Origin: a virus
Length of the DNA: 64,000 nt
Strand: one strand, 5' to 3'
IMG/VR virus record: IMGVR_UViG_3300021364_000008
Span: 1-64,000 of that record
In this document: positions 1 through 64,000 of the stretch, in pieces
How the letters are laid out: each line of letters opens with the position of its first letter
Position numbering within the stretch: position 1 is the first letter of the stretch
The notes under the pieces: generated by a model
Told to the model about the DNA's origin: nothing
The model's database searches: none
Seen by the model: only the letters and a program-made list of their open reading frames with translations
Translations under genes and position numbers: made by a program

Positions 1-40
1 TAACTGAAATAATGTGTGAATGTAAATTTAAGTAAATATT

Positions 41-403
41 ATGGAACTGAAAGACTGGTTAAACTCAATTAATCTTTCAAAAGAAGATTTGTCTGAAAAT
101 ATAAAACAATATCCACCATATATCATTAACAAATGCCTATCCGGTAACCTTGATTGCATTCTTTATGCAAATGAGATGAATGTGAATCATCATTTAAGTA
201 AGGATATGCAATATGCATTTTACTTACACGCCATAAGAAAAATGAGGAGATTTTCTCCTTGGATAAATAAAAAGAAAATTGAAGACATTGAGATTATCAA
301 AAAATATTATGGTTACAGTAATGAAAAGGCTATACAATCTTTGAAAATCCTAAATAATTCTCAGATTAACTTCATAAAACAAAAATTTGAAAAAGGTGGG
401 TAA
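41..403 (+). CDS. 62: Sliding-clamp loader small subunit gp62
   Basis: T4 gp62 pairs with gp44 to form the ATPase complex that loads the gp45 clamp onto primed DNA. The 120-residue product opens with MELKDWLNSIN and contains YPPYIINKCLSGNLDCILYA and a KYYGYSNEKA block, which match cyanophage gp62 as I remember it. It is shorter than T4 gp62, as is usual in cyanomyoviruses. It lies directly upstream of regA, the T4 order 44-62-regA-43. The stop codon is separated from the regA ATG by one base, so the two are probably translationally coupled. Gene 44 should lie just upstream of the window. Confidence 0.88.
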   Translation: MELKDWLNSINLSKEDLSENIKQYPPYIINKCLSGNLDCILYANEMNVNHHLSKDMQYAFYLHAIRKMRRFSPWINKKKIEDIEIIKKYYGYSNEKAIQSLKILNNSQINFIKQKFEKGG

Positions 404-404
404 A

Positions 405-845
405 ATGGTAAATCAATCAAGCGAACCTCAGGTAAAATGGTCTCCTGAGATGATGGTGGAAGTAATTCTCAATGAACCTGATGACTTTTTGAAGGTTCGT
501 GAAACACTTACCAGGATTGGAGTAGCTTCAAGAAAAGAAAAGAAATTATATCAGTCCTGCCATATTCTTCATAAACAAGGTAGATATTATATTGTTCACT
601 TTAAAGAACTTTTTGCTCTTGATGGTAAGCACGCAAATCTTACTGTAAATGATGTTCAGCGTCGCAATCGTATAGTTCGTCTTCTTGCAGACTGGGGACT
701 AATTGGGGTTGTTAAAGAAGATGCTGTAATTGACATTGCTCCTCTTAATCAAATTAAAGTTATTTCATACAAAGAAAAGGGTGAGTGGATTTTGGAACAA
801 AAATATAATATTGGGAAGAAAACAAAATCTCAAGATGAAGAATAA
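405..845 (+). CDS. regA: RegA translational repressor
   Basis: RegA binds the ribosome-binding sites of many early phage mRNAs and blocks their translation. The protein shows DDFLKVRETLTRIGVA, KLYQSCHILHKQGRYYIVHF and WGLIGVV in the same order as T4 RegA, with an N-terminal extension of about 20 residues compared with T4. I chose the ATG at 405 because it follows the AAAAGGTGGG ribosome-binding site. An in-frame TTG at 387 would overlap gp62. RegA sits between clamp-loader and polymerase genes as in T4, although here Hsp20 and two small genes intervene before gp43. Confidence 0.93.
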   Translation: MVNQSSEPQVKWSPEMMVEVILNEPDDFLKVRETLTRIGVASRKEKKLYQSCHILHKQGRYYIVHFKELFALDGKHANLTVNDVQRRNRIVRLLADWGLIGVVKEDAVIDIAPLNQIKVISYKEKGEWILEQKYNIGKKTKSQDEE

Positions 846-884
846 ATAAATCTTTTTATCTCTTTGGGGTTAAAATGGCATAAA

Positions 885-915
885 GGGAAGTAGGGTTTTT
901 ACTACTTCTTTTTTT
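885..915 (+). terminator. Intrinsic terminator after regA
   Basis: A perfect 7-bp stem (GAAGTAG / CTACTTC) with an 8-base loop is followed by eight T residues. It closes the gp62-regA unit ahead of hsp20. Confidence 0.75.
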
Positions 916-992
916 ATGTCTTGTGGTAATATATATTGTGGATGCCGAAAGGATCCACACAATCAAACCTCGCTTAACAAGGAGTTATTAAA

Positions 993-1427
993 ATGACTAA
1001 CCTAGCAAGATACACTTCTGCAGATCTTCCGCAGTTGATGGATAGAATCACTCGTAATAGTATTGGTATGGATCAATATTTTGATCGTCTCTTTAATCTT
1101 CATGAAACATCATCGAATTATCCTCCATACAATTTAGTTCATGTAAGTAATGTTGAGTCTAGATTAGAACTTGCCCTTGCCGGATTTAGAAAGAAAGAAG
1201 TCAATGTCTACACTCAAGATGGTAAACTTTTTGTCGAAGGTCAAAAAGAAGATAAAGAAACGGAAACTAACTACCTGCACAAAGGTCTGGCTCAACGGAG
1301 TTTTACTAGAGCATGGACACTCTCTGATGACACGGAAGTTAGATCAGTTGATTTTGAGGATGGGCTTTTGACAATTGTTCTTGGTAAAATTATTCCAGAT
1401 CATCATAAGAGAAAGGATTGGTTCTAA
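993..1427 (+). CDS. hsp20: Small heat-shock protein Hsp20 (alpha-crystallin type)
   Basis: This 144-residue protein has an alpha-crystallin core: a strand region ending ELALAGFRKKEVNVY, then KLFVEGQK, then LAQRSFTRAWTLSDDTEV and DGLLTIVLGKI. Small heat-shock proteins hold unfolded proteins without ATP, and one is a near-universal auxiliary gene of cyanomyoviruses. Translation starts at the ATG behind an AAGGAG site. It stands alone between two intrinsic terminators. What it protects during infection cannot be read from the sequence. Confidence 0.93.
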   Translation: MTNLARYTSADLPQLMDRITRNSIGMDQYFDRLFNLHETSSNYPPYNLVHVSNVESRLELALAGFRKKEVNVYTQDGKLFVEGQKEDKETETNYLHKGLAQRSFTRAWTLSDDTEVRSVDFEDGLLTIVLGKIIPDHHKRKDWF

Positions 1428-1461
1428 ATAATATTGGGCAATCCCCAAATATCGTCGCTGT

Positions 1462-1506
1462 AAAGAGGGGAACCTGGCAAAAACCAGGTTGACACCCCTC
1501 TTTTTT
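1462..1506 (+). terminator. Terminator with nested stems after hsp20
   Basis: An outer stem AAAGAGGGG / CCCCTCTTT encloses an inner stem AACCTGG / CCAGGTT, and a T-run follows. The four-base bulge on the 3' side, together with the end of the inner stem, spells TTGACA, the -35 box of the next promoter. Confidence 0.85.
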
Positions 1507-1516
1507 GTGGTATAAT
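1489..1516 (+). promoter_or_regulatory. Sigma70-type promoter embedded in terminator
   Basis: TTGACA (1489-1494), a 16-bp spacer and TATAAT (1511-1516) stand 22 bp before the next start codon. The -35 box lies inside the preceding terminator hairpin. This is a host-RNA-polymerase early promoter that would drive the gp43-uvsX-gp41 run. Confidence 0.85.
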
Positions 1517-1537
1517 AAATTGAGATCCAAATAGACT

Positions 1538-1894
1538 ATGACTGTAAAAATTGCTGTATTTAAATCTGGAGAGCAAGTTATTTGCGATATAAAAGAAGGA
1601 TTTGATCAAGATAAACTCATTACATATCTGTTAGAAAATCCTTGTAAAATTAAAATTAATAGTAGGCATAAGTATTCTATTAATAATGAAGATCAGAAGG
1701 AACAAATGCACATTTCTTTGGAACCTTGGCCCACTTTTTCTGGAGATTCTGTAGTTCCAATTGTTACAGACTTTTTGGTGACTGCAGTTGAACCTGCAGC
1801 AGGATTGAAAAAAATGTATGAGGAGCAATTTAAAAATGAAACCAATCAAACTGATTCTATTGATGAACAATCAGATTCTGATCAGTCAGGTTGA
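1538..1894 (+). CDS. Conserved cyanophage protein upstream of gp43
   Basis: This is a 118-residue protein without a recognised enzymatic motif. It begins TVKIAVFKSGEQVICDIKEG and has an acidic, Gln/Ser/Asp-rich C-terminal tail. The N-terminal pattern (KSGEQVICDIKE) recurs in the next gene (NNQILISQVEEV), so the two may be distant paralogues with a small SH3-like beta fold; that fold is inference. It is the first gene behind the sigma70 promoter and overlaps the next gene. Confidence 0.7.
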   Translation: MTVKIAVFKSGEQVICDIKEGFDQDKLITYLLENPCKIKINSRHKYSINNEDQKEQMHISLEPWPTFSGDSVVPIVTDFLVTAVEPAAGLKKMYEEQFKNETNQTDSIDEQSDSDQSG

Positions 1895-2093
1895 AGAAGT
1901 AACCTCTGAGCTTGGAGAACCTGATTGTAGATTAACTGAACCATTTTTAGTAGATCAATCAGGTTCAACTTTATCACCTTGGTTGATTGAGTTTACAACT
2001 GAAAATCAATATATGATATCATCAGACAAAATTATAACTCTCTCTGATCCAAAACCAACCTTACTTGAAAAATATCAGGATTTGATTAAATGA
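1836..2093 (+). CDS. Small conserved protein, gp43-adjacent
   Basis: This is an 85-residue protein of unknown function. The start at 1836 (MKPIKLILLMNNQ) was chosen because GAGGAG lies ten bases upstream. An in-frame ATG at 1818 is also possible. It overlaps the preceding gene by about 60 bases and overlaps the gp43 start by four (ATGA), so translation is probably coupled through into the polymerase. It shares an alternating hydrophobic N-terminal pattern with its neighbour. Confidence 0.6.
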   Translation: MKPIKLILLMNNQILISQVEEVTSELGEPDCRLTEPFLVDQSGSTLSPWLIEFTTENQYMISSDKIITLSDPKPTLLEKYQDLIK

Positions 2094-3565
2094 AGTTTTA
2101 TACAAACGTGCAAATGATTGGGAACAAGTTCCTAGTTCGTGGTTATGAGAATGGTGAGCACGTTATGTTCAAAGATGAATATAATCCAACACTTTATGTT
2201 AAAAGTAATAAGGAAACTAAATATAAAACATTAGATGGTGAGTATGTTGAGGCAATTCAACCGGGAACTGTGAAAGATTGTCGTGAATTTTATAAAAAGT
2301 ATGAAGGAGTTCAGAACTTTAAAATTTACGGTAATGACAGATATGTTTATCAGTATATTTCTGACAAATATCCTCAAGATGAAATTAAGTTTGATATTAA
2401 TAAAATCAAGCTTGTAACTCTTGATATTGAAGTGGGATCTGAAAATGGATTTCCTGACCCAAAAGTTTCTGATCAAGAAATTCTTCTTATTACAATTCAG
2501 GACTATTCTACTAAACAGATTATTACTTGGGGGAATGGTCCTTTTAAGAATAAGCAAAGTAATGTTTCTTATAGAGAATTTACAAATGAGTATTCTCTTC
2601 TAAATGATTTTTTATATTATTGGGAACATAATATGCCAGAAGTTGTTACTGGTTGGAATGTTCAGTTCTTTGATATTCCTTTCATTTATGGGAGATTGGA
2701 AAAAGTTCTTGGGGAAAAAAGAGCTAAATCATTTTCTCCTTGGGGATTGGTGAGTAAAGAGGAAGTATTTATCAATAATAGAACAAATTTATTGATGGAT
2801 ATTGGTGGAATTACTCAACTAGATTATCTTGATTTATATAAAAAATTTACTTATAAGGCACAAGAATCTTATCGTCTAGATCACATTGCTAATGTGGAAC
2901 TTGGGGAGAAGAAATTAGATCACTCAGAATTTGATACTTTCAAAGATTTCTACACCAATGGATGGCAAAAGTTTGTAGAATATAACATCATTGACGTGGA
3001 ACTTGTTGATAGATTGGAAGATAAGATGAAACTGATTGAACTTGCTTTAACTATGGCATTTGATGCCAAGGTTAATTTTGGAGATGTATTTTATCAGGTT
3101 CGTATGTGGGATAATATTATTTACAATTATTTGAAAAAGAGAAATATTGTAATTCCCCCAAAAGATAGGTCTGAAAAGAATGAAAAGTATGCTGGAGCTT
3201 ATGTTAAAGAACCAGTTCCTGGTATTTATGAATGGATTTTGTCTTTGGATTTGACATCTCTATATCCTTCCCTCATTATGCAATATAATATTTCTCCAGA
3301 AACTCTCCTTGATGAAAAATATTCAGGAGTATCTGTTGATAAATTATTGAATAAAGAAATTAATATTGAAAATATTGACGGAAAATGTGTATGTTCAAAT
3401 GGTTGTATGTATGATACAACTAAAAGGGGAATATTTTCAGAACTTGTGGAAAAAATTTTTAATGATAGACAGTATTTTAAAAAAGAAATGTTGAAGGAAA
3501 AAAATAGACTGGAGGAAATTGAAAGTGAATTAAAGAAAAGAGGAATTGATTTAAATACTTTATAA
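2090..3565 (+). CDS. 43A: DNA polymerase gp43, N-terminal fragment
   Basis: This is the first piece of the family B replicative polymerase. It carries the 3'-5' exonuclease motifs LDIEVGS (about residue 110), NVQFFDIPF and YNIIDVELVD, and ends shortly after polymerase motif A (DLTSLYPSLI, about residue 385). The frame stops after KKRGIDLNTL, inside the charged helical hairpin at the tip of the fingers domain. Motifs B and C are encoded by a separate frame 690 bp downstream, so neither piece alone can polymerise DNA. The stop is followed at once by a homing-endonuclease gene. Known split family B polymerases assemble non-covalently, and I infer the same here. Confidence 0.93.
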   Translation: MKFYTNVQMIGNKFLVRGYENGEHVMFKDEYNPTLYVKSNKETKYKTLDGEYVEAIQPGTVKDCREFYKKYEGVQNFKIYGNDRYVYQYISDKYPQDEIKFDINKIKLVTLDIEVGSENGFPDPKVSDQEILLITIQDYSTKQIITWGNGPFKNKQSNVSYREFTNEYSLLNDFLYYWEHNMPEVVTGWNVQFFDIPFIYGRLEKVLGEKRAKSFSPWGLVSKEEVFINNRTNLLMDIGGITQLDYLDLYKKFTYKAQESYRLDHIANVELGEKKLDHSEFDTFKDFYTNGWQKFVEYNIIDVELVDRLEDKMKLIELALTMAFDAKVNFGDVFYQVRMWDNIIYNYLKKRNIVIPPKDRSEKNEKYAGAYVKEPVPGIYEWILSLDLTSLYPSLIMQYNISPETLLDEKYSGVSVDKLLNKEINIENIDGKCVCSNGCMYDTTKRGIFSELVEKIFNDRQYFKKEMLKEKNRLEEIESELKKRGIDLNTL

Positions 3566-3588
3566 TATAAATAATAAAGAGTGTTTAA
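3551..3588 (+). promoter_or_regulatory. Late promoter inside hairpin, HNH gene in gp43
   Basis: The octamer TATAAATA (3566-3573) sits in the loop of an imperfect hairpin. Arms are 3551-3561 and 3577-3588, with one G-T pair and one bulged G. The 3' arm ends five bases before the HNH ATG at 3594. Late transcripts starting about seven bases after the octamer would lack the 5' arm. Confidence 0.7.
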
Positions 3589-3593
3589 GTCAA

Positions 3594-4268
3594 ATGAATT
3601 ATTTAAAATCTTATTGTAAGTTAATTAGAACTGCTGAAAAAAGAAATTGGAAAAGGAAAAATATTGATTTTTATATCGAAGAACATCATATTTTTCCAAT
3701 ATCAATCTATGGAAAAAATGACAGAATAGTTGGATTGACACCAAGAGAACATTTTTTGGCACATTGGTTACTTTATAAAATTTGTATGAAAAGATATGGT
3801 CTAAGAAATAATAAAACATTTAGTATGGGTTCTGCTTTTGCTATGATGTGTGTTACTAATGATTTGCAAGAAAGGAATTATACATCTAGGAAGTATGAGA
3901 TAGTTAGAAATTGTTTATCTACTATAAGAACTGGAAAGTCTAGAGACGATATGAAAGGGAAAAAATATTTTGGGGCAAGTGAAGATGTTATAAAAGAAGG
4001 TATAGAAAAGATGAGGAAAAAGAAAACGGGAATGAAGATAGAATATCCAAAAAATAGAAAATCTTCTCCCTGTTCATCAGAAAAAATAAAAAAAATATCA
4101 GAAACTAGAAAAAATACAAGAGTTAAATTTATTTCTATGAGTGAAGAAGAATTTGAATTGTGGATCTCCAAACAAAATTTTTATAGGAAAGATGGTGCGA
4201 GAAATTCAAATGTTACTCGTACATTAATGTGGAGAAATATTCCTTTGGAGAAATACTATGGGACTTGA
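3594..4268 (+). CDS. HNH homing endonuclease interrupting gp43
   Basis: The 224-residue protein has an HNH core: EEHHIFPISIYG (residues 24-35) and REHFLAHWLL (about 48-57). A Lys/Arg-rich C-terminal half contains NUMOD3-like segments (SSEKIKKISETRK). Such enzymes cut an uninterrupted copy of the target gene so that repair copies the endonuclease gene in. The flanking sequence outside the frame is under 30 bp, too little for a self-splicing intron, so this is a free-standing gene that has split the polymerase. Its last bases overlap the gp43 second-fragment start and supply that fragment's GGAG site. Confidence 0.9.
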   Translation: MNYLKSYCKLIRTAEKRNWKRKNIDFYIEEHHIFPISIYGKNDRIVGLTPREHFLAHWLLYKICMKRYGLRNNKTFSMGSAFAMMCVTNDLQERNYTSRKYEIVRNCLSTIRTGKSRDDMKGKKYFGASEDVIKEGIEKMRKKKTGMKIEYPKNRKSSPCSSEKIKKISETRKNTRVKFISMSEEEFELWISKQNFYRKDGARNSNVTRTLMWRNIPLEKYYGT

Positions 4269-5367
4269 TTATTCAAAAATTTCTACAGATGAGTTGAAAA
4301 AGCAACGTCAAAATTGTATTAAAAGTATTTCGAAATATACAAATAATCAAATGGCAAGAAAAATACAACTTAATAGTTTGTATGGGGCAATAGGAAACGC
4401 ATACTTCAGGTATTACAAACTAGCAAACGCAGAAGCAATTACTCTTTCTGGTCAACTCTCAATTCGTTGGATTGAAAATAGAATGAATCAGTTTCTAAAT
4501 AAGATTTTAAAAACTAAGGATGTAGATTATGTCATCGCATCTGACACAGATTCAATTTATCTTAATCTTGGACCTATTGTTAATAAATTTTTTAATAATA
4601 AAGTTGGGAACAAGAACAAGATTGTGGAACTCTTGGATAAGATATGTCAAGAGCAGTTTGAACCGTTCATCGAATCCAGTTATAAAGAACTTGCGTCATA
4701 TGTCAATGCATATGAGCAAAAAATGCAAATGAAGAGAGAAAATATTGCCGATCGTGGAATATGGACTGCTAAAAAAAGATATATCTTGAATGTCTGGGAT
4801 AGTGAAGGTGTTCGATATGAAGAACCTAAACTTAAGATGATGGGAATTGAAGCAGTCAAATCTTCTACTCCAGCACCTTGTCGTAAGATGATTAAAAATG
4901 CTCTTAAGTTGATGATGAGTGGTACTGAGGATGATGTAATTGATTTTATTGAGAAATGTCGCTCTCAATTTAATAAATTTTCGCCAGAAGAAATAGCATT
5001 TCCTAGAACTGTAACTGATGTGGAAAAATGGAAATCATCATCTGGAATCTATAGTAAGGGAACACCCATTCACGTTCGTGGAGCACTTCTTTTCAATCAT
5101 TATATTAAAGAGAAAAAATTAACTAACAAATACTCTTTGATTCAAAATGGCGAAAAGATTAAATTTTGCTACTTAAAAAAACCAAACATTATTCATGAGA
5201 ATGTGATATCTTTTATATCAGATTTTCCGAAGGAATTTGGTATTGACAAGTATATTGATTATGAACTACAATTTGAAAAAGCATTCTTAGAACCACTTAA
5301 ATCAATTCTTGATGCTATTGGATGGAAAACAGAAAAAACAACTAGTCTGGAGGACTTTTTTTCATAA
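4258..5367 (+). CDS. 43B: DNA polymerase gp43, C-terminal fragment
   Basis: This second piece of the polymerase (369 residues) carries motif B KIQLNSLYGAIGN (about residues 35-47), motif C ASDTDSIYLN (about 92-101) and the thumb. It ends SLEDFFS, close to the clamp-binding tail of T4 gp43. The start ATG follows GGAG by seven bases, so it has its own translation start. RGID at the end of fragment A and GLDYSKIST here are remnants of one continuous loop. It overlaps uvsX by one base. The palm aspartates of motif A and motif C are on different polypeptides. Confidence 0.93.
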   Translation: MGLDYSKISTDELKKQRQNCIKSISKYTNNQMARKIQLNSLYGAIGNAYFRYYKLANAEAITLSGQLSIRWIENRMNQFLNKILKTKDVDYVIASDTDSIYLNLGPIVNKFFNNKVGNKNKIVELLDKICQEQFEPFIESSYKELASYVNAYEQKMQMKRENIADRGIWTAKKRYILNVWDSEGVRYEEPKLKMMGIEAVKSSTPAPCRKMIKNALKLMMSGTEDDVIDFIEKCRSQFNKFSPEEIAFPRTVTDVEKWKSSSGIYSKGTPIHVRGALLFNHYIKEKKLTNKYSLIQNGEKIKFCYLKKPNIIHENVISFISDFPKEFGIDKYIDYELQFEKAFLEPLKSILDAIGWKTEKTTSLEDFFS

Positions 5368-6284
5368 TGGATTTTTTAAAGGACATTGTAAAGGAAATTG
5401 GTGACGATTACACACAACTTGCATCTGAAATTGATGAAACTGAAACTTATGTAGACACAGGTTCATATATTTTTAACGCATTAGTTTCTGGTAGTGTATT
5501 TGGTGGTGTATCTGGAAATAAAATTACTGCCATTGCTGGTGAGTCTTCTACTGGCAAAACTTTCTTTTCTCTTGCTGTTGTTAAAAATTTTCTTGATAGT
5601 AACCCAGATGGTTACTGCCTGTATTTTGATACTGAAGCAGCGATCACTAAATCTCTTTTGGAGAGTCGTGGAGTTGATACAACCAGAACTGTTGTTGTCA
5701 ATGTCGTAACAATTGAAGACTTTCGTACCAAAGCATTGAAAGCTGTAGATATCTACTTAAAGAAACCTGTAGAAGAACGCAAACCTTGTATGTTTGTGCT
5801 AGACTCTTTGGGTATGCTCTCAACTGAGAAAGAAATCAAAGATGCTCTAGATGATAAGCAAGTTCGTGATATGACCAAATCACAACTTGTAAAGGGTGCA
5901 TTCCGAATGCTAACTCTCAAGTTGGGTCAAGCAAAAATTCCAATGATTGTGACTAATCACGTATATTCCGTAATTGGACAATATGTTCCTATGCAGGAAA
6001 TGGGTGGGGGTTGTTTAGTTGCGGGAACTAAGATACAAACAGAAAATGGTTCTATTCCTATTGAATCTATTCAAGTTGGTGACAAAGTGAGAACTATGTT
6101 TGGTTATTCATCAGTTACTCACACTTTCCATTTCACCGACAAAGATGTTTATGAATTGGAATTGGAGGATGGAGAAACTATTAGATGTTCTGGTGAACAT
6201 AAATTTTTAGTAGATACTGGAGATGGTTATGAATGGAAATCTGTTACTGAGTTATTACCTTCAGATACTATCAAATCTATGTGA
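5367..6284 (+). CDS. uvsX-N: UvsX recombinase N-fragment fused to N-intein
   Basis: Residues 1-215 are the RecA-like UvsX ATPase with Walker A GESSTGKTF and Walker B MFVLDSLG. Cys216 starts a 90-residue N-intein with block A (CLVAGTKIQTENG), block B (ETIRCSGEHKFLV) and VGDKV between them. The frame stops after SDTIKSM, so the intein C-terminal blocks are not in this protein. The insertion point is after MQEMGGG, in the conserved glycine-rich DNA-binding loop region. UvsX does strand exchange in T4-type recombination-dependent replication. Function requires trans-splicing with the product starting at 6961. Confidence 0.93.
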   Translation: MDFLKDIVKEIGDDYTQLASEIDETETYVDTGSYIFNALVSGSVFGGVSGNKITAIAGESSTGKTFFSLAVVKNFLDSNPDGYCLYFDTEAAITKSLLESRGVDTTRTVVVNVVTIEDFRTKALKAVDIYLKKPVEERKPCMFVLDSLGMLSTEKEIKDALDDKQVRDMTKSQLVKGAFRMLTLKLGQAKIPMIVTNHVYSVIGQYVPMQEMGGGCLVAGTKIQTENGSIPIESIQVGDKVRTMFGYSSVTHTFHFTDKDVYELELEDGETIRCSGEHKFLVDTGDGYEWKSVTELLPSDTIKSM

Positions 6285-6289
6285 AAGTT

Positions 6290-6326
6290 GGTTCTGGACT
6301 AAATAATAATAGTTTAGTCCAGAACC
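6290..6326 (+). promoter_or_regulatory. Perfect 14-bp hairpin with late promoter, HNH gene in uvsX
   Basis: Arms 6290-6303 and 6313-6326 are perfect complements around a 9-base loop. ACTAAATA (6298-6305), a late-promoter-like octamer, spans the end of the 5' arm and the loop. The 3' arm abuts the TTG start codon of the HNH gene. A short T-run follows, so the element could also act as a weak terminator for read-through transcripts. Confidence 0.75.
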
Positions 6327-7001
6327 TTGTTTTTATCAAATAAGTATACTGATTGTTATTTCCGTATTATTAATAAGGCAAATCTTAGGAAACTTCCTCA
6401 AATTACTGAATGTCATCATATTATACCTAAATCATTAGGTGGAGGGGAAGAAGCAGAAAACAAAGTATATTTAACACCAAGAGAACATTTTGTCTGTCAC
6501 CATCTTCTTCTGAAAATGTTGGAGGGAAAATTAAAGCAGAAAATGTGTTATGCCTTTTATAATATGAAACGTAGTAATGGTAATGGTGTTAGATGTAAAA
6601 ATGTCAATTCTTATGATAGAATAAGATCACACTACTCACATCTTACTTCGGGTGAAAACAATCCATTTTATGGTAAGGGACATTATGGATTTTCTAACCC
6701 GATGTCAAACCCTGAAGTTCGGGAGAAACATAAACAAATCGTTTCTTCACCTGAACATAGAAAGAAGATGAGTGATAAAATGTCTGGTGAAAATAATCCA
6801 TTTTACGGAAGAACTCATTCAGATGAAACCAAGAAACATCTTTCTGAGTTGGCGTCTCAGAGAATAGGTAAAAACTCTCCCCGTTATGGGAAGAAACACA
6901 AACAAGTTGTTTGTGAACACTGCCAAAAACAAATCACTTACCCAATGTATAAGAGGTGGCATGGAACGAACTGTAAAATCTATAAAGAAAATAAAAACTG
7001 A
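6327..7001 (+). CDS. HNH homing endonuclease inside the uvsX split intein
   Basis: The 224-residue protein has the HNH core [13 protein letters not shown] (about residues 28-40) and [11 protein letters not shown] (about 52-62), then repeated NUMOD3-like DNA-binding motifs (SGENNPFYG twice, [11 protein letters not shown]). The start is TTG: the protein then begins MFLSNKYTD, the form I know from related phage HNH proteins, and no ATG is available. No clear Shine-Dalgarno sequence precedes it. It is a separate gene, not fused to either intein half, and its 3' end overlaps the uvsX C-fragment by 41 bases in another frame. Confidence 0.88.
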
Positions 7002-7431
7002 AGATGTTTATGACATCACTGTTGAGGGAGAACATCATTATATTCTTGATAATGGTGTTGTGTCTCATAACTCTGGTCTTAAATATGCTGCTTCTACAAT
7101 CATTTATCTTTCTAAAAAGAAGGAGAAAGATGGAACAGAAGTCATTGGAAATATTATTAAAGCAAAGACTGCAAAATCACGCTTGAGTAAAGAAAATAAG
7201 GAAGTAGAGATTCGCTTGTATTATGATGAGAGGGGGCTAGACCGATACTATGGTCTCTTGGAGCTTGGAGAAATCGGTGGACTTTGGAAAAATGTAGCAG
7301 GACGCTATGAAATTGATGGTAAGAAAATTTATGGGAAACAAATTCTTGCAGAACCTGAAAAATATTTTACGCCCGAATTAATGGAGAAACTTGATGAAAT
7401 TGCGAGACACGAATTTAGTTACGGTAAGTAA
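6961..7431 (+). CDS. uvsX-C: C-intein fused to UvsX C-fragment
   Basis: Residues 1-37 are a C-intein with block F ([16 protein letters not shown]) and block G (DNGVVSHN). The +1 extein residue is Ser38. From there [13 protein letters not shown] continues UvsX exactly where the N-fragment stops. The ATG at 6961 was chosen because GAGG lies just upstream and the C-intein then has a normal length. Splicing would join MGGG to SGLKYAAS, recreating the RecA L2-like segment. The gene overlaps the HNH gene at its 5' end and the oxygenase gene at its 3' end. Confidence 0.92.
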
Positions 7432-8080
7432 AACACCATTATCACTATTTCCAATACCTGTTGAAATCTTTAATTTTAATAATCATTATCACGATTTAAA
7501 TGTATCTTTAATTGAAGATATAATTAAAGAAAAGAATAATGATCCTTCTGGTGCTAATCACAGCAATATGTGGGGGTGGCACAGTAAAACAAATTTGGAA
7601 AGAGTTTATGAGAGTTTTACTAGACTCAAAGATATAATTGAATCATGTGGAAATGAGTATTGTAAACAGTATGGATATAAAGATGGTTTAGTATGCTCAG
7701 ATCTTTGGGCAAATGTGAATGGTCCTAATGATTTAAATTTTAATCATCACCACGGAACTTCTGCTCTTGCTGGTGTTTATTATCCAGTCGAATCAATACT
7801 TGACTGTGGTTGTATTTTCAACTACACTAATAATAACCCATTAAAAGGTGGCACTTGGAATAATGTTGATGGGGGATCTCTTGTTTTTCAAGATCCTTCC
7901 TACGGAAAGAAAATCCATCTCATAAAGGATAAAGATTCTCCGTATAATGTAGATTTTTATCATTTATATCCAACTTCTGGAGTTTTGGTTTTATTTCCAA
8001 CCTACTTATTGCATAGTGTACTTCCATTCAGAGATGATAAAACTAGGGTAAGTATATCTTTTGCATTTATCTATGGATAA
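7394..8080 (+). CDS. 2OG-Fe(II) oxygenase
   Basis: This is a putative 2-oxoglutarate/iron dioxygenase of the type common in cyanophages. [15 protein letters not shown] and the distal HSVLPF...TRVSISFAF blocks match the double-stranded beta-helix family in which the first motif and the distal His bind iron and the Arg binds 2-oxoglutarate. Length (about 228) is normal. The start is uncertain: ATG 7394 overlaps uvsX-C by 38 bases, and the family-like sequence begins about ten residues later. The substrate is unknown. It overlaps gp41-N by eight bases. Confidence 0.78.
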
Positions 8081-8702
8081 AATTGAATTTTTAATATTGA
8101 AGTGTCTTATTAACAATGAAGAATATGCTAGAAAAGTTTTACCCTTTATTAAGGAAGAATATTTTGAAGAATTTGAGCAAAAGGTAGTATTTCAAGAAAT
8201 TTCTAAGTTTATTCTTGAGTATAATAAAATTCCCACAAAGCAAATTCTTGATATTGAAGTTGAAAAACGTAATGATATCAATGGAGATCAATATAAATCC
8301 ATAAGCCAACTAGTTGATAATCTTGATGAAATTGCTGTTGAATATAAATGGTTGATTGATTGTACAGAAAAATGGTGTAGAGATCGTGCAATTTATCTTG
8401 CCCTGATTGAATCTATTCAACTGGTAGATGATAAGGGTGATAAAAATAGAGATGCAATTCCATCAATATTGCAAGATGCTCTTTCAGTTTCATTTGACAA
8501 TCACGTAGGCCATGATTATCTTCAGGACTACAAAGGAAGATTTGAATTTTATAATAAAAAGGAGGAACGAGTTGAATTTGATTTGGAATATTTTAACAAA
8601 ATTACCAAAGGTGGTCTCCCTAATAAAACTCTCAATATCGCACTTGCTGGTTGTGTTCACCCAGAAACCAAAGTTAAGATTAGATTTAGGAAGATTTCTT
8701 GA
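8073..8702 (+). CDS. 41-N: Replicative helicase gp41 N-fragment with 16-residue N-intein
   Basis: Residues 1-193 are the N-terminal domain and linker of the DnaB-like helicase gp41, ending NKTLNIALAG just before the Walker A loop. Cys194 begins CVHPETKVKIRFRKIS and the frame stops after these 16 residues. CVHPETKV matches intein block A. The rest of the intein and the ATPase domain are encoded from 9389. An N-intein this short identifies the atypical split class. The last 17 bases overlap, in antisense, the end of the HNH gene. Without splicing the helicase has no complete P-loop. Confidence 0.9.
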   Translation: MDKIEFLILKCLINNEEYARKVLPFIKEEYFEEFEQKVVFQEISKFILEYNKIPTKQILDIEVEKRNDINGDQYKSISQLVDNLDEIAVEYKWLIDCTEKWCRDRAIYLALIESIQLVDDKGDKNRDAIPSILQDALSVSFDNHVGHDYLQDYKGRFEFYNKKEERVEFDLEYFNKITKGGLPNKTLNIALAGCVHPETKVKIRFRKIS

Positions 8703-9354
8703 TTTTGGAGTTTGGTGCTGGTTCTCCTGTTCCAAATTTCCAACCTTCGTTTAATTTAGTATCAACATCTTCTGGAAGTATTCTTTTCCATCCTTTTGTT
8801 CCTGGTAAGTGCATTACCTTTTTGCCTTTGTGTGCCTTTCCTCCAAGAGATGCTCTTTCCCTTCTTCCTTGATTTGATGCCCAGTAATTAAATTCTTTTG
8901 ATGCTCTCTTTTTTCCTCCAAGAGATGCTCTTTCTTTTCTGCCTTCTTCTGTGCTCCAATAATAAAAATTTTTAACTTTATTGTTTAGATATTCTTGTTT
9001 TTGAGTTTCTATTCCTTTAATCATCCATTCTTTTCTTTCTTCTACTGGTGTTGAAAAGAAACCAAGTTGATTATCTCTACAAAACTCTCCAATTATTTTT
9101 CTATGTTGTGGTGATAAATTAGCACCTAACATTTTCATAGATCTTAAATCATTTGGATTTTTGTAAATCTTCCAAAGTAAATAGTGTGCTATGATGTGTT
9201 CTCTAACATTCAAGTATGTGAGGTTGCAATCATCATCTGTTCCTCCCATATGTTTAGGAACAATATGATGCTCGTGTAGTCCTGAATATTTCTTATAGTT
9301 TTCTCTTCTTAACTTATTGCCTTCGCATAAGTTAGAATAGATACGATCAAACAT
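8686..9354 (-). CDS. HNH homing endonuclease, antisense, within split gp41
   Basis: This is the only convincing protein gene on the minus strand in this window. It encodes 222 residues with HNH core LHEHHIVPKHMGGT (about residues 26-39) and REHIIAHYLLW (about 52-62). Three related C-terminal repeats follow (EEGRKERASLGGK, NQGRRERASLGGK), which are probably NUMOD-type DNA-binding units. A GGGACAGGGA stretch precedes the ATG. It lies between the two halves of a fractured helicase gene but is transcribed against them and converges on gp41-N with a 17-base overlap. Confidence 0.9.
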   Translation of the reverse strand: MFDRIYSNLCEGNKLRRENYKKYSGLHEHHIVPKHMGGTDDDCNLTYLNVREHIIAHYLLWKIYKNPNDLRSMKMLGANLSPQHRKIIGEFCRDNQLGFFSTPVEERKEWMIKGIETQKQEYLNNKVKNFYYWSTEEGRKERASLGGKKRASKEFNYWASNQGRRERASLGGKAHKGKKVMHLPGTKGWKRILPEDVDTKLNEGWKFGTGEPAPNSKIKKSS

Positions 9355-9376
9355 TCCCTGTCCCTGCTACTGTTAT

Positions 9377-9384
9377 TATTTATA
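9377..9384 (-). promoter_or_regulatory. Late promoter for the antisense HNH gene
   Basis: TATAAATA on the minus strand lies 22 bases upstream of the HNH start codon at 9354. Unlike the + strand endonuclease genes, no hairpin spans it. Confidence 0.75.
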
Positions 9385-9388
9385 TAAA

Positions 9389-10561
9389 ATGTGGATTGAA
9401 AAAGAAACATCAATTGCTGAAATCAAAACATTACTTGATAATGGATATGAGGTAGAAGTTGATTCGCCTGATGGATATGTTCCAGTCAATTTCTTTATTA
9501 ACAAAGGAATGTATGATGAATATGTTTTAAAGGTTGATGGTGAAGAACCAATTAGGTGTAATGCCGATCATTTATTTGAAACATCTTTTGGGTGGATGAA
9601 AGCATCGCATCTTTTTGAAAAATATAAGACAAATCATTTTTTAACTAAAAATGATTATAAACTTGGTAGTGTCTTTAAAACAGGAAATCAAATACCTATT
9701 GTTGATATTAATGTAAATCACCCAAATCATAGGTATTATACTAATGGTGTTTCTTCTCATAATACTGGTGTGGGTAAATCTCTATTCATGTGCCATGTGG
9801 CTAGCTCCGTCTTGCTCCAAGGGAGGAATGTACTCTACATTACAATGGAAATGGCAGAGGAGAAAATTGCTGAGCGAATTGATGCAAACCTTTTAAATAT
9901 CCCAATTCAGCAATTGACAGATCTTCCAAAGTCAATGTTTGAAACCAAAGTTACAAACATTTCTAAAAAAACTCAGGGAACTTTTATAATTAAAGAGTAT
10001 CCAACTGCTTCTGCACATGCTGGACACTTTAAATCACTTCTTAATGAACTTGCACTTAAGAAATCATTTAGACCTGATATTATTTTCATTGATTACCTTA
10101 ATATTTGTGCTTCCTCTAGATATAGGGGAAACCTTTCTGTCAATTCTTATTCGTATATTAAGGCAATTGCTGAAGAACTTCGAGGATTGGCGGTGGAATT
10201 CAATGTCCCCATCGTTTCTGCTACTCAAACCACTCGCAGTGGTTATGGTAGTTCTGATGTTGAACTTACTGATACTTCTGAATCCTTTGGTCTCCCTGCT
10301 ACTGCTGATCTTATGTTTGCCCTTATTAGCACTGAAGAGTTGGAGGAGTTGGGGCAGATTATGGTAAAGCAACTGAAGAATCGTTATGCTTCAACTGATA
10401 AATATAGAAGGTTCGTCTTAGGAATTGATAGGTCAAAAATGAGATTATATGACTGCGAGCAATCAGCTCAAGAAGATATTCTTGACAACAGCAAAGAAGA
10501 CGAGTATGATTTCCATGAGGAAAACAAACCCAAGAAAACATTTGAAGGATTTAAATTCTAA
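9389..10561 (+). CDS. 41-C: 125-residue C-intein fused to gp41 helicase C-domain
   Basis: Residues 1-125 are a large C-intein: block B EEPIRCNADHLFE, block F PIVDINVNHPNHRYY and block G TNGVSSHN. Thr126 is the +1 residue and starts TGVGKSLFMCHVA, the Walker A loop. The rest is the RecA-type helicase core with IIFIDYLNICASS (Walker B) and PIVSATQTTRSGYG. Joined to the N-fragment the loop reads ALAG-TGVGKS. No clear Shine-Dalgarno precedes ATG 9389, and the sequence there is AT-rich. T4 gp41 unwinds the fork and carries the gp61 primase. Confidence 0.92.
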   Translation: MWIEKETSIAEIKTLLDNGYEVEVDSPDGYVPVNFFINKGMYDEYVLKVDGEEPIRCNADHLFETSFGWMKASHLFEKYKTNHFLTKNDYKLGSVFKTGNQIPIVDINVNHPNHRYYTNGVSSHNTGVGKSLFMCHVASSVLLQGRNVLYITMEMAEEKIAERIDANLLNIPIQQLTDLPKSMFETKVTNISKKTQGTFIIKEYPTASAHAGHFKSLLNELALKKSFRPDIIFIDYLNICASSRYRGNLSVNSYSYIKAIAEELRGLAVEFNVPIVSATQTTRSGYGSSDVELTDTSESFGLPATADLMFALISTEELEELGQIMVKQLKNRYASTDKYRRFVLGIDRSKMRLYDCEQSAQEDILDNSKEDEYDFHEENKPKKTFEGFKF

Positions 10562-10562
10562 T

Positions 10563-10973
10563 ATGACTAAAGAAATTGATACTAAAAAGTACATCGAATT
10601 TGTTTCTAAAACTACAAGTGCTCCAAGTTCTGATTATGCTGCACTTATGACTCGACTGACTCAACTAGAAACAGAAGATGCAAATGTTCCAAAACTTATG
10701 ACTGCCGCATTTGGACTTTCTGCTGAAGCAGGTGAATTTACTGAAGTTGTAAAAAAGATTTTCCTTCAAGGCAAACCATACAATGAAGAAAATGTATTTC
10801 ATATGAAAAGAGAACTTGGAGATATTTGTTGGTACATGGCCCAAGCATGTATGGCACTTGATACTTCATTTGAAGAACTGATGCAAATGAATTATGAGAA
10901 GCTAAGTGCAAGATATCCAGAAGGAACTTTTGATGTATGGCGTTCTGAAAATCGTAAGGATGGAGATCTTTAA
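10563..10973 (+). CDS. mazG: MazG-like nucleotide pyrophosphohydrolase
   Basis: The 136-residue protein carries the all-alpha NTP pyrophosphohydrolase pattern: FGLSAEAGEFTEVVKK supplies the ExxE metal ligands and MKRELGDICWYMAQ the ExxD pair. MazG is a widespread cyanophage auxiliary protein, proposed to hydrolyse nucleotides or alarmones. The ATG at 10563 lies one base after the gp41 stop. It ends at a terminator and is the last gene of this early run. Confidence 0.88.
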   Translation: MTKEIDTKKYIEFVSKTTSAPSSDYAALMTRLTQLETEDANVPKLMTAAFGLSAEAGEFTEVVKKIFLQGKPYNEENVFHMKRELGDICWYMAQACMALDTSFEELMQMNYEKLSARYPEGTFDVWRSENRKDGDL

Positions 10974-10978
10974 TACTT

Positions 10979-10999
10979 AGACCCTTAAGGGTCTTTTTT
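10979..10999 (+). terminator. Intrinsic terminator after mazG
   Basis: Perfect 6-bp stem AGACCC / GGGTCT with loop TTAA, then a T-run whose last T starts the TATAAATA late promoter. Confidence 0.85.
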
Positions 11000-11007
11000 T
11001 ATAAATA
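11000..11007 (+). promoter_or_regulatory. Late promoter TATAAATA
   Basis: A perfect octamer directly fused to the preceding terminator T-run, 27 bases before the start codon of the internal-protein gene. Confidence 0.85.
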
Positions 11008-11034
11008 TCCATAGAACAATATAAAGTATTTCAA

Positions 11035-12531
11035 ATGGATTCTAGAGAACTTTTGGGACTTATAGAAGCATATACTGCAGTATATAATGAAGATCTTCGT
11101 GAAGATCTTTATGAGGAGTATGAGTATGTTGATAATCTTTACGATGAAGAACTGGAAGAAGTTGTAGAAGAAGTTATCTACGATCTTCTTGATGAAGGAT
11201 ATGATTTTGAAGATGTCGAAGATATTCTCAAAGTAAATCTTATTGGAGAAGTTCTTTCCGAAGCAAGAGTTGATATGGCAGCTCGTGCAGCAAGACGTAA
11301 GGAAGCAGATGCAGCATCTGAAAGATCTGCTAAAGAGGCAAGAGGTAGAGCAGCAGCAAAAGAGAGATCTGAAAAAAGAGCAGAAAGAATTGCAAGAGTT
11401 AAGGGTGCAATTAAAGGTGGGATTGATAAAGTAAAATCTGCTATTAGGTCTGGAGTTTCTAAAGCAAAGGAAGCTGGAAGACAGGCTAAATTCCAAGCAG
11501 TAGATAAAAGAGTTGCTAAATATGCAACTGATAGGAATCTTCATCCATCTGCAGGAATGGCAGCAAGATCTAAGGATCCTGAAAAGAGAAGAGCATTAAG
11601 AAAAAAAGTTGCTGGTGATATTGCATCTAGAGCACAAGTTGCTGCATATAATAGAGGAAGAGAAGTTGCTCAATCTGCAAGTGATACTGCAAGAAGAGCA
11701 AAGCAAGGTGCTAAAAATTTGGCAACAAGAGCTGGCAGAGAAGTATCTGGTGCTAAGTCAGCAGTTAAGAGTGGAGTAAAGGGGGCAATTAGAAGAGCAG
11801 CAGAGAAAGTTGCTTCTGGTGCTTCTAGAGTTGCTAAGAGAATGAGTGAGGATTTTGAAGTTTGGGTAGAAGATCTTTTAAATGAAGGATATGATCTTTC
11901 TGAATATACTTGGGAAGAACTTGGTGATATCTATCTGTCTGAAGCAAAAAAATTAAGACCTGCGTCAGAAAGAATGGCAAGAACAATGACTTCTGCAGAT
12001 AGAAAAAGGCAAAAAAGAGAACGTGAATTGAGAGATGCTGGACAGCAAGCATTGGCAGATATTCGTGCATTGTCTAAAGCAGAAAGAGATAGATCTTCTG
12101 TAAATAACCAATCTTCTTCTAATCGTTCTACTCCTGATGCAGAAGTTCGCAGGATTCCAAAAGGACAAAAGGTTGATAGACTTGCAATGCAAGCAAAGAA
12201 AGCAATGGGTGAAGAAGTTGAAGTTTTTGATGTTGTTTTAGATTTTCTTTATTCTGAAGGTTACGTAGAAACTTTGGAAGAAGCAGAGTGGATTATGGCA
12301 AATGAATTTGACTCTGAAGATATTGATGCCATTTTAGAGGTATATGAATTGACTGAAGCAGGAAGAATGCATAGTTCATCTGCACAACAAGCAGGATTCA
12401 AGAAAATTAAAGATATGGAATCTGGTGGACCAGGTGCTGGTAAAGTTAGAAGTGATGGTGAAATCAGAAACGAAAGGGGTGGACAAGCATTTTTAGATAA
12501 AATTGCTGCAGCAAAGAAAAAAATGAAGTGA
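11035..12531 (+). CDS. Basic virion internal protein with protease-type cleavage sites
   Basis: This 498-residue protein alternates strongly acidic helical modules (residues about 1-76, 275-303 and 395-441) with long Ala/Lys/Arg-rich segments like histone H1 (for example KGGIDKVKSAIRSGVSKAK). Each acidic module ends in L-x-E-A: LSEA at 74-77, LSEA at 301-304, LTEA at 439-442. L/I-x-E before A or G is the cleavage consensus of the T4 prohead protease gp21. I infer a prohead core or internal protein cut into basic DNA-binding peptides that are packaged with the genome. It is expressed from a perfect late promoter. Confidence 0.72.
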   Translation: MDSRELLGLIEAYTAVYNEDLREDLYEEYEYVDNLYDEELEEVVEEVIYDLLDEGYDFEDVEDILKVNLIGEVLSEARVDMAARAARRKEADAASERSAKEARGRAAAKERSEKRAERIARVKGAIKGGIDKVKSAIRSGVSKAKEAGRQAKFQAVDKRVAKYATDRNLHPSAGMAARSKDPEKRRALRKKVAGDIASRAQVAAYNRGREVAQSASDTARRAKQGAKNLATRAGREVSGAKSAVKSGVKGAIRRAAEKVASGASRVAKRMSEDFEVWVEDLLNEGYDLSEYTWEELGDIYLSEAKKLRPASERMARTMTSADRKRQKRERELRDAGQQALADIRALSKAERDRSSVNNQSSSNRSTPDAEVRRIPKGQKVDRLAMQAKKAMGEEVEVFDVVLDFLYSEGYVETLEEAEWIMANEFDSEDIDAILEVYELTEAGRMHSSSAQQAGFKKIKDMESGGPGAGKVRSDGEIRNERGGQAFLDKIAAAKKKMK

Positions 12532-12540
12532 CATAGTAAG

Positions 12541-12576
12541 ACCCCCCCCCTTGACAAATCTGTTGAGGGGGTTTTA
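12541..12576 (+). terminator. GC-rich terminator with C9 tract
   Basis: A run of nine C and CTTGACA pair with TGTTGAG plus five G, then TTTT. The 5' arm contains TTGACA, the -35 box of the next promoter. Confidence 0.75.
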
Positions 12577-12580
12577 TACT
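12551..12580 (+). promoter_or_regulatory. Sigma70-type promoter overlapping terminator
   Basis: TTGACA (12551-12556), an 18-bp spacer and TATACT (12575-12580), 20 bp before the methyltransferase ATG. The -35 box is in the terminator 5' arm. Confidence 0.72.
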
Positions 12581-12600
12581 ATTAGAACTTACATGAGATT

Positions 12601-13365
12601 ATGGTAGATCTAAGAATTGGCAATTGCATTGAATTGGCAAAAAATCTTGAAGATAATTCTATTGATTGTATAGTAACTTCTCCCCCATACAATAAGTGTG
12701 GTGTTGGTGGAGGATTATTTCGTAAAATTGAATATGCAGATTTTGATGATACTCTTCCAGAACAAGAGTATCAGATTCAGCAAATCGAACTTTTAAATAT
12801 TTTATTTGAAAAAATAAAAACTTCGGGATCTTTATTTTATAATCATAAAGTTAGATACTACAAAGGCAGTGCAATTTCTCCCTGGGAATGGTTGACTAAA
12901 ACTAAGTGGAATATTCGGGAAGAGATAGTTTGGAATCGTGGCAGTGGCCCCGAAATTTCTGGATATAGATTTATTCAAACAGATGAAAGAATTTATTGGT
13001 TGTGTAAAGGAGATAAACATCCACGTTTACCTAGACGTTGTGCTGAATGGACTAGTGTTTGGAAATTTAACCCTGAAATGAAAAATCCTCATCCTGCTCC
13101 ATATCCAATTCAACTTCCTGCAAGATGCATTCATGCTGTAATGCAAGAACCTGGTGTTGTTCTTGATCCGTATAGTGGATCTGGAACAACTGGACTTGCT
13201 GCAACTCTATTGGGACATCAATACATAGGATTTGATTTGTCTGAAAAATATCATGAAATGGCTAGGAAAAGAATTGAAAATCCATCTGAAACTGATATTA
13301 AAAAGTTTTTTGATGAAGTTGGAAATAATGTTCAAACTTCTACAAGTATATTTGATAGATTGTAA
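12601..13365 (+). CDS. DNA methyltransferase (amino-group type)
   Basis: The 254-residue protein has catalytic motif IV TSPPYN near residue 26 and the SAM-binding motif I region DPYSGSGTTGLAA near residue 183. Motif IV before motif I with a recognition region between is the beta-class order of N4-cytosine or N6-adenine methyltransferases. SPPY is more usual for N4-cytosine enzymes but does not settle the base. No restriction partner is nearby, so it is an orphan, perhaps for protection from host enzymes. It has its own early promoter in the middle of a late region. Confidence 0.85.
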   Translation: MVDLRIGNCIELAKNLEDNSIDCIVTSPPYNKCGVGGGLFRKIEYADFDDTLPEQEYQIQQIELLNILFEKIKTSGSLFYNHKVRYYKGSAISPWEWLTKTKWNIREEIVWNRGSGPEISGYRFIQTDERIYWLCKGDKHPRLPRRCAEWTSVWKFNPEMKNPHPAPYPIQLPARCIHAVMQEPGVVLDPYSGSGTTGLAATLLGHQYIGFDLSEKYHEMARKRIENPSETDIKKFFDEVGNNVQTSTSIFDRL

Positions 13366-13366
13366 A

Positions 13367-13374
13367 TATAAATA
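13367..13374 (+). promoter_or_regulatory. Late promoter TATAAATA
   Basis: A perfect octamer two bases after the methyltransferase stop, 41 bases before the next start codon. Confidence 0.75.
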
Positions 13375-13415
13375 ATTTTAGGATATAAAATCTAAAAAGT
13401 TTGTAGTCAAATATT

Positions 13416-13844
13416 ATGGCTAGAAAACTAAGAAAGAGCTCTGTAAAATTAAAGCCACTTTTAGTTTCACAAAGAGAAAAATTAAAAAAGCAAAGATCTA
13501 AAAGTAGAATTGAAATACTTCAGGAAAATATAAAATATATTAGTGATCCTGAAGATATAATGATAGAAATTATTGATTTATTTAAAGAAACTCATGTAAT
13601 TCCTGAAGTTGGAAATTATTATACTTTCATATATAATGCAAAAACTCCAAATTTACTATATGATCAACATCCATTAATTGCCGCAATAGAGAATCATAGA
13701 TGGGGATTTAGAGGTTTAAATTTTCATTGGAATGAAATTAGAAATTATACTTGGAATGAAGTTGCTGGATTTTTGCATGTAGTGGAGGATGATGAAATTA
13801 TGTCCATGAGAAATATAAATTATGCCAAATATATGAGAAAATAA
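13416..13844 (+). CDS. Conserved cyanophage late protein
   Basis: This 142-residue protein has a basic N-terminus (ARKLRKSSVKLKP) and a conserved-looking core with YTFIYNAKTPNLLYDQHP, RWGFRGLNFHW and NYTWNEVAGFLHVV. I recognise the core as common to cyanomyoviruses but know no function. It stands behind a late promoter among virion genes, so a structural or assembly role is likely. Confidence 0.7.
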   Translation: MARKLRKSSVKLKPLLVSQREKLKKQRSKSRIEILQENIKYISDPEDIMIEIIDLFKETHVIPEVGNYYTFIYNAKTPNLLYDQHPLIAAIENHRWGFRGLNFHWNEIRNYTWNEVAGFLHVVEDDEIMSMRNINYAKYMRK

Positions 13845-13866
13845 ATATAGTATAATAAAAAAAAGT

Positions 13867-15024
13867 ATGAAAAAATTCTCTGCATTTATATCAGAAGCAA
13901 AAGAATCTCTTGCATCTCAAAGAGCCAAAAAGATGGGTCTTAGGGGAGATGGTCATGGATCGTGGTATAATGCAGCTGGAGAATTTATTGCTAAAACTGA
14001 AGGTGGGGAATTAAAATTTTATACCAAGGGGCAGAGAACTCCTGGAAAAGATGTTCCTCCAGACCAGCAAAAAAAACCTCAAGAATTTCAAAAAGTTCAG
14101 CAGCAAGAACCGGCACCAGAAGATAGTGAAGGTAAAAAAGTAACTTTAGTATTTGGTAAGTTCAATCCACCAACTAAAAAGAATCTGCAATTGTTCAACT
14201 ATGCAAAAATGGTTGCTGCTGGATCTGATTTGAGGATTTATCCTTCTAGGTCACAAGACTCTAATATGAATCCTTTAAAACCAGATACTAAAATTGAGTT
14301 TATGAAAAAAATGTTTCCATCATTTAAAGATAATATTGTAAATGATGATGAGTCTAATACTATTTTTGATGTTCTCAAAAAAGTTGAAAATGATGGATAT
14401 AGTGATGTAACTATTGTGGTTGGATCTGATAGACTTGGTGAATTTAAAAGTCTTGCTCAAAAATATAATGGAACTCTTTATAACTTTGATGATATTAGTG
14501 TAGTTGCTGGTACTGAGAAAGATGGCGATAATGAAATGTCATCCAAAATGAGGGAGTTTGTTTCCCAAGACAATTTTGCTTCGTTTAAGTCTGGACTCCC
14601 TTCTAATTTTAAAGATGGTGAAAAATTATTTAAAAAAGTAAAGTCTGGAATGGGATTAGATGCTAAAAAAGAGGGAGTTGAATTGTGGAGAATTGCTCCC
14701 AAATTAAGATATAAAAATCTCAGAGACAATTATATTGGAGGTAATATTTTTAAGAGTGGAACAATTGTGGAAAATATTAATACTGGATTGAGGGGTAAGA
14801 TTATTCGTCGTGGAACTAACTATCTCATCTGTGCTACTGAAGAAAATCTAATGTTCAAATCTTGGATTACTGATGTAGTAGAGAAAAAATCATTTACTGA
14901 TGTATCTGGTGTTCCTGCAGATCAAAGAGAAGTTGGAACTCCAGCACTTACCAAATACACAATGAAAATGGCAGATGTGAAGAAAATTCGCAATTTCATA
15001 AATAAGTATAAGGCTAAAAAGTAA
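13867..15024 (+). CDS. Nucleotidyltransferase-like internal protein, degenerate active site
   Basis: Residues 1-11 (MKKFSAFISEA) resemble the T4 capsid-targeting sequence of internal proteins, with an I-x-E/A cleavage point after residue 10. A linker rich in Pro and Gln follows. From about residue 94 comes a cytidylyltransferase-like domain: LVFGKFNPPTKKN, then IYPSRSQDSNMNPL, VTIVVGSDRLGEF and MSSKMREF. In active enzymes the first motif ends in (H/T)xGH; here it reads TKKN, so both the glycine and the second histidine are missing. The C-terminal part (about 270-385) is unassigned. It is probably packaged and possibly no longer catalytic. Confidence 0.72.
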   Translation: MKKFSAFISEAKESLASQRAKKMGLRGDGHGSWYNAAGEFIAKTEGGELKFYTKGQRTPGKDVPPDQQKKPQEFQKVQQQEPAPEDSEGKKVTLVFGKFNPPTKKNLQLFNYAKMVAAGSDLRIYPSRSQDSNMNPLKPDTKIEFMKKMFPSFKDNIVNDDESNTIFDVLKKVENDGYSDVTIVVGSDRLGEFKSLAQKYNGTLYNFDDISVVAGTEKDGDNEMSSKMREFVSQDNFASFKSGLPSNFKDGEKLFKKVKSGMGLDAKKEGVELWRIAPKLRYKNLRDNYIGGNIFKSGTIVENINTGLRGKIIRRGTNYLICATEENLMFKSWITDVVEKKSFTDVSGVPADQREVGTPALTKYTMKMADVKKIRNFINKYKAKK

Positions 15025-15038
15025 AACATTTTATACTC

Positions 15039-17177
15039 ATGACTCATCTTAACGATATTAGTAAAGTTTACTTGGAAGAAGTTGCCAAGAAAAAGGAAGA
15101 CAACCAATATCTTGAGACTGACTTTAAAAAACGTCAAGAAAATAATGAGAAAGCTCGTAAGGATCTTATGAAAGGTCCTCAGATGAAAAATCCACATTTT
15201 GAAGAGAAAGATCCATTTGGCAGACCTGGTGGCAAGTATGGTGGTGTTCCCAAAAAGGGTGGTGGATATGATAGGGCATATCAAGCTAACATGAAAAAGA
15301 TTAAAGAGTTGGAACAGAAAGAAGCACTTGATCCAGTAGGGCAAGAAGATGCAGATGTTGACAATGATGGTAAGGAGAATACTAAGTCTGATAAGTATCT
15401 TCTAAAACGCCGTAAGGCAATTTCTAAAGCAATGAAAGAGGCAGTTCATTCTACTGCTAAGCAGATGCATTCTCCGCACGAAGTTCCTTCTGGAAATCTA
15501 AAAGATCTTGTAAAGAAGGCAGTCAAGAGAATTGATACTGATGTTGATGGTGATACTGACAACAATGATAAGGCAAAGGGAGAACTTGGTGAGTTTATTC
15601 CTGGTGTAGGAAATAAAAGATTATATTCAACAACTAGAACTACAACAGCAAAAGAATCATTCTCTAATTGGAGAAATGATCTTCGTGAAATTGCTGGGGA
15701 AATTAGAGGATATGAAAAGAAAACTGGAAAGAAAAATGAAAGAACTAATGTAAATAATACAATCAATATTAATCCAAAACTTTCTGAAGGAGTAACCATT
15801 CTTGAAATGGTTGAAATTTCTGAAGAGCAAGAAATTCAAACTCTAAGTCATGCAGTTGATTTCTTTTTTGAGGAAGGTATCAATGAAGATGGTCTTGAAA
15901 TGATTATTGAAGATTTGGGTCTTGAAGAGTTTGTTGACTTAGTATATGAAATTGGATATGAAACTTTAACTGAAGCAAGAACTCTTGTTACTAAGAAAAA
16001 AACTCCTAAGAAACTTCCTAAAGGAACTGCTCCAGCAAAAACAACCAAAGCAAGAGTTGTTAAATCTGGCACAACAATGAAAGCAGCAGCACCTTCTGGT
16101 GCATTTAAGAGAAGACCTGCTGCAGCTAAAGCAGTGGAAACTGCTAAGCAAGAGCAACCTAAGAAAAAACCAGTTAGAGATGCTATTGCAAGAGGTATCT
16201 TTAGAGCAGTTGACGCATACAAAGCAGGTATGGAACGTCATAGGCAGGCAACTAAGGGAATGGGTAAAGCAGCAAAAGAAACTGGTAAGACCATTGCCAA
16301 AGCTGCAAAAGTAACTCATGAAGCTGGTCGTCGTGCTGGTGAATCTAAAGTAGGGCAGGCAGTTAAGAAAGCAGGTGCTGCTGCTATTAAGACTGGAGTT
16401 AAAAAGGCAAAGGAAGGTATTAAGTCTTTGAAAAAAGAAGAACTTGAACTTCAAGAAAAACCTTTTGATGTCTATGATACTAGAAATGATGTGTATCTAG
16501 CTAGAGGATTAAAAACTAGAAAGGGGGCAAGAAGAAGAGCTGATAGAGCAGATACAGAATATGGTGCTATTACAACTAAAGTGATTCCTACTGGTGATGA
16601 TAGACCAGAAGTTAAATATAAAACTAAAAAAGAAGAACTTGAACTTCAAGAAAAATCTATGAGTGTTTCTCAGCAGCAAGCAGCAGGTGCAGCACTTGCA
16701 GCAAAGAGGGGTGAGATTGATCCATCTGAACTTAAGGGTGCATCAATTCAAATGTATAAGTCTATGTCTGAAAAAGAACTTCGTGACTTTGCTAAGACTA
16801 AGCATAAAGGTCTTCCTAAGAAAAAGGAAGTTGAAGAAGCAGTGGAAGCTCCAAAGAAAAATGATAAAAAAGAAGAGCAAATGAAAAAGCAGCAACTTGC
16901 AAAACAGCAAGAAATGATTAAAAAACTCCAAATGCTTCAAAGACAAAAACTTCAAATGCAGAGGCAAGGAAGACTTCCTATGGGAACTGCTATGGAAGAA
17001 ACTGCAATTGATAAGGTAAGAAAAAGTATTGAAAAGGAGTATGGAAAAGGTATGATCTATGATCCCAATAAACCAAAACCAAAAAGAACTCCAAAAAATC
17101 CAGTTGATTCTCGTACTACAAGAGAGAAAGAAACGCAGGGAAGATATCTTGGTGGTGGTAGATACGCTGGAGACTGA
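15039..17177 (+). CDS. Large basic virion protein with EF-hand-like loops and DUF3008-like segment
   Basis: The 712-residue protein is a mosaic. Two Asp-rich loops (DADVDNDGKEN near 104 and DTDVDGDTDNND near 166) look like calcium-binding EF-hand or dockerin loops. An acidic module near 265-313 ends YETLTEA, a prohead-protease-type site. Ala/Lys-rich basic stretches follow, then two copies of KKEELELQEK. A segment near 550-595 (QQQAAGAALAAKRGE and AKTKHKGLPKKK) resembles DUF3008. The C-terminus is rich in Gln and Met. Together with the gene at 11035 this suggests a family of cleaved internal or scaffold proteins. Confidence 0.7.
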   Translation: MTHLNDISKVYLEEVAKKKEDNQYLETDFKKRQENNEKARKDLMKGPQMKNPHFEEKDPFGRPGGKYGGVPKKGGGYDRAYQANMKKIKELEQKEALDPVGQEDADVDNDGKENTKSDKYLLKRRKAISKAMKEAVHSTAKQMHSPHEVPSGNLKDLVKKAVKRIDTDVDGDTDNNDKAKGELGEFIPGVGNKRLYSTTRTTTAKESFSNWRNDLREIAGEIRGYEKKTGKKNERTNVNNTININPKLSEGVTILEMVEISEEQEIQTLSHAVDFFFEEGINEDGLEMIIEDLGLEEFVDLVYEIGYETLTEARTLVTKKKTPKKLPKGTAPAKTTKARVVKSGTTMKAAAPSGAFKRRPAAAKAVETAKQEQPKKKPVRDAIARGIFRAVDAYKAGMERHRQATKGMGKAAKETGKTIAKAAKVTHEAGRRAGESKVGQAVKKAGAAAIKTGVKKAKEGIKSLKKEELELQEKPFDVYDTRNDVYLARGLKTRKGARRRADRADTEYGAITTKVIPTGDDRPEVKYKTKKEELELQEKSMSVSQQQAAGAALAAKRGEIDPSELKGASIQMYKSMSEKELRDFAKTKHKGLPKKKEVEEAVEAPKKNDKKEEQMKKQQLAKQQEMIKKLQMLQRQKLQMQRQGRLPMGTAMEETAIDKVRKSIEKEYGKGMIYDPNKPKPKRTPKNPVDSRTTREKETQGRYLGGGRYAGD

Positions 17178-17178
17178 T

Positions 17179-17568
17179 ATGGCCATTTATGGTGGAAATG
17201 ATCCTGAATATTTAAAAAAACAAAAACTGAAAAAAATTAAAAAGAGTCTTCCTCCTGGAGTTGGATTTCAGGGAAGGTATGATCAATATGGTAGAGAATA
17301 TGACACTACTGCTGGTAAACTAAAAGAAGCTCTTTCAAGATCAACATATCATTCTGATTTTGCAAAAAAAGACTCAGAAAAAGAGGAAGAGCATCGTCAA
17401 AGAGATGCTCGTATGAAGCATGGTAAGAGTTGGAAAGAATTTACTGACGATGTTGAGAGTGCTAAAAGTAGAGTTGGTAAAGGTGAGGTTAAATGGTATG
17501 ATAAAAAAAATAAAACTTGGAAATCATCAAAATTCGAACGTGTCCCAAAACCATTTTCTGATAAATAA
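17179..17568 (+). CDS. Basic conserved late protein
   Basis: This 129-residue, highly charged protein starts with the ATG one base after the preceding stop. It contains LPPGVGFQGRYDQYGREYDT and a Lys-rich C-terminus, with no recognisable domain. Its position directly behind the large basic virion protein and the lack of a separate promoter suggest co-expression and a virion role. Confidence 0.62.
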   Translation: MAIYGGNDPEYLKKQKLKKIKKSLPPGVGFQGRYDQYGREYDTTAGKLKEALSRSTYHSDFAKKDSEKEEEHRQRDARMKHGKSWKEFTDDVESAKSRVGKGEVKWYDKKNKTWKSSKFERVPKPFSDK

Positions 17569-17615
17569 TTGAGGAATTAATTTTCTCGATATTCAATTTA
17601 TTAAAGGAGGGTACA

Positions 17616-17786
17616 GTGTCTAAAATAGTAGAACTAGTTAAGCCTGTAGTATTTGCATTCATTGGGTCAAGAGAAGTAAAAGAATTTGTTATTCAACTTC
17701 TAGAAAAATATGTTTCTAGAACAGATAACTCAGTTGATGATGTTGCAGTTCAACTCATCAAAGAAAAACTTCTTCCTAACGAGTGA
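17616..17786 (+). CDS. Small conserved protein, GTG start
   Basis: This 56-residue protein starts MSKIVELVKPVVFAFIGS. GTG 17616 follows a strong AAAGGAGGG site by five bases, which fixes this start. An N-terminal hydrophobic stretch (VVFAFIG) is followed by an amphipathic helix (KEFVIQLLEKYV). It may associate with membrane, but the stretch is too short for a confident transmembrane call. Function is unknown. Confidence 0.65.
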   Translation: MSKIVELVKPVVFAFIGSREVKEFVIQLLEKYVSRTDNSVDDVAVQLIKEKLLPNE

Positions 17787-17827
17787 TAGGGTTTTAAACT
17801 CTATTAAACAAAATAGAATAATTTAGG

Positions 17828-17852
17828 AGAGAAGTAAGCACTTCTCTTTTTT
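17828..17852 (+). terminator. Intrinsic terminator
   Basis: Perfect 8-bp stem AGAGAAGT / ACTTCTCT, loop AAGC, then a T-run that continues into TATAAATA. Confidence 0.85.
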
Positions 17853-17860
17853 TATAAATA
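17853..17860 (+). promoter_or_regulatory. Late promoter TATAAATA
   Basis: A perfect octamer starting within the terminator T-run, 30 bases before ATG 17891. Confidence 0.85.
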
Positions 17861-17890
17861 TTTTTAGTTAAAACATTTAAAGGTAAAAAG

Positions 17891-18445
17891 ATGGCACTCT
17901 GGGGCAATAAGGATTCAGTTTACTCTGACGGTACTATTTCAGTAAATCTTGAAACTAATACTATAGAGGGTGGCGTTGGTGTTGTCACTTTCACTACCTC
18001 CGGAATTAGTACCGGTGACGTAATCGCAGTGGGAACTGGTGCTACCTACGGATATGCAATAGTAGCAGGATTTACATCCACCACAATTTCTATTGCTAAC
18101 ACTGCAGATTTTGTTTCTGGACTTACAACTGTTCCTTCAGGAACTTCATACTTTATTTCTCAAGAACCAGTATACACTCTTGGAGATTCTACTTACAGAG
18201 CACCTGAGTCTAAAACTGTTGGATATTCTACAAGTCCAGTATTCACTGGGGTATTTGGTGTGGATGAAATTGAGGTTGGAATAGCAGCAACAACTGCCTA
18301 TGCAGTCACTCACGGTGGATGGGTTGGACTCACAACCTATATTGATATGCATGGAAATTTGAGAGTTAAGAATGAAGTTTTAGTTGCTGGTGGCATTCTT
18401 ACTACTACTGATGCTCCTGATGATACCTACTTCCCAGATGCTTGA
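17891..18445 (+). CDS. Virion structural protein (MALWGNKD family)
   Basis: The 184-residue protein begins MALWGNKDSVYSDGTISVN, an N-terminus I associate with cyanomyovirus structural proteins. It is Gly/Thr/Ser-rich with predicted beta-strands throughout and ends VKNEVLVAGGILTTTDAP followed by DDTYFPDA. The conserved TAYAVTHGGWVGLTTY segment lies near residue 135. The exact location in the virion is not clear from sequence. It follows a perfect late promoter. Confidence 0.72.
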   Translation: MALWGNKDSVYSDGTISVNLETNTIEGGVGVVTFTTSGISTGDVIAVGTGATYGYAIVAGFTSTTISIANTADFVSGLTTVPSGTSYFISQEPVYTLGDSTYRAPESKTVGYSTSPVFTGVFGVDEIEVGIAATTAYAVTHGGWVGLTTYIDMHGNLRVKNEVLVAGGILTTTDAPDDTYFPDA

Positions 18446-18470
18446 TAAATATAAGAACTGAAAATTAAAT

Positions 18471-18863
18471 ATGCACTTTAATGAATTAAACCGAGATAAT
18501 TTTTTATTATTTGCAATAAAAAATTATGAGAATCCTCAGGCAGTTACAAAAGATGATTTTAACAAAGACCTGAATCATTTTAAGTATATTAAAAGATTAC
18601 TTAAAAGATATAAAAAAACTGGTGAAATTAAAAGTCATCTTTTGATTAATCATTTTTTAATTTTGTATAATGTTTTTGGTGAAGCTACTACTCCAATGTT
18701 ATTTTGTAAATTAGATCCTGAGTATTGGCCACAAATAAAAACTTTTTTAGTATTTTTAAATAGACTTCCGGAATATCCAAAGTCAGATATTCATGATATA
18801 ATGGTCGATATTGAATGCCTAAAGCAGCTAAATAAAATTTACAAATCAGATGGAAAAAGTTGA
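18471..18863 (+). CDS. Conserved cyanophage hypothetical protein
   Basis: This 130-residue helical protein has KYIKRLLKRYKKTGEIKSHL LLINHFLILYNVFG-like hydrophobic and charged helices and a FCKLDPEYWPQIKTFLVFL segment. A GATAAATA late-promoter variant precedes it. No function is known to me. It overlaps the next gene by 14 bases. Confidence 0.65.
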   Translation: MHFNELNRDNFLLFAIKNYENPQAVTKDDFNKDLNHFKYIKRLLKRYKKTGEIKSHLLINHFLILYNVFGEATTPMLFCKLDPEYWPQIKTFLVFLNRLPEYPKSDIHDIMVDIECLKQLNKIYKSDGKS

Positions 18864-19044
18864 TAGAGTAATTGAATATTTTAGATCTCTTAGAGAAGAT
18901 GCTCCGACTATGAATGTTGGATCTGGAAAAATTGCAGGAACTCGTGAAGCTGGTGATGATCCTCCTGTTTTTAATAGAAAGAAAAAGAAAAAGTATATCT
19001 ATGGTCCTCGTAAAGTTTGGATAGATCACCTGAAAGATAAATAA
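18850..19044 (+). CDS. Small basic late protein
   Basis: This 64-residue protein begins MEKVDRVIEYFRSLREDAP, has a Gly-rich middle (MNVGSGKIAG) and a Lys-run (NRKKKKKYIYGPRK). The pattern of a short helix, a Gly/Thr linker and a basic tail is typical of small cyanophage late proteins, possibly prohead-associated. Its start overlaps the upstream gene. Confidence 0.62.
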   Translation: MEKVDRVIEYFRSLREDAPTMNVGSGKIAGTREAGDDPPVFNRKKKKKYIYGPRKVWIDHLKDK

Positions 19045-19085
19045 TTAAAAATGGCAAAGTGAGAAAACGCTATAGGATTCTCATA

Positions 19086-19541
19086 ATGTCTCCTTTCAAA
19101 AAAAATATCAAATTAGATACAGATCAAGAATCAGTCAGAGTTGCTATTCTTGAGCAAAAACTTACAGATTTTGTTGATGTCGTAGGAAAACTTGATGCTG
19201 CTATTGAAAAGTTAAGTGAAGTTAATGGTAATATTTCAAAAATGCTTGCAGTTCACGATGAAAAATTGACACAATCTGCAAAAGATGATTATCTAATTAT
19301 GAAATCAATTGAAGAAATTAAAGAGCAAAATAATGCTGATCACAATAAAGTTTTAGATAGAATTGAAAAAATAGAATATAAAATTCAAGATTTTGGTAAA
19401 TTTAGATGGATGACTATTGGAATTGGAGTTGCCATAATGGTTGGGATTAGTGGATTGACAACTTTGGCATCTGGAATAATTAGAATGGAAAATAAAAATT
19501 CATCTCAAAGTAGTTATGTCAAACAAATCAGTCAGATATAG
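19086..19541 (+). CDS. Coiled-coil protein with C-terminal membrane anchor
   Basis: The 151-residue protein starts at ATG 19086; an upstream alternative at 19059 looks unlikely. Residues 15-110 are heptad-rich (ILEQKLTDFVDVVGKLDAAIEKL and following). One transmembrane segment near 115-135 (MTIGIGVAIMVGISGLTTLA) comes before a short hydrophilic tail. The topology resembles anchored spanin or holin accessory proteins, but nothing proves a lysis role. Confidence 0.65.
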   Translation: MSPFKKNIKLDTDQESVRVAILEQKLTDFVDVVGKLDAAIEKLSEVNGNISKMLAVHDEKLTQSAKDDYLIMKSIEEIKEQNNADHNKVLDRIEKIEYKIQDFGKFRWMTIGIGVAIMVGISGLTTLASGIIRMENKNSSQSSYVKQISQI

Positions 19542-19624
19542 TTTGATATCATATTGTCTTCACAAAATCTCAAACTCTGTGGCTAAGTGGACAAGTTTAA
19601 TCTCAGATATATGTAAGCAGATAC

Positions 19625-19653
19625 TTGACTGATATCATAATAGTTGCTATACT
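19625..19653 (+). promoter_or_regulatory. Sigma70-type promoter before primase
   Basis: TTGACT (19625-19630), a 17-bp spacer and TATACT (19648-19653), 22 bp before the gp61 ATG. It would drive the primase-nrdA-nrdB unit. Confidence 0.75.
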
Positions 19654-19675
19654 TTTCTGAGGGCATTTTCTCCAA

Positions 19676-20644
19676 ATGGATTTTATTGACATAAAATATA
19701 TTAATATCATTTCAACAAGACTTTCTAAGTTTAAAAAAGTTAAAGCCAATTTATACAATTTTAGATGTCCAATTTGTGGAGATTCTAGGAAAAATAAAAA
19801 CAAAGCGAGGGGATACTTATATGAAGTAAAAAACAATACAAATTATAAGTGTCATAATTGTGGAATAAATATTTCATTCTCAAATTTCTTAAAGGAAATT
19901 GATAATACTATTCATAAAGAATATTCTTTTGATAAATTTAAAGAAGGCAAAACTGGTAAAAATTTTGTAGTAGAAGAACCCAAGTTTAATTTTGAAAGTC
20001 CAAAGTTTAAAACTCGAATAAATTTACCTAAGGCATCTGAAAATGAAGATGCAAGGAAGTATTTGGAAAATAGAAAATTAGATCCTGATAAATTTTATTA
20101 TGCCGAAAAATTTAAATATTGGACAAATACTCTTAAGAAAACATTTGATAATATTGATTATGATGAACCTAGAATAATAATTCCACTATTTTATGAGAAA
20201 AAATTGATTGGATTTCAAGGTAGAGCACTAGGTAACAGTAAGATTAAATATATAACTATAATGTTAGATGAAAATGCGCCAAAAATTTATGGACTTGATA
20301 CTATTGATGAGAAAAAACCAATCTATGTGGTCGAAGGACCCTTTGACAGCACTTTTGTCAGCAATTGTGTGGCATTGTGTGGCAGTGACGGTGATGTGGG
20401 TTGTCTTAAGGGAAGCGATATTATTTTTGTGTATGATAATGAACCCCGTAATAAAGAAATTGTTGATAGAATTGACAGAATTATTGAAAGAGGATATAAA
20501 TCAGTCATCTGGCCGAGTAACATAAAGGAGAAGGACATAAACGATATGGTATTGGCTGGACTGGATGTTCAGTCTGTGATAGAATTAAATACTTATTCTG
20601 GATTACAAGCAAAAATAAAGTTTACTACTTGGAAAAAAATATGA
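19676..20644 (+). CDS. 61: DNA primase gp61
   Basis: The 322-residue protein has an N-terminal zinc ribbon (FRCPICGDSRKNK and YKCHNCGINISF) and a TOPRIM-type core: PIYVVEGPFDSTF, a Gly/Asp segment CGSDGDVG and IIFVYDNEPRNK. Gp61 makes RNA primers and works with gp41. Length matches T4 gp61 (342). It overlaps nrdA-a by four bases (ATGA), implying translational coupling. Unlike its helicase partner it is uninterrupted. Confidence 0.92.
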   Translation: MDFIDIKYINIISTRLSKFKKVKANLYNFRCPICGDSRKNKNKARGYLYEVKNNTNYKCHNCGINISFSNFLKEIDNTIHKEYSFDKFKEGKTGKNFVVEEPKFNFESPKFKTRINLPKASENEDARKYLENRKLDPDKFYYAEKFKYWTNTLKKTFDNIDYDEPRIIIPLFYEKKLIGFQGRALGNSKIKYITIMLDENAPKIYGLDTIDEKKPIYVVEGPFDSTFVSNCVALCGSDGDVGCLKGSDIIFVYDNEPRNKEIVDRIDRIIERGYKSVIWPSNIKEKDINDMVLAGLDVQSVIELNTYSGLQAKIKFTTWKKI

Positions 20645-22095
20645 GCAACCAATCAAATGTAATTAAGAGAAATGGTGAAGTGGAAATCCTTAACCTAGAC
20701 AAGATGCATGTTATGGTGGAGGAAGCTTGTAGGGGAATTTCTGGAGTTTCTGCAAGTCAAGTTGAAATGAAGTCTGGAATACAATTTTACGATGGAATTA
20801 CTACTAAGGAAATTCAAGAAATTCTTATTCGTAGTGCTAGTGATTTGATCGATCTGGATCATCCAAATTATCAATATGTTGCTGCAAGACTACTTTTATT
20901 TTCTATTCGTAAGCAACTTTATGCCAGACAGTTTGAATTGCCCCATCTTGAAGATCACATTATAAATTGTGTAAATGCTGAAGTTTACGATAATGAAATC
21001 TTTACAAAATATTCTAAAGAAGAAATTGATAAGGTAAATAGTTTCATTGATCATGATAGAGATCTTCTTTTTACTTATGCAGGTCTTCGTCAAGTAGTTG
21101 ATAAGTATTTGGTTCAAGATAGAAGTTCTGGTGGAGTATATGAAACTCCGCAGTTTATGTACATTATGATTGCTTTGACTATTTTTGCGGAATATCCAAA
21201 ACAAACTCGTTTACTTTATGTAAAAAGGTATTATGACGCAATCAGCAAACACAAGATCAACATTCCAACACCAATTATGGCAGGTGTTAGAACCCCACTT
21301 CGCCAATTTGCAAGTTGTGTTCTTGTTGATGTCGATGATACCATGCGTAGTATCGAGTCAAGTGATGCTGCTATTTTTAGGTACGTTGCTCAAAGAGCTG
21401 GAATTGGTATCAACGCAGGTCGAATCAGGGGTATCAACAGCAAAATCAGAGGGGGAGAAGTTATTCATACAGGTGTTGTCCCATTCCTCAAAAAGTTTGA
21501 AGCAACTGTTAGAAGTTGTACACAGAACGGGATTCGCGGTGGAAGTGCTACGGTCCACTTTCCAATCTGGCACCAAGAAATAGAAGACATCATTGTCTTA
21601 AAAAATAATAAAGGAACTGAGGATAATCGTGTTCGTAAGTTAGACTACAGCATTCAGATTAGTAAACTGTTCTATGAACGTTTCATTCAAGACAAAGAAA
21701 TTTCTCTCTTCAGTCCGCATGACGTTCCTGGTTTGTATGATGCTTTTGGCACTGATAGATTTGACGATCTATATTGCCATTACGAACGAGCTCAAGATGT
21801 TCCAAGAAAGACTGTCCGTGCTCAAGAACTCATTCTGGATCTTCTAAAAGAACGTGCTGAGACTGGTCGTATTTACATTATGAATATTGACCATTGTAAT
21901 TCTCATAGTTCTTTTAAGGATCAAATTACAATGTCAAACCTCTGCCAAGAAATTTGTCTGCCGACTGTACCAATTCAGCATATTGATCAAAAACCAAATA
22001 CGATGAAAATGAAAGTAAAAGTTAAAAAAGATAAAGTTAATGATTATAAAAAATATATTCAAAATACCGGAGGAGTTCTATATGACCATGAATAA
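20641..22095 (+). CDS. nrdA-a: Ribonucleotide reductase large subunit, N-fragment
   Basis: This is the class Ia alpha subunit up to just after the radical cysteine. It has the ATP-cone start (VIKRNGEVEILNLDKMHVMV), FASCVLVDVDDTM holding the first redox cysteine (E. coli C225 equivalent), GIGINAGRIRG, and SNLCQEICLPT holding the thiyl-radical cysteine (C439 equivalent). The frame stops after NTGGVLYDHE. The partner redox cysteine (C462 equivalent) is encoded by the next fragment, so the active site is shared between two polypeptides. There is no intein motif at the break. Confidence 0.92.
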   Translation: MSNQSNVIKRNGEVEILNLDKMHVMVEEACRGISGVSASQVEMKSGIQFYDGITTKEIQEILIRSASDLIDLDHPNYQYVAARLLLFSIRKQLYARQFELPHLEDHIINCVNAEVYDNEIFTKYSKEEIDKVNSFIDHDRDLLFTYAGLRQVVDKYLVQDRSSGGVYETPQFMYIMIALTIFAEYPKQTRLLYVKRYYDAISKHKINIPTPIMAGVRTPLRQFASCVLVDVDDTMRSIESSDAAIFRYVAQRAGIGINAGRIRGINSKIRGGEVIHTGVVPFLKKFEATVRSCTQNGIRGGSATVHFPIWHQEIEDIIVLKNNKGTEDNRVRKLDYSIQISKLFYERFIQDKEISLFSPHDVPGLYDAFGTDRFDDLYCHYERAQDVPRKTVRAQELILDLLKERAETGRIYIMNIDHCNSHSSFKDQITMSNLCQEICLPTVPIQHIDQKPNTMKMKVKVKKDKVNDYKKYIQNTGGVLYDHE

Positions 22096-22099
22096 TTAA

Positions 22100-22243
22100 T
22101 ACCAGAAAAGTTTTGGGTCTAAAAATGGTTGGAGTAAAAAGGTTAAAATTGGAGAAGTTGTGTATGATTGTATGAGAGAAGCATCAGAAAAAACCGGTTT
22201 AAGTTTACATTTAATTAGAAAAAAAGGAGATTTCAATGTCTAA
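22100..22243 (+). pseudogene. Homing-endonuclease remnant (NUMOD1-like) within nrdA
   Basis: Between the nrdA pieces, an open stretch in another frame reads YQKSFGSKNGWSKKVKIGEV, then VYDCMREASEKTGLSLHLIR. This is the NUMOD1-type helix-turn-helix unit that forms the C-terminal end of many phage GIY-YIG and HNH endonucleases. It has no nuclease domain and no start codon. The stop overlaps the nrdA-b ATG, and its last codons hold the AAGGAG site of nrdA-b. It is the scar of the element that broke nrdA. Confidence 0.72.
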
Positions 22244-23276
22244 TAAATTGTACGAATTTGTATTTGAAAATGAAATAGAAGATAATGAAAATTATGAATA
22301 TTTTTATGAAGATGTAGTAGTTGATGATAATCCAGCATCAATTCAGCTATGCATTCTTTCGGCAATTAATGTCGGAAAAGTAAAATCTGATGAAGAACTT
22401 GAAGAACTTTGCGATCTTTCGGTTCGTGGATTGGATGAATTGATTGATTATCAGAAATATCCTGTAAAGGCAGCTGAAATAGCTACAAAGGCACGTAGAT
22501 CCCTTGGAATAGGTTTTATTGGGTTGGCACACTATTTGGCAAAACTTGGGTTTAATTATGCAGATCAAGAAGCATGGGACGCTGTTCATGGTCTTTCAGA
22601 ATCTTTTCAGTACTATCTTTTGAAAGCATCAAATCAACTTGCTAAAGAAAAGGGATATTGTGAGTACTTTGGACGTACTAAGTATGCTGATGGTATTTTG
22701 CCAATTGATACTTATAAGAAAGATGTGGATGAGATTTCTTCAATTCCTCTTCAGCATAACTGGGAAGAACTTAGGAAGAATATTTTGGAGTATGGGTTGC
22801 GCCATAGTACATTGACTGCTCAAATGCCCTCAGAGTCATCTTCAGTGGTCTCTAATGCAACCAATGGAATAGAACCTCCTCGTGGATTCCTGTCCATTAA
22901 GAAGTCTAAGAAAGGGCCTCTTAAGCAGATTGTTCCCCAATATTCTACCTTAAAAAATAATTACACACTTTTGTGGGACATGAAATCTAATGAGGGATAC
23001 ATTAATATAGTTGCAGTAATGCAAAAGTTTTTCGATCAAGCAATCAGTGGCAATACCAGTTACAATCCAGAGAACTATCCAAATAATGAGGTCCCTGTAA
23101 GTGTCTTGGCACAAGATCTGCTTACTTGTTTTCGTACTGGATGGAAAACACTTTATTATCAAAATACTTATGATATTAAAACTGATGATTTTTCGGATAA
23201 GTCTTCAGAAATTGAAAGACTTATAAATGATATTATGGAGTCTGATGAAAATGATTGCGAATCATGTAAAGTTTAG
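22236..23276 (+). CDS. nrdA-b: Ribonucleotide reductase large subunit, C-fragment
   Basis: The 346-residue protein begins at an ATG six bases after AAGGAG and continues NrdA: IQLCILSAINVGK (redox cysteine, C462 equivalent), GFIGLAHYLAKLG, STLTAQMPSESSS, and the C-terminal ESCKV tail, which is short but keeps one cysteine. It must pair with nrdA-a to form the active site. Aeromonas phage Aeh1 has a comparable gene-in-pieces NrdA that keeps activity. The first 35 residues are acidic and poorly conserved. Confidence 0.92.
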   Translation: MSNKLYEFVFENEIEDNENYEYFYEDVVVDDNPASIQLCILSAINVGKVKSDEELEELCDLSVRGLDELIDYQKYPVKAAEIATKARRSLGIGFIGLAHYLAKLGFNYADQEAWDAVHGLSESFQYYLLKASNQLAKEKGYCEYFGRTKYADGILPIDTYKKDVDEISSIPLQHNWEELRKNILEYGLRHSTLTAQMPSESSSVVSNATNGIEPPRGFLSIKKSKKGPLKQIVPQYSTLKNNYTLLWDMKSNEGYINIVAVMQKFFDQAISGNTSYNPENYPNNEVPVSVLAQDLLTCFRTGWKTLYYQNTYDIKTDDFSDKSSEIERLINDIMESDENDCESCKV

Positions 23277-23345
23277 ATCTTACAAAGTATTAAAGAATTA
23301 AATATATTATATGAAGGTGAGGATAGATTTGTATAGAGGAATTAA

Positions 23346-24527
23346 ATGAAGTACAATTTTACATCAAAAGAAGAGCAAAAAAATTCAATTAAAGGTATGA
23401 CTGTTTTCAACACGGATCAAGTCGATACTAAAAAGCAGCCAATGTTCTTCGGTAAACCTTTGGGGATTCAAAGGTATGATTCATATAAGTATCCAATTTT
23501 TGAAAAACTTACAGTTCAACAATTGGGATATTTTTGGAGACCAGAAGAGGTTTCACTTCAAAAGGATCGTGGAGACTATCAGACACTTAGACCAGAGCAA
23601 AAACACATTTATACTTCAAATTTGAAGTATCAAATTATGCTTGATTCGGTTCAAGGTCGTGGTCCTGGACTTGCATTTCTTCCATATTGTTCAATACCTG
23701 AGTTGGAAGCTTGTATGACTGTATGGGAATTTATGGAAATGATTCACAGTCGTTCATACACATATATTATAAAAAACATATACTCAAATCCGAGTGAAGT
23801 TTTTGATACTATAATTGATGACGAATATATTTTAGAACGTGCAAAAAGTGTTACAGATTCTTATAATCAATTTATAGATTCTGCTCATCAGTATGACTCT
23901 TCTAATACTTGGATTCATAATCTCGAAGAAGTTACTTACGCACAGGAGTCATTGTATGAAACTAAACGAAAATTATACAGAGCAATTGCAAATGTTAACA
24001 TTCTTGAAGGTATTCGCTTCTACGTTAGTTTTGCTTGTTCTTTCGCCTTTGGTGAACTCAAGATCATGGAAGGATCAGCTAAAATTATCTCTCTTATTGC
24101 AAGAGACGAAAACCAACACTTAGCAATTACTCAAAATATTTTGAATAAGTGGAAGCAAGGTGATGATCCTGATATGAAAAAAATTGCTAAAGAAGAAGAA
24201 GAGTGGACTTATAAAATGTTTGATCGTGCTGTAAATGAAGAAAAAAGATGGGCAGATTATCTGTTCAAAGATGGCAGTATGATTGGACTAAATGATAAAC
24301 TTCTTCAGCAATATGTTGAGTGGATTGCAAATAGAAGATTAAAAGCAATTGGTTTAAAACCAGTTTACGATATTCCTGCAAGGAATAATCCACTTCCTTG
24401 GACTTCACATTGGATTAATTCTAAATCAGTTCAAATCGCACCTCAGGAAACGCAGATAACCAGTTATTTGGTCGGAGGAATTAAACAAGATGTTTCTGCG
24501 AATACATTTTCTGATTTCAAACTTTGA
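23346..24527 (+). CDS. nrdB: Ribonucleotide reductase small subunit
   Basis: The 393-residue class Ia beta subunit has the di-iron motif helices: ACMTVWEFMEMIHSRSYTYI (E and ExxH), LEGIRFYVSFACSFAFGE and ISLIARDENQHLA (ExxH). It generates the tyrosyl radical used by NrdA. A clear GAGGAA site precedes the ATG. It is uninterrupted, but a GIY-YIG endonuclease gene follows directly. Confidence 0.95.
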   Translation: MKYNFTSKEEQKNSIKGMTVFNTDQVDTKKQPMFFGKPLGIQRYDSYKYPIFEKLTVQQLGYFWRPEEVSLQKDRGDYQTLRPEQKHIYTSNLKYQIMLDSVQGRGPGLAFLPYCSIPELEACMTVWEFMEMIHSRSYTYIIKNIYSNPSEVFDTIIDDEYILERAKSVTDSYNQFIDSAHQYDSSNTWIHNLEEVTYAQESLYETKRKLYRAIANVNILEGIRFYVSFACSFAFGELKIMEGSAKIISLIARDENQHLAITQNILNKWKQGDDPDMKKIAKEEEEWTYKMFDRAVNEEKRWADYLFKDGSMIGLNDKLLQQYVEWIANRRLKAIGLKPVYDIPARNNPLPWTSHWINSKSVQIAPQETQITSYLVGGIKQDVSANTFSDFKL

Positions 24528-24534
24528 CAAATAC

Positions 24535-24584
24535 AACAAACTGAAATATATTATTATATAAATAGTTGTGGAGTTCAGTTTGTT
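24535..24584 (+). promoter_or_regulatory. Hairpin with late promoter in loop, GIY-YIG gene
   Basis: Perfect 11-bp arms (AACAAACTGAA at 24535-24545 and TTCAGTTTGTT at 24574-24584) enclose TATAAATA (24557-24564). The 3' arm ends three bases before the ATG. Late transcripts start inside the loop and cannot form the hairpin. Confidence 0.8.
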
Positions 24585-24587
24585 AAA

Positions 24588-25322
24588 ATGTATTATGTTT
24601 ACGAATTAATAGACCCGAGAGTTAATCTTCCTTTTTATGTTGGAAAGGGGAAAGACAAACGGGTCTATTTTCATTTGTCTGAAAAATCAAGGGCAAAAAG
24701 TGAAAACAAGAGGAAATATAATAAGATACAAAAAATGAGAGAAAATGGATGTGAACCTGAAATAAAAATAGTAAAATATTTTGAAAATGAGAATGATGCT
24801 TATGATTACGAGGAACTATTAATAGAAAAATATGGAAGAATAAGATATGATGAAAATGGAATATTAACAAATATTTGTGAAAGTTCCAGACCACCTAAGC
24901 ATAAAGGAAAAACATATCAAGAAATATATGGAGATAAGTGGGAAGAACAAATTCAAAAAAGAATGAAAACAAAAGAAAAGAGAGGAAACTATGGTGGAGT
25001 GAGAAAACATACAGAAGAAACTAAGAGAAAAATAAGTGAAAAAGTAGCAGGAAAAAATAATCCAAGTTATGGTGTTCCTTGTAGTGAAGAACGAAAAAGA
25101 AAAATAAGTGAAAGAGCAAAAGAAAGATTTGCTGGAGGTTTTAAATCGCCATCATCAGTAACTTATCTTCTAACAAGTCCTTCTGGGGAAAAATTTGAGG
25201 TGTTTGGAGAACTTAAAAAGTTTTGTAAATCTCAAAACATTTCTTATGCTACTATGCACGCAGCAATACTTTATGAAAGAAAGGGGCCAAGAAGAAATGG
25301 ATGGAGTATTGAGAAAGTTTAG
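24588..25322 (+). CDS. GIY-YIG homing endonuclease after nrdB
   Basis: The 244-residue protein has an N-terminal GIY-YIG nuclease: MYYVYELIDP and PFYVGKGKDKRVYFHL, with a catalytic-type Glu in YEELLIEKYG. Two NUMOD3-like repeats follow (HTEETKRKISEKVAGKNNPS and CSEERKRKISERAKERF), then a helix-turn-helix end (FGELKKFCKSQNISYATMHA). It is free-standing, next to a gene type (nrd) often targeted by such elements. Its 3' end overlaps the next gene by 26 bases. Confidence 0.9.
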   Translation: MYYVYELIDPRVNLPFYVGKGKDKRVYFHLSEKSRAKSENKRKYNKIQKMRENGCEPEIKIVKYFENENDAYDYEELLIEKYGRIRYDENGILTNICESSRPPKHKGKTYQEIYGDKWEEQIQKRMKTKEKRGNYGGVRKHTEETKRKISEKVAGKNNPSYGVPCSEERKRKISERAKERFAGGFKSPSSVTYLLTSPSGEKFEVFGELKKFCKSQNISYATMHAAILYERKGPRRNGWSIEKV

Positions 25323-25710
25323 AGTGTCACTACCAGATGATGAGTGTGTAATCAAACTCCAAGAGTATTGTAAGTTTTCTTCTACACTTTTAAAAATACC
25401 AGTCATATCAAAACCTTTGTGTGTTGATGCAAACTGCCACAATAATGTAAATCATTATGTGGAAACTTATGGTGGAGAAAAAATAAGTGGTTATTATTTG
25501 ATTACAGATACTGAAGATGTGAACTATGGATGTGCGATATATCATAGTATTTGGAAAAATACTTATGGAGATTTGGTGGATATAACACCATTTGGAGATG
25601 GTAGAGAATATAACATGTTTTCTGTATCAAATACTGAAGAGTATTTCTCTGGTGTTGCTTATGATGGTAGTGATTATAAAATATTAGAACCAGGACTTAA
25701 TGTTGTTTAA
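25297..25710 (+). CDS. Conserved protein with Cys/His-rich SEC-C-like neighbourhood
   Basis: The 137-residue protein contains CVDANCHNNVNHYVETYGGE, then YGCAIYHSIW and GDLVDITPFGDG. This order of CHxNV, GG, HxxWxN and DITP resembles an uncharacterised family found in many bacteria and phages. The His and Cys residues might bind metal. The start at 25297 lies inside the end of the endonuclease gene; later starts are possible because the homologous part begins about residue 9. Confidence 0.55.
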   Translation: MDGVLRKFRVSLPDDECVIKLQEYCKFSSTLLKIPVISKPLCVDANCHNNVNHYVETYGGEKISGYYLITDTEDVNYGCAIYHSIWKNTYGDLVDITPFGDGREYNMFSVSNTEEYFSGVAYDGSDYKILEPGLNVV

Positions 25711-25772
25711 GTGTCAGCAAAGACACATTTAGTGGATTTAAACTCTGACAAAGTAGCAAAAATATGCTTAAA

Positions 25773-25799
25773 TAGGAGGTAGCAACACCTCCTATTTTT
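25773..25799 (+). terminator. Intrinsic terminator carrying an SD-like arm
   Basis: Perfect 8-bp stem TAGGAGGT / ACCTCCTA with loop AGCAAC, then five T. The 5' arm is also a consensus Shine-Dalgarno sequence, sequestered by the stem, and the next ATG begins at 25800 immediately after the T-run. Confidence 0.78.
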
Positions 25800-25955
25800 A
25801 TGCCTAGAAATAGAATAGACAAGCACGAACTCACTGCAAGAATTCATAAACTTAAGCATCAATTGTATGAGGAACCATATTTAAATACTCATAAAGAACT
25901 GGCACATAAATATTTGAACGCAGTTCTTGGTATCATTGAAGAATATAGATATTGA
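25800..25955 (+). CDS. Small conserved helical protein
   Basis: This 51-residue protein begins MPRNRIDKHELTARIHKLKH and ends ILGIIEEYRY-like (VLGIIEEYRY). It is fully helical and charged. It starts directly at the end of a terminator hairpin, so it is either leaderless-like from a read-through transcript or translated inefficiently. I regard it as real because the composition and helix pattern are protein-like and the reading frame is compactly placed. Confidence 0.55.
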   Translation: MPRNRIDKHELTARIHKLKHQLYEEPYLNTHKELAHKYLNAVLGIIEEYRY

Positions 25956-26376
25956 CTATGAAAATCCTTGGATCTATAATGGGAAACCCTTTACTAGTGC
26001 TGATATTGGGGAGTACTTTGGTTTTGTTTATCTCATTACCAACAAGACCAACGGTAGAAAATATATCGGGAGAAAGTACCTATGGCAGTTTAGAACTCCA
26101 AAGGGAAAGAAACGCAAAGTAAAATCAGAATCTGACTGGAAGAAATACTATGGATCTTGTCCAGAACTTAAGGAAGATATTGATCGAATCGGGAAAGATA
26201 ATTTTTCACGGACTATACTCTCATTACATAAAACCAAAGGGAAAACCAACTACGAAGAAACAAGACAACTCTTCACCAACGGAGTTTTGACTGAAGCATT
26301 AGAGGACGGAACACCTGCTTTTTATAATTCGAATATACTTTCGAGATATTTTAGAAAAGATTACTTTGATAAATAA
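25936..26376 (+). CDS. SegE-like GIY-YIG endonuclease-family protein
   Basis: The core reads WIYNGKPFTSADIGEYFG, then GFVYLITNKTNGRKYIGRKY and a charged middle with ESDWKKYYGSCPELKEDIDR. This is the T4-like SegE/GIY-YIG arrangement in which GFVYL and KYIGRKY form the three-stranded GIY-YIG sheet. There is no obvious DNA-binding tail. I place the start at TTG 25936 (KNIDIDYENPW); TTG 25927 is an alternative and no ATG is available. It overlaps the small gene upstream by 20 bases. Confidence 0.72.
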   Translation: MKNIDIDYENPWIYNGKPFTSADIGEYFGFVYLITNKTNGRKYIGRKYLWQFRTPKGKKRKVKSESDWKKYYGSCPELKEDIDRIGKDNFSRTILSLHKTKGKTNYEETRQLFTNGVLTEALEDGTPAFYNSNILSRYFRKDYFDK

Positions 26377-26403
26377 TTAAGTATAATTCTAATATCTTAA
26401 TTA
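26368..26403 (+). promoter_or_regulatory. Late-promoter variant overlapping hairpin, HNH gene
   Basis: GATAAATA (26368-26375) overlaps the 5' arm of a perfect 8-bp hairpin (TAATTAAG 26374-26381 / CTTAATTA 26396-26403). The 3' arm ends two bases before ATG 26406. It has the same logic as the other endonuclease leaders. Confidence 0.68.
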
Positions 26404-26405
26404 CT

Positions 26406-26984
26406 ATGATACACAGACATCATATTATTCCAAGACATATGGGTGGTGATGATAGTGAGGGAAATATTGTGGAATTGCCTTATTGGGCACATATAGAAGT
26501 TCATAAAAGATTGTGGGAAGTGTGTGGAAGGTTGGAAGATAAACTTGCATATTGTATGCTTTCGGGAAAAACAGAAGAGGCTGAAAAAGTAAGAATAGAA
26601 CTTGCCAAAACAAAATATCAAAAATGGTTAAAAGAAAAACCAGAAGAAGTTGAAAGGTGGAAGAAAAATATTAGCAAATCCAAAAAAGGAGTAAAATGTC
26701 TTCCTGATGAACACTATAAAAAACTTGGTAATGATTTAAAAGGTATTCCAAGAAGTCAAGAAGTTAGAGATAAAATTAGTAAAGCAAAGAAAGGAAAATC
26801 TGTTGCCCAACCAAATCAAATGAAAACTTATGAAATTATAAAACCTAATGGTGAAGTTTTGATTGTTAAAGGATTGAATGAGTTTTGTAAAAATGAAGGA
26901 ATTGATGCTTCAAATATGTGTAATGTTGCTAAAGGAAAGTTTAAGCAACATAAAGGATACAAGTGTAGATTAATAAATACCTAA
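26406..26984 (+). CDS. HNH homing endonuclease
   Basis: The 192-residue protein starts at the HNH motif itself (MIHRHHIIPRHMGGDDSEGN and WAHIEVHKRLW). NUMOD3-like repeats follow (SKSKKGVKCLP and DKISKAKKGK), then a C-terminal helix-turn-helix (LNEFCKNEGIDASNMCNVAK). It lacks the short N-terminal extension of the other HNH proteins here, so it may be slightly truncated. It follows the SegE-like gene and precedes the ADP-ribosyltransferase-like gene. Confidence 0.85.
   Translation: MIHRHHIIPRHMGGDDSEGNIVELPYWAHIEVHKRLWEVCGRLEDKLAYCMLSGKTEEAEKVRIELAKTKYQKWLKEKPEEVERWKKNISKSKKGVKCLPDEHYKKLGNDLKGIPRSQEVRDKISKAKKGKSVAQPNQMKTYEIIKPNGEVLIVKGLNEFCKNEGIDASNMCNVAKGKFKQHKGYKCRLINT
26972..26979 (+). promoter_or_regulatory. 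Late-promoter variant AATAAATA
   Basis: The octamer lies 19 bases before the ADP-ribosyltransferase-like gene, inside the end of the HNH gene. Confidence 0.55.
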
Positions 26985-26998
26985 AAAGTGTAATATAA

Positions 26999-27454
26999 AT
27001 GAAAACATTCCAAGAATTTATTGCAGAGGTAAAAAGATTAAGATATGTAAAAATGTATCACGGAACTTCTGCATCTTCTGCGGATAAAATTAAAAAATCT
27101 GGGTTCAATACTCCAGAAGTTTATACTTCAACATCAAAAGAAACTGCAAAATCTTTTGGACAAAGAAAGGGTGAGGATACTAAAGTAATATCTTTTAGGG
27201 TTCCTAAAAAAGACATTAAAGATAAATCTCCAGGAAAAGTTGTAAAAACAGATGGGCAAAGGGGAACAGATAGATGGGGAAGGAAACATTATTCCTCTAC
27301 TATGGATAGTGATTATGCAAAAAAACACATATCAAAAGAAAAGCAAGGTGTAATTGATGCACCAAAAATTCCTAAAAAATATCAAAGTTTATTACCGGCA
27401 AATAGTAGATTTAAGAGAAGAACAGAAACACAACCAAAGAAAAAAGAAATTTAA
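26999..27454 (+). CDS. ADP-ribosyltransferase-like internal protein
   Basis: Residues 1-11 (MKTFQEFIAEV) nearly match the capsid-targeting sequence of T4 internal proteins (MKTYQEFIAEA as I remember it). Next, KMYHGTSASSADKIKKSGF, YTSTSKETAKSFGQRKG and a strand VISFRVPKK resemble the R/H-Y-[EQ] ADP-ribosyltransferase fold (HGT for NAD binding, then the STS-like strand). The third catalytic motif (ExE or QxE) is not obvious. The C-terminus is basic. I infer a small Alt-like protein packaged in the head and injected. Family assignment is moderate. Confidence 0.6.
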   Translation: MKTFQEFIAEVKRLRYVKMYHGTSASSADKIKKSGFNTPEVYTSTSKETAKSFGQRKGEDTKVISFRVPKKDIKDKSPGKVVKTDGQRGTDRWGRKHYSSTMDSDYAKKHISKEKQGVIDAPKIPKKYQSLLPANSRFKRRTETQPKKKEI

Positions 27455-27463
27455 TTTTTTTTT

Positions 27464-27763
27464 ATGAAACCTTTAAAATGGATTAAAAATCTTTTGGAGC
27501 ACTTGACGGAAGAAACAAGTGCTCCTATAGTGGAGGAACCTACTTCAGGAAAGATTATTATGGAAAAGACGACTGAAGATATCGTCGCACATGTTCGTGA
27601 ATGGGCAATTGATAGAGTTGGTGATCTTCACGAAGAAGTTTATAAAAATCAAAAAGATGTTGGAAATCTTGATGATGCATGTGCAATTTACCAAGAATTT
27701 GTGGAATGGATTGAACCAGAGACAAAAGAACTTGATATCCTTTCTCTAGAACAAGAAACTTGA
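27464..27763 (+). CDS. Conserved cyanophage hypothetical protein
   Basis: This 99-residue acidic protein begins MKPLKWIKNLLEHLTEETS and has helices with TEDIVAHVREWAIDRVGDLH and WIEPETKELDIL. No domain is recognised. It lies nine bases after the ADP-ribosyltransferase-like gene and ends before a dual promoter. Confidence 0.6.
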   Translation: MKPLKWIKNLLEHLTEETSAPIVEEPTSGKIIMEKTTEDIVAHVREWAIDRVGDLHEEVYKNQKDVGNLDDACAIYQEFVEWIEPETKELDILSLEQET

Positions 27764-27788
27764 CAGAGTATAAATACTCACTTATAAT
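27760..27788 (+). promoter_or_regulatory. Overlapping early and late promoter
   Basis: TTGACA (27760-27765), a 17-bp spacer and TATAAT (27783-27788) form a consensus sigma70 promoter. The spacer contains a perfect TATAAATA late octamer (27769-27776) within a near-palindrome. Host sigma and the phage late factor would compete for the same DNA. Confidence 0.78.
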
Positions 27789-27889
27789 ATGAAATCCCAC
27801 ATTGGGAAATGATTTAGAGCCGTGGAAGGTGCCCCTTGAGAAAGGGTTGGACCCCCCTTCTAAACGGATGTAGAGTTCAATTTAATTCA

Positions 27890-28252
27890 GTGCGTTTATT
27901 TTCAACTTTTCTTTTTGCCGTAGCAACACTGGGACTTGCAACCCCACAAGCACAGGCAGCAAGCGGATGTACTTCCGCATCACATTATGGAGTGGGTGAT
28001 GGTTATCATGGTAGAACAACTGCCAATGGAGAAACCTACAATGCATATGGTAATTCAGTAGCACATCGTTGGCTACCATTTGGAACCAGACTGAAAGTGA
28101 CGAATCAGTCAAATGGTAGGTCAGTGATTGTCAGAGTCAATGACCGAGGACCATATGTTGGGGGAAGAGATCTTGACCTTTCTTATGGTGCATTTTCTTC
28201 TATAGCAAGCCCATCTCAAGGAATTGCAAGAGTTTGTTATACTTTAGTTTAA
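27890..28252 (+). CDS. RlpA-like double-psi beta-barrel protein, secreted
   Basis: From GTG 27890 the product has a clear signal peptide (FSTFLFAVATLGLATPQAQA, cleavage about residue 23). An RlpA-like barrel follows: ASHYGVGDGYHGRTTANGE, LPFGTRLKVTNQSNGRS and VRVNDRGPYVGGRDLDLS. RlpA proteins bind or cleave peptidoglycan. The conserved Asp of VNDRGP is present. Upstream codons as far as 27836 are open, but their peptide does not look like a leader. About 100 bases between promoter and start fold well and may be regulatory. It is probably acquired from a bacterial host. Confidence 0.8.
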   Translation: MRLFSTFLFAVATLGLATPQAQAASGCTSASHYGVGDGYHGRTTANGETYNAYGNSVAHRWLPFGTRLKVTNQSNGRSVIVRVNDRGPYVGGRDLDLSYGAFSSIASPSQGIARVCYTLV

Positions 28253-28266
28253 TCTATTCTTGGGGG

Positions 28267-28290
28267 GAGAAAGTACTTTCTTCTCCATTT
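28267..28290 (+). terminator. Possible terminator after rlpA-like gene
   Basis: GGAGAA / TTCTCC arms around GAAAGTACTTTC-type symmetry, followed by ATTTT. The T-run is weak. It is directly followed by a TCTAAATA octamer. Confidence 0.5.
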
Positions 28291-28298
28291 TCTAAATA
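28291..28298 (+). promoter_or_regulatory. Late-promoter variant TCTAAATA
   Basis: The octamer stands 28 bases before the peptidase ATG. The same TCTAAATA form recurs before several fibre genes in this window. Confidence 0.6.
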
Positions 28299-28326
28299 GT
28301 ATGTAATTCTGATTGGATAATAAAAG

Positions 28327-29016
28327 ATGAAAATAGATTTACATAACTTTTTTAGATTTTACGATCAAAAAAACCCAAAGCACGTTGCAGCAGTAGAACA
28401 GCTTGAAATTGATCTTGCAAGCTCTCCATTGATTGAGGATACTGCAAATTGGGTACGAATTTATAGAACACCAATAGATAAACCAAGATCAAATATTCTA
28501 GAAGTACCTTATTATCCACAAACAGATAATTATAGAGATCCCCAAAGGACTTGCAATTCTTCTGCTTGTGCAATGTGTCTTGAGTATTTTAAACCAGGCA
28601 CTTTAAAGGGGGCAAAGGGAGACAATGCCTACATTAGAAAAGTTTTTGCAATTGGTGATACAACAGATCACTCAGTTCAGACAAGAGTATTGTCTGGATA
28701 TGGTGTCAATAGCAAGTTTAGTTATAATCTTTCTTTCACAGATCTTGATATTCAACTTAATTCTGGGAAGCCAGTTGTTATTGGCATTTTACATAGAGGT
28801 AGCTTGTCTTATCCTACTGGCGGCCACATGTGCGTCGTGATTGGAAAAACTGAATCTGGTAATTATGTTGTGAATGATCCGTATGGAAACCTGAATGATG
28901 GATATACTTCTTCGGTATATAATGGTAAAGGTGCTGTTTATTCCAAATATGTTCTGGAAAAAAGGTGGACTCCTGATGGTCCTAATAGTGGATGGGGGAG
29001 AGTTTTCTTTAAATGA
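28327..29016 (+). CDS. C39-like cysteine peptidase
   Basis: The 229-residue protein has LEVPYYPQTDNYRDPQRTCN with a catalytic-type Cys in CNSSACAMCLEYF, and later GGHMCVVIGKT with the catalytic-type His and YVVNDPYGN with Asp. This is the PYYxQ...C...GxH...ND pattern of papain-like C39-type peptidases, often linked to cell-wall degradation or bacteriocin processing. It has no signal peptide. With the RlpA-like protein upstream and a membrane protein downstream it could be part of a lysis or entry module. Confidence 0.75.
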   Translation: MKIDLHNFFRFYDQKNPKHVAAVEQLEIDLASSPLIEDTANWVRIYRTPIDKPRSNILEVPYYPQTDNYRDPQRTCNSSACAMCLEYFKPGTLKGAKGDNAYIRKVFAIGDTTDHSVQTRVLSGYGVNSKFSYNLSFTDLDIQLNSGKPVVIGILHRGSLSYPTGGHMCVVIGKTESGNYVVNDPYGNLNDGYTSSVYNGKGAVYSKYVLEKRWTPDGPNSGWGRVFFK

Positions 29017-29300
29017 ATAATTTCCCGGATTCTCAAGAAGATATTGTGGATATTCTTGCAAAAGCTGGATATTTAAAGGCATCAAATGATAAAGTAGAAC
29101 TTTCTATGAAAGATTCTAAAACTATGGATATTCAGATCAAAGATAATATTTTTGGAACTCAAATTGAGTTGGAAGATGATGGAAATCTTGCATTGAGTTT
29201 AACATTTGACACAAAAAAACTTAGAAATTCTAATCACTTTGATGCAAAAAAATCTATAGATATTGCAATAAAAAGTTTCTTAGAGGATAATAATGTTTAA
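29013..29300 (+). CDS. Small acidic hypothetical protein
   Basis: This 95-residue protein overlaps the peptidase stop by four bases (ATGA). It begins with a helix (QEDIVDILAKAGYLK) and continues with beta-like VELSMKDSKTMDIQIKD and IELEDDGNLALSLTFD. No family is recognised. It is co-translated between the peptidase and a membrane protein. Confidence 0.6.
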   Translation: MNNFPDSQEDIVDILAKAGYLKASNDKVELSMKDSKTMDIQIKDNIFGTQIELEDDGNLALSLTFDTKKLRNSNHFDAKKSIDIAIKSFLEDNNV

Positions 29301-29721
29301 ACTTTTTGAAATAAAGGAGGGTAAATTAAAAGTTCTCCCAATCTTAAGTAAAAGAAAATTTAAGGGTTTTTTACTATCTTCTATTCTTTTGTTGATTATT
29401 GCTGGAGTTTCTGGATGGTTGAAGATTGATGAAAATGAGTTATTTAAGTTGTATAATGCAATAATCAATCATTTTGAAATGCAATATGATGTTCCTCAAG
29501 AACATAAAGAAAGAGTATTAGATTCTAAAGTTGAAACTGAAGTTGATAATGCCATAAAGGAATATCAAGACTTGACAGGTGATGATGGGAGGGTTAGAAT
29601 ACAGGGGCCTACATATGTTGAAGAAGAAGCAAAACCAGAAAATCAAACTGGTGATGCTGGACTTCTTGGACCACCTATGAGACTCTGTGCTCCCTGGGTT
29701 GACAACTGTCCCAAGGAGTGA
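29293..29721 (+). CDS. Single-span membrane protein
   Basis: The 142-residue protein has a basic N-terminus (KVLPILSKRKFK), one transmembrane helix at about residues 26-43 (GFLLSSILLLIIAGVSGW), a predicted helical segment (HKERVLDSKVETEVDNAIKE) and a Pro/Glu-rich tail with two Cys near the end (RLCAPWVDNCPKE). Type II topology with a periplasmic domain is plausible. It could act with the peptidase upstream, but spanin-type identity is not proven. Confidence 0.62.
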   Translation: MFKLFEIKEGKLKVLPILSKRKFKGFLLSSILLLIIAGVSGWLKIDENELFKLYNAIINHFEMQYDVPQEHKERVLDSKVETEVDNAIKEYQDLTGDDGRVRIQGPTYVEEEAKPENQTGDAGLLGPPMRLCAPWVDNCPKE

Positions 29722-29815
29722 TATACTAAACACATTGGCAGCAAGGGTCCAAACCTTGTGTAAGTCCTACCCCTCCCAAGCCTATCAACGATGCTCAAAC
29801 AGGGAGGACTCTTAT
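29722..29815 (+). other. Non-coding stretch before tRNA cluster
   Basis: There is no plausible gene. CCTCCC and GGGAGG form a possible long-range stem (about 29770-29808), which may be a processing signal for the tRNA transcript. Confidence 0.35.
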
Positions 29816-29888
29816 GGGCGTATGGTGAAGTGGATTATCACTAGGAGCTTCTACCTCCTCATCCCTGGTTCGAATCCGGGTACGCCTG
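29816..29888 (+). tRNA. tRNA-Arg (TCT)
   Basis: Acceptor GGGCGTA / TACGCCT (one G-T pair), anticodon stem AGGAG / CTCCT with loop CTTCTAC (anticodon TCT), and T-loop TTCGAAT. It reads AGA codons, which are frequent in this phage. Confidence 0.9.
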
Positions 29889-29925
29889 TTATAAGTAACA
29901 GCAGAAAATTATATGAAAATACCCA

Positions 29926-29954
29926 TTGACACCAACCCAAAATAATGCTACTAT
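29926..29954 (+). promoter_or_regulatory. Probable sigma70 promoter
   Basis: TTGACA (29926-29931), a 17-bp spacer and TACTAT (29949-29954). It lies between the tRNA-Arg and tRNA-Gly genes. Confidence 0.5.
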
Positions 29955-30022
29955 ATAAAATGATAGAGGGTAAGTCCCTGTTATATCCTTATGAGGTATA
30001 TCACACTTACTCCATTAAACAC

Positions 30023-30051
30023 TTGACAATCAAATTAGAATAGTTTATGAT
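30023..30051 (+). promoter_or_regulatory. Sigma70-type promoter before tRNA-Gly
   Basis: TTGACA (30023-30028), a 17-bp spacer and TATGAT (30046-30051), ending eight bases before the mature 5' end of tRNA-Gly. Confidence 0.75.
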
Positions 30052-30059
30052 TGTCTTAT

Positions 30060-30131
30060 GCGAAAGTAACTCAACGGTAGAGTCCCTGCCTTCCAAGCAG
30101 GTTGTTGCGAGTTCGAATCTCGTCTTTCGCT
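30060..30131 (+). tRNA. tRNA-Gly (TCC)
   Basis: Acceptor GCGAAAG / CTTTCGC, anticodon stem CCTGC / GCAGG with loop CTTCCAA (anticodon TCC), and T-loop TTCGAAT. It reads GGA codons. Confidence 0.9.
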
Positions 30132-30154
30132 CTGAACCCCTAAGGTTCTTTATT

Positions 30155-30224
30155 GGGGTGTAGCTCAGCGGTAGTAGAGGGAGCTGTTAACATCTAGGTC
30201 GCAGGTTCGATCCATGCCGCCCCA
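30155..30224 (+). tRNA. Degenerate tRNA-Asn-like gene (GTT)
   Basis: The overall order matches tRNA-Asn: GGGGTGTAGCTCAGCGGTAG, then CTGTTAA loop with anticodon GTT, then GGTCGCAGGTTCGATCC. The anticodon stem (GGGAG / CATCT) and T-stem (GCAGG / CATGC) each hold a mismatch, and the last acceptor pair fails. It may be decaying or edited. Confidence 0.6.
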
Positions 30225-30381
30225 GTTGGTAGTCCTTAGCGATTAACTAAGTAGACGCCAACCTTACCAAAAGTTTTATTGATGCCTGTGGGGAGTCAAT
30301 AAATTACTATGGTATTGTACACCTTCTACCCAGCGTATCTTGCTGGGGGTCGTAAGGGGAGGGCATTGTTCTCCCCATCAA
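30225..30381 (+). other. Structured non-coding spacer between tRNA genes
   Basis: There is no gene. It holds a perfect hairpin CCCAGC / GCTGGG (about 30330-30348) and a GTTGG / CCAAC pairing close to the tRNA-Asn 3' end. The base composition is less AT-rich than the surroundings. It may be a tRNA relic or a processing element. Confidence 0.35.
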
Positions 30382-30455
30382 GCCCGAGTGACCCAGAGGA
30401 ATGAGGTTCTCGACTTAAAATCGAGCAGTCGTGGGTTCGAATCCCACCTCGGGTA
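30382..30455 (+). tRNA. tRNA-Leu (TAA) with short variable arm
   Basis: Acceptor GCCCGAG / CTCGGGT, anticodon stem CTCGA / TCGAG with loop CTTAAAA (anticodon TAA), and T-arm GTGGG TTCGAAT CCCAC. Only five bases (CAGTC) lie between anticodon and T-stems, whereas leucine tRNAs normally carry a long variable arm. Confidence 0.85.
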
Positions 30456-30509
30456 TTCTTGGAAAGAATTTGATTTTTATTGAATAAATATAAGAAGTTA
30501 TTAGATTTG

Positions 30510-30773
30510 ATGATGATTAGGGTAAGATGTAAGGTATGTTCTAAAGAAGTTGGAGATTTCTATGGAGACCTTGGTTGTTGCGGATGTCACAATTTAACTT
30601 CAGTTAGAAATGGTAAAATTATTGCCAAAGATTTAACAAAAGTTGTTATTATAGACTCTCCTAAAAAAGATAATAAATCAAATAAAGGTGGTGTTTTATC
30701 ATCAGAAGATATTTCATGGCAAGAATCTAGACGTAATCGTAAAATTCGTAAGCTTGATTTTGAAGTTAGATAA
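30510..30773 (+). CDS. Small zinc-finger-like conserved protein
   Basis: The core MIRVRCKVCSKEVGDFYGDL then GCCGCHNL gives a CxxC...CCxC pattern that could bind zinc. A C-terminal basic part (SWQESRRNRKIRKLDFEVR) follows. It is familiar from cyanomyoviruses but without known role. Translation starts at ATG 30510 or 30513; an in-frame TTG at 30480 is less likely. Confidence 0.65.
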   Translation: MMIRVRCKVCSKEVGDFYGDLGCCGCHNLTSVRNGKIIAKDLTKVVIIDSPKKDNKSNKGGVLSSEDISWQESRRNRKIRKLDFEVR

Positions 30774-30845
30774 AGGTATATTTAAATACCATAAGTTTTC
30801 TTAAAAGATGTAAAATTGTTATATACTATAAATGTTATTAATTTT

Positions 30846-30992
30846 ATGGATCAACATACATATGACAATTGGCTGAAAATAAAAGAAACTTTTGAAAAAT
30901 CTGGAAATACTTCTAATTCATTTTACAAAAGGGCATGTACAATTGTAAAAACAAAAACTGATCCTCTTAAAAAATATTTGGGAGATGAATGA
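30846..30992 (+). CDS. Very small conserved protein (48 aa)
   Basis: The product begins MDQHTYDNWLKIKETFEKSG and contains FYKRACTIVKTKTDPLKKYL. The pattern YxxWLKxKE...FYKRA...DPL recurs in cyanophage small proteins as I remember them. It overlaps the next gene by eight bases (ATGAATGA). Confidence 0.6.
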   Translation: MDQHTYDNWLKIKETFEKSGNTSNSFYKRACTIVKTKTDPLKKYLGDE

Positions 30993-31122
30993 ACAAGAAG
31001 AAAACAGAGAATTTTACAAACAGTTGATGGAAAGAGTCAAACAACTTAGAATGAGAGAACTGTTTGAAGAACCTTCTACATACGAGGACGATGATGACGA
31101 CGATTTCAACTTTGTTATCTAA
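30985..31122 (+). CDS. Very small acidic protein (45 aa)
   Basis: It begins MNEQEENREFYKQLMERVKQ, is helical, and ends in a run of six Asp before FNFVI. The start codon overlaps the previous stop, suggesting coupled translation. Function is unknown. Confidence 0.5.
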   Translation: MNEQEENREFYKQLMERVKQLRMRELFEEPSTYEDDDDDDFNFVI

Positions 31123-31204
31123 CGATTTATTTCTTGCAGCACTGTGTTACCTCTTGACAATGACACCAATCATAGGTATAATGATCATACATTCAAGGAA
31201 ATAA
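31094..31204 (+). CDS. Possible 36-residue membrane peptide
   Basis: An ATG-initiated frame encodes TTISTLLSNDLFLAALCYLL followed by TMTPIIGIMIIHSRK: one hydrophobic span of about 25 residues and a basic end. It overlaps the acidic gene in another frame and contains a consensus promoter, so coding is uncertain. Holin-like small peptides have this shape. Confidence 0.35.
   Translation: MTTISTLLSNDLFLAALCYLLTMTPIIGIMIIHSRK
31154..31182 (+). promoter_or_regulatory. Perfect consensus sigma70 promoter
   Basis: TTGACA (31154-31159), 17 bp, TATAAT (31177-31182): the full consensus with optimal spacing. Confidence 0.88.
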
Positions 31205-31253
31205 CGAGATGTGAGTCAGCAGTAGACAGCATCTTTTGGGAGCAATCCCGACT

Positions 31254-31261
31254 TATAAATA
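31254..31261 (+). promoter_or_regulatory. Late promoter TATAAATA
   Basis: A perfect octamer ten bases before ATG 31272, so the late transcript leader would be only a few bases. Confidence 0.7.
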
Positions 31262-31271
31262 TCCTTAATCA

Positions 31272-31451
31272 ATGAACAACATCTCTTTTTACACTGTGGA
31301 ATACTGGCAAAACAACTGGGACGAAATGATTACAAGAGTTGAAAATGGAGAAACTCTTGGAATAGAAGACAAAGGAAATAGAGCAATAATGATACCTGCG
31401 GATGATGAACTCATACGCATATACAACGAGCAAAATAACGAAGCACCTTAA
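31272..31451 (+). CDS. Small Phd/antitoxin-like protein
   Basis: This 59-residue protein begins MNNISFYTVEYWQNNWDEMI, then TRVENGETLGIEDKGNRAIM and IPADDELIRIYNEQ. The order (helix, RVENGETL turn, beta hairpin ending IMIPADDE) resembles the N-terminal half of Phd/YefM-type antitoxins, which fold around V(E)xGE and a strand ending in vP. No toxin gene is adjacent, so this is a resemblance only. Confidence 0.58.
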   Translation: MNNISFYTVEYWQNNWDEMITRVENGETLGIEDKGNRAIMIPADDELIRIYNEQNNEAP

Positions 31452-31459
31452 TTTTTCTT

Positions 31460-31531
31460 GCTTCTGTTGCTTATTGGTTAAAGCCCATGCCTTATAAGCG
31501 TGTGAACCGAGTTCAATTCTCGGCAGAAGCA
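31460..31531 (+). tRNA. tRNA-Ile (TAT)
   Basis: Acceptor GCTTCTG / CAGAAGC, anticodon stem CATGC / GCGTG with loop CTTATAA (anticodon TAT), T-arm CCGAG TTCAATT CTCGG. It reads AUA directly, a rare bacterial tRNA type that suits an AT-rich genome in a host that reads AUA with a modified CAT tRNA. Confidence 0.85.
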
Positions 31532-31534
31532 CTT

Positions 31535-31610
31535 TGCAGGTTTAGCCATCTGGAGAAGGCAGCGTTCTCATAAAGCGCCATCAGGAGAGTTCGATCCTCT
31601 CAACCTGCAC
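31535..31610 (+). tRNA. tRNA-Met (CAT)
   Basis: Acceptor TGCAGGT / ACCTGCA, anticodon stem GCGTT / AGCGC with loop CTCATAA (anticodon CAT), T-arm GAGAG TTCGATC CTCTC. Elongator Met or lysidine-modified Ile2 cannot be told apart here. Only three bases separate it from tRNA-Ile. Confidence 0.85.
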
Positions 31611-31640
31611 TTGACAGAATACCTGTCAAACCACTATAAT
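31611..31640 (+). promoter_or_regulatory. Sigma70-type promoter
   Basis: TTGACA (31611-31616) begins at the base after tRNA-Met; an 18-bp spacer and TATAAT (31635-31640) follow, 23 bp before the next ATG. Confidence 0.8.
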
Positions 31641-31662
31641 ATCAAAGTCAACATTCAAAAAG

Positions 31663-31878
31663 ATGACTCTCATTTCAAAATTCAAGAAAGATGTTCAAAC
31701 CCTTCGTGGTGCTGCTAATGGCGAATTTTTCCTTGATGTAAAGAATCCAAAACTTTATAAAAAGGTTCGTCGGTATTATGAAAGTAATGGTGTAGTTTTT
31801 TCTGGTGATCCTATGGATGATTATGATATCCTAATGGAATATATTTATAATGATCTTGAAACTGTTGAAGTTGCTTAA
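31663..31878 (+). CDS. Small conserved cyanophage protein
   Basis: The 71-residue protein reads MTLISKFKKDVQTLRGAANG, EFFLDVKNPKLYKKVRRYY, then GVVFSGDPMDDYDILMEYI. I recognise it as a conserved cyanophage protein but know no function. The mixture of basic helix and acidic C-terminus suggests an RNA- or protein-binding helper. It has its own strong early promoter. Confidence 0.65.
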   Translation: MTLISKFKKDVQTLRGAANGEFFLDVKNPKLYKKVRRYYESNGVVFSGDPMDDYDILMEYIYNDLETVEVA

Positions 31879-31921
31879 GTAGTCACGGATGGACTATAAC
31901 AGAACTGGTGGAGCCAATCCA

Positions 31922-31945
31922 TATAAATATTCTTATATTTAAGAA
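31922..31945 (+). promoter_or_regulatory. Late promoter and hairpin, frameshifted GIY-YIG gene
   Basis: TATAAATA (31922-31929) is followed at once by a small hairpin TTCTTA / TAAGAA (31930-31935 and 31940-31945). The late start site is expected near the end of the 5' arm, so late transcripts would lose it. Confidence 0.6.
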
Positions 31946-31954
31946 AATAAAATT

Positions 31955-32547
31955 ATGGAGACCTATTATACTTATGCTTATTTGAGAGAAGATGGAACAC
32001 CTTATTACATTGGAAAAGGTAAAGGTCGTAGAGCATTTCATAAAAATCATAATGTTCCTCGCCCAAACAAAGATAAAATTTTGTTCTTAAAACAAAATCT
32101 CTCTGAAGAAAATGCTTTAAAACACGAAAAATATTTAATATCAATCTTAAATAATTTGTTAAATAAAAAAAGTGGTGGTAAATCTGGTAGTCGTTCTTCA
32201 CTAACAGAAGAGCATAAAAATAAAATCAGTGCAAAATTAAAAATTGTCAGACCACTACAAATTATTACAGAAGATCATAAAAAAATATCAGTAATTCCGT
32301 AAAATCTCATTGGAAAAGTTTAACAATAGAGCAAAGAGAACAAAGAAATAAAAAAGCAGCGGAAAGAAGAAAAGAAGTTTTATCTTTGAAGACTAATTAT
32401 CAATATAAGTATTTGATAGATAATAAATCATTTAATACTTTAAATGAAGTTAGTCAAGTGTATAATGTGTCATTAGCATCTGTTAGAAATAGATGTTTGT
32501 CTAAAAATTTTCCTAATTGGAAAAGAATATCTTTTAATCTGACATAA
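31955..32547 (+). pseudogene. GIY-YIG homing endonuclease with A7 frameshift
   Basis: The first frame reads TYAYLREDGTPYYIGKGKGR (GIY-YIG core), ELLIS-like EKYLISILNN and NUMOD3-like LTEEHKNKISAKLK, then stops at 32302. After an A7 run near 32280 a second frame continues ISNSVKSHWKSLTIEQREQR and a helix-turn-helix ending SLASVRNRCLSKNFPNW. One extra A would restore a single protein of about 196 residues. It is either a recently broken gene, a slippage-dependent one, or a homopolymer sequencing error. Confidence 0.8.
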
Positions 32548-32662
32548 TTTTATTATGAGTTTACGTTATCTCTAAAATGCCGTTGGTGCGGATGTGGAGT
32601 TTACTCCCGCCTGGTTTCCAATTTCCATTCAAAGAATTGGTGGCGAGCCTTAAGACCTTCAG
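32548..32662 (+). other. Non-coding stretch before the glycan cassette
   Basis: There is no gene. The segment 32575-32662 is less AT-rich and has several short complementary pieces (GGTG, GCGG, CCGCC, GGCGAGCC). It could be a small RNA or tRNA relic, but I cannot fold it into a known class. Confidence 0.3.
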
Positions 32663-32691
32663 AGGAGAGTTGCAAAAACTCTCCTTTTTTA
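32663..32691 (+). terminator. Strong intrinsic terminator
   Basis: Perfect 9-bp stem AGGAGAGTT / AACTCTCCT, loop GCAAA, then six T. Confidence 0.88.
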
Positions 32692-32698
32692 TTATAAT
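32670..32698 (+). promoter_or_regulatory. Promoter of the glycan cassette, inside the terminator
   Basis: TTGCAA (32670-32675) in the terminator loop, a 17-bp spacer and TATAAT (32693-32698), 26 bp before the first cassette gene. No late octamer is seen inside the cassette. Confidence 0.68.
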
Positions 32699-32724
32699 AT
32701 ATAATATACACAAGCATTGGATTT

Positions 32725-33777
32725 ATGAGTGAATATAAGAAGACAGCATTGGTTCTTGGTGCTGGAGGATTTATTGGAAGTCACATGGTAAAAAGACTTC
32801 GCGAGGAGGGTTATTGGGTTCGCGGGGTCGATCTTAAACGACCAGAATTTTCTGAAACTTGGGCAAATGAATTTATCCAAGGGGATCTTCGTGATGTAAA
32901 TTTCGTAAGTCGCGTGATTAAATTTGCGGGATATAGTGGAAATTTTTATCATCAAATTGTGGATAAATTTCTAAGTCCATTTGATGAGATCTATCAGTTT
33001 GCTGCTGATATGGGTGGTGCTGGATTTGTTTTTACTGGTGAAAATGATGCAGATATTATGCACAATTCTGTATCTATTAATTTAAATGTTCTTGAAGAAC
33101 AAAGAAAATTCAACGAATTAAAAGGATGTAATGTAACTAAAATTTTCTATTCTGGGTCAGCATGTATGTATCCAGAACATAATCAACTTGATCCAGATAA
33201 TCCAGATTGCCGTGAAGAGTCAGCTTACCCAGCAAACCCAGATTCAGAATATGGATGGGAAAAACTATTCAGTGAGCGTCTTTACCTTGCTTACAACCGC
33301 AATTATAGTATTCCTGTTCGTATTGCCCGTTATCATAATATTTTTGGACCAGAAGGAACTTGGGAAGGAGGAAGAGAAAAAGCTCCTGCCGCCATCTGTC
33401 GTAAAGTCGCATATCTTCCCGAAGAGGGTGGATCAATTGAAGTATGGGGTGATGGAAAACAAACACGATCCTTTCTATACATTAATGGGTGTATTGAAGC
33501 AACTCGTAGAATGATGGAATCTGACTTTATTGGTCCTGTAAATATTGGATCTGAAGAAATGGTTACTATTAATCAACTTGTAGATACTGCTGCTAAAGTT
33601 TCCAATAAAGAAGTAAATAAAATTCATATTGACGGTCCTCTTGGAGTTCGTGGTCGCAACTCTAACAACGACTTGATTCGCGAAAAACTCGGATGGGATT
33701 ATTCGCAGAGTTTGGAGGAAGGTATCCGCCTGACATATTCTTGGATTGAAGAACAAATCGCCAAAAAGACATCATAA
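32725..33777 (+). CDS. GDP-mannose 3,5-epimerase-like SDR enzyme
   Basis: The 350-residue protein belongs to the extended short-chain dehydrogenase/reductases: GAGGFIGSHMVKRL (NAD-binding GxxGxxG), DxD-type GDLRD, SACMYPE, and catalytic YGWEK (YxxxK). The blocks ARYHNIFGPEGTW, GGREKAPAAICRK, WGDGKQTRSF and GPLGVRGRNSNN match plant GDP-D-mannose 3',5'-epimerase as I remember it, which makes GDP-L-galactose. It is the first gene of the cassette. Bacterial relatives feed polysaccharide synthesis. Confidence 0.85.
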   Translation: MSEYKKTALVLGAGGFIGSHMVKRLREEGYWVRGVDLKRPEFSETWANEFIQGDLRDVNFVSRVIKFAGYSGNFYHQIVDKFLSPFDEIYQFAADMGGAGFVFTGENDADIMHNSVSINLNVLEEQRKFNELKGCNVTKIFYSGSACMYPEHNQLDPDNPDCREESAYPANPDSEYGWEKLFSERLYLAYNRNYSIPVRIARYHNIFGPEGTWEGGREKAPAAICRKVAYLPEEGGSIEVWGDGKQTRSFLYINGCIEATRRMMESDFIGPVNIGSEEMVTINQLVDTAAKVSNKEVNKIHIDGPLGVRGRNSNNDLIREKLGWDYSQSLEEGIRLTYSWIEEQIAKKTS

Positions 33778-33781
33778 GAAA

Positions 33782-34579
33782 ATGACAATAAGTTTTAATA
33801 TGCTTGGACATCATGGTAGACTCGGTAACCAGATGTTTCAATATGCAACTCTAAAATCAATTGCAACTAAGCATGGTTATGAATTCACCATCCCCCCAAG
33901 TGAATTTAATGATCCTTGGCATGATCATCAACTTTTTGAAGGATTTGAACTTCCCAGTGTCACGGAAAAAAATATTCGATTTAATGATGTAAAAACCCGA
34001 GTAGAAGAGGGGCATTTTCATTTTAATCAAAATCTTTATGACAATTGTCCTGATGATGTTGATCTTTTTGGATATTTTCAAACTGAAAAATATTTTTTAG
34101 ATATTGCTGATGATGTAAAAAAGGAGTTTACTTTTAAGGATCAAATTCTTTCTGTTGCCAAAGATTATAGAAATCAAATTGATAGTGATGAGATAATTTC
34201 TTTACATATTCGTAGGGGTGATTATGTAAATCAACCTTGGCATGGATGTTGCTCTCTAGAATACTATGAAAGTGCTCTTTCAATGCTTGATACAAATCTC
34301 CCAGTAATTATCTTCACGGACGACCCGAATTGGGCTTTAAGTCAAAATATATTTGATTCTGATAGATTTTATGTCTCTCAAGGAAATGGTAATTTATTTG
34401 ATATGTGCTTAATGACACTCTGTGATTATCACATCATTGCAAACTCTTCATTTTCTTGGTGGGGTGCTTGGTTAGCAGATAGTAAAAAAGTTATTGCTCC
34501 TCAAAGATGGTTTGGGCCTCCTTTGAGTGAACAAAATGACACTAAAGATTTGATTCCTGAGAGGTGGGTTAAGATATGA
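33782..34579 (+). CDS. GT11-type fucosyltransferase
   Basis: From ATG 33782 the protein has GHHGRLGNQMFQYATLKSIA at the N-terminus, SLHIRRGDYV (the HxRRGDY donor motif) and ANSSFSWWGAWLA. These are the three signature motifs of glycosyltransferase family 11, alpha-1,2-fucosyltransferases using GDP-L-fucose. It starts four bases after the epimerase stop. The adjacent epimerase would make GDP-L-galactose, a close analogue of GDP-fucose. Confidence 0.9.
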   Translation: MTISFNMLGHHGRLGNQMFQYATLKSIATKHGYEFTIPPSEFNDPWHDHQLFEGFELPSVTEKNIRFNDVKTRVEEGHFHFNQNLYDNCPDDVDLFGYFQTEKYFLDIADDVKKEFTFKDQILSVAKDYRNQIDSDEIISLHIRRGDYVNQPWHGCCSLEYYESALSMLDTNLPVIIFTDDPNWALSQNIFDSDRFYVSQGNGNLFDMCLMTLCDYHIIANSSFSWWGAWLADSKKVIAPQRWFGPPLSEQNDTKDLIPERWVKI

Positions 34580-35451
34580 TTGATCTTAGAAATGTTACTT
34601 TCATCATCCCTCTCAGAATTGATAGTGATGATCGTCTTCGAAATATTATTCTATCGACTTCCTTTTTATTGAATAAATTTGATTGCAAAGTTATAATTAA
34701 AGAATCAGATGAAATGTCTAAATTTGAGGCATGGGCTCTTCCTCTCATCAAAAAGATTTCAGATACTAAAAATTTGGAATATATTTTTGAAGAAAATTAC
34801 GATGAGCATTTTCATCGCACAAGACTTTTAAATGATATGATCATGAAGACCGCAACTGATATTGTGGTTAATTATGATAGTGATATTATACTTCCCGTAG
34901 AATCTTACATTAAAGCAAAAGAAATGCTAGATTCTAAAAAATATGATGTGGTATATCCATATAGATTTGGTGAAAAAGGTGAAAGAAAGGCAATTCTCGA
35001 CACTGTAGTTGAAGATGAACATGACCTTAATCAACTTTTAGATCATCCAATAATTAGAGAATTTATTATTGATTATGATCCAGACTCATTTAAAAATTCT
35101 TATGGATATGCTCAAAATGTAAATGGAATTGGATGGGCTGAATACGGAATGGTTCAATTTTTTAATACTGAAGTTTATAAAGATGGATATTTAGAGAATG
35201 AAAACTTCATAGCATATGCACCAGAAGATGTTGAAAGGCATCATAGATGGAATATGCTTGGATATACAATAGGTAGAGTTGATAATTATGCATACCATTT
35301 AGAACATAAGAGAACTCAAAACTCTTGGTTCAATAATCCATTTATGCAAAAAAATAATCAACTCTGGGAGTATCTTAAGTCACTATCAAAAGACGAACTT
35401 ATAGAATATTATGAATCCCAAGATTATGTAAAGGGGAGGATGAAAAAATGA
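34576..35451 (+). CDS. GT-A fold glycosyltransferase
   Basis: The 291-residue protein opens VTFIIPLRIDSDDRLRNI, has DIVVNYDSDIILP as its DxD-type metal site, and carries NGIGWAEYG and YHLEHKRTQNSWF as acceptor-side motifs. It is family 2/7-like. It overlaps both neighbours by four bases. Donor and acceptor sugars are unknown. Confidence 0.8.
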   Translation: MIDLRNVTFIIPLRIDSDDRLRNIILSTSFLLNKFDCKVIIKESDEMSKFEAWALPLIKKISDTKNLEYIFEENYDEHFHRTRLLNDMIMKTATDIVVNYDSDIILPVESYIKAKEMLDSKKYDVVYPYRFGEKGERKAILDTVVEDEHDLNQLLDHPIIREFIIDYDPDSFKNSYGYAQNVNGIGWAEYGMVQFFNTEVYKDGYLENENFIAYAPEDVERHHRWNMLGYTIGRVDNYAYHLEHKRTQNSWFNNPFMQKNNQLWEYLKSLSKDELIEYYESQDYVKGRMKK

Positions 35452-36185
35452 ACTGGCATTTAGTATCGTATGCTGATGACAAATTTAAAGATGAGCAAAA
35501 ATTTTTAGAAAAAAATCATTCAGAAAATTTTAATATTAAATCATATGATAGAGACTGGTTAGTCTCTACAAATTTTTATGAAGATAATCAAACTCTTCTT
35601 GACGAAGAGAAAGGTGGTGGATGGTGGGCATGGAAACCTTATGTGATTTTGGATGCTCTCAGGAATGTGCAAGAGAATGATTATATTCTTTATTGTGATT
35701 GTGGGGACATGATTTCACCAAGTATTAAAGAATTTGTAGAGAATACCTTAAGTGATGATGATTTTTGCTTACTTCTTTTGGGTGGCAATCTCAATAAAGA
35801 ATACACGAAAAGAGATTGTTTTATTTTAATGGAATGTGATGAAGATGATTATTGGAACTCTAATCAATTAGAAGCTGGAGTTCAAGTGTGGAAAGCAACG
35901 GAACAATCAATTAAAGTAGTTTCCGATTGGATGAAGTTTTGTATTGATAGTAGAATTATTAAAGATGATGAGAGTGTGTTGGGGGAAAATTTCCCATCCT
36001 TCAAATCACATAGAAATGATCAAAGCATTTTAACAAATATTGCAATTAAGGAAGGTCTGAGTGTTAGTAATCATGAATTTAGAAACTTTATTGAATGTGA
36101 TTATGATTATTGGTATGAACGATATCCTAGATCTGATCTAGGTAGAGATATTGATAAATTTTTGGTGAGTATTAAAGATGCATAG
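35448..36185 (+). CDS. Putative glycosyltransferase
   Basis: The 245-residue protein contains GGGWWAWKPYVILDALRNV and YILYCDCGDMI. This WWxWKP...DxG(D) arrangement is seen in uncharacterised GT-A-like enzymes of capsule and LPS loci. Later motifs are KRDCFILMECDEDDYW and SHRNDQSILTNIA. It is translationally coupled at both ends. Reaction unknown. Confidence 0.7.
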   Translation: MNWHLVSYADDKFKDEQKFLEKNHSENFNIKSYDRDWLVSTNFYEDNQTLLDEEKGGGWWAWKPYVILDALRNVQENDYILYCDCGDMISPSIKEFVENTLSDDDFCLLLLGGNLNKEYTKRDCFILMECDEDDYWNSNQLEAGVQVWKATEQSIKVVSDWMKFCIDSRIIKDDESVLGENFPSFKSHRNDQSILTNIAIKEGLSVSNHEFRNFIECDYDYWYERYPRSDLGRDIDKFLVSIKDA

Positions 36186-36993
36186 TATTATCTTAACAGT
36201 TCACAATAAAGAATGGTTGATTGATAAAGTAATTGAATCGATAGTTAAAAATACTATCGAATCTTACGAACTTATTGTTGTTATTGATGGTTGTACAGAT
36301 AATACTGAAAAAATTGTTTTTGAAACTTTAAAAAATAGTCAAGTTAACTATAAAGTAATTTTTACTCCTGATGTGTTTGAAACTAAAGCAAATAATGCCG
36401 GACTAAAACTTGCGAAAGGTGATAAAGTCATAATCATTCAGGATGATATGATTATTAAGGAGTATGGTTGGAACAAAAGAATGCAAAAACCATTTGATGA
36501 ATTTAATGATGTTTTTGCGGTAACTTCCAGAACTGCTCATAATTGGTCTTTCAATCCAAATACACAACACTTAAATATGAGAGAAAATCTCGATAACTGC
36601 TGGTGTGATATTTGCCTACATAATAATCATGCAGACAAGTCAAATATTTCAAGGGATGTATTTGCAGTTCGTGCCTCTGTAAATAGAGGTCCTTTGATGA
36701 TTGATCATGATGATTTGAAAGTTATGAATTATTTTGATGAAAATTTTTCTCCACAAGACATGGATGATCATGATTTAATGTATAGAATGCATAAAAAACT
36801 TGATAAGGTTTGTGGGTGTTATTGGATTGATTTTGAATCTAGAGATGTGTGGGGTGGAACTAGAGTTTCTGGATCTCCTGCTCCTTGGTTATTAAAGGCA
36901 AACCACAAAAACATGAAAATTTTTTACGAAAGGCATAAAGATCTGATAAATTTAAATTACCAAAACGAAAATAGGATGTTAAATGATGGTTGA
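36178..36993 (+). CDS. GT2-family glycosyltransferase
   Basis: It has the N-terminal MHSIILTVHNKEWLIDKVI, the YELIVVIDGCTDNTEKIV nucleotide-binding strand-turn and DKVIIIQDDMII metal site of family 2. The C-terminal part has RGPLMIDHDDLKVMNYFDEN and DMDDHDLMYRMH. Its stop overlaps the methyltransferase start. The sugar is not predictable. Confidence 0.85.
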   Translation: MHSIILTVHNKEWLIDKVIESIVKNTIESYELIVVIDGCTDNTEKIVFETLKNSQVNYKVIFTPDVFETKANNAGLKLAKGDKVIIIQDDMIIKEYGWNKRMQKPFDEFNDVFAVTSRTAHNWSFNPNTQHLNMRENLDNCWCDICLHNNHADKSNISRDVFAVRASVNRGPLMIDHDDLKVMNYFDENFSPQDMDDHDLMYRMHKKLDKVCGCYWIDFESRDVWGGTRVSGSPAPWLLKANHKNMKIFYERHKDLINLNYQNENRMLNDG

Positions 36994-37610
36994 ATCTATT
37001 AATCCAATTAGTTCTGAAAGATGGGTCCAAGCACAATCTGGTGAAGTTGCACATTATGATTATGAAAATGTTGATAATTATAAAAATTCCGCAATGGTTA
37101 TTTTAAAAGATCATTTTGGAATTGATGTTGAGAAAGATTTGATGGGTAAAAAAAGTTTTAGAATCTGGTGGTGGATGTCATCCCGCTATCAGTTTTTGTA
37201 GTGGATTGAAGAAAGCGGTGAATGTTGAACCACTTTATGATAAGTTTCCTGAAAATATTAAAGAAAATTTGAATAATTTGAATATTGAATGCGTATCTAA
37301 AGCATTTGAAGATTATAAAAGTCTAGTTAAGTTTGATGAAGTTTGGCTTTTTAATGTTCTTCAACATGTACGGGATCCTTTTATGCAAATTGAAAATGCG
37401 AAAAAACTAGGAAATATTGTTAGAATCTTTGAACCTATTGACACTGCAATTAATAATGAACATCCCCACAGCTTTACAATGAAATTTTTTGAAGAACAGT
37501 TCCCAGATGCTGATGTTAAAATGTATCAAGGTGGATCTGTTGCTAGATTTCATGGAGCAAATTGTGCATATTTGACTTGGACTAAAACTAATGAAAAAAA
37601 ATCTTCATAA
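36983..37610 (+). pseudogene. SAM methyltransferase interrupted at an A7 run
   Basis: The first frame (36983-37201) encodes NPISSERWVQAQSGEVAHYD and then LMGKK. After an A7 run at 37148-37154 it changes meaning and stops. Read with six A, the protein continues GKKVLESGGGCHPAISFCSG (SAM motif I) into a second open frame through KAVNVEPLYDKFP, VWLFNVLQHVRDP and RIFEPIDTAINNEHP-like motifs to 37610. A single protein of about 208 residues is implied. It may be decayed, slippage-expressed or a sequencing error. Confidence 0.8.
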
Positions 37611-38295
37611 TATTGATTTAATTTCAATTAATTGTGTTGATCCATATCAATCAGCAGCAGCAATTAATTATTGTCAAAAATTTTTTAATTTTGGTAATAG
37701 TATTTTAATTACTCATCAAGATATTGATGTAGATAATATTGAACTTCATCTAATTGATAAGCTCGATTGGTATCAATACAACGATCATGTTTTAAAACTA
37801 ATTGATCACACGGATAACGATTATGTTCTACTAATTCAAGATGATGGGCACATTGTAAACTCGGATTTGTGGGATGATGAATTTTTAAAATATGACTATA
37901 TTGGAGCTCCATGGCCAAATGAAGAAAGTTGGATTACTTTGCAGCATAAAGATCAGCAAGATCACATGAGAAAAGTATTTTTACAAAATCGTGTTGGTAA
38001 TGGTGGTTTTTGTTTGAGGAGTAAAAAATTTCTTGAATTTTCATCGCAGTATGATACTTGTGATGGATTGGGTGAAGATAGTTTTCTTTGTACTAGAAAG
38101 TATGAAGAAGCAATTCAATATGGAATTAAGTTTGCCCCTTTGGAAGTTGCTGTAAAATTTGCATATGAAAATCCTTGTATTGAATTTGGAACTACTTGGA
38201 ATCAACCTATTTTATTTGATAAGGAAAAGCATTTTGGGTGGCATGGTAAAAACTTCTTAAATACTCATGAGTTAATGAATTTAAAGTATCATTGA
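37591..38295 (+). CDS. DUF5672-type glycosyltransferase
   Basis: The 234-residue protein shows VLLIQDDGHIVNSDLWDDEF (DxD), YDYIGAPWPNE, GNGGFCLRSKKFLEF and GEDSFLCTRKYEEA, which is the DUF5672 pattern of putative glycosyltransferases. It overlaps the interrupted methyltransferase by 20 bases. It sits between a methyltransferase and an epimerase in the cassette. Confidence 0.8.
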   Translation: MKKNLHNIDLISINCVDPYQSAAAINYCQKFFNFGNSILITHQDIDVDNIELHLIDKLDWYQYNDHVLKLIDHTDNDYVLLIQDDGHIVNSDLWDDEFLKYDYIGAPWPNEESWITLQHKDQQDHMRKVFLQNRVGNGGFCLRSKKFLEFSSQYDTCDGLGEDSFLCTRKYEEAIQYGIKFAPLEVAVKFAYENPCIEFGTTWNQPILFDKEKHFGWHGKNFLNTHELMNLKYH

Positions 38296-38296
38296 T

Positions 38297-39286
38297 ATGA
38301 AAATATTAGTCACAGGATCTGCAGGTTTATTGGGCGCAAATTACACGAGACATCTTTTAAATCGAGGCCATACTGTAATCGGAGTTGATAATTTTTCTGG
38401 AGGATATAAAGCATTTCTCCCTAAAAATGATCAATTTAAGTTTTATAAAGTAAATTTGGAAAATAGAAAAAAAGTAAAAGAAGTTTTTGAAAAAGAAAAT
38501 CCGGAAATAACATATCACTTTGCTGCATATGCTGCAGAAGGATTATCTCCTTTTATCAGAAATTATAATTATCGTAATAATGTCATTTGTTCTGCAAATA
38601 TTATTAACGAGTGTATTAATTATGATTCAAAACTGGTTTTTACTTCAAGTATGGCAGTTTATGGAGAACAGCAACCTCCATTTACTGAAGACTTGAGACC
38701 AATGCCAGTAGATCCGTATGGTGTTGCAAAATATTCTGTAGAAGTTGATTTGAAACTTGCGGGAAATCAATTTGGATTAAAATATAATATAGTCAGACCT
38801 CATAATGTTCTTGGAAAATATCAAAACATTTGGGACAGATATCGTAATGTAATTGGAATCTTTATTCGTAAAGCAATTTTAGGCAAACCTTTATTGGTAT
38901 ATGGTGATGGTACTCAGACAAGAGCATTCTCTGACATTAAATATTATATGGATCCATTTGATAAATTGCTAGATAATTTTCATGGAGAGACATTCAATAT
39001 TGGAGCAGATAGATATTTTGCAATTAATGAAGCGGCAGAAACTGTAAAAAATGTTGCGGCAAAATATGGATATTCTACTACCATAGAACATGGTGAGCCA
39101 AGACATGAGGTTAAACATGCTTATTGTGATCATACAAAGGCAAAAACACTTTTAAACTTTGTTGATAATACGGAACTAGAACCTTTAATTGATAGTATGT
39201 TTGAGTGGGCAATTAAGCAACCGAACAGAAAAGTTAAAGATATGGAGTATGAAGTAACAAAAGACATTTACGATTATTGGAAATGA
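38297..39286 (+). CDS. NAD-dependent sugar epimerase/dehydratase
   Basis: The 329-residue protein has GSAGLLGANYTRHLL (NAD-binding), VTGS at the start, FTSSMAVYGEQQPP and catalytic YGVAKY, then NIVRPHNVLG and YGDGTQTRAFSDI. This matches UDP-glucose 4-epimerase-like extended SDRs. Substrate specificity cannot be set from sequence alone. It overlaps the next gene by four bases (ATGA). Confidence 0.85.
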   Translation: MKILVTGSAGLLGANYTRHLLNRGHTVIGVDNFSGGYKAFLPKNDQFKFYKVNLENRKKVKEVFEKENPEITYHFAAYAAEGLSPFIRNYNYRNNVICSANIINECINYDSKLVFTSSMAVYGEQQPPFTEDLRPMPVDPYGVAKYSVEVDLKLAGNQFGLKYNIVRPHNVLGKYQNIWDRYRNVIGIFIRKAILGKPLLVYGDGTQTRAFSDIKYYMDPFDKLLDNFHGETFNIGADRYFAINEAAETVKNVAAKYGYSTTIEHGEPRHEVKHAYCDHTKAKTLLNFVDNTELEPLIDSMFEWAIKQPNRKVKDMEYEVTKDIYDYWK

Positions 39287-39987
39287 AACCTATTCATGTA
39301 TTTTTAAGACAATGTTATTATTCGCCAAATAGTGCATTGCCCAACAGACACAGACCAGATTGGTTTGATAAAGAAAAAATTTTTAATAACTTTAAAAAAA
39401 CTATCGATACAAATCTTGCAGATTATACGATTGTATATGATGAGAAGTATGGATCAATAAAAGATACATTTTTAAAAGATGAGCAAAATGTAGAGATTGT
39501 TAATTTTGGATATGAAGCGGGAAGTTTTTCAAGAACTGTTGATATTGCTTTAGAAAAAGGATTATCAAACGACACTGTTGTTTATTTTTTAGAGGACGAT
39601 TATCTTCATCGTCCTGGATGGTGCAAAATCCTTTTAGAGGGTTTCACTCTTCCGACACAATATATTTCGTTATATGATCATCTTGACAAATATCTTGACG
39701 GTGGGTATGATACTCTCGTGTCAAAAATTTTAATAAGTGAAAGCATTCATTGGAGAACAACTCCATCAACATGTAATACTTATGCCACAAAGATTCAAAC
39801 ACTAATTGAAGATTATTCAATTCATAAGCATTATAGCGATGCTTCTCCGGATGGAGTATCTATGGACCATGCTAAATTTGTACATCTTGGAAATAATGGT
39901 AAAAGATTAATCACATCCATTCCTGGATATTCGACTCATTGTGATCACTTACAATCTCCTACTATTGATTGGAAAACTTATCTATGA
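39283..39987 (+). CDS. Putative glycosyltransferase
   Basis: From ATG 39283 the protein begins KPIHVFLRQCYYSPNSALP and RPDWF. It has SNDTVVYFLEDDYLHRPGWC as a probable metal-binding site and RTTPSTCNTYATK and IPGYSTHCDH further on. The layout fits a small GT-A enzyme. Coupled ATGA overlaps occur on both sides. Confidence 0.7.
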   Translation: MKPIHVFLRQCYYSPNSALPNRHRPDWFDKEKIFNNFKKTIDTNLADYTIVYDEKYGSIKDTFLKDEQNVEIVNFGYEAGSFSRTVDIALEKGLSNDTVVYFLEDDYLHRPGWCKILLEGFTLPTQYISLYDHLDKYLDGGYDTLVSKILISESIHWRTTPSTCNTYATKIQTLIEDYSIHKHYSDASPDGVSMDHAKFVHLGNNGKRLITSIPGYSTHCDHLQSPTIDWKTYL

Positions 39988-40769
39988 ATTGTATTCTGTA
40001 TCTTGTCAGATCTTCTGATAAAGATTTGATTGATTTTAATAAATCATTAGAACTATTGGAAAAAAACTTGATCCCATTTACAAAAAATGTGGATTTAGTT
40101 GTTTTTTGTGAAAATTCTTTTGACGAATATAAGTCTGAAGTTAAAACAAATTTGAATATTAAATATCAAGAAATTGAGTTCAAAGTTCCAGATTATCCTA
40201 AAGAAATTAAAGATAATATTCCCGATTTTTTCCCACATCCAACTCATGGAAATGGTCCAGTTGCTTGGGGACATCCTGGATTTTCTATGGGATATCGTCA
40301 TATGTGTAGATTTTTCTCTGGACAAATTTATGAATTTGATATTCTTAAAGCATATGACTATTACTTAAGACTCGATACAGATTCATTTATTCATACTCCT
40401 CTCAATTATGATATCTTTGAGTGGGCTAAAAAGAATGAGTGTTATTATGGATACATTTCTCCAGCGGTTCAGAGAGATAATGAAAAAGTTATTGATGGAC
40501 TTTGGGAGTATGTGAACCAGTTTTATCCTAATAATATTTCTAATGGAATGATGTTTTATACAAATTTTGAATTAGCAAAAACATCTTGGTTTTCTACAAG
40601 TCAATATAAAAACTTTTATAACTTAATTGATAAATGTGGTGGAATTTATACCAAAAGATGGGGAGATGCTCCTATTAAATTTTTGGGCATAAATTTATTC
40701 ATGGATAAAAAACATATTATTCCTGTACAGGGATTCACTTATCAACATGGCGCAATTTATACGGTATGA
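39984..40769 (+). CDS. GT15-like alpha-mannosyltransferase
   Basis: The 261-residue protein contains FSMGYRHMCRFFSGQIY, YDYYLRLDTDSFIHTPL, NGMMFYTNFELAKTSWF and CGGIYTKRWGDAPIKFLGIN. The GYRHMCRF...LRxDxD...SNFE...GGxYxxRWGDAPI series is the signature of family GT15 (yeast KRE2/MNT1 alpha-1,2-mannosyltransferases), which is unusual in phages. It lacks the membrane anchor of the yeast enzymes. Mannose as donor sugar is inferred. Confidence 0.85.
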   Translation: MNCILYLVRSSDKDLIDFNKSLELLEKNLIPFTKNVDLVVFCENSFDEYKSEVKTNLNIKYQEIEFKVPDYPKEIKDNIPDFFPHPTHGNGPVAWGHPGFSMGYRHMCRFFSGQIYEFDILKAYDYYLRLDTDSFIHTPLNYDIFEWAKKNECYYGYISPAVQRDNEKVIDGLWEYVNQFYPNNISNGMMFYTNFELAKTSWFSTSQYKNFYNLIDKCGGIYTKRWGDAPIKFLGINLFMDKKHIIPVQGFTYQHGAIYTV

Positions 40770-41560
40770 TGGATAAAAATAAATCTGCATATAAATTTAA
40801 ATCAATCCCCCCAATATATTACTTAAATCTTGATGATCAACCAGAAAGAAAAGATTATATGGAGGATCAATTTAAGTATTGGGAGATTGATAATTATACT
40901 CGCATTTCTGCATATGATGGTAGGGATGATGATTTGAGTGATATTATCAAAGGAAGATATCCAGAAATGATGTCTTCTAGTGAAATAGGTTGTACTACTT
41001 CTCATCTCAAGGCAATTAAACATTGGATGGAAACATCAGATAGTCCATATGCAATCATTATGGAAGATGATTGTAACTTAGAAAGTGCCAGTTATTGGAA
41101 CTTTTCTTTGGCAGATTTTATTGCTCGTGCTCCTTATGCCTGGGATGTTCTTCAAATAGCAATTATTTGTACTGGAAATATTGTTGTTCCAGTACACAAT
41201 AGATTTGTAAATGAGTTTTCTACTGCTTGTTATATTATTACTAGACACCATGCAGAAAAACTTATAAGAAATCACGTTCGAGGAAATAAATATAAACTTG
41301 ATAATGGAGTCAAACCAAGAGCTGTTGCTGATGATTTAATTTACAATTCTGGGTGTACTTATTCTTGTCCCCTATTATTGTATAAAATTGACCTTGGATC
41401 TTCTATTCATCCAGATCATGTTGACATTTTTCATAAAAACAGTTATGATGGTATTCTGAACTTTTGGAAAACCCAGGGATATCAACTTGGTATAGAACAT
41501 ATCACTAAGTATGATCCATATTTTGGAAGAGTTTCTGAAAGTTCCCATCAAGATACTTGA
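40766..41560 (+). CDS. GT25-type LPS glycosyltransferase
   Basis: The 264-residue protein begins with PPIYYLNLDDQPERKDYMED, the NLDxxxxR motif of family 25. It has SSSEIGCTTSHLKAIKHW and YAIIMEDDCNLESASYW (ExDD metal site) and STACYIITRHHAEKLI. These enzymes add galactose or glucose to LPS core or proteins. It is the last cassette gene. Its stop codon overlaps the -35 box of the porin promoter. Confidence 0.88.
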   Translation: MMDKNKSAYKFKSIPPIYYLNLDDQPERKDYMEDQFKYWEIDNYTRISAYDGRDDDLSDIIKGRYPEMMSSSEIGCTTSHLKAIKHWMETSDSPYAIIMEDDCNLESASYWNFSLADFIARAPYAWDVLQIAIICTGNIVVPVHNRFVNEFSTACYIITRHHAEKLIRNHVRGNKYKLDNGVKPRAVADDLIYNSGCTYSCPLLLYKIDLGSSIHPDHVDIFHKNSYDGILNFWKTQGYQLGIEHITKYDPYFGRVSESSHQDT

Positions 41561-41590
41561 CATTTGTTAAGTAATCCTTTATACTAAATA
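41557..41590 (+). promoter_or_regulatory. Early promoter with overlapping late octamer
   Basis: TTGACA (41557-41562), a 17-bp spacer and TATACT (41580-41585). ACTAAATA, a late variant, overlaps the -10 box (41583-41590). A perfect 8-bp hairpin CTTAAGAG / CTCTTAAG (41595-41618) stands in the leader. Confidence 0.72.
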
Positions 41591-41643
41591 CTCCCTTAAG
41601 AGTTAATATTCTCTTAAGATTCCCGTTATTTTTAGCTTAATTT

Positions 41644-42468
41644 ATGAAATTTTCTAATCTTTTTGCAACTGCAGTAATTGCATCTTCTACTATTGCTGCT
41701 CCCGCAATGGCAACTCCACAGGGACAGTTTCCTGATGTCCAGCCTACTAACTGGGCATATCAAGCTATCCTGAACCTCAAGGAGCGTTATGGTTGTGCTG
41801 AAGGGTTTCCTAATGGCACCTTTCGTCCAGGTCAACCAGCCACTCGTGCTGAACTTGCAGCACTAACCAACCATTGTCTTGATAATATCACCCAGTTCTA
41901 TAGTGCTGCTGATGCTAAACTAGCTGCTGCTCTTCGTGCAGAATTCAATCCTCGTCTAACTTCACTTGAAGTTGCTGCTGAGCGTAAAGAACTTGGAGTT
42001 GGTAACTATGCAGGTCTTGCATTCAGTGGTTATTCTACTGATGGCAATTCTGACGGTAATGACTATGCTGCTGGTGCAACTCTGACTGGTCGTGCTCGTC
42101 TTTATGAGTGGGATAATAATGTAGCAGTTTCTCTGCGTCCTGAACTCTCCTTCATGGATAATAATCAAACTACTCTGGGTGGTGCTGCAACCATTGACTT
42201 CCCTGTAGGTCGTCGTACTCTGAGTGATGGTTCTAAGGTTGCTTCTTGGAATGTCTATGCAGGTGCTGGTGTTGGTGGTGCTATTGGTGCTGCCGATAAT
42301 ACCTACAACATGTACGGTGAAAATACTGATGGTTATGGTGTTCTTGGTACTGAGGTCAGTGTCAGTAATAACTTTGTTGCCTTTGCAAATGTGAAGTTTC
42401 CCTTTGGTGACAATAGTGTAGATAGTTACTCTCCTGTTGGCACTGTCGGAGGAGGATTCAAGTTTTAA
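41644..42468 (+). CDS. SLH-domain porin-like outer-membrane protein
   Basis: The 274-residue protein has a signal peptide (residues about 1-23, ending APAMA), an S-layer homology domain (FPDVQPTNWAYQAILNLKER and FPNGTFRPGQPATRAELAAL), and a coiled-coil-like linker. The C-terminal half is Gly-rich and beta-barrel-like (GLAFSGYSTDGNSDGNDYAA to the final VGGGFKF, with the aromatic C-terminal residue typical of outer-membrane proteins). Cyanobacterial porins have this SLH-barrel order but are much longer. It is probably derived from a cyanobacterial host. Confidence 0.82.
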   Translation: MKFSNLFATAVIASSTIAAPAMATPQGQFPDVQPTNWAYQAILNLKERYGCAEGFPNGTFRPGQPATRAELAALTNHCLDNITQFYSAADAKLAAALRAEFNPRLTSLEVAAERKELGVGNYAGLAFSGYSTDGNSDGNDYAAGATLTGRARLYEWDNNVAVSLRPELSFMDNNQTTLGGAATIDFPVGRRTLSDGSKVASWNVYAGAGVGGAIGAADNTYNMYGENTDGYGVLGTEVSVSNNFVAFANVKFPFGDNSVDSYSPVGTVGGGFKF

Positions 42469-42495
42469 TTTTATCTTAAAATCTAAATAAAATGC

Positions 42496-42534
42496 AAAGA
42501 GGTGCTTGACACCTCTTTCTTTTTGATCTACAAT
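42496..42534 (+). promoter_or_regulatory. Terminator-promoter fusion before hli
   Basis: A perfect 9-bp terminator stem AAAGAGGTG / CACCTCTTT (42496-42504, 42510-42518) with a T-rich tail contains TTGACA (42506-42511) in its loop and 3' arm. With 17 bp spacing, TACAAT (42529-42534) completes a sigma70 promoter 23 bp before the hli start codon. Confidence 0.85.
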
Positions 42535-42557
42535 ACTCTTGTAAATCTTCATATATT

Positions 42558-42767
42558 ATGACTGTTACAACTGAAGACGGTGGACGCCAAAACATGTTTG
42601 CCGTTGAACCACAAATGTACATTACGGAGGAAGACATGGAAAATCATGTAACTGAAACTCATAACGAAAGGGCTGAAAAACTGAATGGAAGAGTTGCTAT
42701 GGTGTCAATTATGTTGGCATTTATTTCCTACTTTACTACAGGAACACTTGCATTTGGTTTGTTTTGA
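42558..42767 (+). CDS. hli: High-light-inducible protein
   Basis: The 69-residue protein has a hydrophilic start and one transmembrane helix with the chlorophyll-binding signature ERAEKLNGRVAMVSIMLAFI (ExxNGRxAM). Cyanophage Hli proteins are thought to protect host photosystems during infection. It has its own early promoter fused to a terminator. Its TTGTGF-type end is TTGTLAFGLF here. Confidence 0.95.
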   Translation: MTVTTEDGGRQNMFAVEPQMYITEEDMENHVTETHNERAEKLNGRVAMVSIMLAFISYFTTGTLAFGLF

Positions 42768-42783
42768 TATAGAATGAGTATTT

Positions 42784-42832
42784 AAAACTTCGAGCATTAT
42801 AAATAATAATATATTAATGCTCGGAGTTTTTT
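42784..42832 (+). promoter_or_regulatory. Terminator hairpin with late promoter in its loop
   Basis: A 16-bp stem with one G-T pair (42784-42799 / 42815-42830) and following T residues ends the hli transcript. The loop contains TATAAATA starting at 42798, and the lysozyme gene starts at 42874. Confidence 0.82.
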
Positions 42833-42873
42833 ATGCTTCCAAAGTAGAGACAATTCTGGAAGATTTGTGAAAA

Positions 42874-43509
42874 ATGACTATTAAAATACTGGATGCTGTA
42901 AAATATCATAAAGATTTACCACATCAAATAGATGCCTGGGAGTACCTACAAAAAAATATTAATGATGAAACGCTATATGAATTTGCAAGCATATACAGGA
43001 ATCTAAAAGTAGAATCGCCAACCAATAATCCTAATGAAGTACCGTTGGTTGGCGTTAATTTAATTAAAGAGTTTGAGGGGTGTCATCTGGAGGCATATCC
43101 TGACCCTCTTACAGGAGGACTCCCAATCACAATCGGTTGGGGGTCCACAAGAGACGAAAACGGAAAACCATTCAAGTTGGGTACAAAGATTTCTCAGCAA
43201 ACTGCTGACGATCTTCTCATTTCACAAATAAAGAATGAGTTTCTTCCTCCATTGACTCAGATTCCTTATTGGAATCGAATGAATATGAATCAGAGAGGAG
43301 CACTTCTCTCATTTGCATATAACTTGGGTGCAAGATTCTATGGTTCTTCTGGTTTTAATACAATCAGTAGAGTCCTGAAGAATAGACAGTGGAATAAAGT
43401 TCCTGATGCACTATATCTTTATCGTAATCCGGGAACAAATGTAGAAGCTGGATTGAAAAGGAGGAGAATTGCTGAAGGGAAACTTTTTCTGGAAGGACTT
43501 AATAAATAA
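42874..43509 (+). CDS. e: T4-type lysozyme (GH24 endolysin)
   Basis: The 211-residue protein has an N-terminal helical extension of about 60 residues, then GVNLIKEFEGCHLEAYPDPL and LPITIGWGST, holding the Glu, Asp and Thr of the GH24 catalytic triad. MNQRGALLSFAYNLGARFYG and YRNPGTNVEAGLKRRRIAE follow. It cuts peptidoglycan for lysis. The Glu-to-Asp spacing matches T4 lysozyme; the Asp-to-Thr loop is three residues longer. It follows a late promoter. Confidence 0.93.
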   Translation: MTIKILDAVKYHKDLPHQIDAWEYLQKNINDETLYEFASIYRNLKVESPTNNPNEVPLVGVNLIKEFEGCHLEAYPDPLTGGLPITIGWGSTRDENGKPFKLGTKISQQTADDLLISQIKNEFLPPLTQIPYWNRMNMNQRGALLSFAYNLGARFYGSSGFNTISRVLKNRQWNKVPDALYLYRNPGTNVEAGLKRRRIAEGKLFLEGLNK

Positions 43510-43581
43510 TTGTTCTTATGTGTGTCCCAATCAGAAGCAAAGATTGAGTGTTTTCTGGCATTCTACGCAAACGAGAAAGAC

Positions 43582-43589
43582 TATAAATA
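43582..43589 (+). promoter_or_regulatory. Late promoter TATAAATA
   Basis: A perfect octamer 15 bases before ATG 43605; it opens the fibre gene region. Confidence 0.8.
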
Positions 43590-43604
43590 CTTAAAAAACT
43601 TCCC

Positions 43605-43940
43605 ATGGCATCAGTAAGTTCAGTTAATTTAGTTATTCAAAAAGGAACTTATTTTGAAGAAACTATTTCACTAACCGCTGAAGATGGATTTGGATTAAAT
43701 TTAAATAATGCGACAGCGACTTGCAAATTGAGAAAGTATCCTACTGCAGGAATTGCTTATACATTTTCAACAACAACGACTGTTTCTGATAGTACTGTTA
43801 AAATCATAATGACATCTGATAAAACTGCAGAACTGCCGAGTGGAAGGTGCTATTATGACATTCTTATAACATATTCAAGTGGTCTTATTTCTAAAGTTTT
43901 GGAAGGAAATGTTCTGGTACAGGAGACCGCATCCCTATGA
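43605..43940 (+). CDS. Virion structural protein, Ig-like
   Basis: This 111-residue beta-rich protein begins ASVSSVNLVIQKGTYFEETI and has CKLRKYPTAGIAYTFSTT and GRCYYDILITYSSGLISKVL. The fold pattern is like small Ig or BppU-N-type baseplate domains found in phage proteins. It is probably an adaptor between baseplate and fibres. It overlaps the next gene by four bases. Confidence 0.65.
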   Translation: MASVSSVNLVIQKGTYFEETISLTAEDGFGLNLNNATATCKLRKYPTAGIAYTFSTTTTVSDSTVKIIMTSDKTAELPSGRCYYDILITYSSGLISKVLEGNVLVQETASL

Positions 43941-44236
43941 CTATCAATGTCAGAGTTGTAACCAGTAAAGAAAAAATCAAAGCAACAGTAGCATCAGGAG
44001 TAATCATGCCACGAACTCTAGATGAGTTATTAGATGTAGATGTTTCTGGAGTGAGTGATAAATATGTGATTATGTATGATGCAACTACTCAGAAATATAC
44101 TGCAGTAAATCCCGACGAAGTTCTTTCTGCATCATCTACTACAGAACCTGAGCAACCTGGATTGCCGAATGATTTTGTAGATACATTAGATACTGATCTT
44201 GATGATCGTATTGATCTTGATGCAGGAACTTTTTAG
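43937..44236 (+). CDS. Small fibre-region structural protein
   Basis: The 99-residue protein begins TINVRVVTSKEKIKATVASG and contains LDVDVSGVSDKYVIMYDATT, a short repeat typical of cyanophage fibre proteins (GVSDxYVLxYD...YxxVxP). It ends with an acidic DLDDRIDLDAGTF. The DxGTF ending recurs in the next gene. Confidence 0.65.
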   Translation: MTINVRVVTSKEKIKATVASGVIMPRTLDELLDVDVSGVSDKYVIMYDATTQKYTAVNPDEVLSASSTTEPEQPGLPNDFVDTLDTDLDDRIDLDAGTF

Positions 44237-44238
44237 AG

Positions 44239-44246
44239 TCTAAATA
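44239..44246 (+). promoter_or_regulatory. Late-promoter variant TCTAAATA
   Basis: The octamer lies 25 bases before ATG 44272. Confidence 0.55.
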
Positions 44247-44271
44247 GTGATATAAACACGAATAAAAGAAG

Positions 44272-45591
44272 ATGGCAGCTCCTGTTCTGCAGTTTAAGAG
44301 GGGTCTTCTTACTAATCTTCCCGGTTTGAGGGCAGGTGAACCTGGATTTACTACAGATAGTTACGATTTTTATGTTGGTCTTACCTCAGAAACTTCAACT
44401 AATAAATTCTTTGGATCTCATCGTTACTGGATCAAAGAAACAACTTCTACTGGTAGTGCAGTTAATCTGGTAGAAGGAACTTCTAATGGTTCGGATTATA
44501 TTAGTATTAAATCTCCAGATTCTCTTGCTGGAATTGTAACTTATGTTCTTCCAGGAACTCAAGGAAACTCTTCTACGGTACTTACAAATGATGGAAGTGG
44601 AAATCTAAGTTGGGCAGGCGGTTCTGCAAACCCAGTATTTACAGGTATTGCAACTTTTTCGGACACAACAGATAATACTTTAGGTGATTCTGATACTGGT
44701 TCCGTTCAGATTGATGGTGGACTTGGAATTGATAAGAACACTACAGTTGGTGCCAACCTGAATGTTCAAGGATATTCTGAATTTGTTGGAGTCTCAACTT
44801 TCGGTAGTGATCTTGATGTTAACGCATCAGCAGATATCTCTACCGATTTAAGTGTAGGACAAAATCTTTCAGTTACTGGTGTTTCTACATTTACTGGAGC
44901 AATTGATGCCAATGGTGGTGCAGATATTTCTGGCGGTGAAACTATATTATCTTCTGCAACTGTTAGTGACTTAACATCAGGTAGAGTTGTTCTTGCAGGA
45001 ATTTCTGGTGCATTAGAAGACAGTGGAAACTTAACTTTTAATGGTTCAACTTTAACCGTAGTTGGATATGCTGATTTAGATGATGTAAATGTTTCATCTG
45101 CACTTTCAGCACCAACAATAAGTGTAACCAACATAAAAGCAGCAGATGATACTGCAGGATTAACAATTGCAAATTCAACTGGTGCAGTTACAGCAAGTCA
45201 TAACTTAATAGTTCAAGGAAATCTTTATATAAATGGTTCTACAACTCAAGTCAATACAACTTCCTTAACTGTTGAAGATACATTAGTTGAACTTGGTTTA
45301 GTTGATGGTAGTCTTCCTACAACTGATGTAAATCGTGATTTGGGAATTATCTTTAATTATTATACGGTTTCTGCAAAGAAAGCAGCAGTTTATTGGGACG
45401 ACAGTACAAGTCGTATTGCTCTTGCTGCTGAAGTCAGTGAAAGTTCAAGTGTATTAACTGCATCAACTTATGCACCAATTGAAGTTGGTGCTCTTTGGGT
45501 TAATGACTGTGCGGGTCAATCACAAGTCATTTCTTGTACTGGAAGTGAAAGATTCTTGGAAAATATTACAATTGATTGTGGAACTTTTTGA
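44272..45591 (+). CDS. Repetitive tail-fibre protein
   Basis: This 439-residue protein has an N-terminal module (APVLQFKRGLLTNLPGLRAG and EPGFTTDSYDFYVGL) that I associate with attachment to the tail, then imperfect beta-helical repeats around LNVQGYSEFVGVSTFG, LSVTGVSTFTGAI and similar. It ends CTGSERFLENITIDCGTF with two Cys. The composition (Ser, Thr, Gly, Asn) fits a trimeric fibre. Host receptor is unknown. Confidence 0.75.
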   Translation: MAAPVLQFKRGLLTNLPGLRAGEPGFTTDSYDFYVGLTSETSTNKFFGSHRYWIKETTSTGSAVNLVEGTSNGSDYISIKSPDSLAGIVTYVLPGTQGNSSTVLTNDGSGNLSWAGGSANPVFTGIATFSDTTDNTLGDSDTGSVQIDGGLGIDKNTTVGANLNVQGYSEFVGVSTFGSDLDVNASADISTDLSVGQNLSVTGVSTFTGAIDANGGADISGGETILSSATVSDLTSGRVVLAGISGALEDSGNLTFNGSTLTVVGYADLDDVNVSSALSAPTISVTNIKAADDTAGLTIANSTGAVTASHNLIVQGNLYINGSTTQVNTTSLTVEDTLVELGLVDGSLPTTDVNRDLGIIFNYYTVSAKKAAVYWDDSTSRIALAAEVSESSSVLTASTYAPIEVGALWVNDCAGQSQVISCTGSERFLENITIDCGTF

Positions 45592-45594
45592 TAA

Positions 45595-45792
45595 ATGAAC
45601 GAAGAAGATTATAAAGCAATTATTGCAACCTATCAACAGAAAGCATTTGAGTTATTCAATCAAAATATTGTATTGGAAACTCAATTGAATTCTTTTAAGC
45701 AAAAAGTTGAGACTTTAACTCAAGAAAATGTAAAATTAAAAGCAGCAAAAGCAAGAAAAACCAAAGCAACAGAAAGTGAGGACTTTACATAA
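45595..45792 (+). CDS. Small coiled-coil protein
   Basis: The 65-residue protein is a continuous heptad helix (AIIATYQQKAFELFNQNIVL and QLNSFKQKVETLTQENVKL) with a basic tail (KAAKARKTKATES). It lies three bases after the fibre gene. It could be a fibre assembly chaperone or a trimerisation helper; neither is shown. Confidence 0.6.
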   Translation: MNEEDYKAIIATYQQKAFELFNQNIVLETQLNSFKQKVETLTQENVKLKAAKARKTKATESEDFT

Positions 45793-45854
45793 ATAATAAA
45801 AATAACCCATTATATAATGGGAAGAAATCACAGTATATACCGATATGAAGATAT

Positions 45855-46433
45855 ATGGCGAATCCAAATGTAAGAATTAAAAGGTCCTCTGTTGCAGGAA
45901 AAAGACCAACAATAGCACAACTTGAATTGGGAGAATTAGCTCTTAATACAAATGATGGTAGATTATTTACAAGAAAAGATAATGTCGGTATAGGTACTAC
46001 TGTTACATTATTAAATCCCTGGACGGAAAATATTGGTGGTGGTACATATTATAATGATGGAAATGTTGGAATAGGGGTAACTGTTCCAACAACAGAATTA
46101 GAAGTTTCTGGAACAATCAAAGCAAATGACTTTGATTCATTGTCAGATCAAAATTTAAAAGAAAACATAAGAACTTTAGAAAATCCACTAGAAAAAATAT
46201 TATCAATTAATGGAGTATCATTTAATTGGAGACATAGCAAAGAACCATCAATTGGAGTAATCGCACAAGAAGTAGAAGAGATATTCCCAGAACTTGTAAA
46301 TACAAATGAATTCAAATCGGTTAATTATAATGGATTGATTGGAGTTTTAATTGAGGCAGTTAAAGAACTTAAGACTGAAGTCAACGAACTCAGGTCACAA
46401 ATAAATAGTACCATAAGAAATGATGTATCATAA
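45855..46433 (+). CDS. Short fibre protein with S74 peptidase chaperone domain
   Basis: The 192-residue protein has an N-terminal fibre cap (NVRIKRSSVAGKRPTIAQLE and LGELALNTNDGRLF), a short shaft (NVGIGVTVPTTELEVSG), and a C-terminal intramolecular chaperone: SLSDQNLKENI with the catalytic-type Ser and Lys, GVSFNWR, SIGVIAQEVEEIFPELV and NYNGLIGVLIEAVKEL. S74 domains trimerise the fibre and then cut themselves off. Confidence 0.85.
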   Translation: MANPNVRIKRSSVAGKRPTIAQLELGELALNTNDGRLFTRKDNVGIGTTVTLLNPWTENIGGGTYYNDGNVGIGVTVPTTELEVSGTIKANDFDSLSDQNLKENIRTLENPLEKILSINGVSFNWRHSKEPSIGVIAQEVEEIFPELVNTNEFKSVNYNGLIGVLIEAVKELKTEVNELRSQINSTIRNDVS

Positions 46434-46435
46434 AA

Positions 46436-48361
46436 ATGCCTCTTAAGAAACCTTCACAATTATTTGAATCACCAAGAAAATTAATCACGGAAGACTATTC
46501 TCCATTAGTTTCTGTATCTCCCGCTGAGAATAATTTTAGTGATACTTTTGAATCATTTAAAGGAAATCTAAATAAGCTTGAAAGTTTAAGTGAGAAAGTA
46601 GAGTCTATTGCGGAATCTTTAAATAATAAGCTATCAAAAAGTGACCTTGATAGCTCATTATTCTCATACTTGGTTATTGTTGATGAAAACTTCAAGAAAT
46701 TGGAGGATAGAGTCAGTGGCCTTAATAAAAAGCACATTAGAGAATTTAAAGAAGATATTTCAAATGCAATTGAAATAGTTGAAGACTTATCAAAAAATCA
46801 GTTTCCAAAATATAAAAGAAAAATTGTAGATACTGAAGTCAAAATCAGTGAAAAATTTAATGTATTTAAAGAAGAAGTAGCGCAAAGTCAAGAAATCGCT
46901 GAAAATAAGATACAAGAAAAGATTAATAATTTCGCTGATGTTGTAGACAATAATTTCTCAATTTTTAATGAAAATATTCAACAAACAAAAAATTATGTTA
47001 ATGAAACAGTAGAAACTTATAAAAAACTTCATAAGATTTTAGAAAATAAAACTGAAAAAGAGAATGAAAGATTAAATGAATATTCATCTGTTCTTGAGAA
47101 CTTTAATAATGATTTCCTTAAGTTTCAAGAGAATATTCAAGAACAAATTAAAGAATATGAAAAAATCAATTCAGTTCTTGATGAAAGATTTGAGTCTTTT
47201 GGAAATGAACTTAATGAGTGGAAAGATAACAATAAAACTGAGTTAGAAAATTTTAAGTCGCAGACAAACAATACAATAGTAGAATTCAAAAGTGATATTG
47301 GCTCATTAAAAGCAGATATTGTTATTTTTGAAAACCACAATAAATCTTTAGTCAGTAAAGTTGATAATTTTCAGGAGAGTCTTGATTCAGTTCAAGAAAA
47401 TTTTTCTGGTCTTGAGACACTAAAAGAAAGTCAAGTAGAACTCAAAGAACATCTAAGTGAGACTAAAAAAGATTTGAATATTGTTGAAAGATACATTCAA
47501 AATCATCATAATGATATTGAAGAACTCAAAGAAGAAGTTTTTACTGAAATTGAAGGTCTTCCTTTTGGAAATATTCAAGAGAACATCCAAAGACTAGAAA
47601 GTAAGATAGACTTCATTCGTGAAACTTATTCAAAAATTGAACCAGAAGTTATTGTAAAAGAAGTTATTAAAGAAGGACTTACCGAACCACCTTCTACAAA
47701 TAATCAAGATCCACTAACTCCATTAGACCAAAACTTTGTTACATTAGATCAATTACAACAGCACTATCGTTTATTTCTCAATCGTATTCAACAACAGTTG
47801 TCCACTTTAGGTGGAGGTGGTGAAACGCAATTAAAATATCTTGATGATATTGTTGGTATTGCAACGAATGCAAGTGCTTATGATGGTAAGTATCTTAAGT
47901 ACAATCATTCTTTAGGAAAGTTTGAGTTTGATAGTGTAGATATTACTAATGATAGTTGGGCTGATGGAATCAATGGACCATATACCAATGGTAGTGTCGG
48001 CATTGGAACCTCTGTTGCAAATTGTGAACTTGATGTTGTTGGTAATGTTTGTGTTACTGGTGTTGTAACTGCAACTGATTTTAATTCTTTGTCTGATTTG
48101 AAACTCAAAGAGAATGTAGAAATCATTGAAAAACCAGTAGATACTATAATGAAAATTGAAGGTGTAAACTTCAATTGGAAAGAGTCTGGTAAATTATCAA
48201 TGGGTGTCATCGCACAACAACTTGAAGAGACACTCCCACAATTAGTATCAGGTGATGAAATCAAGACAGTGAATTATAATGGTCTTGTTGGTTTGCTAAT
48301 TGAAGTTGTAAAAGACCAACAAAAGCAGATTGACGAATTAAAAGATCTTTTAGATAAATAA
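46436..48361 (+). CDS. Coiled-coil fibre protein with S74 peptidase domain
   Basis: The 641-residue protein has a short N-terminus (PLKKPSQLFESPRKL) followed by about 350 residues of heptad helix. A Pro-rich linker (TEPPSTNNQDPLTPLDQN) leads to a beta shaft with GSVGIGTSVANCELDV, and a C-terminal S74 domain holds SLSDLKLKENV, GVNFNWKESG and MGVIAQQLEETLPQLV. This is a long, thin trimeric fibre, self-processed at the C-terminus. The chaperone domain is a paralogue of that in the preceding gene. Confidence 0.85.
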   Translation: MPLKKPSQLFESPRKLITEDYSPLVSVSPAENNFSDTFESFKGNLNKLESLSEKVESIAESLNNKLSKSDLDSSLFSYLVIVDENFKKLEDRVSGLNKKHIREFKEDISNAIEIVEDLSKNQFPKYKRKIVDTEVKISEKFNVFKEEVAQSQEIAENKIQEKINNFADVVDNNFSIFNENIQQTKNYVNETVETYKKLHKILENKTEKENERLNEYSSVLENFNNDFLKFQENIQEQIKEYEKINSVLDERFESFGNELNEWKDNNKTELENFKSQTNNTIVEFKSDIGSLKADIVIFENHNKSLVSKVDNFQESLDSVQENFSGLETLKESQVELKEHLSETKKDLNIVERYIQNHHNDIEELKEEVFTEIEGLPFGNIQENIQRLESKIDFIRETYSKIEPEVIVKEVIKEGLTEPPSTNNQDPLTPLDQNFVTLDQLQQHYRLFLNRIQQQLSTLGGGGETQLKYLDDIVGIATNASAYDGKYLKYNHSLGKFEFDSVDITNDSWADGINGPYTNGSVGIGTSVANCELDVVGNVCVTGVVTATDFNSLSDLKLKENVEIIEKPVDTIMKIEGVNFNWKESGKLSMGVIAQQLEETLPQLVSGDEIKTVNYNGLVGLLIEVVKDQQKQIDELKDLLDK

Positions 48362-48388
48362 TAATAACCCCTAGTGTAAACGAAGACG

Positions 48389-49579
48389 GTGGCAATTAAA
48401 ATTAAAAATTCTACTATTATTGATGATAGTAGAAATCTAGTTGATGTAGGAATATCAACTATTACTTCTTTAAGTATTGGAAGTACCGAAGTTATAAGTT
48501 CTTCAAGACAACTCAAGAATATTGATTCTCTTGATGCAACGACAACTGCAACTATTGAGAGTGCAATAGCGAATGCTCCAAATACATTTACTGACTTAAA
48601 TGTAACTGGAATTTCAACTCTTAATGTTGTAAGTGCAAATTCACTGAATGTGGTTGGTGTCATAACTGCTGGTGGATTTGATGGTGGTCCACTCTCTGGT
48701 TCCAGTGGTTCTTTTACACAAATTGATGTAAGTGGTATTGGAACAATTGCGACTCTAGATACCAATAACGGAACAATTGATTTCTTATCGGGAACTAACA
48801 TCAATGCTTCTGGTATTGTAACTGCAAATACATTTAGTGGCAATTTAGAAAATACATTAACACTTAATACATCGGGTACTGGACTTTCTGGTTCTACTAC
48901 ATTTAATAATTCTGGTGCTGCTACATTCACTGTAACCTCTAATGCAACCAGTAATAATACTGGTGGAACAATAGTTGCTCGTGATGGCTCTGGTAATTTT
49001 AGTGCTGGTATTATTACTGCAACCAGATTTGTTTCTACACAAACCACAGGAACTGCACCATTTACAGTTTCTTCTACTACTAAAGTCACTAATTTAAATG
49101 CAGATTTATTAGATGGTTATAATACTGCATCTACAAATACTGCGAGTACAGTTGTTATAAGAGATGGTTCAGGTAATTTTAGTGCTGGAACAATTACTGC
49201 AAGTCTTTCTGGTAATGTAGATGCAACAACAGTAGATACTGATGATTTAAATATTGGAACTCAATCAGTCTCTAATACAACAACGACAAACCTTTCTACA
49301 TTATCAGCAACAACGATTGAAAGTTTTGCGATTGCTACTTATCGTTCTGCAAGAGTTCAAGTACAAATCACACAAGGAACTGATTACCAGACAAGTGATG
49401 TATTAATTATACACGATGGTTCTACTGCATCAGTTATTGAATATGCTTCTATTGCGACTGATGATTACTTAGGAACATTTACTGGAGCAGTTTCTGGTGG
49501 TAATTGTTTATTACAGATAAATATGAGTAGTTCATCATCTGCAACTGTGAAAGTTTTGTCTCAACTCATAACAGTCTAA
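48389..49579 (+). CDS. Repetitive fibre protein
   Basis: From GTG 48389 the 396-residue product begins MAIKIKNSTIIDDSRNLVDV and has many short beta repeats (LNVTGISTLNVVSANSL, VVIRDGSGNFSAG twice). Thr and Ser exceed a quarter of the residues in parts. It ends with a globular domain near 300-396 (SFAIATYRSARVQVQITQGT). A GATAAATA variant overlaps the upstream stop region. It is probably a tail or whisker fibre. Confidence 0.72.
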   Translation: MAIKIKNSTIIDDSRNLVDVGISTITSLSIGSTEVISSSRQLKNIDSLDATTTATIESAIANAPNTFTDLNVTGISTLNVVSANSLNVVGVITAGGFDGGPLSGSSGSFTQIDVSGIGTIATLDTNNGTIDFLSGTNINASGIVTANTFSGNLENTLTLNTSGTGLSGSTTFNNSGAATFTVTSNATSNNTGGTIVARDGSGNFSAGIITATRFVSTQTTGTAPFTVSSTTKVTNLNADLLDGYNTASTNTASTVVIRDGSGNFSAGTITASLSGNVDATTVDTDDLNIGTQSVSNTTTTNLSTLSATTIESFAIATYRSARVQVQITQGTDYQTSDVLIIHDGSTASVIEYASIATDDYLGTFTGAVSGGNCLLQINMSSSSSATVKVLSQLITV

Positions 49580-49582
49580 ATA
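49575..49582 (+). promoter_or_regulatory. Late-promoter variant TCTAAATA
   Basis: The octamer lies 25 bases before ATG 49608, with AAGGAG between. Confidence 0.6.
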
Positions 49583-49607
49583 GTCTTATAAGGAGTAAGA
49601 AAAGAAG

Positions 49608-51083
49608 ATGGCGAAAAATCGCATTACATTTACTGATGATTTTGTCTTAAGAAATGAACAAGTTGGTATTGGAACGACAAATCCATTTGCAACTTTAACA
49701 GTTGTTGGTGATACTAATATTTCTGGTGTTGTAACTGCATCTTCATTTTCTGGTGATGCATTTAATGCTTATCCATTCTACTCTGGAATCACAAGTTCAG
49801 TTTTTGTATCTCCAACTGGTGTTCTCAATCCGGTTATAGAGTTTCCATCAACTGCAGATAAAAGATACATTATTCACTCAATTAATGTTGCAAATGTAGC
49901 AAGAGTTCAACCACAAGTTGCTGGTGCAACTGTTGATATTGATATGAATGCAGGTGCTGTTACATCACTTACGATTGATGGTGTTGGCGTAGGATATACT
50001 GATGGAGATCTTGGTTCTCCAAGTAATCTTAATGTTTCTTTCGCAACAACTTCTTATGTTGGTGTTGGAACTACTGGTGATCCAGCATACTCTGGTATTA
50101 CAAGTGCATTAGGTTACATTACATCAGTATCTGGTGGTGCTGTGACTGGTGTTGCAATTACTTTTGGTGGATTTGGTTATACTTCTGCTCCTGCCGTAAC
50201 TTTTGACCCACCAGCAGCAGGAGGAACCACAGAAACAGGAACAGCAGTTCTTACTCTTGGAGAAGTCACTGCAGCAAACTTGAATGTTCCTGGTGAAGGT
50301 TATACTGAACCTCCAACGGTTTCTATTGCATCAACAGCAGGAACTGGAGCAGTCATCACAGCAGATGTAGATAGTGATGGAAAGGTTATAAGACTGAATC
50401 TACTTGCACGAGGTTATGGTTATTCTACGAATAATTCTCTTGGAAATAATGAAGAAAACGAAGTTTATATTTCACAACCACCACTTGCTAAAACAGAAGT
50501 TGGTGTTGATGTAGAAATGGATCGTGTTCCTGTTGGTGGTGGAACTACTGTTGCATCATATCTTGCATTTGATGTTCCTATTCCTGTTGGTGGTGTCCTT
50601 GAAGTTCTCAAGCAACCAGCAGTAATGAATCCTGGTGATGTAATGAAAATTCGTGGTATTGATGCTGATGGTTCTGGTCTAAGTGATGCAATTGATGTAT
50701 GTATTTCTTATGAAGAAACTCACGACAATTATATTGGTTATGGAACTGCAACACCAGCAAATGTGGGTCTTGGAACCACTGTTGCAAATATTGGAATCAT
50801 AAGTGCAACAACAAATCCAGTGATGGTACAATCCATAAGACTTACAAATACCGAATTCGTTGGTGATTATGATGTCTCAGTCAAAGTCATCACAGGTGCA
50901 GGACAAACATTCTATCTTGCAAGGAATCTTATGATTCCATCATTCGCATCAGTAGAACTTTGTGATACACCAAAGAGAATTGAAGCAGGTTCTTATATAT
51001 TGATGGACGCAGAAACTGTTGGTATTGATGCGAATGAAGCAAGTACCATAGATATACAAGTATCAGGAAGACAGATTGTATGA
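49608..51083 (+). CDS. Structural fibre/baseplate-associated protein
   Basis: The 491-residue protein begins AKNRITFTDDFVLRNEQVGI. A short fibre repeat (VVGDTNISGVVTASSFSG) precedes Gly/Thr-rich beta domains with three related segments (LTIDGVGVGYTDGDLG, VAITFGGFGYTSAPAVTFDP, LNVPGEGYTEPPTVSIAS). The last pattern, a GxGYTxxP repeat, is common in phage fibres. The C-terminal 150 residues look like a jelly-roll head. It overlaps the glycosyltransferase by four bases. Confidence 0.7.
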   Translation: MAKNRITFTDDFVLRNEQVGIGTTNPFATLTVVGDTNISGVVTASSFSGDAFNAYPFYSGITSSVFVSPTGVLNPVIEFPSTADKRYIIHSINVANVARVQPQVAGATVDIDMNAGAVTSLTIDGVGVGYTDGDLGSPSNLNVSFATTSYVGVGTTGDPAYSGITSALGYITSVSGGAVTGVAITFGGFGYTSAPAVTFDPPAAGGTTETGTAVLTLGEVTAANLNVPGEGYTEPPTVSIASTAGTGAVITADVDSDGKVIRLNLLARGYGYSTNNSLGNNEENEVYISQPPLAKTEVGVDVEMDRVPVGGGTTVASYLAFDVPIPVGGVLEVLKQPAVMNPGDVMKIRGIDADGSGLSDAIDVCISYEETHDNYIGYGTATPANVGLGTTVANIGIISATTNPVMVQSIRLTNTEFVGDYDVSVKVITGAGQTFYLARNLMIPSFASVELCDTPKRIEAGSYILMDAETVGIDANEASTIDIQVSGRQIV

Positions 51084-51736
51084 GTATTTTTATAGCATTA
51101 CCTTGTTATGGCGGAGTGGTTTGTGAGAAGACCACAATGAGTTTGTTTAATCTTGGAAAACTCTTTGTAAGAGAAGGAGTACCACACGGATTATTTACAG
51201 TTGCAAATTCTTCTTTGATTAGTCAAGGAAGAAGTAAGATTGCAAACTTCTTTCTAAATAATACAGACCACGAGTACTTGTTCTTCCTTGATAGTGATAT
51301 TGGATTTGATCCAACTTCAGTATTAAAACTTCTAAGTCATCAAAAGGATATTGTCGCAGCACCTTATCCTATGAAATCAATACCATTACGATACAATTAT
51401 AAACTTGCAGTTCCAGAAGAACGACAAGGTGATCTAGTTAAAATAGAACATAATGGTATGGGATTTGTAATGATTCATCGTAAAGTATTTTATGATATTG
51501 CTGCTGCTTATCCTGAACTGAAATATTATCCATCACTTGACGATAGTAATGTAAGACCAAGTGAACAAGAATATCATAACTCTTATCATTACTTTTTGGA
51601 ACATAAGAATGGACCAAGTTTTATGCCTGAGGATATTAGTTTCTTTTGGAGAGCAAGAAGTTTAGGTTATGAATGTTGGTTAGATAAAAGTGTACATCTC
51701 TCACACACTGGATCTCACTTATTTGAGGAACGATAA
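51080..51736 (+). CDS. GT-A glycosyltransferase in the adhesin locus
   Basis: The 218-residue protein has an N-terminal strand MSIFIALPCYGGVVCEKTTM, EYLFFLDSDIGFDPTSVLKL (DxD), VAAPYPMKSIPLRYNY and a C-terminal MPEDISFFWRARSLGYECWL. This is a phage-type glycosyltransferase. It is coupled to the structural gene upstream and overlaps the first base of the propeller gene downstream, so the adhesin itself is a plausible substrate. Confidence 0.82.
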   Translation: MSIFIALPCYGGVVCEKTTMSLFNLGKLFVREGVPHGLFTVANSSLISQGRSKIANFFLNNTDHEYLFFLDSDIGFDPTSVLKLLSHQKDIVAAPYPMKSIPLRYNYKLAVPEERQGDLVKIEHNGMGFVMIHRKVFYDIAAAYPELKYYPSLDDSNVRPSEQEYHNSYHYFLEHKNGPSFMPEDISFFWRARSLGYECWLDKSVHLSHTGSHLFEER

Positions 51737-54615
51737 TGCCGCAGACTGGAGTAAGAACTAACATCTTTGGTATTGGTGAAGTTTATGAACTTCAAAGAGA
51801 AGGTCAGTGGGTAGAAAAGAATAGAGAATCTTATAGGGAGTATGGGTATTTTGGTGGATTGAGAAATGGTCTTACAACATATTCTTTTTCAACTAGAATT
51901 GATTATTCTAACGATACATCAACAGCAAATACAAGAGGAAATTTTAATTTAAATAGAAATTATATTGCAGCAACAGGAAACTCTAATTTTGGATATTTTG
52001 GTGGTGGTGGTGCTATTTCTACTATAGAAAGAATAGATTATTCTAATGATTCTGCTTTAGCTAGTATTAGAGGTCCATTAACAATAAGTAGAATTGCTGG
52101 TTCTGCAGTGGGGAACTCTAATTTTGGTTGGTTTATTTGTGGGCAAGTATCAAATGTAGATAGAGTAGATTATGCAAATGACTTAGCAACGGCATCAATA
52201 AGAGGTAATGAATTAGCAGATTTTTCCAGATATTCTTCTTTTGGTAATTCTAATTATGGTTGGAATGGTGGTGGAAATAATGCTGTATTCAATAACCCCA
52301 CATCAATGATAAGAAGAATTGATTACTCTAATGATTTAATTGCGCCAACAATTCGTGGACCATTTAATGGTTTTAGAAGATTATTTGGAGCAACAGGAAA
52401 TTCTAATTTTGGTTATGCTGGTGGTGATTTTGGTGCATCATCAAGAATTGAACGAGTTCAATATTCAAATGATTTGGTAACTGCAAGTATAAGAGGTCCA
52501 TTAAGTTCTGGACGAGGATATTTAACAGCAACTGGAAACTCCAATTTTGGATATTTTAATGGAGGTACTAATGTACCATCACCATCAGTTATAACTTATT
52601 CACTTACAGATCGCATAGATTATTCAAATGATACAGTAACTGCAAGTGTTAGAGGTTCATCTCCTGTACCTCAATCATATCATGCATCAACCTCCTCAGC
52701 ATCATTCGGTGGTGCTCCTGTTTCATATCTTGGAGCACCTTGGACTGATACAAGTCCTTTTGGGTATTTTGGTGGTGGAAACAATCCAGGAGTTCCTGCA
52801 AGTTATTCAACAATAGATCGTGTTGATTATACAAACGATACAAATACTGCAAGTGTTCGTGGTCCATTGACTGAATTAAAATATGGATTAGCAGCAACAG
52901 GAAATTCTAATTTTGGATATTTTGGTGGTGGTCTAAATCCTTTAATTACATATCCATCTACAATAGATCGTTTAGATTATTCAAATGATTCTTCTAACTC
53001 AAGTTCAAGAGGATTTTTAACCTCTGGTAGAACCATATTAGCATCGACAGGAAATTCTAACTTTGGATACTTTGGTGGAGGTTCTCTTGGAACATTATCA
53101 ACTGTAGACAGAATACAATATTCTAATGATACTGCAACTGCATCAACCAGAGGTCCATTAAGTATAGGAAGAAGACAGTTAAGTGCTACAGGAAATTCTA
53201 ATTTTGGATATTTTGGCGGAGGAACTTTTCCCGACTTTTCAACAATAGATCGCATTGATTATTCAAATGATTTATTAACTGCAAGTGCGAGAAATAATCT
53301 TCCAGAAGTACAAAGAGCACTTGCTGCTACAGGAAACTCTAATTTTGGTTATTTTGGTGGAGGTTATACTTCGTTAGTAAGACGATTGGATTATTCAAAT
53401 GATACTTTCCCAATACTTACTAGAGGTTCTATAGCATCAAGAGGTTTAATTTCTGCAACGGGGAATTCAAACTTTGGATACTTTGGTGGAGGTCAATCTG
53501 GTGCTGGACCATTATCAACAGTAGACCGCATAGATTACTCAAACGACACCCAAACAGCATCAGCAAGAGGTCCATTGAGTGTTGCAAGGCAATATTTAGC
53601 AGCAACCTCCTCACAAGCATTTGGAGGTGCTCCAAACACCACCACAGATCCATTACCTGTGTATATAAGAGATGCTACGAAGTTTGATGATTCTAATACA
53701 CTTGATTTACCATTTAAGAGAGTATTGGGGTCTTATGGGTATTTTGGTGGTGGTAGTGTTCCTTCTTTATATTCAACAGTAAATCGCATAGACTATTCTA
53801 ACGATACAACAAATGCATCTGTTAGAGGTTCATTAAGTCAAACTAGATATTCTCACCAGGCAACAGGAAATTCTAACTTTGGTTATTTTGTGGGAGGAAG
53901 AGTTGTTGCAGAACCATCACCTATTGTTTCTTCAAATGATAGAATAAATTATTCAAATGACCTTACATCATCTGTAATAAGAGGACCACTAGCATCTACA
54001 TCTTATTTTACAAATGCAATCAGTTCAAATTCTTTTGGATATTTTGATAGTTTTGGTAATATATCAAAATTTGATTATTCTAATGATAATGCTACATCAA
54101 TACAAAGGTTTGTTAGAGTTAGAAGTCAAAATAGATATGGATTGAGTGGTAATTTGAATTTTGCATATTATGCTGGAGGTGGTGCTGGTGGAGGTGGTGG
54201 TGCAGTATCATTAATAGACAGATTAAATTTCTCAAATGATAGTGGAAATTCTGTTTATAGAGGAAATCTTACTTTTAATAAAAGTGAAACATCAAGTGTT
54301 GGAAATGATAATTTTGGATATGTTGGTGGTGCAAGAAGTCCAAGTCCAACTACCATAACTGCTGTTGATAGAATTGATTATTCAAATGATACAGCAACAG
54401 CAATTTTTAGATTTAATTTAGATAGATTTAGAAATGCCTCAACAGGAAATTCTAACTTTGGATATTTTGCTATGGGTGCTGTAACTGCTGGAAATAGTGT
54501 AAATTCGCAGATATATCGTTTAGATTATTCAAATGATACTTCTGTGGTTGTGAGATCAAACACAACTTATTCTTCTTGGTTTGCAAGAGGAACAACCAAC
54601 GCAAGATCCTCATAA
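51736..54615 (+). CDS. Adhesin 1: three six-repeat propellers
   Basis: The 959-residue protein has a 30-residue head ending ESYREYGYFGG, then 18 repeats of 43-55 residues with consensus GNSNFGYFGGG, a spacer, RIDYSNDTATASVRGPLS and a variable stretch ending AAT. Two linkers (SSASFGGAPVSYLGAPW and SSQAFGGAPNTTTDPLP) divide them into 6 + 6 + 6. It ends TTNARSS. Repeats with a Gly-rich turn and four predicted strands suggest Kelch-like beta-propellers; I infer three six-bladed units. Likely a receptor-binding fibre tip. Confidence 0.75.
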   Translation: MPQTGVRTNIFGIGEVYELQREGQWVEKNRESYREYGYFGGLRNGLTTYSFSTRIDYSNDTSTANTRGNFNLNRNYIAATGNSNFGYFGGGGAISTIERIDYSNDSALASIRGPLTISRIAGSAVGNSNFGWFICGQVSNVDRVDYANDLATASIRGNELADFSRYSSFGNSNYGWNGGGNNAVFNNPTSMIRRIDYSNDLIAPTIRGPFNGFRRLFGATGNSNFGYAGGDFGASSRIERVQYSNDLVTASIRGPLSSGRGYLTATGNSNFGYFNGGTNVPSPSVITYSLTDRIDYSNDTVTASVRGSSPVPQSYHASTSSASFGGAPVSYLGAPWTDTSPFGYFGGGNNPGVPASYSTIDRVDYTNDTNTASVRGPLTELKYGLAATGNSNFGYFGGGLNPLITYPSTIDRLDYSNDSSNSSSRGFLTSGRTILASTGNSNFGYFGGGSLGTLSTVDRIQYSNDTATASTRGPLSIGRRQLSATGNSNFGYFGGGTFPDFSTIDRIDYSNDLLTASARNNLPEVQRALAATGNSNFGYFGGGYTSLVRRLDYSNDTFPILTRGSIASRGLISATGNSNFGYFGGGQSGAGPLSTVDRIDYSNDTQTASARGPLSVARQYLAATSSQAFGGAPNTTTDPLPVYIRDATKFDDSNTLDLPFKRVLGSYGYFGGGSVPSLYSTVNRIDYSNDTTNASVRGSLSQTRYSHQATGNSNFGYFVGGRVVAEPSPIVSSNDRINYSNDLTSSVIRGPLASTSYFTNAISSNSFGYFDSFGNISKFDYSNDNATSIQRFVRVRSQNRYGLSGNLNFAYYAGGGAGGGGGAVSLIDRLNFSNDSGNSVYRGNLTFNKSETSSVGNDNFGYVGGARSPSPTTITAVDRIDYSNDTATAIFRFNLDRFRNASTGNSNFGYFAMGAVTAGNSVNSQIYRLDYSNDTSVVVRSNTTYSSWFARGTTNARSS

Positions 54616-54618
54616 ATA
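54611..54618 (+). promoter_or_regulatory. Late-promoter variant CATAAATA
   Basis: The octamer overlaps the adhesin stop codon, 24 bases before ATG 54643. Confidence 0.5.
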
Positions 54619-54642
54619 CTCACAACTACATTATCATACACA

Positions 54643-55722
54643 ATGACTATATCAGGTGCAACTGAAACCTCATACGAATATCTTTACGAACACTTTCAAC
54701 CATCACAAGATATTCATATTTCTCATCTTCCACAAGAACTTAAGACCTCAACAAAACCAATTAAGATTCTGTGGGCACATCACGCATACGATCAACAGGT
54801 TTATCAAAACTTCTCACACGAACAAGTTACTCATATCGTAACACCATCAAACTGGGCGAAACAAACACTATCTCATTTTCATAAAATACCAGAGAATAAG
54901 ATCTCAGTCATTCCAAATGGTGTAGATACTCAATATACTTATTCAAACCAAAAACAAAAACAACTGATATATACCTCAATACCTTATAAGGCACTACCAG
55001 TCTTAGCAGCAGTGATTCCTTTGGTACATTCAATTCATCCTGATGCAAAGTTTAAAATCTTTTCATCTATGAGTCTTTATGGTCCACAGAATGATCCTTT
55101 TATTGAACTTTACGATCACCTGAAGACTCTACCAAATGTAGAATACTCAAGGGCAATTGATCGTCAACAACTGATTCAACATTACCAAGAATCTGCATTC
55201 TTTATCAGTCCTTGTATCTGGGAAGAGACTTTTGGTGTTGCTATGTGTGAAGCAATGAGATGTGGTGCATATCCTATCATCACAGACATTGGAGCACTGG
55301 AAGAAGTTGCAGGACCCAATCTTGCAACAGTAGTTCCTATTGAAGGTCAAAGAACTACACAAGGTTATGAAGTCACAGAACGATTTGTGAAGCAGTTTGC
55401 AGAAGCAACTTGTGTAGCATTAGATTACTTTGATAAAGACAGAAAGACTTATGATGAGGTCTCTAAGTCTTGTAGTGATTGGGTTACAAAGCAATATGAT
55501 TGGAAGACTATTGCAGGACTATGGAAGAATCTTACAAAGTCATTACAGGGGCATACAGACACCTCTAGTGAGGTGACTACACCGAACGGAGCGACTGTAA
55601 GGAGCGGTGGTGTTGGATTTGCAAATAAGATCGTAGAAAGAAAAGGTGAGACTTATGTAGAAGATAAGGTAGTAGAAAGTTCGGTTGGGGGTTACTTCAA
55701 CTTTGATAAATACAACAGATGA
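54643..55722 (+). CDS. GT4-family glycosyltransferase
   Basis: This 359-residue GT-B enzyme has IKILWAHHAYDQQVYQNF, HIVTPSNWAKQTL and ISVIPNGVDTQY in the linker. The C-terminal donor-binding half has CIWEETFGVAMCEAMRCGAY and PIITDIGALEEVAG (the E-x7-E motif). The last 60 residues are a Thr/Gly-rich tail of unknown use. It lies between propeller adhesins 1 and 2, and I infer fibre glycosylation. Confidence 0.85.
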   Translation: MTISGATETSYEYLYEHFQPSQDIHISHLPQELKTSTKPIKILWAHHAYDQQVYQNFSHEQVTHIVTPSNWAKQTLSHFHKIPENKISVIPNGVDTQYTYSNQKQKQLIYTSIPYKALPVLAAVIPLVHSIHPDAKFKIFSSMSLYGPQNDPFIELYDHLKTLPNVEYSRAIDRQQLIQHYQESAFFISPCIWEETFGVAMCEAMRCGAYPIITDIGALEEVAGPNLATVVPIEGQRTTQGYEVTERFVKQFAEATCVALDYFDKDRKTYDEVSKSCSDWVTKQYDWKTIAGLWKNLTKSLQGHTDTSSEVTTPNGATVRSGGVGFANKIVERKGETYVEDKVVESSVGGYFNFDKYNR

Positions 55723-56654
55723 ATAAACACATAGGAATTTGGAGTTTTATGTCTATTTTACCTGAAAACAGTCTTGGTCTTCGTTCTATTGAAGAATTTT
55801 CTCAAGATAAAGATAAAGCAACAGAATACTTGAAGTCAGCATTTGATAATGTCTATAAGTACCACAAACAAGATTGTGAACTCGCTCAGGGTCGTACAAA
55901 CTTTCAGTTAGAGAAGTTTGCTCTTCTTGAGACTTATACACCAGAAACTGCTTACGAAAGTGTTCTCAAGTCTAGAAAACAAATGGGAGAGGGTTTGCTC
56001 ACACTCCTGTTAGATCTCGCTGGGGAAGTAAGATCTTTTGAATATCGTTGGAAAGATAAGGATAAAAATGAACCTATTTTCTGGGAAGAAGCAGCACCCG
56101 CTGGTGGTTCTGGTAAAAAGTTGCTTTGGTTTGATCTTGATGAAATGAGATTGGTTCATAGATTAAAGTCAGCAGAACTTGAGGTTCGTGATCGTCTTTA
56201 TCAAATGGAGCACTTAGAAAAAATGCTTCTTAAATTAAGAGAACAACTAGGTGGGGACTTGAGTAGGGAAAGATTCTTGGAAGCTGAACACAAATATTGG
56301 GAGATTCGCTTCGCAGAGCAATCGGCGGATGAAATTTTGAGTCGTGAAACGGGAATTTCAATCGGCAATATTCATAGTATGAGAAGAGCATCTGCACCTT
56401 CACTTGTTGATGATAGAAATCAATTGAAAGAAGGTTACTTACCAATTACTAAGATGCTTGAGAGTCCACAAGGAAGAATGGAATTTCTTGGAGACCTTCA
56501 ACGCAAAATTGCTGAAGGTTATGAAAATGTAATGGATATTGATCTTGGAACTGGTAGATTTATTCCTGCAGCAGAAAGAAACAAACTTCGTCAACAAAAA
56601 GAACAAGGACAAATTTCTGGTTCTCCAGAAAACACTGAGATTGTTGAGGAATAA
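55719..56654 (+). CDS. Helical phage protein of unknown function
   Basis: This 311-residue protein is nearly all alpha-helical: FDNVYKYHKQDCELAQGRTN, EMRLVHRLKSAELEVRDRLY and EILSRETGISIGNIHSM. It is coupled to the glycosyltransferase by an ATGA overlap. I recognise no domain. The long charged helices could form a coiled-coil scaffold. It is followed by a terminator. Confidence 0.6.
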   Translation: MNKHIGIWSFMSILPENSLGLRSIEEFSQDKDKATEYLKSAFDNVYKYHKQDCELAQGRTNFQLEKFALLETYTPETAYESVLKSRKQMGEGLLTLLLDLAGEVRSFEYRWKDKDKNEPIFWEEAAPAGGSGKKLLWFDLDEMRLVHRLKSAELEVRDRLYQMEHLEKMLLKLREQLGGDLSRERFLEAEHKYWEIRFAEQSADEILSRETGISIGNIHSMRRASAPSLVDDRNQLKEGYLPITKMLESPQGRMEFLGDLQRKIAEGYENVMDIDLGTGRFIPAAERNKLRQQKEQGQISGSPENTEIVEE

Positions 56655-56687
56655 ATAATATCGTTCGTGAACCGACAACCAGAACAT

Positions 56688-56716
56688 AAGGACGGGATTT
56701 ACTCTTGTCCTTTTTT
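56688..56716 (+). terminator. Intrinsic terminator
   Basis: Stem AAGGAC / GTCCTT with a 13-base loop, then a T-run. A TCTAAATA octamer follows (56721-56728). Confidence 0.65.
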
Positions 56717-56720
56717 AATA

Positions 56721-56728
56721 TCTAAATA
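56721..56728 (+). promoter_or_regulatory. Late-promoter variant TCTAAATA
   Basis: The octamer lies 20 bases before ATG 56749, directly after the terminator. Confidence 0.6.
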
Positions 56729-56748
56729 CACCAGAATATAATGATGAA

Positions 56749-57237
56749 ATGAAACATAAGATCCAAATTATAGACAACTTCCTTGACGAACCACTGACCT
56801 ACAAGAACTCCAAAGACCCCAACGCAACACAAGAAATCTCAAATAAGATCGCTCATATCCTCCAAGCAAACATAAAACTCTCCTCATCCTCAAACACACC
56901 AAATCAAATCTTTGCTGATTACTCTTGTGATTTTATTGCGATGCTTTATTTGGACTTTCCAACAGAATGTGTGAATAAAAAAGCAGTATCATTTTGGATG
57001 CATAAAGAAACACAAGATGAAGAACTACCAAATGAAACTAAATTGAAATGGTTAGGACTTCAAAGTGTTGAAGAAATTGAGAAGTGTTATGATGTAAGTA
57101 AAGTTGAGGACTGGGAGAGGTATATGAGTTATTATATCAAATATAATCGCCTGATATTATTTGATGCGAAGATGTTTCATTCCTATGGTGATGAGAGTGA
57201 TTGTAGGAAATTTAATATAGAGATAAATAATTTATAA
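56749..57237 (+). CDS. DUF6445-like (2OG oxygenase-fold) protein, divergent
   Basis: This 162-residue protein resembles the one at 60190 in layout: IQIIDNFLDEPLTYKN, AMLYLDFP, WERYMSYYIKYNRLILFDAK and MFHSYGD. The distal NRLILF...MFHSYG part matches the 2OG-Fe(II)-like DUF6445 pattern. The first HxD motif is not obvious, so it may be inactive or have another role. It stands directly before adhesin 2. Confidence 0.6.
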   Translation: MKHKIQIIDNFLDEPLTYKNSKDPNATQEISNKIAHILQANIKLSSSSNTPNQIFADYSCDFIAMLYLDFPTECVNKKAVSFWMHKETQDEELPNETKLKWLGLQSVEEIEKCYDVSKVEDWERYMSYYIKYNRLILFDAKMFHSYGDESDCRKFNIEINNL

Positions 57238-57255
57238 TAGAGTTTCTGTGTCTAA

Positions 57256-60162
57256 ATGTCTGGAATATTTGGTCTTTCTGCTTATAACGATCAAAACTTA
57301 GCAGGTCTTATACCAGATAAGACCAGAGAATCCTTTAGGGAGTATGGGTATTTTGGAGGTGGAAATGCTCCAGGAAATGTATCAACAGTAGACCGAATAG
57401 ATTACTCTAACGACACAGCAACAGCATCAGTTAGAGGTCCATTAGATATTATTAAAAGAAATGTGGAAGCAACAGGAAACTCTAACTTTGGTTATTTTGG
57501 TGGAAGTTTACCACTAAGATCAACAGTAGACCGCATAGATTACTCTAACGACACAGCAACAGCATCAGTTAGAGGTCCATTAAGTCAAGAAAAATATTCT
57601 TCTTCTGCATCTGGAAATTCAAATTTCGGTTGGTTTACTGGAGGACATACAAATGACAATATAATAGATATTAATTTTTCAATTTCAACAATAGATCGTA
57701 TTGATTATTCAAATGATTTATCTACTGCTTCTATAAGAGGAAATTTAAATCAAAATAGAACTAATCATAGTATTGCTGGAAATTCAAATTATGGATGGAT
57801 TGCTGGAGGAAATCTTGCAGTAAATGATTCTCCATTTTTTACTTCTGTTGAAAGATTGGATTATTCAAATGATGTTTCATTAACATCATTTAGATCCACA
57901 TCAAATGATATATCAGGTCAAGGTAATAGTGCGACAGGAAATAATAATTTTGGATATTATCATAGAGCAAATTTTCCTGCAGGAACTAATAGAACAGATT
58001 TGCAGCGTATTGATTATTCTAATGATTTAATTAGTCCAACATTGAGAGGCAATTTAACTTTACTTATTACTGGTAGGGCAGCATCTGGAAACTCTAACTT
58101 TGGTTATTTTAGTGGTGGATCATTAGTTCCAGCAGGTTATGAGCCTAACTCTTCGGTTGAAAGAATAGATTATTCTAACGACACCACAATAGCATCAGTT
58201 AGAGGTCCATTATCTTCTGCAAGGTCTTCATTAGCAGCAACCTCCTCACACAGTTTCGGTGGATCTCCAATCTCACAATACGGAGTGTTTCCAAAACCTT
58301 TTGGGTATTTTGGAAATAATGCAAATTTTTCAAGATTTGATTTCTCAAATGATACATCAGCATCCGTAAGTAGAACATCAATTTCTGGAGTTGTACTTGT
58401 AGCAAAAGCAACAGGAAATTCAAATTATGCCTGGATTGGTGGAGGATTATTTTCAGTAAGTTCCAAAGTATATCGTTTTGATTATTCAAATGATAATGCT
58501 GGTGGAGTACAAAGAGGACCATTAAGTGCTGCAAGAGGATCTTTTGCAGCAACTGGAAATTATAACTTTGGATATTTTAGTGGTGGAATAGATCCTGGAG
58601 TCCCACCAAAGTATTCAATAGTAGACCGCATTGATTACTCAAATGATAATGTAACTGCTTTAAGAAGAGGTTCCCTGAGTGCAGTAAATTATAACCATAC
58701 TGGAGTTTCAAATTTAAGTTATGCTTACTTTATTGGTGGAGGTGATGGACCAACAACAAAAACTTGGGTAGAAAGAATCAATTATTCTAATGATAATGCC
58801 TCAACATCTTATAGATCACCATTACAAAATTCAAGACGACTTCTTGCATCTTCAGGGAATTCTAATTTTGCATATGTTTCTGGAGGAGATGTTGGTGGAG
58901 TAGTAAATTCTATTGTAGAACGAATTGATTATGCAAGTGATACTTCTGCAACAAGTATTCGTGGACCATTAAGTTTAGCAAGAGCTGGATTTGCAGGAAC
59001 AGGAAATTCTAATTTTGGTTATTTTGGTGGTGGTGGTGCTCCTGGACTAGTATCAACAGTAGACCGCATAGATTATTCCAATGATACTGCAACTGCAACT
59101 GCAAGAACTACAAATACTTTTAGTGATGTAGTAGATTATGGTATTTCTCCACTCACACCAAGCAGTGCATTCTCACCAGACCAACTAATTAGAGGAACAT
59201 CAAACACTGACTTCCAACCAACTTCAACATTCTTTGATATTCAGTCAATGAGAAGAATTGAAGATACTACAAATGAAAGTGTGAAGAAGAGAGTGTTGGG
59301 GTCTTATGGGTATTTTGGTGGTGGTTTAAGTCCAGATGTATCAACAGTAGAAAGAATTGATTATTCCAATGATAATTCTTCTGGTTTAATTAGAGGACCA
59401 CTATCTGGAATAAAAAGACAACCAACAGGAGTTGGAAATAATAATTTTGGTTATATAGTTGCTGGTGGAATTTCTTCACCATCATTCGTATCATTAATAG
59501 AAAGAATTGACTATTCAAATGATTCTGTAAATACATCTATAAGAGGAAATATTGATAGATCTGTGGTTTCTGCATTTTCGGTTGGAAATGAAAAATATGG
59601 GTATATTGCTGGTGGATTTTTATACAATTCAAGAGTCCAAAGAATAGATTATTCTAATGATAATTCAACACCGACTATTAAAGGATCTTTAAATAAATTG
59701 ACTGCTGGTGCTGGAGCAGCAGGAAATAACAATTTTGGGTATTTTGGTGGTGGTGGAGATGCGTCTATTTATACTTCTATAGTAGAAAGAATTAATTATT
59801 CTAATGATTCAATTAAACCTTCAATTAGAGGTCCATTAAGTTTAGCAAGAAGTAGATTGGGAGCAACAGGAAATAACAATTTTGGGTATTTTGGTGGAGG
59901 TAGAAGTTCTGTAGATACTTCAATTATAGAAAGAATAGATTATTCCAATGATACTGTATTAGCATCTGTAAGATCAAATTTAGTTTTACCATCATATGCA
60001 GTATCTTCTACAGGAAATTCAAACTTTGGATACTTTATTGGGTTTCCATTTTTTAGTACACATAGATTAGATTACAATAATGATACAAATAATACTATTC
60101 TAAGAGGCGCTTTATCAGCTGTAAGATATAGAGCAGCAACAACCAACGCAAGAAACTCCTAA
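57256..60162 (+). CDS. Adhesin 2: three six-repeat propellers
   Basis: The 968-residue paralogue of adhesin 1 has a head SGIFGLSAYNDQNLAGLIP and TRESFREYGYFGGG, then 18 repeats in three sets of six separated by SSHSFGGSPISQYGVF and a longer linker near 640-690 (SSAFSPDQLIRGTSNTDFQ). It ends TTNARNS. Some neighbouring repeats are almost identical in DNA, others are diverged. Head and C-terminal heptapeptide are shared by adhesins 1 and 2, suggesting a common docking site. Confidence 0.75.
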   Translation: MSGIFGLSAYNDQNLAGLIPDKTRESFREYGYFGGGNAPGNVSTVDRIDYSNDTATASVRGPLDIIKRNVEATGNSNFGYFGGSLPLRSTVDRIDYSNDTATASVRGPLSQEKYSSSASGNSNFGWFTGGHTNDNIIDINFSISTIDRIDYSNDLSTASIRGNLNQNRTNHSIAGNSNYGWIAGGNLAVNDSPFFTSVERLDYSNDVSLTSFRSTSNDISGQGNSATGNNNFGYYHRANFPAGTNRTDLQRIDYSNDLISPTLRGNLTLLITGRAASGNSNFGYFSGGSLVPAGYEPNSSVERIDYSNDTTIASVRGPLSSARSSLAATSSHSFGGSPISQYGVFPKPFGYFGNNANFSRFDFSNDTSASVSRTSISGVVLVAKATGNSNYAWIGGGLFSVSSKVYRFDYSNDNAGGVQRGPLSAARGSFAATGNYNFGYFSGGIDPGVPPKYSIVDRIDYSNDNVTALRRGSLSAVNYNHTGVSNLSYAYFIGGGDGPTTKTWVERINYSNDNASTSYRSPLQNSRRLLASSGNSNFAYVSGGDVGGVVNSIVERIDYASDTSATSIRGPLSLARAGFAGTGNSNFGYFGGGGAPGLVSTVDRIDYSNDTATATARTTNTFSDVVDYGISPLTPSSAFSPDQLIRGTSNTDFQPTSTFFDIQSMRRIEDTTNESVKKRVLGSYGYFGGGLSPDVSTVERIDYSNDNSSGLIRGPLSGIKRQPTGVGNNNFGYIVAGGISSPSFVSLIERIDYSNDSVNTSIRGNIDRSVVSAFSVGNEKYGYIAGGFLYNSRVQRIDYSNDNSTPTIKGSLNKLTAGAGAAGNNNFGYFGGGGDASIYTSIVERINYSNDSIKPSIRGPLSLARSRLGATGNNNFGYFGGGRSSVDTSIIERIDYSNDTVLASVRSNLVLPSYAVSSTGNSNFGYFIGFPFFSTHRLDYNNDTNNTILRGALSAVRYRAATTNARNS

Positions 60163-60168
60163 TAAATA
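60161..60168 (+). promoter_or_regulatory. Late-promoter variant AATAAATA
   Basis: The octamer overlaps the adhesin 2 stop, 21 bases before ATG 60190. Confidence 0.5.
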
Positions 60169-60189
60169 CCTCAAACAACCCACTACATA

Positions 60190-60813
60190 ATGAGACGCTC
60201 TATCATAATACTTGACGATTTCCACGAGAATCCACAAGAAGTCCGTAACTACGCAATATCTGCAGAGTACTCCAAAGAAGAAACTGCAACTTTTCCAGGA
60301 TCAAACTCAACAACAGGTTTCCAAGAAGACCTACTAAAATCAAAGATAGAATCAATTCTTCAAAGACCCATAAAACCCTCAAATACTTTTGGATACTTTA
60401 GATATTCTTGGGAAACATCCAATCAAGAAAATCCAAAACTCCAAAAAGTTCATGTTGATAATGGATGGGAGTTTGGTGGAGTTTGTTACTTATCAACACC
60501 AGAACAACTCAAAGATAATCCAGATTCGGGAACATTATTCACAAGACATAAGATCTTAAAGACAGACGCAACACCAAGAACCAAAGAAGAAGCAGAACTC
60601 TTTGGTTATACTCATTATGATGAGTTAAGACAATCAATCATTTATGGTGATGGATTAGACTTGGATAAGTGGGAGGTGTATGCTCGTTGTTTGCCTAAGT
60701 TCAATCGTTTAGTCTTATTCCGTGCTTGGATGTATCATAGTCATTTTGTAAATTTTGGTCCAAAAGATCCAGCACAAAGTCGTCTAGTTCAATTATTCTT
60801 TTTTAATACTTGA
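60190..60813 (+). CDS. DUF6445-type 2OG-Fe(II) oxygenase-like protein
   Basis: The 207-residue protein has IIILDDFHENPQEVRNYA, KVHVDNGWEFGGVCYLSTPE with an HxD iron-type motif, SGTLFTRH, and FNRLVLFRAWMYHSHF with the distal His, then SRLVQLFFFN. This fits a small dioxygenase fold that might hydroxylate a peptide or sugar. It lies between adhesin 2 and a sulfotransferase, overlapping neither. Confidence 0.75.
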   Translation: MRRSIIILDDFHENPQEVRNYAISAEYSKEETATFPGSNSTTGFQEDLLKSKIESILQRPIKPSNTFGYFRYSWETSNQENPKLQKVHVDNGWEFGGVCYLSTPEQLKDNPDSGTLFTRHKILKTDATPRTKEEAELFGYTHYDELRQSIIYGDGLDLDKWEVYARCLPKFNRLVLFRAWMYHSHFVNFGPKDPAQSRLVQLFFFNT

Positions 60814-60815
60814 TT

Positions 60816-61661
60816 ATGCACTATTCATACTATTTTATGTCTGGGTTGCCCAGGAGTGGTTCTACACTCTTAAGATCCATATTAAATCAAAATGAGTCCA
60901 TATACAGTGGACCAATCTCACCATCAGTAGAACTCCTCTACTACACAGACAAATACTTTCAATCCAGTGAGATGTTACTTGCATCACCAAATCCTCAAGG
61001 TTGTTATGATGTTCTATCCAATATGATGGATCACTTCTATCATAATATAATGGAGAAAGAAGGTAAATCAAAAATCATAGAATTCAATAGAGCAATTCCA
61101 AATAACATTGAACGATTTAGAACTTATATTAAAGATGATGTAAGAATTGTATGTCCTGTAAGAAGTATACCAGAAATCCTTGCAAGTTTTATTAGTTTGA
61201 TTCACAAAAATAGTGATAAGGTTTCATTTGTGGATCAGTATTTGATTGATAAAGGTATTGAAGTGAATGATGATACTCGTTGTGATTACTTGATGAGTGA
61301 TTATGGTATTGTCGGTCAGGCATTATTTGCGATGAGTCGTCCATATTTGAGAAACGAACAGAGTCTATTGAAGATCGTTGAGTATGATGACCTTGTAGAG
61401 AATACTGATAAAGTAATGGAAGAGATCTATGACTTCTGGGGATTAGAGAAGTATTCGCATAGCTATGAGAACTTAGAGAATACTTATCCAGAGAATGATA
61501 TTTTTCAGTATAATTTAGATGGGATGCATACGATTGGTAGAACAATTAAGAAGACTTGTAAGAAACCAGAAGAAGTCTTAAGTAAGGAGATCATTGAAAA
61601 GTATAGTGGTATGGAATTTTGGAGAACTGATTGTAGTAATAAGTATTATCTTACGATCTAA
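60816..61661 (+). CDS. Sulfotransferase
   Basis: From ATG 60816 the protein begins HYSYYFMSGLPRSGSTLLRS, whose GLPRSGST is the 5'-phosphosulfate-binding loop for PAPS. It has RIVCPVRSIPEILASFI (the 3'-phosphate-binding R and S) and IVEYDDLVENTDKVMEEIYD. It is complete at about 281 residues. PAPS sulfotransferases move sulfate to hydroxyl groups of sugars, peptides or small molecules. Its place between adhesins 2 and 3 suggests fibre or receptor sulfation. Confidence 0.88.
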   Translation: MHYSYYFMSGLPRSGSTLLRSILNQNESIYSGPISPSVELLYYTDKYFQSSEMLLASPNPQGCYDVLSNMMDHFYHNIMEKEGKSKIIEFNRAIPNNIERFRTYIKDDVRIVCPVRSIPEILASFISLIHKNSDKVSFVDQYLIDKGIEVNDDTRCDYLMSDYGIVGQALFAMSRPYLRNEQSLLKIVEYDDLVENTDKVMEEIYDFWGLEKYSHSYENLENTYPENDIFQYNLDGMHTIGRTIKKTCKKPEEVLSKEIIEKYSGMEFWRTDCSNKYYLTI

Positions 61662-61667
61662 TAAATA
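61660..61667 (+). promoter_or_regulatory. Late-promoter variant AATAAATA
   Basis: The octamer overlaps the sulfotransferase stop, 22 bases before the third adhesin ATG. Confidence 0.5.
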
Positions 61668-61689
61668 ATCAATAAAGTGTCTAAAACTG

Positions 61690-64000
61690 ATGGCGGACAA
61701 TAAAAATATTCAAAAAGTGTTTGGTCTTAGTGATTATCGCAAACTTCAATTAACATCTAAAATACCTGAGAGAGGTAGAGAATCCTTCAGGGAGTATGGA
61801 TACTATTCAATGGGTGCTCCTTTTGGGCAACATGGTTTTACTAATGTCTATCGGTTAGATTTTACAAATGATACTAATATATTAAATATTCATAATTATT
61901 TAAATATTAGACGCAGTTTAGCAGCAGCAGCAGGAAACTCTAACTCTGGATATTTTGGTGGTGGTTCTTTTGGACAATCAATATCATCAATAGAACGAAT
62001 AGACTATGCAAATGATGTTGCAACTCCATCATTTAGAGGTCCATTAAGTTTAGCAAGATCTAGATTAGCAGCAACAGGAAACTCCAATTTTGGTTATTTT
62101 GCTGGGGGAATGATTTCAGAATCATCTAATAATACATCAAGAACAGATAGAATTAATTATTCAAATGATTTAGCAACTGCAGCAATAAGAGGTCCATTAT
62201 CATTCGCCAGGCAATCGGTGGGTGCAGCATTTTCTAATAGTAAATATGGTTATTTTACTGGGGGGTCATTAGTACAATATTATGCTCCAGTATTTTCTAC
62301 AATTGAAAGAATAGATTATTCCAATGATATTTTTTTACCATCAATTAGGGGTCCTTTAAGTTCTGCAAGAAGATACGCAGCAGGAATTGGAAATTTAAAT
62401 TATGGATATTCTGGTGGAGGAAGAAATACTCCAGCCAATGCTATATCTTTAGTAGATCGCATTGATTACTCAAATGATACGGCACAATCAAGTCCAAGAG
62501 GTAATTTAGTCCGGGCAAGAACTAATCTTGGTGCAACAGGAAATTCTAATTTTGCTTGGTTTATGGGTGGATTTTCCTCAATGATTGATAGAGTAGATTA
62601 TGCAAATGATACAATAACTTCAACAAGTAGAGGAAGATTAGATAGTAGTTTATATGGCGGACAAGCAACCTCCTCACACAGTTTCGGTGGATCTCCAAAC
62701 TCTTCATTTGCCTCTAACTTTACATTTCCTACTGTTCCTAATGCTGGGTATTTTGGTGGTGGTACTATTCCAGGACCAGCAGTAACAGCAAGTATTGATA
62801 AAGTAGATTATGCAAATGATACAGCAACTGCAAGTGTTCGTAGTGCTTTGAGTGTTGCAAGAAACTCAATTGGTTCTATTGGTAATAATTCTTTTGGTTA
62901 TTTTGCTGGTGGATTTATTCCAAGTCCAGCAACATTTTCAACAATAGATCGCATAGAATATTCAAGTGATACACAAAACACAATAACAAGAGGTCCATTA
63001 AGTTCTTCTAAAGGACAAATATCTGGTACAGGAAACTCAAACTTTGGTTATTTTGGTGGTGGTACTCCTGGACCAAGATCAACAGTAGACCGCATAGACT
63101 ACTCTAACGACTCAGCAACAGTAAGTGTTAGAGGTCCATTAAGTTTAGCAAAAAGATATTTTTCAACATTAAGTAATTTTAATTTTGGTTATAATTGCGG
63201 TGGTTATGTTCCTGCCGGAAATGCATCAAATGTAGACCGCATAGATTACTCCAATGATACAGCAACAGCATTAGCAAGAGGACCACTACAATCAGTATCA
63301 TCACATACAAGCGGAGGTGCAGGAAATATTAATTTTGGTTATGCATTTAATGGAATTTTTGGTGGAGATAGATCAATTATAAATCGCATAGATTATTCTA
63401 ACGATACTCAAACAGCATCAGTAAGAGGTCCTTTAAGTACATATTCTGCATTTAGAGCGATGACTGGAAGTTCCAGTTTTGGATATGTTGGTGGTGGTGA
63501 TGCAATATCAACAATAGACCGTATCAACTTCTCAAACGATACTGCAATCGCACAAGTAAGAGGACCACTACCAGTTGCTAAAAGTAGTGGAGCAGCAACC
63601 TCACCACTTGCTTATGGTGGTGCTCCAATTTATTTCACCAATCCACTTCCACAAGTCTTCCAGGACCAGATTGAGTTTGATGATTCTAATACACTTGATT
63701 TACCATTTAAGAGAGTGTTGGGGTCTTATGGGTATTTTGGTGGAGGTTCTTCTATTCTAAGTAGAATAGATTTTTCAAATGATTTAGCAACTTCATCAAG
63801 TAGATCTGTTGTTGTGATTACTAGTGATGAAGCATATGCAGGAACTGGGAATAATAATTTTGGTTATTTTGGTGGTGGGTATTTTTCTGCATTGGGAACT
63901 TCTACAGTAGGAAGAGTTGATTATTCTAATGATAATGCTATTTGTTCTATAAGAGGACCACTTACAACATCACTACGATTACAATCTGCATCAGGTACAA
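61690..64000 (+). CDS. Adhesin 3: propeller-repeat protein (runs off the window)
   Basis: The open frame starts ADNKNIQKVFGLSDYRKLQL, then GRESFREYGYYSMG, and continues without a stop to the window end (770 codons). Two full sets of six repeats are visible, separated by SSHSFGGSPNSSF and a PLAYGGAPIYFTNPLP / RVLGSYGYFGGG linker. The third set has begun with two repeats. By analogy with its two paralogues the missing part should be about 190-200 residues. Confidence 0.75.
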   Translation, partial: MADNKNIQKVFGLSDYRKLQLTSKIPERGRESFREYGYYSMGAPFGQHGFTNVYRLDFTNDTNILNIHNYLNIRRSLAAAAGNSNSGYFGGGSFGQSISSIERIDYANDVATPSFRGPLSLARSRLAATGNSNFGYFAGGMISESSNNTSRTDRINYSNDLATAAIRGPLSFARQSVGAAFSNSKYGYFTGGSLVQYYAPVFSTIERIDYSNDIFLPSIRGPLSSARRYAAGIGNLNYGYSGGGRNTPANAISLVDRIDYSNDTAQSSPRGNLVRARTNLGATGNSNFAWFMGGFSSMIDRVDYANDTITSTSRGRLDSSLYGGQATSSHSFGGSPNSSFASNFTFPTVPNAGYFGGGTIPGPAVTASIDKVDYANDTATASVRSALSVARNSIGSIGNNSFGYFAGGFIPSPATFSTIDRIEYSSDTQNTITRGPLSSSKGQISGTGNSNFGYFGGGTPGPRSTVDRIDYSNDSATVSVRGPLSLAKRYFSTLSNFNFGYNCGGYVPAGNASNVDRIDYSNDTATALARGPLQSVSSHTSGGAGNINFGYAFNGIFGGDRSIINRIDYSNDTQTASVRGPLSTYSAFRAMTGSSSFGYVGGGDAISTIDRINFSNDTAIAQVRGPLPVAKSSGAATSPLAYGGAPIYFTNPLPQVFQDQIEFDDSNTLDLPFKRVLGSYGYFGGGSSILSRIDFSNDLATSSSRSVVVITSDEAYAGTGNNNFGYFGGGYFSALGTSTVGRVDYSNDNAICSIRGPLTTSLRLQSASGT

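Follow-up and report, generated by a model that had tools for sequence, protein, structure and literature searches.

The replicative family B DNA polymerase (PolB, gp43) encoded by the virus record IMGVR_UViG_3300021364_000008 very probably works as two chains, and its gene is best explained as having been split by a mobile fingers cassette, i.e. a segment comprising both halves of the fingers subdomain and an HNH endonuclease gene whose product would drive the transfer. All coordinates below are positions in the window, the whole stretch of 64,000 nt that was analysed, which forms part of a 99-kb virus record with T4-like cyanophages as its closest kin. The anatomy of the locus, its recurrence, the constraint on its parts, a mosaicism indicating repeated transfer and the persistence of the split after endonuclease loss can all be read from the DNA, as detailed below.

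Both halves of the enzyme match one profile of single gp43 proteins, phrog_262, residues 1-481 of fragment A covering its positions 7-497 (E 1.6e-188) and residues 15-368 of fragment B its positions 495-851 (E 4.2e-160), so that the halves are collinear and nearly complete. The exonuclease motif and all three polymerase motifs are present (Table 1), which bears out the proposal of an earlier note on this DNA that a replicative polymerase is encoded in two polypeptides, motif A on the first and motifs B and C on the second. In phmmer comparison with PDB chains, the match of fragment A stops at residue 502 of RB69 gp43, and that of fragment B restarts at residue 535 (chain 9e5y) or 555 (RB69). 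Given what we take to be the limits of the two fingers helices in RB69 gp43, this gap falls between them, so the break maps by alignment to the loop at the fingers tip, where the note had placed it. Compared with intact alleles, in which the loop tends to be far shorter, A and B have additional terminal residues. The intervening gene leaves only the short spacer outside its frame, again in agreement with the note; its end overlaps the start of fragment B by 11 bp, and the latter begins with its own ATG, 7 nt downstream of GGAG. The assignment of the gap gene to the HNH homing type held as well: the protein matches phrog_655 (9.8e-29) and phrog_12434 (5.4e-21) and has about 33% identity to MobE of T4, with no match to the Pfam HNH models.

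Table 1. Features of the split gp43 locus and of the adjacent uvsX, in window coordinates
Feature	Position	Strand	Support
gp43 fragment A (491 aa), with N-terminal domain, 3'-5' exonuclease, palm as far as motif A and first of the two fingers helices	2090..3565	+	phrog_262 7-497, PF03104, PF00136; RB69 gp43 to residue 502
Exonuclease motif DIE, A112-114	2423..2431	+	no variation in these columns across 15 aligned relatives
Polymerase motif A DLTSLYPS, A387-394; apparent left crossover of the cassette at its start or just upstream	3248..3271	+	
Mobile fingers cassette, borders approximate: 3' end of A, spacer, HNH gene and 5' end of B	3205..4416	+	quartet-site switch; L211 vs L183
AT-rich spacer, 28 bp, from A stop to HNH start; conserved among HNH-split relatives	3566..3593	+	
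HNH homing endonuclease gene, 224 aa, MobE-like	3594..4268	+	phrog_655/phrog_12434; pN/pS 0.22
GGAG, Shine-Dalgarno-like, for fragment B, within HNH 3' end	4247..4250	+	sequence
gp43 fragment B (369 aa), with second of the two fingers helices, motifs B and C and thumb	4258..5367	+	phrog_1918, phrog_262 495-851
Polymerase motif B NSLYG, B39-43; apparent right crossover of the cassette just downstream	4372..4386	+	
Polymerase motif C DTDS, B96-99	4543..4554	+	
uvsX N-terminal part and intein N-half	5367-6284		Pfam intein pieces
Second phrog_655 HNH gene, in uvsX	6327-7001		
Intein C-half and rest of uvsX	within ORF 6886-7431		Pfam intein pieces

About 18 further viral contigs show the order A-HNH-B, some of them almost identical although they come from different metagenomes (L083/L084 and L006/L087, 99.9% each); this order is thus not a sequencing accident. 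Mean pN/pS values are 0.30 for A, 0.22 for the HNH gene and 0.23 for B, calculated without the truncated HNH gene of L088; for L001 and L083, fragment A was taken to begin at an in-frame codon a few codons away from its true start. Constraint extends to the new termini (0.25 over the last 25 codons of A, 0.24 over the first 25 of B), and both fragments, judged by these ratios, appear to be under purifying selection. The exonuclease and all polymerase motifs are retained in the 15 HNH-split alleles. This is hard to reconcile with split gp43 being a non-functional remnant in a phage replicated by another polymerase. The record is an incomplete genome, which leaves room for a second enzyme, and the gene carries further breaks in two relatives (L002 and L091), but no other PolB was found with PF00136 in its 99 kb, and cultured isolates of ACG-2014f have the same kind of split; we regard a remnant as highly improbable.

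The existence of two frames flanking an endonuclease gene would also be expected if A and B were exons of a self-splicing intron with the HNH gene inside, splicing restoring a single chain. HNH genes are commonly found inside introns, and phage 25 does have one of group I in its gp43, but the 28 bp available outside the HNH frame are scant, and the interval 3300-4600 gives no Rfam match even at E=10, while the control, the intron in 43B of phage 25, scores 64 bits. No Rfam introns are found in the related split loci. Furthermore, the stop of A and the start of B persist in L211 despite the loss of most of the HNH region, split relatives exist with no insert and with stop and start overlapping as TAATG, the fragments' own termini are conserved, and B has its own ribosome site. 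The intron was rejected on the grounds of space, the Rfam search with its positive control and the insert-free split relatives, and we give it scarcely any credence; the lack of any sign of splicing accords with what the earlier note expected.

Joining of the chains after translation deserves attention on account of the neighbouring gene, since uvsX (5367-7431) is broken as well, by a related HNH gene and with split-intein halves present. The same fractured arrangement was seen in the majority of ten related loci. Fractured genes with split inteins and a free-standing endonuclease gene between the halves were reportedly described by Dassa et al. in 2009 (cited in PMC6892783); uvsX of the window fits this type, and gp43 resembles it in the endonuclease between its halves but is missing the intein halves. 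Phage MIJ3 is likewise described as having an HNH gene together with a split intein in its PolB (PMC6892783), which together with uvsX would favour protein trans-splicing of A and B. Against this, the Pfam scan that detects the uvsX intein finds A and B intein-free, and both consist of gp43 sequence essentially to their ends. The intein was therefore rejected, and the chance that A and B are joined in this way seems negligible. With intein halves in uvsX and none in gp43, two neighbouring replication genes have each been broken up by one of a pair of related HNH genes, and the solution differs between them. Split inteins in uvsX are not described in the literature searched, most subscription journals being outside its scope.

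Separate translation being preferred, the origin of the break is best seen from comparison with intact relatives. HNH-split alleles share 88-99% DNA identity with various intact alleles outside approximately 3205-4416 and roughly 53-80% inside. Five split/intact pairs, about 53-80% identical in the cassette region, have outer identities (N-/C-terminal side) of 95/98% (L001/L048), 95/95% (L037/L194), 96/89% (L088/L158), 88/89% (L006/L172) and 99/99% (L211/L183). L001 and L048 are 90-98% identical across nt 1-1080 of A and 97-99% in B past nt ~200, with a drop to 53-72% from nt ~1200 of A to the start of B. The sharpest case is L211 against L183, with 8 mismatches over the first 1100 nt of A, 15 in 954 nt of B and divergence confined to the equivalent of 3224-4416. 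Quartets composed of two split alleles and the intact kin of each give the same borders. For L001/L048 versus L037/L194, own-kin sites number 148, 132 and 29 against 0, 2 and 1 to the left of the cassette, and 53 and 96 against 0 and 1 to the right; from ~3240 to 4395 split pairs with split, the switch points lying at about 3190-3250 and 4395-4416. As a concatenated tree of the whole polymerase blended the two signals, separate outer and inner trees were used instead. In the outer DNA tree split alleles are dispersed among intact kin (6 label changes, all forced by starred branches), and in the inner, cassette tree all seven of seven form one clade (100/100).

The motifs at the borders differ accordingly. 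Motif A reads DLTSLYPSL in 15/15 HNH-split alleles and DLNSLYPHL in 150/152 intact ones, and motif B reads NSLYG and NSAYG in the same proportions. Since the crossovers adjoin motifs A and B, the fingers and the internal endonuclease gene move as a unit. From these alignments the cassette appears to have moved repeatedly into intact gp43 genes, making them split. One may speculate that the fixed motif A/B differences mark candidate sites at which an intact allele is cut and the cassette protected. The comparison with intact relatives that the earlier note had recommended for mapping an insertion site was thus carried out, yet it delimited a swapped region (~3205-4416) instead of a point insertion, and the description of a gene locally broken by an HNH gene has to give way to a mobile cassette of both fingers halves with that gene between them. 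In L091 (positions 1-2544, with several frameshifts) a piece of the cassette (A from residue 366, a frameshifted HNH gene and the first 27 residues of B) stands immediately before a polymerase segment of intact type that is itself frameshifted; this is probably an assembly error or, alternatively, a tandem recombination product.

The same mosaics might be produced by ordinary homologous recombination in co-infected cells without any cleavage, the HNH gene being a passive or dead passenger. In favour of this, the DNA in which the crossovers occur, adjoining motifs A and B, is conserved, and L088 and L211 carry a broken and a largely deleted endonuclease gene, respectively. In the former it has an early stop; in the latter only codons 196-224, containing the ribosome site of B, are left after what was apparently a deletion between short TTTATA repeats. 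In both, A and B stay open, so that the split is kept without a working endonuclease gene. However, most copies of the HNH gene are intact and evolve under purifying selection, and the same fingers type is split by an unrelated DUF559-type (REase-like) nuclease gene in L219, L228 and L229, suggesting that the site has been repeatedly used by homing nucleases. Transfer without cleavage is consequently considered unlikely, albeit the most serious of the competing readings; HNH cleavage as the driving force of cassette transfer is plausible.

Relatives with this fingers type display further states: intact gp43 with cassette-like fingers (L224 and L225), a decayed, truncated DUF559-type nuclease (L226 and L227), and a split with the nuclease absent (L231). 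A second split family, of MGYLIGG type, is broken at the same loop and has the ordinary cyanophage motifs DLNSLYPH and NSAYG; its mosaic signal is weaker. Seven of its members (L005, L018, L020, L032, L141, L163 and L171) have the TAATG stop-start overlap with no insert, and L014 and L015 have another nuclease-like ORF between the halves, to which no Pfam family was assigned. Cultured Synechococcus phages ACG-2014f, complete isolates, encode gp43 in two CDS divided at the same loop as in the window, but with two small ORFs or nothing between the halves, as in the MGYLIGG type, in place of the HNH gene; unlike in the window, their B has an MGYLIGG-type leader, apparently an ATT start, and the motifs DLNSLYPH/NSAYG. 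A local break by the HNH gene, as worded in the earlier note, finds no support here either, the same loop also being split without this gene in L005, L018, L231 and ACG-2014f. In MGYLIGG-type loci with an insert between the halves (L101 and L102, near locus 3501; L014 and L015) ATT replaces ATG at the start of B; in L101 no ATG, GTG or TTG precedes motif B. The annotated starts of B in ACG-2014f would lose fingers or motif B residues. In other relatives (L008, L012, L013, L019, L052, L056 and L069) gp43 is enlarged past motif A by additional inserts, roughly 200-700 bp long, which may be inteins or variable loops.

The basic split arrangement is already known, and what is added here is the split as a mobile cassette. 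A PolB of two polypeptides occurs in the archaeon Methanothermobacter (PMC7776575), the type of precedent invoked in the earlier note, but the correct precedent comes from Aeromonas phages 44RR and 25, where gp43A and gp43B (Petrov, Ratnayaka and Karam 2010, as described in PMC2988022) make up a T4-type PolB divided at the fingers-tip loop that is broken in the window too; the position of the break was read from both sequence records by alignment. In 44RR A ends with ...ASRGVKLDH* and B starts with MELELF..., against ...KKRGIDLNTL* and MGLDYSK... in the window. In phage 25 a homing endonuclease gene likewise occupies the gap between 43A and 43B, but it is of the GIY-YIG (Seg-type) family and not HNH; 43B of that phage also has a group I intron, which is not seen in gp43 of the window. 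Endonuclease insertion in Aeromonas phage gp43 has been discussed (PMC2988022). By inspection, the 44RR and 25 spacers bear a hairpin element (GGGGCTAT..ATAGCCCC / GGGGTTAT..ATAACCCC), and a similar inverted repeat is absent from the 28-bp spacer of the window. Phage Aeh1 likewise has a MobE-like HNH gene in an essential gene, though a different one, nrdA, with the split NrdA reported functional (PMC2988022); what distinguishes the window is that flanking coding sequence travels with the endonuclease gene. Transfer of fingers as a unit is not described in the literature searched, which excluded most subscription journals and so does not prove novelty.

In the proposed scheme A and B would be translated separately and fold non-covalently into one PolB, chain A supplying motif A and chain B motifs B and C, with the two joined along the fingers helices. 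Assembly into an active heterodimer has a strong precedent, as 43A and 43B of phage 25 co-purify with polymerase activity (PMC2988022), and we infer it here by analogy; AlphaFold models of the single fragments, built from alignments of relatives, reached pLDDT of 49 and 58, too low for the interface. The break itself would be due to the ~1.2-kb cassette, made up of the end of A from about motif A, the spacer, the MobE-like HNH gene and the start of B past motif B. During co-infection with a phage having intact gp43, the endonuclease would cut or nick the intact gene, and repair from the cassette allele would copy the cassette into it, with crossovers adjoining motifs A and B, in stretches of similarity between donor and recipient. 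The recipient would lose its own fingers and gain matched halves that already work when split.

More generally, homing-endonuclease genes can probably spread with a ready-made split-enzyme adapter, namely a cassette of both matched subdomain halves. If so, a single recombination event exchanges the recipient's subdomain for the adapter, and an essential enzyme that was intact becomes a lasting two-subunit one, with neither intron nor intein. This would offer a concrete route from an essential enzyme to a two-subunit enzyme, in which the split travels as a subdomain swap bordered by catalytic motifs. By means of natural allele pairs with as much as 99% identity beyond the cassette (L211/L183), one can test directly how splitting affects speed, fidelity and assembly, and the cassette may serve as a natural design for split DNA polymerases.

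Elsewhere in the window, a wcaG RNA (RF01761) lies at 32555-32654 (79.7 bits), and a match to the abiF RNA model (RF03085; 49.4 bits) at 29772-29808 stands directly ahead of a cluster of six tRNA genes.

What the first reader, a model, noticed from the sequence alone, without database searches (positions are those of the whole stretch)
2090..23276. Four essential genes of one phage are in pieces
Polymerase, recombinase, helicase and ribonucleotide reductase are all fractured, by three different mechanisms (simple split, two split-intein types, decayed scar), while primase, MazG and NrdB are whole. The combination in one genome is extreme and would put fork assembly under control of trans-splicing and subunit pairing. 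Split inteins may also slow early replication until both halves accumulate.
Basis: partly seen in the sequence, partly recalled or inferred. Interest (0 to 1): 0.88.

Follow-up and report, generated by a model that had tools for sequence, protein, structure and literature searches.

The report
Cyanophage with four split replication genes
In one T4-like cyanophage, mobile DNA-cutting elements have cut four DNA-replication genes in two, and each insert seems to bring its own way of putting the protein back together, so the breaks look like survivable parasites rather than errors or a control switch.

Summary
gp43 (polymerase), uvsX (recombinase), gp41 (helicase) and nrdA are each in two ORFs; gp61, MazG and NrdB are whole.

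Each break is a homing-endonuclease cassette. gp43 is cut at the fingers tip by an HNH gene. uvsX carries a canonical split intein with an HNH gene between the halves. gp41 carries a 16-residue, VidaL-like split intein in its Walker A motif, with the HNH gene on the opposite strand. nrdA is cut in a loop with a basic N-half tail and an acidic C-half tail; only the 3' end of a GIY-YIG endonuclease gene remains.

Every break recurs in unrelated contigs. Identity peaks on each cassette and falls within a few hundred bases, as homing with co-conversion predicts. In about 20 large relatives no other contig has more than one split gene; this one has four.

Each repair type is already known: fractured genes, VidaL, phage 25/44RR gp43, Aeh1 NrdA. 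New here is the stack of four, and that the nrdA split is a T4-like-wide module. Its N-tail is conserved in cyanophages, Aeh1, coliphages and a further T4-like phage. Its endonuclease is either HNH or GIY-YIG, or, as here, lost while split and tails stay. Control of fork assembly by splicing has no support here.

The parts
2090..3565 (+). gp43 N-half (exonuclease, start of palm/fingers), 491 aa
   Evidence: PF03104 E 2.5e-24, PF00136 positions 21-145
3594..4268 (+). HNH homing endonuclease gene inside gp43
   Evidence: phrog_655 homing endonuclease E 9.8e-29; same place in L157-L167; dN/dS 0.09-0.17
4258..5367 (+). gp43 C-half, 369 aa; its start and Shine-Dalgarno lie in the 3' end of the HNH gene
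   Evidence: PF00136 from position 148; TTTGGAGAAATACTATG
5367..6284 (+). uvsX N-extein (5367-6011) plus 90-aa IntN (6012-6281, CLVAGT...)
   Evidence: RecA/UvsX and Intein_splicing/Hint matches; site shared with L004-L006, L010
6290..6326 (+). terminator-like hairpin just before the uvsX HNH gene
   Evidence: 15-bp stem plus T-run; kept in L004, L005, L006, with one compensatory pair in L006
6327..7001 (+). HNH + NUMOD3 homing endonuclease gene between uvsX halves
   Evidence: NUMOD3 E 9.6e-18; phrog_655 E 5.8e-41
6961..7431 (+). uvsX C-half: 37-aa IntC (6961-7071, ...VVSHN) plus C-extein starting with Ser
   Evidence: Intein_splicing positions 122-155; gp41-1 intein 6qaz is the best solved relative
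8061..8702 (+). gp41 N-extein (to 8651; likely ATG at 8073) plus 16-aa IntN (8652-8699, CVHPETKVKIRFRKIS)
   Evidence: 14-19 aa versions in L084-L087 and L397
8686..9354 (-). HNH homing endonuclease gene on the opposite strand between gp41 halves
   Evidence: phrog_655 E 1.4e-15; same orientation in L084, L085, L086, L397
9389..10561 (+). gp41 C-half: 125-aa IntC (9389-9763) then C-extein TGVGKS... (Walker A)
   Evidence: DnaB_C E 2.4e-16; predicted IntC fold closest to VidaL 6vgv, TM 0.70
20629..22095 (+). nrdA N-half with a 34-aa basic tail (21991-22092, KPNTMKMKVKVKKDKV...)
   Evidence: tail absent from intact cyanophage NrdA; dN/dS 0.06-0.12
22106..22243 (+). remnant (3' end) of a deleted GIY-YIG-like homing endonuclease gene; supplies AAGGAGATTTCAATG for the C-half
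   Evidence: alignment with L169, L250-L252; different deletion in L249; RBS
22236..23276 (+). nrdA C-half with a 35-aa acidic tail (22236-22340, MSNKLYEFVFENEIEDNENYEYFYED...)
   Evidence: PF02867 from 218; tail conserved in L169, L249-L252, L400-L403

Best explanation
The four breaks are four separately acquired homing-endonuclease cassettes in conserved sites of essential genes. Each cassette ends the upstream half with a stop codon, supplies a start (usually with a ribosome-binding site) for the downstream half, and is tolerated because the product can be rebuilt. UvsX and gp41 are predicted to be rebuilt covalently, by a canonical and by an atypical (VidaL-like) split intein. gp43 and NrdA are predicted to be rebuilt without splicing: gp43 through lengthened arms at the fingers tip, NrdA through a basic/acidic tail pair, as in phage 25/44RR gp43 and Aeh1 NrdA. 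The nrdA endonuclease has since been deleted, but split and tails remain, probably because exact repair is rare and imprecise repair would be harmful. Shown here: anatomy, insertion sites, intact catalytic motifs, purifying selection, recurrence, mobility signature, tail conservation. Inferred: that splicing and assembly occur in infected cells.
For: Same-site cassettes in independent contigs. Identity to relatives is highest on the cassette (mostly 84-99%) and drops to about 70-80% within 100-360 bp for gp43, gp41 and nrdA and in the closest uvsX relatives. dS of tails and HEGs is below that of the gene body in most pairs. Intein motifs intact: C1, block-B His, terminal HN, +1 Ser or Thr. gp41 IntC closest to VidaL by sequence (E 7.7e-9) and predicted fold; uvsX intein closest to gp41-1. 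gp43 split where 44RR is split; intact cyanophage fingers 57 aa in 60 of 61 distinct sequences, split ones about 86-100 aa with their two parts summed. NrdA N-tail matches Aeh1, HY01 and L404 tails (several pairs at 0-3 of 4000 shuffles). The DNA-binding part of the nrdA endonuclease of L404 has Aeh1 MobE as its best match among 50,697 phage records. Base rates and large contigs.
Against: No protein or expression data. Co-occurrence of the four rests on one metagenomic contig. The uvsX identity peak is weak against L006 and L010 (72-84% throughout). C-tail homology across phage families is not significant between cyanophages and Aeh1 or HY01, though net charge is -9 to -13 in all. Role of the gp43 arms is inferred only.
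Confidence: 0.85

Rival explanations
1. Sequencing or assembly error: frameshifts or a chimeric contig make whole genes look broken.
For: Single metagenomic record; no other contig links these four breaks. L168 shows that broken-looking, duplicated gp43 contigs exist.
Against: Breaks are insertions of 359-1112 nt holding conserved genes, not indels; each recurs at the same site in other assemblies. Gene order is canonical and ORFs are open. GC is similar across the gene bodies.
Confidence: 0.05
2. Decay: the genes are dead and the phage relies on host enzymes or a partner phage.
For: nrdA endonuclease is partly deleted.
Against: Both halves of gp43 and nrdA are open; gp43 C-half dN/dS 0.07-0.08 against relatives, nrdA C-half body 0.08 against L250; tails also constrained. 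Intein and P-loop residues kept.
Confidence: 0.04
3. Regulatory fragmentation: trans-splicing and subunit pairing time replication.
For: Halves are separately translated; hairpin 6290-6326 could lower uvsX C-half transcripts.
Against: Cassettes are mobile and patchily distributed; relatives with intact genes are the rule; related inteins splice in seconds to a minute in vitro.
Confidence: 0.06
4. The gaps are self-splicing introns removed from RNA.
For: Homing endonucleases often sit in group I introns.
Against: No intron family reached its Rfam threshold; gp43 gap is filled by the HNH ORF with 28 nt to spare; uvsX and gp41 gaps are bounded by intein motifs.
Confidence: 0.02

Closest known systems
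Fractured genes with split inteins and a free-standing endonuclease (Dassa et al. 2009, cited in PMC10448857 and PMC3653736)
   Same: Gene in two ORFs, each ending or starting in a split-intein half, with an endonuclease gene between; applies to uvsX and gp41.
   Different: Here two such genes lie beside two non-splicing splits in one genome; the gp41 endonuclease is on the opposite strand. The 2009 paper itself was not held, so its endonuclease family was not compared.
VidaL atypically split intein (PDB 6vgv, 6vgw)
   Same: 16-aa IntN (PMC13014065), Hint fold, best sequence and predicted-fold match of the gp41 IntC.
   Different: Only 28% identity in the structural match; inserted in the gp41 Walker A of a cyanophage; activity untested.
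gp41-1 canonical split intein (PDB 6qaz)
   Same: Closest solved relative of the UvsX intein (E 7e-15), canonical split.
   Different: Sits in uvsX, with an HNH/NUMOD3 gene between the halves.
Aeh1 genes-in-pieces NrdA (NrdA-A / MobE / NrdA-B)
   Same: Same loop, homologous basic N-tail, acidic C-tail, endonuclease with homologous DNA-binding part.
   Different: Nuclease domain is GIY-YIG-like in cyanophages, HNH in Aeh1; in the window the nuclease core is deleted.
Split gp43 of Aeromonas phages 44RR and 25
   Same: Split at the same fingers-tip place (44RR compared here); in phage 25 the halves co-purify with activity (PMC2988022).
   Different: 44RR has no endonuclease there and phage 25 a seg gene (PMC2988022); here it is HNH. 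Cyanophage split arms are longer than in intact cyanophage gp43.

Membership tests
Canonical split intein (uvsX) | Catalytic motifs: C1, block-B His, C-terminal HN, +1 nucleophile | tested here: met
   CLVAGT..., CSGEHKF...VVSHN then Ser
Canonical split intein (uvsX) | N- and C-exteins join without loss into an intact homologue | tested here: met
   Joined query aligns end to end with intact phage UvsX
Canonical split intein (uvsX) | Trans-splices | not testable with these tools
   needs expression
Atypically split (VidaL-type) intein (gp41) | IntN of about 15-37 aa, split near the N-terminus | tested here: met
   16 aa in the window, 14-19 aa in relatives; range from PMC13014065
Atypically split (VidaL-type) intein (gp41) | Hint fold of the long C part | tested here: met
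   AlphaFold2 model pLDDT 80; VidaL 6vgv top hit
Fractured gene (Dassa type) | Free-standing endonuclease gene between split-intein halves | tested here: met
   HNH genes at 6327-7001 and 8686-9354
Fractured gene (Dassa type) | Endonuclease belongs to the family described in 2009 | not tested
   paper not held
Aeh1-type fragmented NrdA | Split in the same NrdA loop | tested here: met
Aeh1-type fragmented NrdA | Homologous N-half tail | tested here: met
   L252-Aeh1 and L404-Aeh1 0 of 4000 shuffles; window-Aeh1 weaker, 51 of 4000
Aeh1-type fragmented NrdA | Homologous C-half tail | tested here: inconclusive
   all acidic; cyanophage-Aeh1 alignment not above shuffles
Aeh1-type fragmented NrdA | Endonuclease gene between the halves | tested here: not met
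   only a remnant in the window; present, as GIY-YIG-like, in L169, L250-L252 and L404
Aeh1-type fragmented NrdA | Two-piece large subunit is active | not testable with these tools
   needs protein
44RR/25-type split gp43 | Split at the fingers tip | tested here: met
   termini compared with 44RR
Group I intron | Ribozyme in the gap | tested here: not met
   none at Rfam gathering threshold

The most novel reading that the evidence does not exclude
T4-like phages share a portable, non-splicing reassembly module: a basic and an acidic tail that travel with a homing endonuclease into one loop of NrdA. It is indifferent to the nuclease domain (HNH or GIY-YIG) and outlives the nuclease. This cyanophage stacks that module with three other cassettes, so that polymerase, recombinase, helicase and ribonucleotide reductase all have to be rebuilt from halves in one infection.
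Probability: 0.5. Interest if true: 0.68.

Novelty: new variant of a known kind. Interest (0 to 1): 0.56.

Why it matters
It shows how far essential genes of one phage can be fragmented while staying open and conserved, by four cassettes with different repair solutions. The nrdA comparison separates the reassembly part (tails) from the mobility part (nuclease): tails persist after the nuclease is lost in two different deletions (window, L249) and across nuclease types. That makes an open question testable: are such splits reversible parasitism or a one-way ratchet? The tails and the 16-aa intein are also possible sources of new protein-joining tools.

Tried and rejected
Intron explanation: no Rfam intron. 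Tails as a loop inherited from intact NrdA: Acinetobacter Lazarusvirus NrdA is whole and has a long insertion in this loop, but the insertion does not clearly resemble the tails (best of ten comparisons 32 of 4000 shuffles, the rest far worse). Searching cultured phages with the cyanophage nrdA tails alone found nothing; homology appeared only through intermediates L252, L404 and HY01. Direction of change between the split uvsX intein and the contiguous form in L007 could not be decided. L168 looked like a duplicated gp43 but is full of frameshifts and was set aside. The GIY-YIG call for the nrdA endonuclease is modest: model pLDDT 57, I-TevI catalytic domain best fold hit at E 7.8e-3, backed by the L404 match to NCBIfam grpIintron_endo. 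Dassa 2009 was not held. The sigma-70 promoter scan gave no more sites than shuffles.

Full report
CHECK. The window is positions 1-64000 of a 99,003-bp viral record. Gene order is that of a T4-like cyanophage, and the nearest cultured relatives are Synechococcus phages such as S-SM2, S-T4 and S-CAM9. The four genes are broken as stated. Joined exteins of UvsX align end to end with intact phage UvsX, so nothing is lost at the break. gp61, MazG and NrdB are whole.

gp43. The N-half ends at 3565, an HNH gene runs 3594-4268, and the C-half starts at 4258, inside the 3' end of the HNH gene, with its own Shine-Dalgarno sequence. The same arrangement is in L157-L167. Four other sets (L066, L152, L318, and L258 with L024 and L036) are split at this place without an HNH gene of this size. 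Aeromonas phage 44RR is split at the corresponding place. Intact cyanophage gp43 has a 57-residue stretch here in 60 of 61 distinct sequences. Adding the two parts, split versions have about 86-100 residues, so the split forms carry longer arms.

uvsX. The N-half ends in a 90-aa IntN and the C-half starts with a 37-aa IntC; an HNH/NUMOD3 gene lies between. The best solved relative is the gp41-1 intein. L004, L005, L006 and L010 share the allele. L007 has it as a contiguous intein, plus a second, split intein about 11 residues upstream. A 15-bp terminator-like hairpin precedes the HNH gene. It is kept in L004-L006, with one compensatory pair in L006, and is weak in L010.

gp41. IntN is only 16 aa and IntC 125 aa; the insertion splits the Walker A motif (ALAG / TGVGKS), and the HNH gene is on the other strand. 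L084-L087 and L397 share it. By sequence and by predicted fold the closest solved structure is VidaL, whose IntN is also 16 aa (PMC13014065).

nrdA. In L169, L250, L251 and L252 a GIY-YIG-like endonuclease gene lies between the halves at this same site. The window and L249 have lost most of it by two different deletions, but both keep the 3' end that holds the ribosome-binding site of the C-half. Both halves carry tails absent from intact cyanophage NrdA: basic on the N-half, acidic on the C-half. dN/dS of the N-tails is 0.06-0.12 in six pairwise comparisons; the C-tails are noisier, from 0.04 to 0.87 over 35 codons.

THE TAILS BEYOND CYANOPHAGES. Aeh1 NrdA is split in the same loop, with a basic N-tail and an acidic C-tail. 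A more distant T4-like contig, L404, has the same plan with a GIY-YIG-like gene 43% identical to the cyanophage one. Searching 50,697 phage records with the DNA-binding part of the L404 enzyme gave Aeh1 MobE first, then endonucleases of about 30 T-even coliphage records. In the two of these that I opened, HY01 and vB_EcoM_112, the gene lies inside a split nrdA, and a further search found the HY01 tail sequence in about 30 records. N-tails of these groups match each other above shuffles: L404-Aeh1, L404-HY01, Aeh1-HY01 and L252-Aeh1 at 0 of 4000, the other between-group pairs at 3 to 54 of 4000. C-tails match significantly only within the cyanophages and between Aeh1 and HY01, though net charge is -9 to -13 in all five. 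So the endonuclease's DNA-binding part and the N-tail go together, while the nuclease domain is HNH in Aeh1 and the coliphages and GIY-YIG-like in L404 and the cyanophages.

MOBILITY. Nucleotide identity between the window and its relatives is highest on each cassette and falls within a few hundred bases on both sides. Examples: gp43 HNH 95% against 72-82% in most of the gene body (L158); gp41 IntC 95% against 64-77% (L084); nrdA tails 91-92% against 69-79% (L169). dS is lower on tails and endonucleases than on gene bodies in most pairs. This is the expected trace of homing with short co-conversion. The uvsX signal is clear against L004 but not against L006 and L010.

HOW UNUSUAL. With anchors neutral to breakage, complete genes were broken in 2 of 29 (gp43), 0 of 21 (uvsX), 2 of 17 (gp41) and 4 of 52 (nrdA). 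In 19 large contigs where all four genes were read cleanly, five have one broken gene, one has a contiguous insert in gp43, and 13 have none; some of these contigs entered the set because they carry a break. Among shorter contigs three have two broken genes: L005, L007, L010. No other contig has four. The window was picked because it looked odd, so these numbers describe rarity and are not a test.

MECHANISM. Shown: anatomy, sites, motifs, constraint, recurrence, mobility, tail conservation. Inferred: splicing of UvsX and gp41, and non-covalent assembly of gp43 and NrdA. Published work supports the inference by analogy: phage 25 gp43 halves co-purify with activity, and Aeh1 NrdA works in pieces (PMC2988022; PMC3267527). 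From my own knowledge, Crona et al. 2011 showed that the Aeh1 tails are needed for activity; that paper is cited in PMC3267527 but was not read here.

NOVELTY. Every repair type is known. The stack of four, the two losses of the nrdA nuclease with tails kept, and the spread of one tail pair across T4-like phages with exchanged nuclease domains are the new parts. I did not find them described in the papers held; absence there is weak evidence.

LIMITS. One contig carries all four; chimerism is unlikely but not excluded. No expression data. Hosts of the metagenomic contigs are not known here.

Noticed in passing
L395:9394-11169 (record about 71393-73168, outside the window): thyX carries a contiguous intein with a LAGLIDADG domain: a fifth invaded DNA-metabolism gene in this record.
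   Followed up: partly
L427 (phage HY01) 1174-4342; L428 (vB_EcoM_112): T-even coliphages with nrdA split by an HNH gene, with the basic/acidic tails; in HY01 the two nrdA halves are not annotated.
   Followed up: partly
L429, L430 (Acinetobacter Lazarusvirus), nrdA: Uninterrupted NrdA with a long insertion in the loop that is split elsewhere; not clearly related to the tails.
   Followed up: yes
L007:8174-10673: uvsX with two neighbouring inteins, one split with its endonuclease gene on the minus strand, the other contiguous and of the window's allele.
   Followed up: partly
L397:2320-2691: Extra 123-aa ORF with an HEIIHYN metallopeptidase-like motif lodged between gp41 halves.
   Followed up: no
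L152, L066, L318, L258, L024, L036: gp43 split at the fingers tip without a full-size HNH gene; in L152 a 65-aa ORF sits in the gap.
   Followed up: partly
L191, L232, L243 and others: A second nrdA site with a split intein and a GIY-YIG-type gene between the halves.
   Followed up: no
window 51736-54615, 57256-60162, 61690 onward: Three very long proteins built of repeats such as DRIDYSNDTATASVRGPLS; no Pfam match for the first.
   Followed up: no
window 24588-25322, 25927-26376, 26406-26984, 31955-32302; L396:457-1026: Further homing-endonuclease-like genes or fragments.
   Followed up: partly
window 32555-32654 and 29772-29808: wcaG RNA before a sugar epimerase-type gene, and an abiF RNA match beside tRNA-Arg.
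   Followed up: no
L395:4080-4445: C-terminal fragment of a TnpB/Cas12f-like transposon protein.
   Followed up: no

What the first reader, a model, noticed from the sequence alone, without database searches (positions are those of the whole stretch)
5367..7431. uvsX recombinase rebuilt by a conventional split intein with a free-standing HNH gene between the halves
The N-intein (90 residues, Cys1) and C-intein (37 residues, ending SHN then Ser) have all splicing blocks, and their exteins join at a conserved glycine-rich loop. Between them is an independent HNH gene with its own start. This is the fractured-gene plan described from ocean metagenomes, here in the strand-exchange gene.
Basis: partly seen in the sequence, partly recalled or inferred. 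Interest (0 to 1): 0.85.

Follow-up and report, generated by a model that had tools for sequence, protein, structure and literature searches.

The report
Recombinase gene split by homing intein
In this cyanobacterial-virus genome the gene for the DNA-pairing enzyme UvsX is cut into two genes with a DNA-cutting enzyme gene between them, and each half carries half of a self-splicing protein (an intein) that should rejoin the enzyme; this is a known kind of parasite, but relatives show the same intein with and without the cutting gene, including one case where the break seems to have healed.

Summary
Confirmed at the stated coordinates. UvsX is encoded as N-extein plus a 90-aa N-intein (stop 6282-6284), an HNH/NUMOD3 gene (TTG 6327-7001), and a C-half (ATG 6961) with a 37-aa C-intein ending HN|S. 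The exteins join exactly as in intein-less cyanophage UvsX ([13 protein letters not shown]), at the RecA L2 loop. It is not an assembly error: 23 other IMG/VR contigs share the fracture. Intein and HNH are under purifying selection, and the element moves horizontally (98% DNA identity in the N-intein against 74-78% in the exteins). It is a new member of a known kind, the fractured gene with split intein. The same UvsX site is split in cultured T4-like phages with other endonuclease genes, and in metagenomic phages with various genes or nothing between the halves. The most unusual result is in relatives L090/L091: the halves are fused into one continuous mini-intein, DNA-identical to a split relative except one base at the junction, still carrying the HNH gene's 3' tail and old ribosome-binding site in another frame. 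A fractured gene apparently healed by deletion. Splicing and cleavage are inferred, not shown.

The parts
5367..6011 (+). UvsX N-extein (215 aa), ends EMGGG
   Evidence: Pfam RecA 3.7e-11; 91% identical to Synechococcus phage S-T4 UvsX
6012..6281 (+). N-intein, 90 aa, Cys1, block B His in GEHKF
   Evidence: TIGR01445 above cut-off; alignment across UvsX inteins keeps C1, G23, H63
6282..6284 (+). TGA stop ending the N-half
   Evidence: a stop at or shortly after this point in the fractured homologues
6290..6326 (+). 15-bp RNA hairpin just before the HNH start, with invariant TAAATA (6300-6305), possible late promoter
   Evidence: -23.2 kcal/mol, z -7.4; one compensatory pair, stem decayed in two relatives, TAAATA invariant in 13/13
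6327..7001 (+). free-standing HNH/NUMOD3 homing endonuclease gene (TTG start; Zn-finger-like tail CEHC...RWHGTNC)
   Evidence: NUMOD3 9.6e-18; ATG at the same point in sister clade; purifying selection
6951..6957 (+). AAGAGGT, likely ribosome-binding site of the C-half
   Evidence: conserved in homologues
6961..7071 (+). C-intein, 37 aa, blocks F and G, ends SHN
   Evidence: TIGR01443 6.3e-8
7072..7431 (+). UvsX C-extein, starts Ser+1 GLKYAAS
   Evidence: about 75-90% identical to C-exteins of the related loci; joins N-extein exactly as in intein-less S-T4 UvsX

Best explanation
This is a mobile element sitting in the uvsX gene of a T4-like cyanophage. The two uvsX half-genes are translated separately. 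The 90-aa N-intein and 37-aa C-intein find each other, fold as one gp41-1-like splicing domain and splice in trans (Cys1 to Ser+1, with Asn cyclisation), rejoining UvsX in the L2 loop. The HNH gene between them is expressed on its own, probably late, behind a hairpin. Its enzyme cuts intein-less uvsX alleles so that recombination copies in the whole intein-HNH unit. Shown here: anatomy, extein junction, homology, purifying selection, horizontal transfer. Inferred: splicing, cleavage, late control.
For: Splicing domains in both halves. Exteins join exactly as in intein-less UvsX, and the junction maps to RecA TGG|NALKF in L2. 23 further contigs carry the same fracture. dN/dS is low for N-intein (0.05-0.27), C-intein (0.03-0.11) and HNH (up to 0.17). 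Mobility: against L083, N-intein 97.8% and HNH 92.7% identical in DNA, exteins 74-77%. Same site split in other phages with other genes between. The hairpin before the HNH start resembles control reported for T4 I-TevI, segB and Aeh1 mobE (PMC2988022).
Against: No splicing or cleavage data exist for this element. The HNH domain match to Pfam is weak (0.028). The hairpin's covariation is slight (one compensated pair) and two relatives have lost much of the stem. The HNH start is TTG with no clear ribosome-binding site. A single-sequence AlphaFold model of the fused form is poor (pLDDT 56).
Confidence: 0.9

Rival explanations
1. The halves do not splice; they assemble non-covalently into a working two-subunit recombinase, as split gp43 of Aeromonas phage 25 and split NrdA of Aeh1 do, and the intein halves are relics.
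For: Two-subunit enzymes after endonuclease insertion are documented (PMC2988022); in this same window gp43 is split by an HNH-like gene with no intein.
Against: Both intein halves keep the catalytic residues and show purifying selection. Unspliced chains would carry 90 and 37 extra residues in loop L2.
Confidence: 0.05
2. Sequencing or assembly error: one continuous intein with an embedded HNH domain is really present.
For: N-intein and HNH happen to share a reading frame.
Against: 23 other contigs show the same break; several in-frame stops lie between 6282 and 6326; the C-half is in another frame; the HNH start is ATG in a sister clade.
Confidence: 0.01
3. The intein is spliced but the HNH gene is a passive passenger or cuts elsewhere; the unit spreads by ordinary phage recombination.
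For: Cleavage is untested; free-standing T4 endonucleases often cut at distant sites (PMC2988022); several relatives keep the split intein with no endonuclease gene.
Against: HNH is under purifying selection and shares the intein's high identity across diverged exteins.
Confidence: 0.15

Closest known systems
Fractured genes with split inteins (Dassa et al. 2009; known to me from memory and from citing papers, text not held)
   Same: DNA-metabolism enzyme gene broken by a split intein with a free-standing endonuclease gene between the halves, in phages
   Different: Host gene is uvsX; endonuclease is HNH/NUMOD3, not the Vsr-like type; I could not check whether uvsX is among that paper's eight enzyme types
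gp41-1 split intein (PDB 6qaz)
   Same: Same domain by sequence, E = 6e-13 over nearly the whole length; N-part of similar length
   Different: Sits in gp41 helicase; only about 50 bits of similarity
Split UvsX inteins of cultured T4-like phages (HY03, SEA1, Thanatos-1, EniLVp02, Pm5461)
   Same: Same UvsX site, GG|C...HN|TG, and intein broken after 96 residues
   Different: Different NUMOD3 gene between the halves: GIY-YIG by Pfam in Thanatos-1, GIY-YIG-like only by eye in the others; +1 residue Thr; N-intein about 40% identical; annotated as plain recombination proteins
T4 I-TevI, segB and Aeh1 mobE regulation (PMC2988022)
   Same: Strong hairpin before the endonuclease start with a late-promoter-like TAAATA in it
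   Different: Promoter and translational control not tested here; no clear ribosome-binding site in the stem

Membership tests
Fractured gene with split intein | Conserved enzyme coding region broken in two | tested here: met
   UvsX halves match RecA and intact cyanophage UvsX; junction exact
Fractured gene with split intein | Intein halves flank the break | tested here: met
   TIGR01445 and TIGR01443 above cut-off
Fractured gene with split intein | Free-standing endonuclease gene between the halves | tested here: met
   HNH/NUMOD3 ORF with conserved start position
Fractured gene with split intein | Endonuclease cuts the intein-less allele | not testable with these tools
   needs a cleavage assay
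Class 1 split intein | Nucleophilic residue 1, block B His, C-terminal HN, Ser/Thr/Cys +1 | tested here: met
   Cys1, His63, SHN, Ser+1; kept in the aligned homologues
Class 1 split intein | Trans-splicing activity | not testable with these tools
   needs a co-expression assay
Mobile (homing) intein | Element moves between alleles independently of the host gene | tested here: met
   97.8% DNA identity in N-intein against 74-77% in exteins, window versus L083; L090 versus L083 269/270 and 126/126 against 77-79%
I-TevI-like late control | Hairpin hides the start site; late promoter inside it | tested here: inconclusive
   hairpin strong but weakly covarying; TAAATA invariant; no transcript data
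Group I intron | Intron RNA core in the uvsX, gp43 or gp41 breaks | tested here: not met
   no Rfam match up to E = 1 in 1500-11000

The most novel reading that the evidence does not exclude
Fractured genes are reversible. At this UvsX site the intein passes between states: split with an endonuclease gene, split without it, and re-fused into one continuous mini-intein by an in-frame deletion that turns the endonuclease gene's tail into the intein's linker. L090/L091 is a very recent healing event, with intein DNA identical to a split relative except one base at the junction.
Probability: 0.75. Interest if true: 0.6.

Novelty: new member of a known kind. Interest (0 to 1): 0.5.

Why it matters
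UvsX performs the strand exchange that T4-type homing needs, so this parasite has broken, at a DNA-binding loop, the enzyme its own spread relies on, and must splice to survive. Its relatives show one intein site occupied by split inteins with different endonuclease genes, split inteins that lost the endonuclease, and a re-fused mini-intein. That makes the question of how split inteins arise and revert directly testable with nearly identical natural pairs (L083 split, L090 continuous). It also adds untested split inteins for protein engineering.

Tried and rejected
Assembly error: rejected by 23 homologous contigs. Group I intron in the breaks: no Rfam match. Published account of UvsX split inteins: none found in the held library; Dassa 2009 is not held, and I recall from memory only, unverified, a reported 'VidaL UvsX' intein, so I claim no priority for uvsX as host. 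L090 as pre-insertion ancestor: judged unlikely because its linker encodes, in another frame, the HNH tail [18 protein letters not shown], a motif shared with an HNH gene at an unrelated place (L193). AlphaFold of the fused intein alone: too poor to use. Alignment A2 of fragments with the fused form: misaligned, not used. The Vsr-like look of the genes in L170/L171 was not confirmed by Pfam. The hairpin as a plain terminator: possible, not excluded.

Full report
Check of the observation. The window is part of a 99-kb IMG/VR virus record. Its UvsX is closest to T4-like cyanophages: the N-extein is 91% identical to that of Synechococcus phage S-T4. The N-half (5367-6284) carries 215 residues of UvsX, then 90 residues of intein starting at Cys, then TGA. 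The C-half starts at ATG 6961, behind AAGAGGT, with 37 intein residues ending SHN, then Ser and the rest of UvsX to 7431. Pfam and NCBIfam find RecA plus an N-terminal intein region in one half and a C-terminal intein region in the other. Between them lies an HNH/NUMOD3 gene, TTG 6327-7001; NUMOD3 is clear (9.6e-18), the HNH domain match is weak (0.028).

Junction. S-T4 UvsX reads [13 protein letters not shown] without interruption; the exteins here join to exactly that. Aligned with RecA, the insertion falls between TGG and NALKF, the end of loop L2 (that this loop binds DNA is established knowledge of RecA). The element therefore sits in a functionally critical spot, as is usual for homing elements.

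Not an artefact. 23 other IMG/VR contigs carry the same fractured arrangement, with 70% to 99% identity in the N-intein. After the first stop come more stops in the same frame, and the C-half is in another frame. One clade has ATG where the window has TTG as HNH start, which supports an independent gene. One contig (L097) has a stop inside the HNH gene.

Selection and mobility. Between the window and its relatives dN/dS is 0.05-0.27 for the N-intein, up to 0.17 for HNH and 0.03-0.11 for the C-intein (synonymous sites are often saturated, so the values are rough). Against L083 and L087 the N-intein is 97.8% identical in DNA and HNH about 93%, while the exteins are only 74-78% identical: the element moved between diverged phages. 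In L094-L096 HNH and C-intein are 87-88% identical to the window but the N-intein only 76%, so recombination also cuts within the element.

Control region. A 15-bp hairpin (6290-6326, -23.2 kcal/mol, z -7.4) ends right at the HNH start. Covariation is slight: one compensated pair, 82.6% of cells paired. Two relatives (L098, L104) have lost much of the stem, yet TAAATA in it is invariant in all 13. A TAAATA-bearing hairpin also precedes the different endonuclease gene in Vibrio phage EniLVp02. This resembles the late promoter plus hairpin control described for I-TevI, segB and mobE (PMC2988022), but I have no transcript evidence.

The same site elsewhere. Split inteins sit at the same UvsX position, GG|C...HN|(S/T)G, in cultured phages: Escherichia HY03, Salmonella SEA1, Shewanella Thanatos-1, Vibrio EniLVp02 and Proteus Pm5461. 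All have a NUMOD3 gene between the halves; Pfam confirms GIY-YIG in Thanatos-1 only, the others look GIY-YIG-like by eye. 26 cultured records match the HY03-type junction over at least 80% of the query, SCTP-2 (continuous) among them. In metagenomic phages the gap holds HNH-like genes (L169, L175, L180, L182, L183, L186, L189, L190), larger genes of unconfirmed type (L170, L171), or no endonuclease gene (L173/L174, L179, L181, L184, L187, L191). L181 keeps, in another frame, the tail GNIKRWHNDNCKEKR of an HNH gene, so it probably lost one. Salicola phage SCTP-2 has a continuous mini-intein at this site.

The healed relative. L090 and L091, near-identical contigs from two samples (6 differences in 8.3 kb), have a continuous mini-intein at the site. 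Compared with fractured L083, the N-intein is identical in 269 of 270 bases (the one change is at the junction) and the tail plus C-intein in 126 of 126, while exteins are 77-79% identical. The junction fits one in-frame deletion of about 660 bases removing the stop, hairpin and most of HNH. The linker still holds AAGAGGTGGCATG, the former start site, and in another frame [18 protein letters not shown], the HNH tail. The same overlap of HNH tail and C-intein start is present in the outgroup L169 (tree, where L090 groups inside the fractured clade), so the fractured state is older and L090 is most likely derived. These phages also carry a second fractured intein 11 residues upstream, with its HNH gene on the opposite strand, also seen in L007/L008.

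Known or new. By anatomy and inferred mechanism this is a fractured gene with a split intein, a known kind. The nearest solved structure by sequence is the gp41-1 intein. No held paper describes UvsX split inteins, but the key paper is not held and uvsX may be listed there, so I rate it a new member of a known kind. The evolutionary series at this site, above all the healed case, is the part a specialist would find new.

Noticed in passing
window 8061-10561: gp41 helicase gene is also fractured: the N-half ends with a 16-residue N-intein (CVHPETKVKIRFRKIS), an HNH gene on the opposite strand (8686-9354) follows, and the C-half carries the remaining intein ending SHN|T. The ultra-short N-intein is the layout reported for the VidaL intein (PMC13014065).
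   Followed up: partly
window 2090-5367: gp43 DNA polymerase is split into two genes with an HNH-like gene (3594-4268) between and no intein; so three successive replication/recombination genes are broken.
   Followed up: partly
L006/L090/L091 and L007/L008: A second split-intein site in UvsX, after residue 204 and 11 residues upstream of the first, with an HNH gene on the opposite strand; L090/L091 carry inteins at both sites.
   Followed up: partly
L094-L096: Mosaic element: HNH and C-intein close to the window, N-intein much more distant, suggesting exchange within the intein.
   Followed up: no
L117 (Salicola phage SCTP-2), 1403-3373: One UvsX-like gene with two continuous mini-inteins, one at the P-loop and one at the L2 site.
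   Followed up: no
window 25002-25109 and 26751-26798; record 80205-80417: Further NUMOD3 matches elsewhere in the same virus record, probably more homing endonuclease genes.
   Followed up: no
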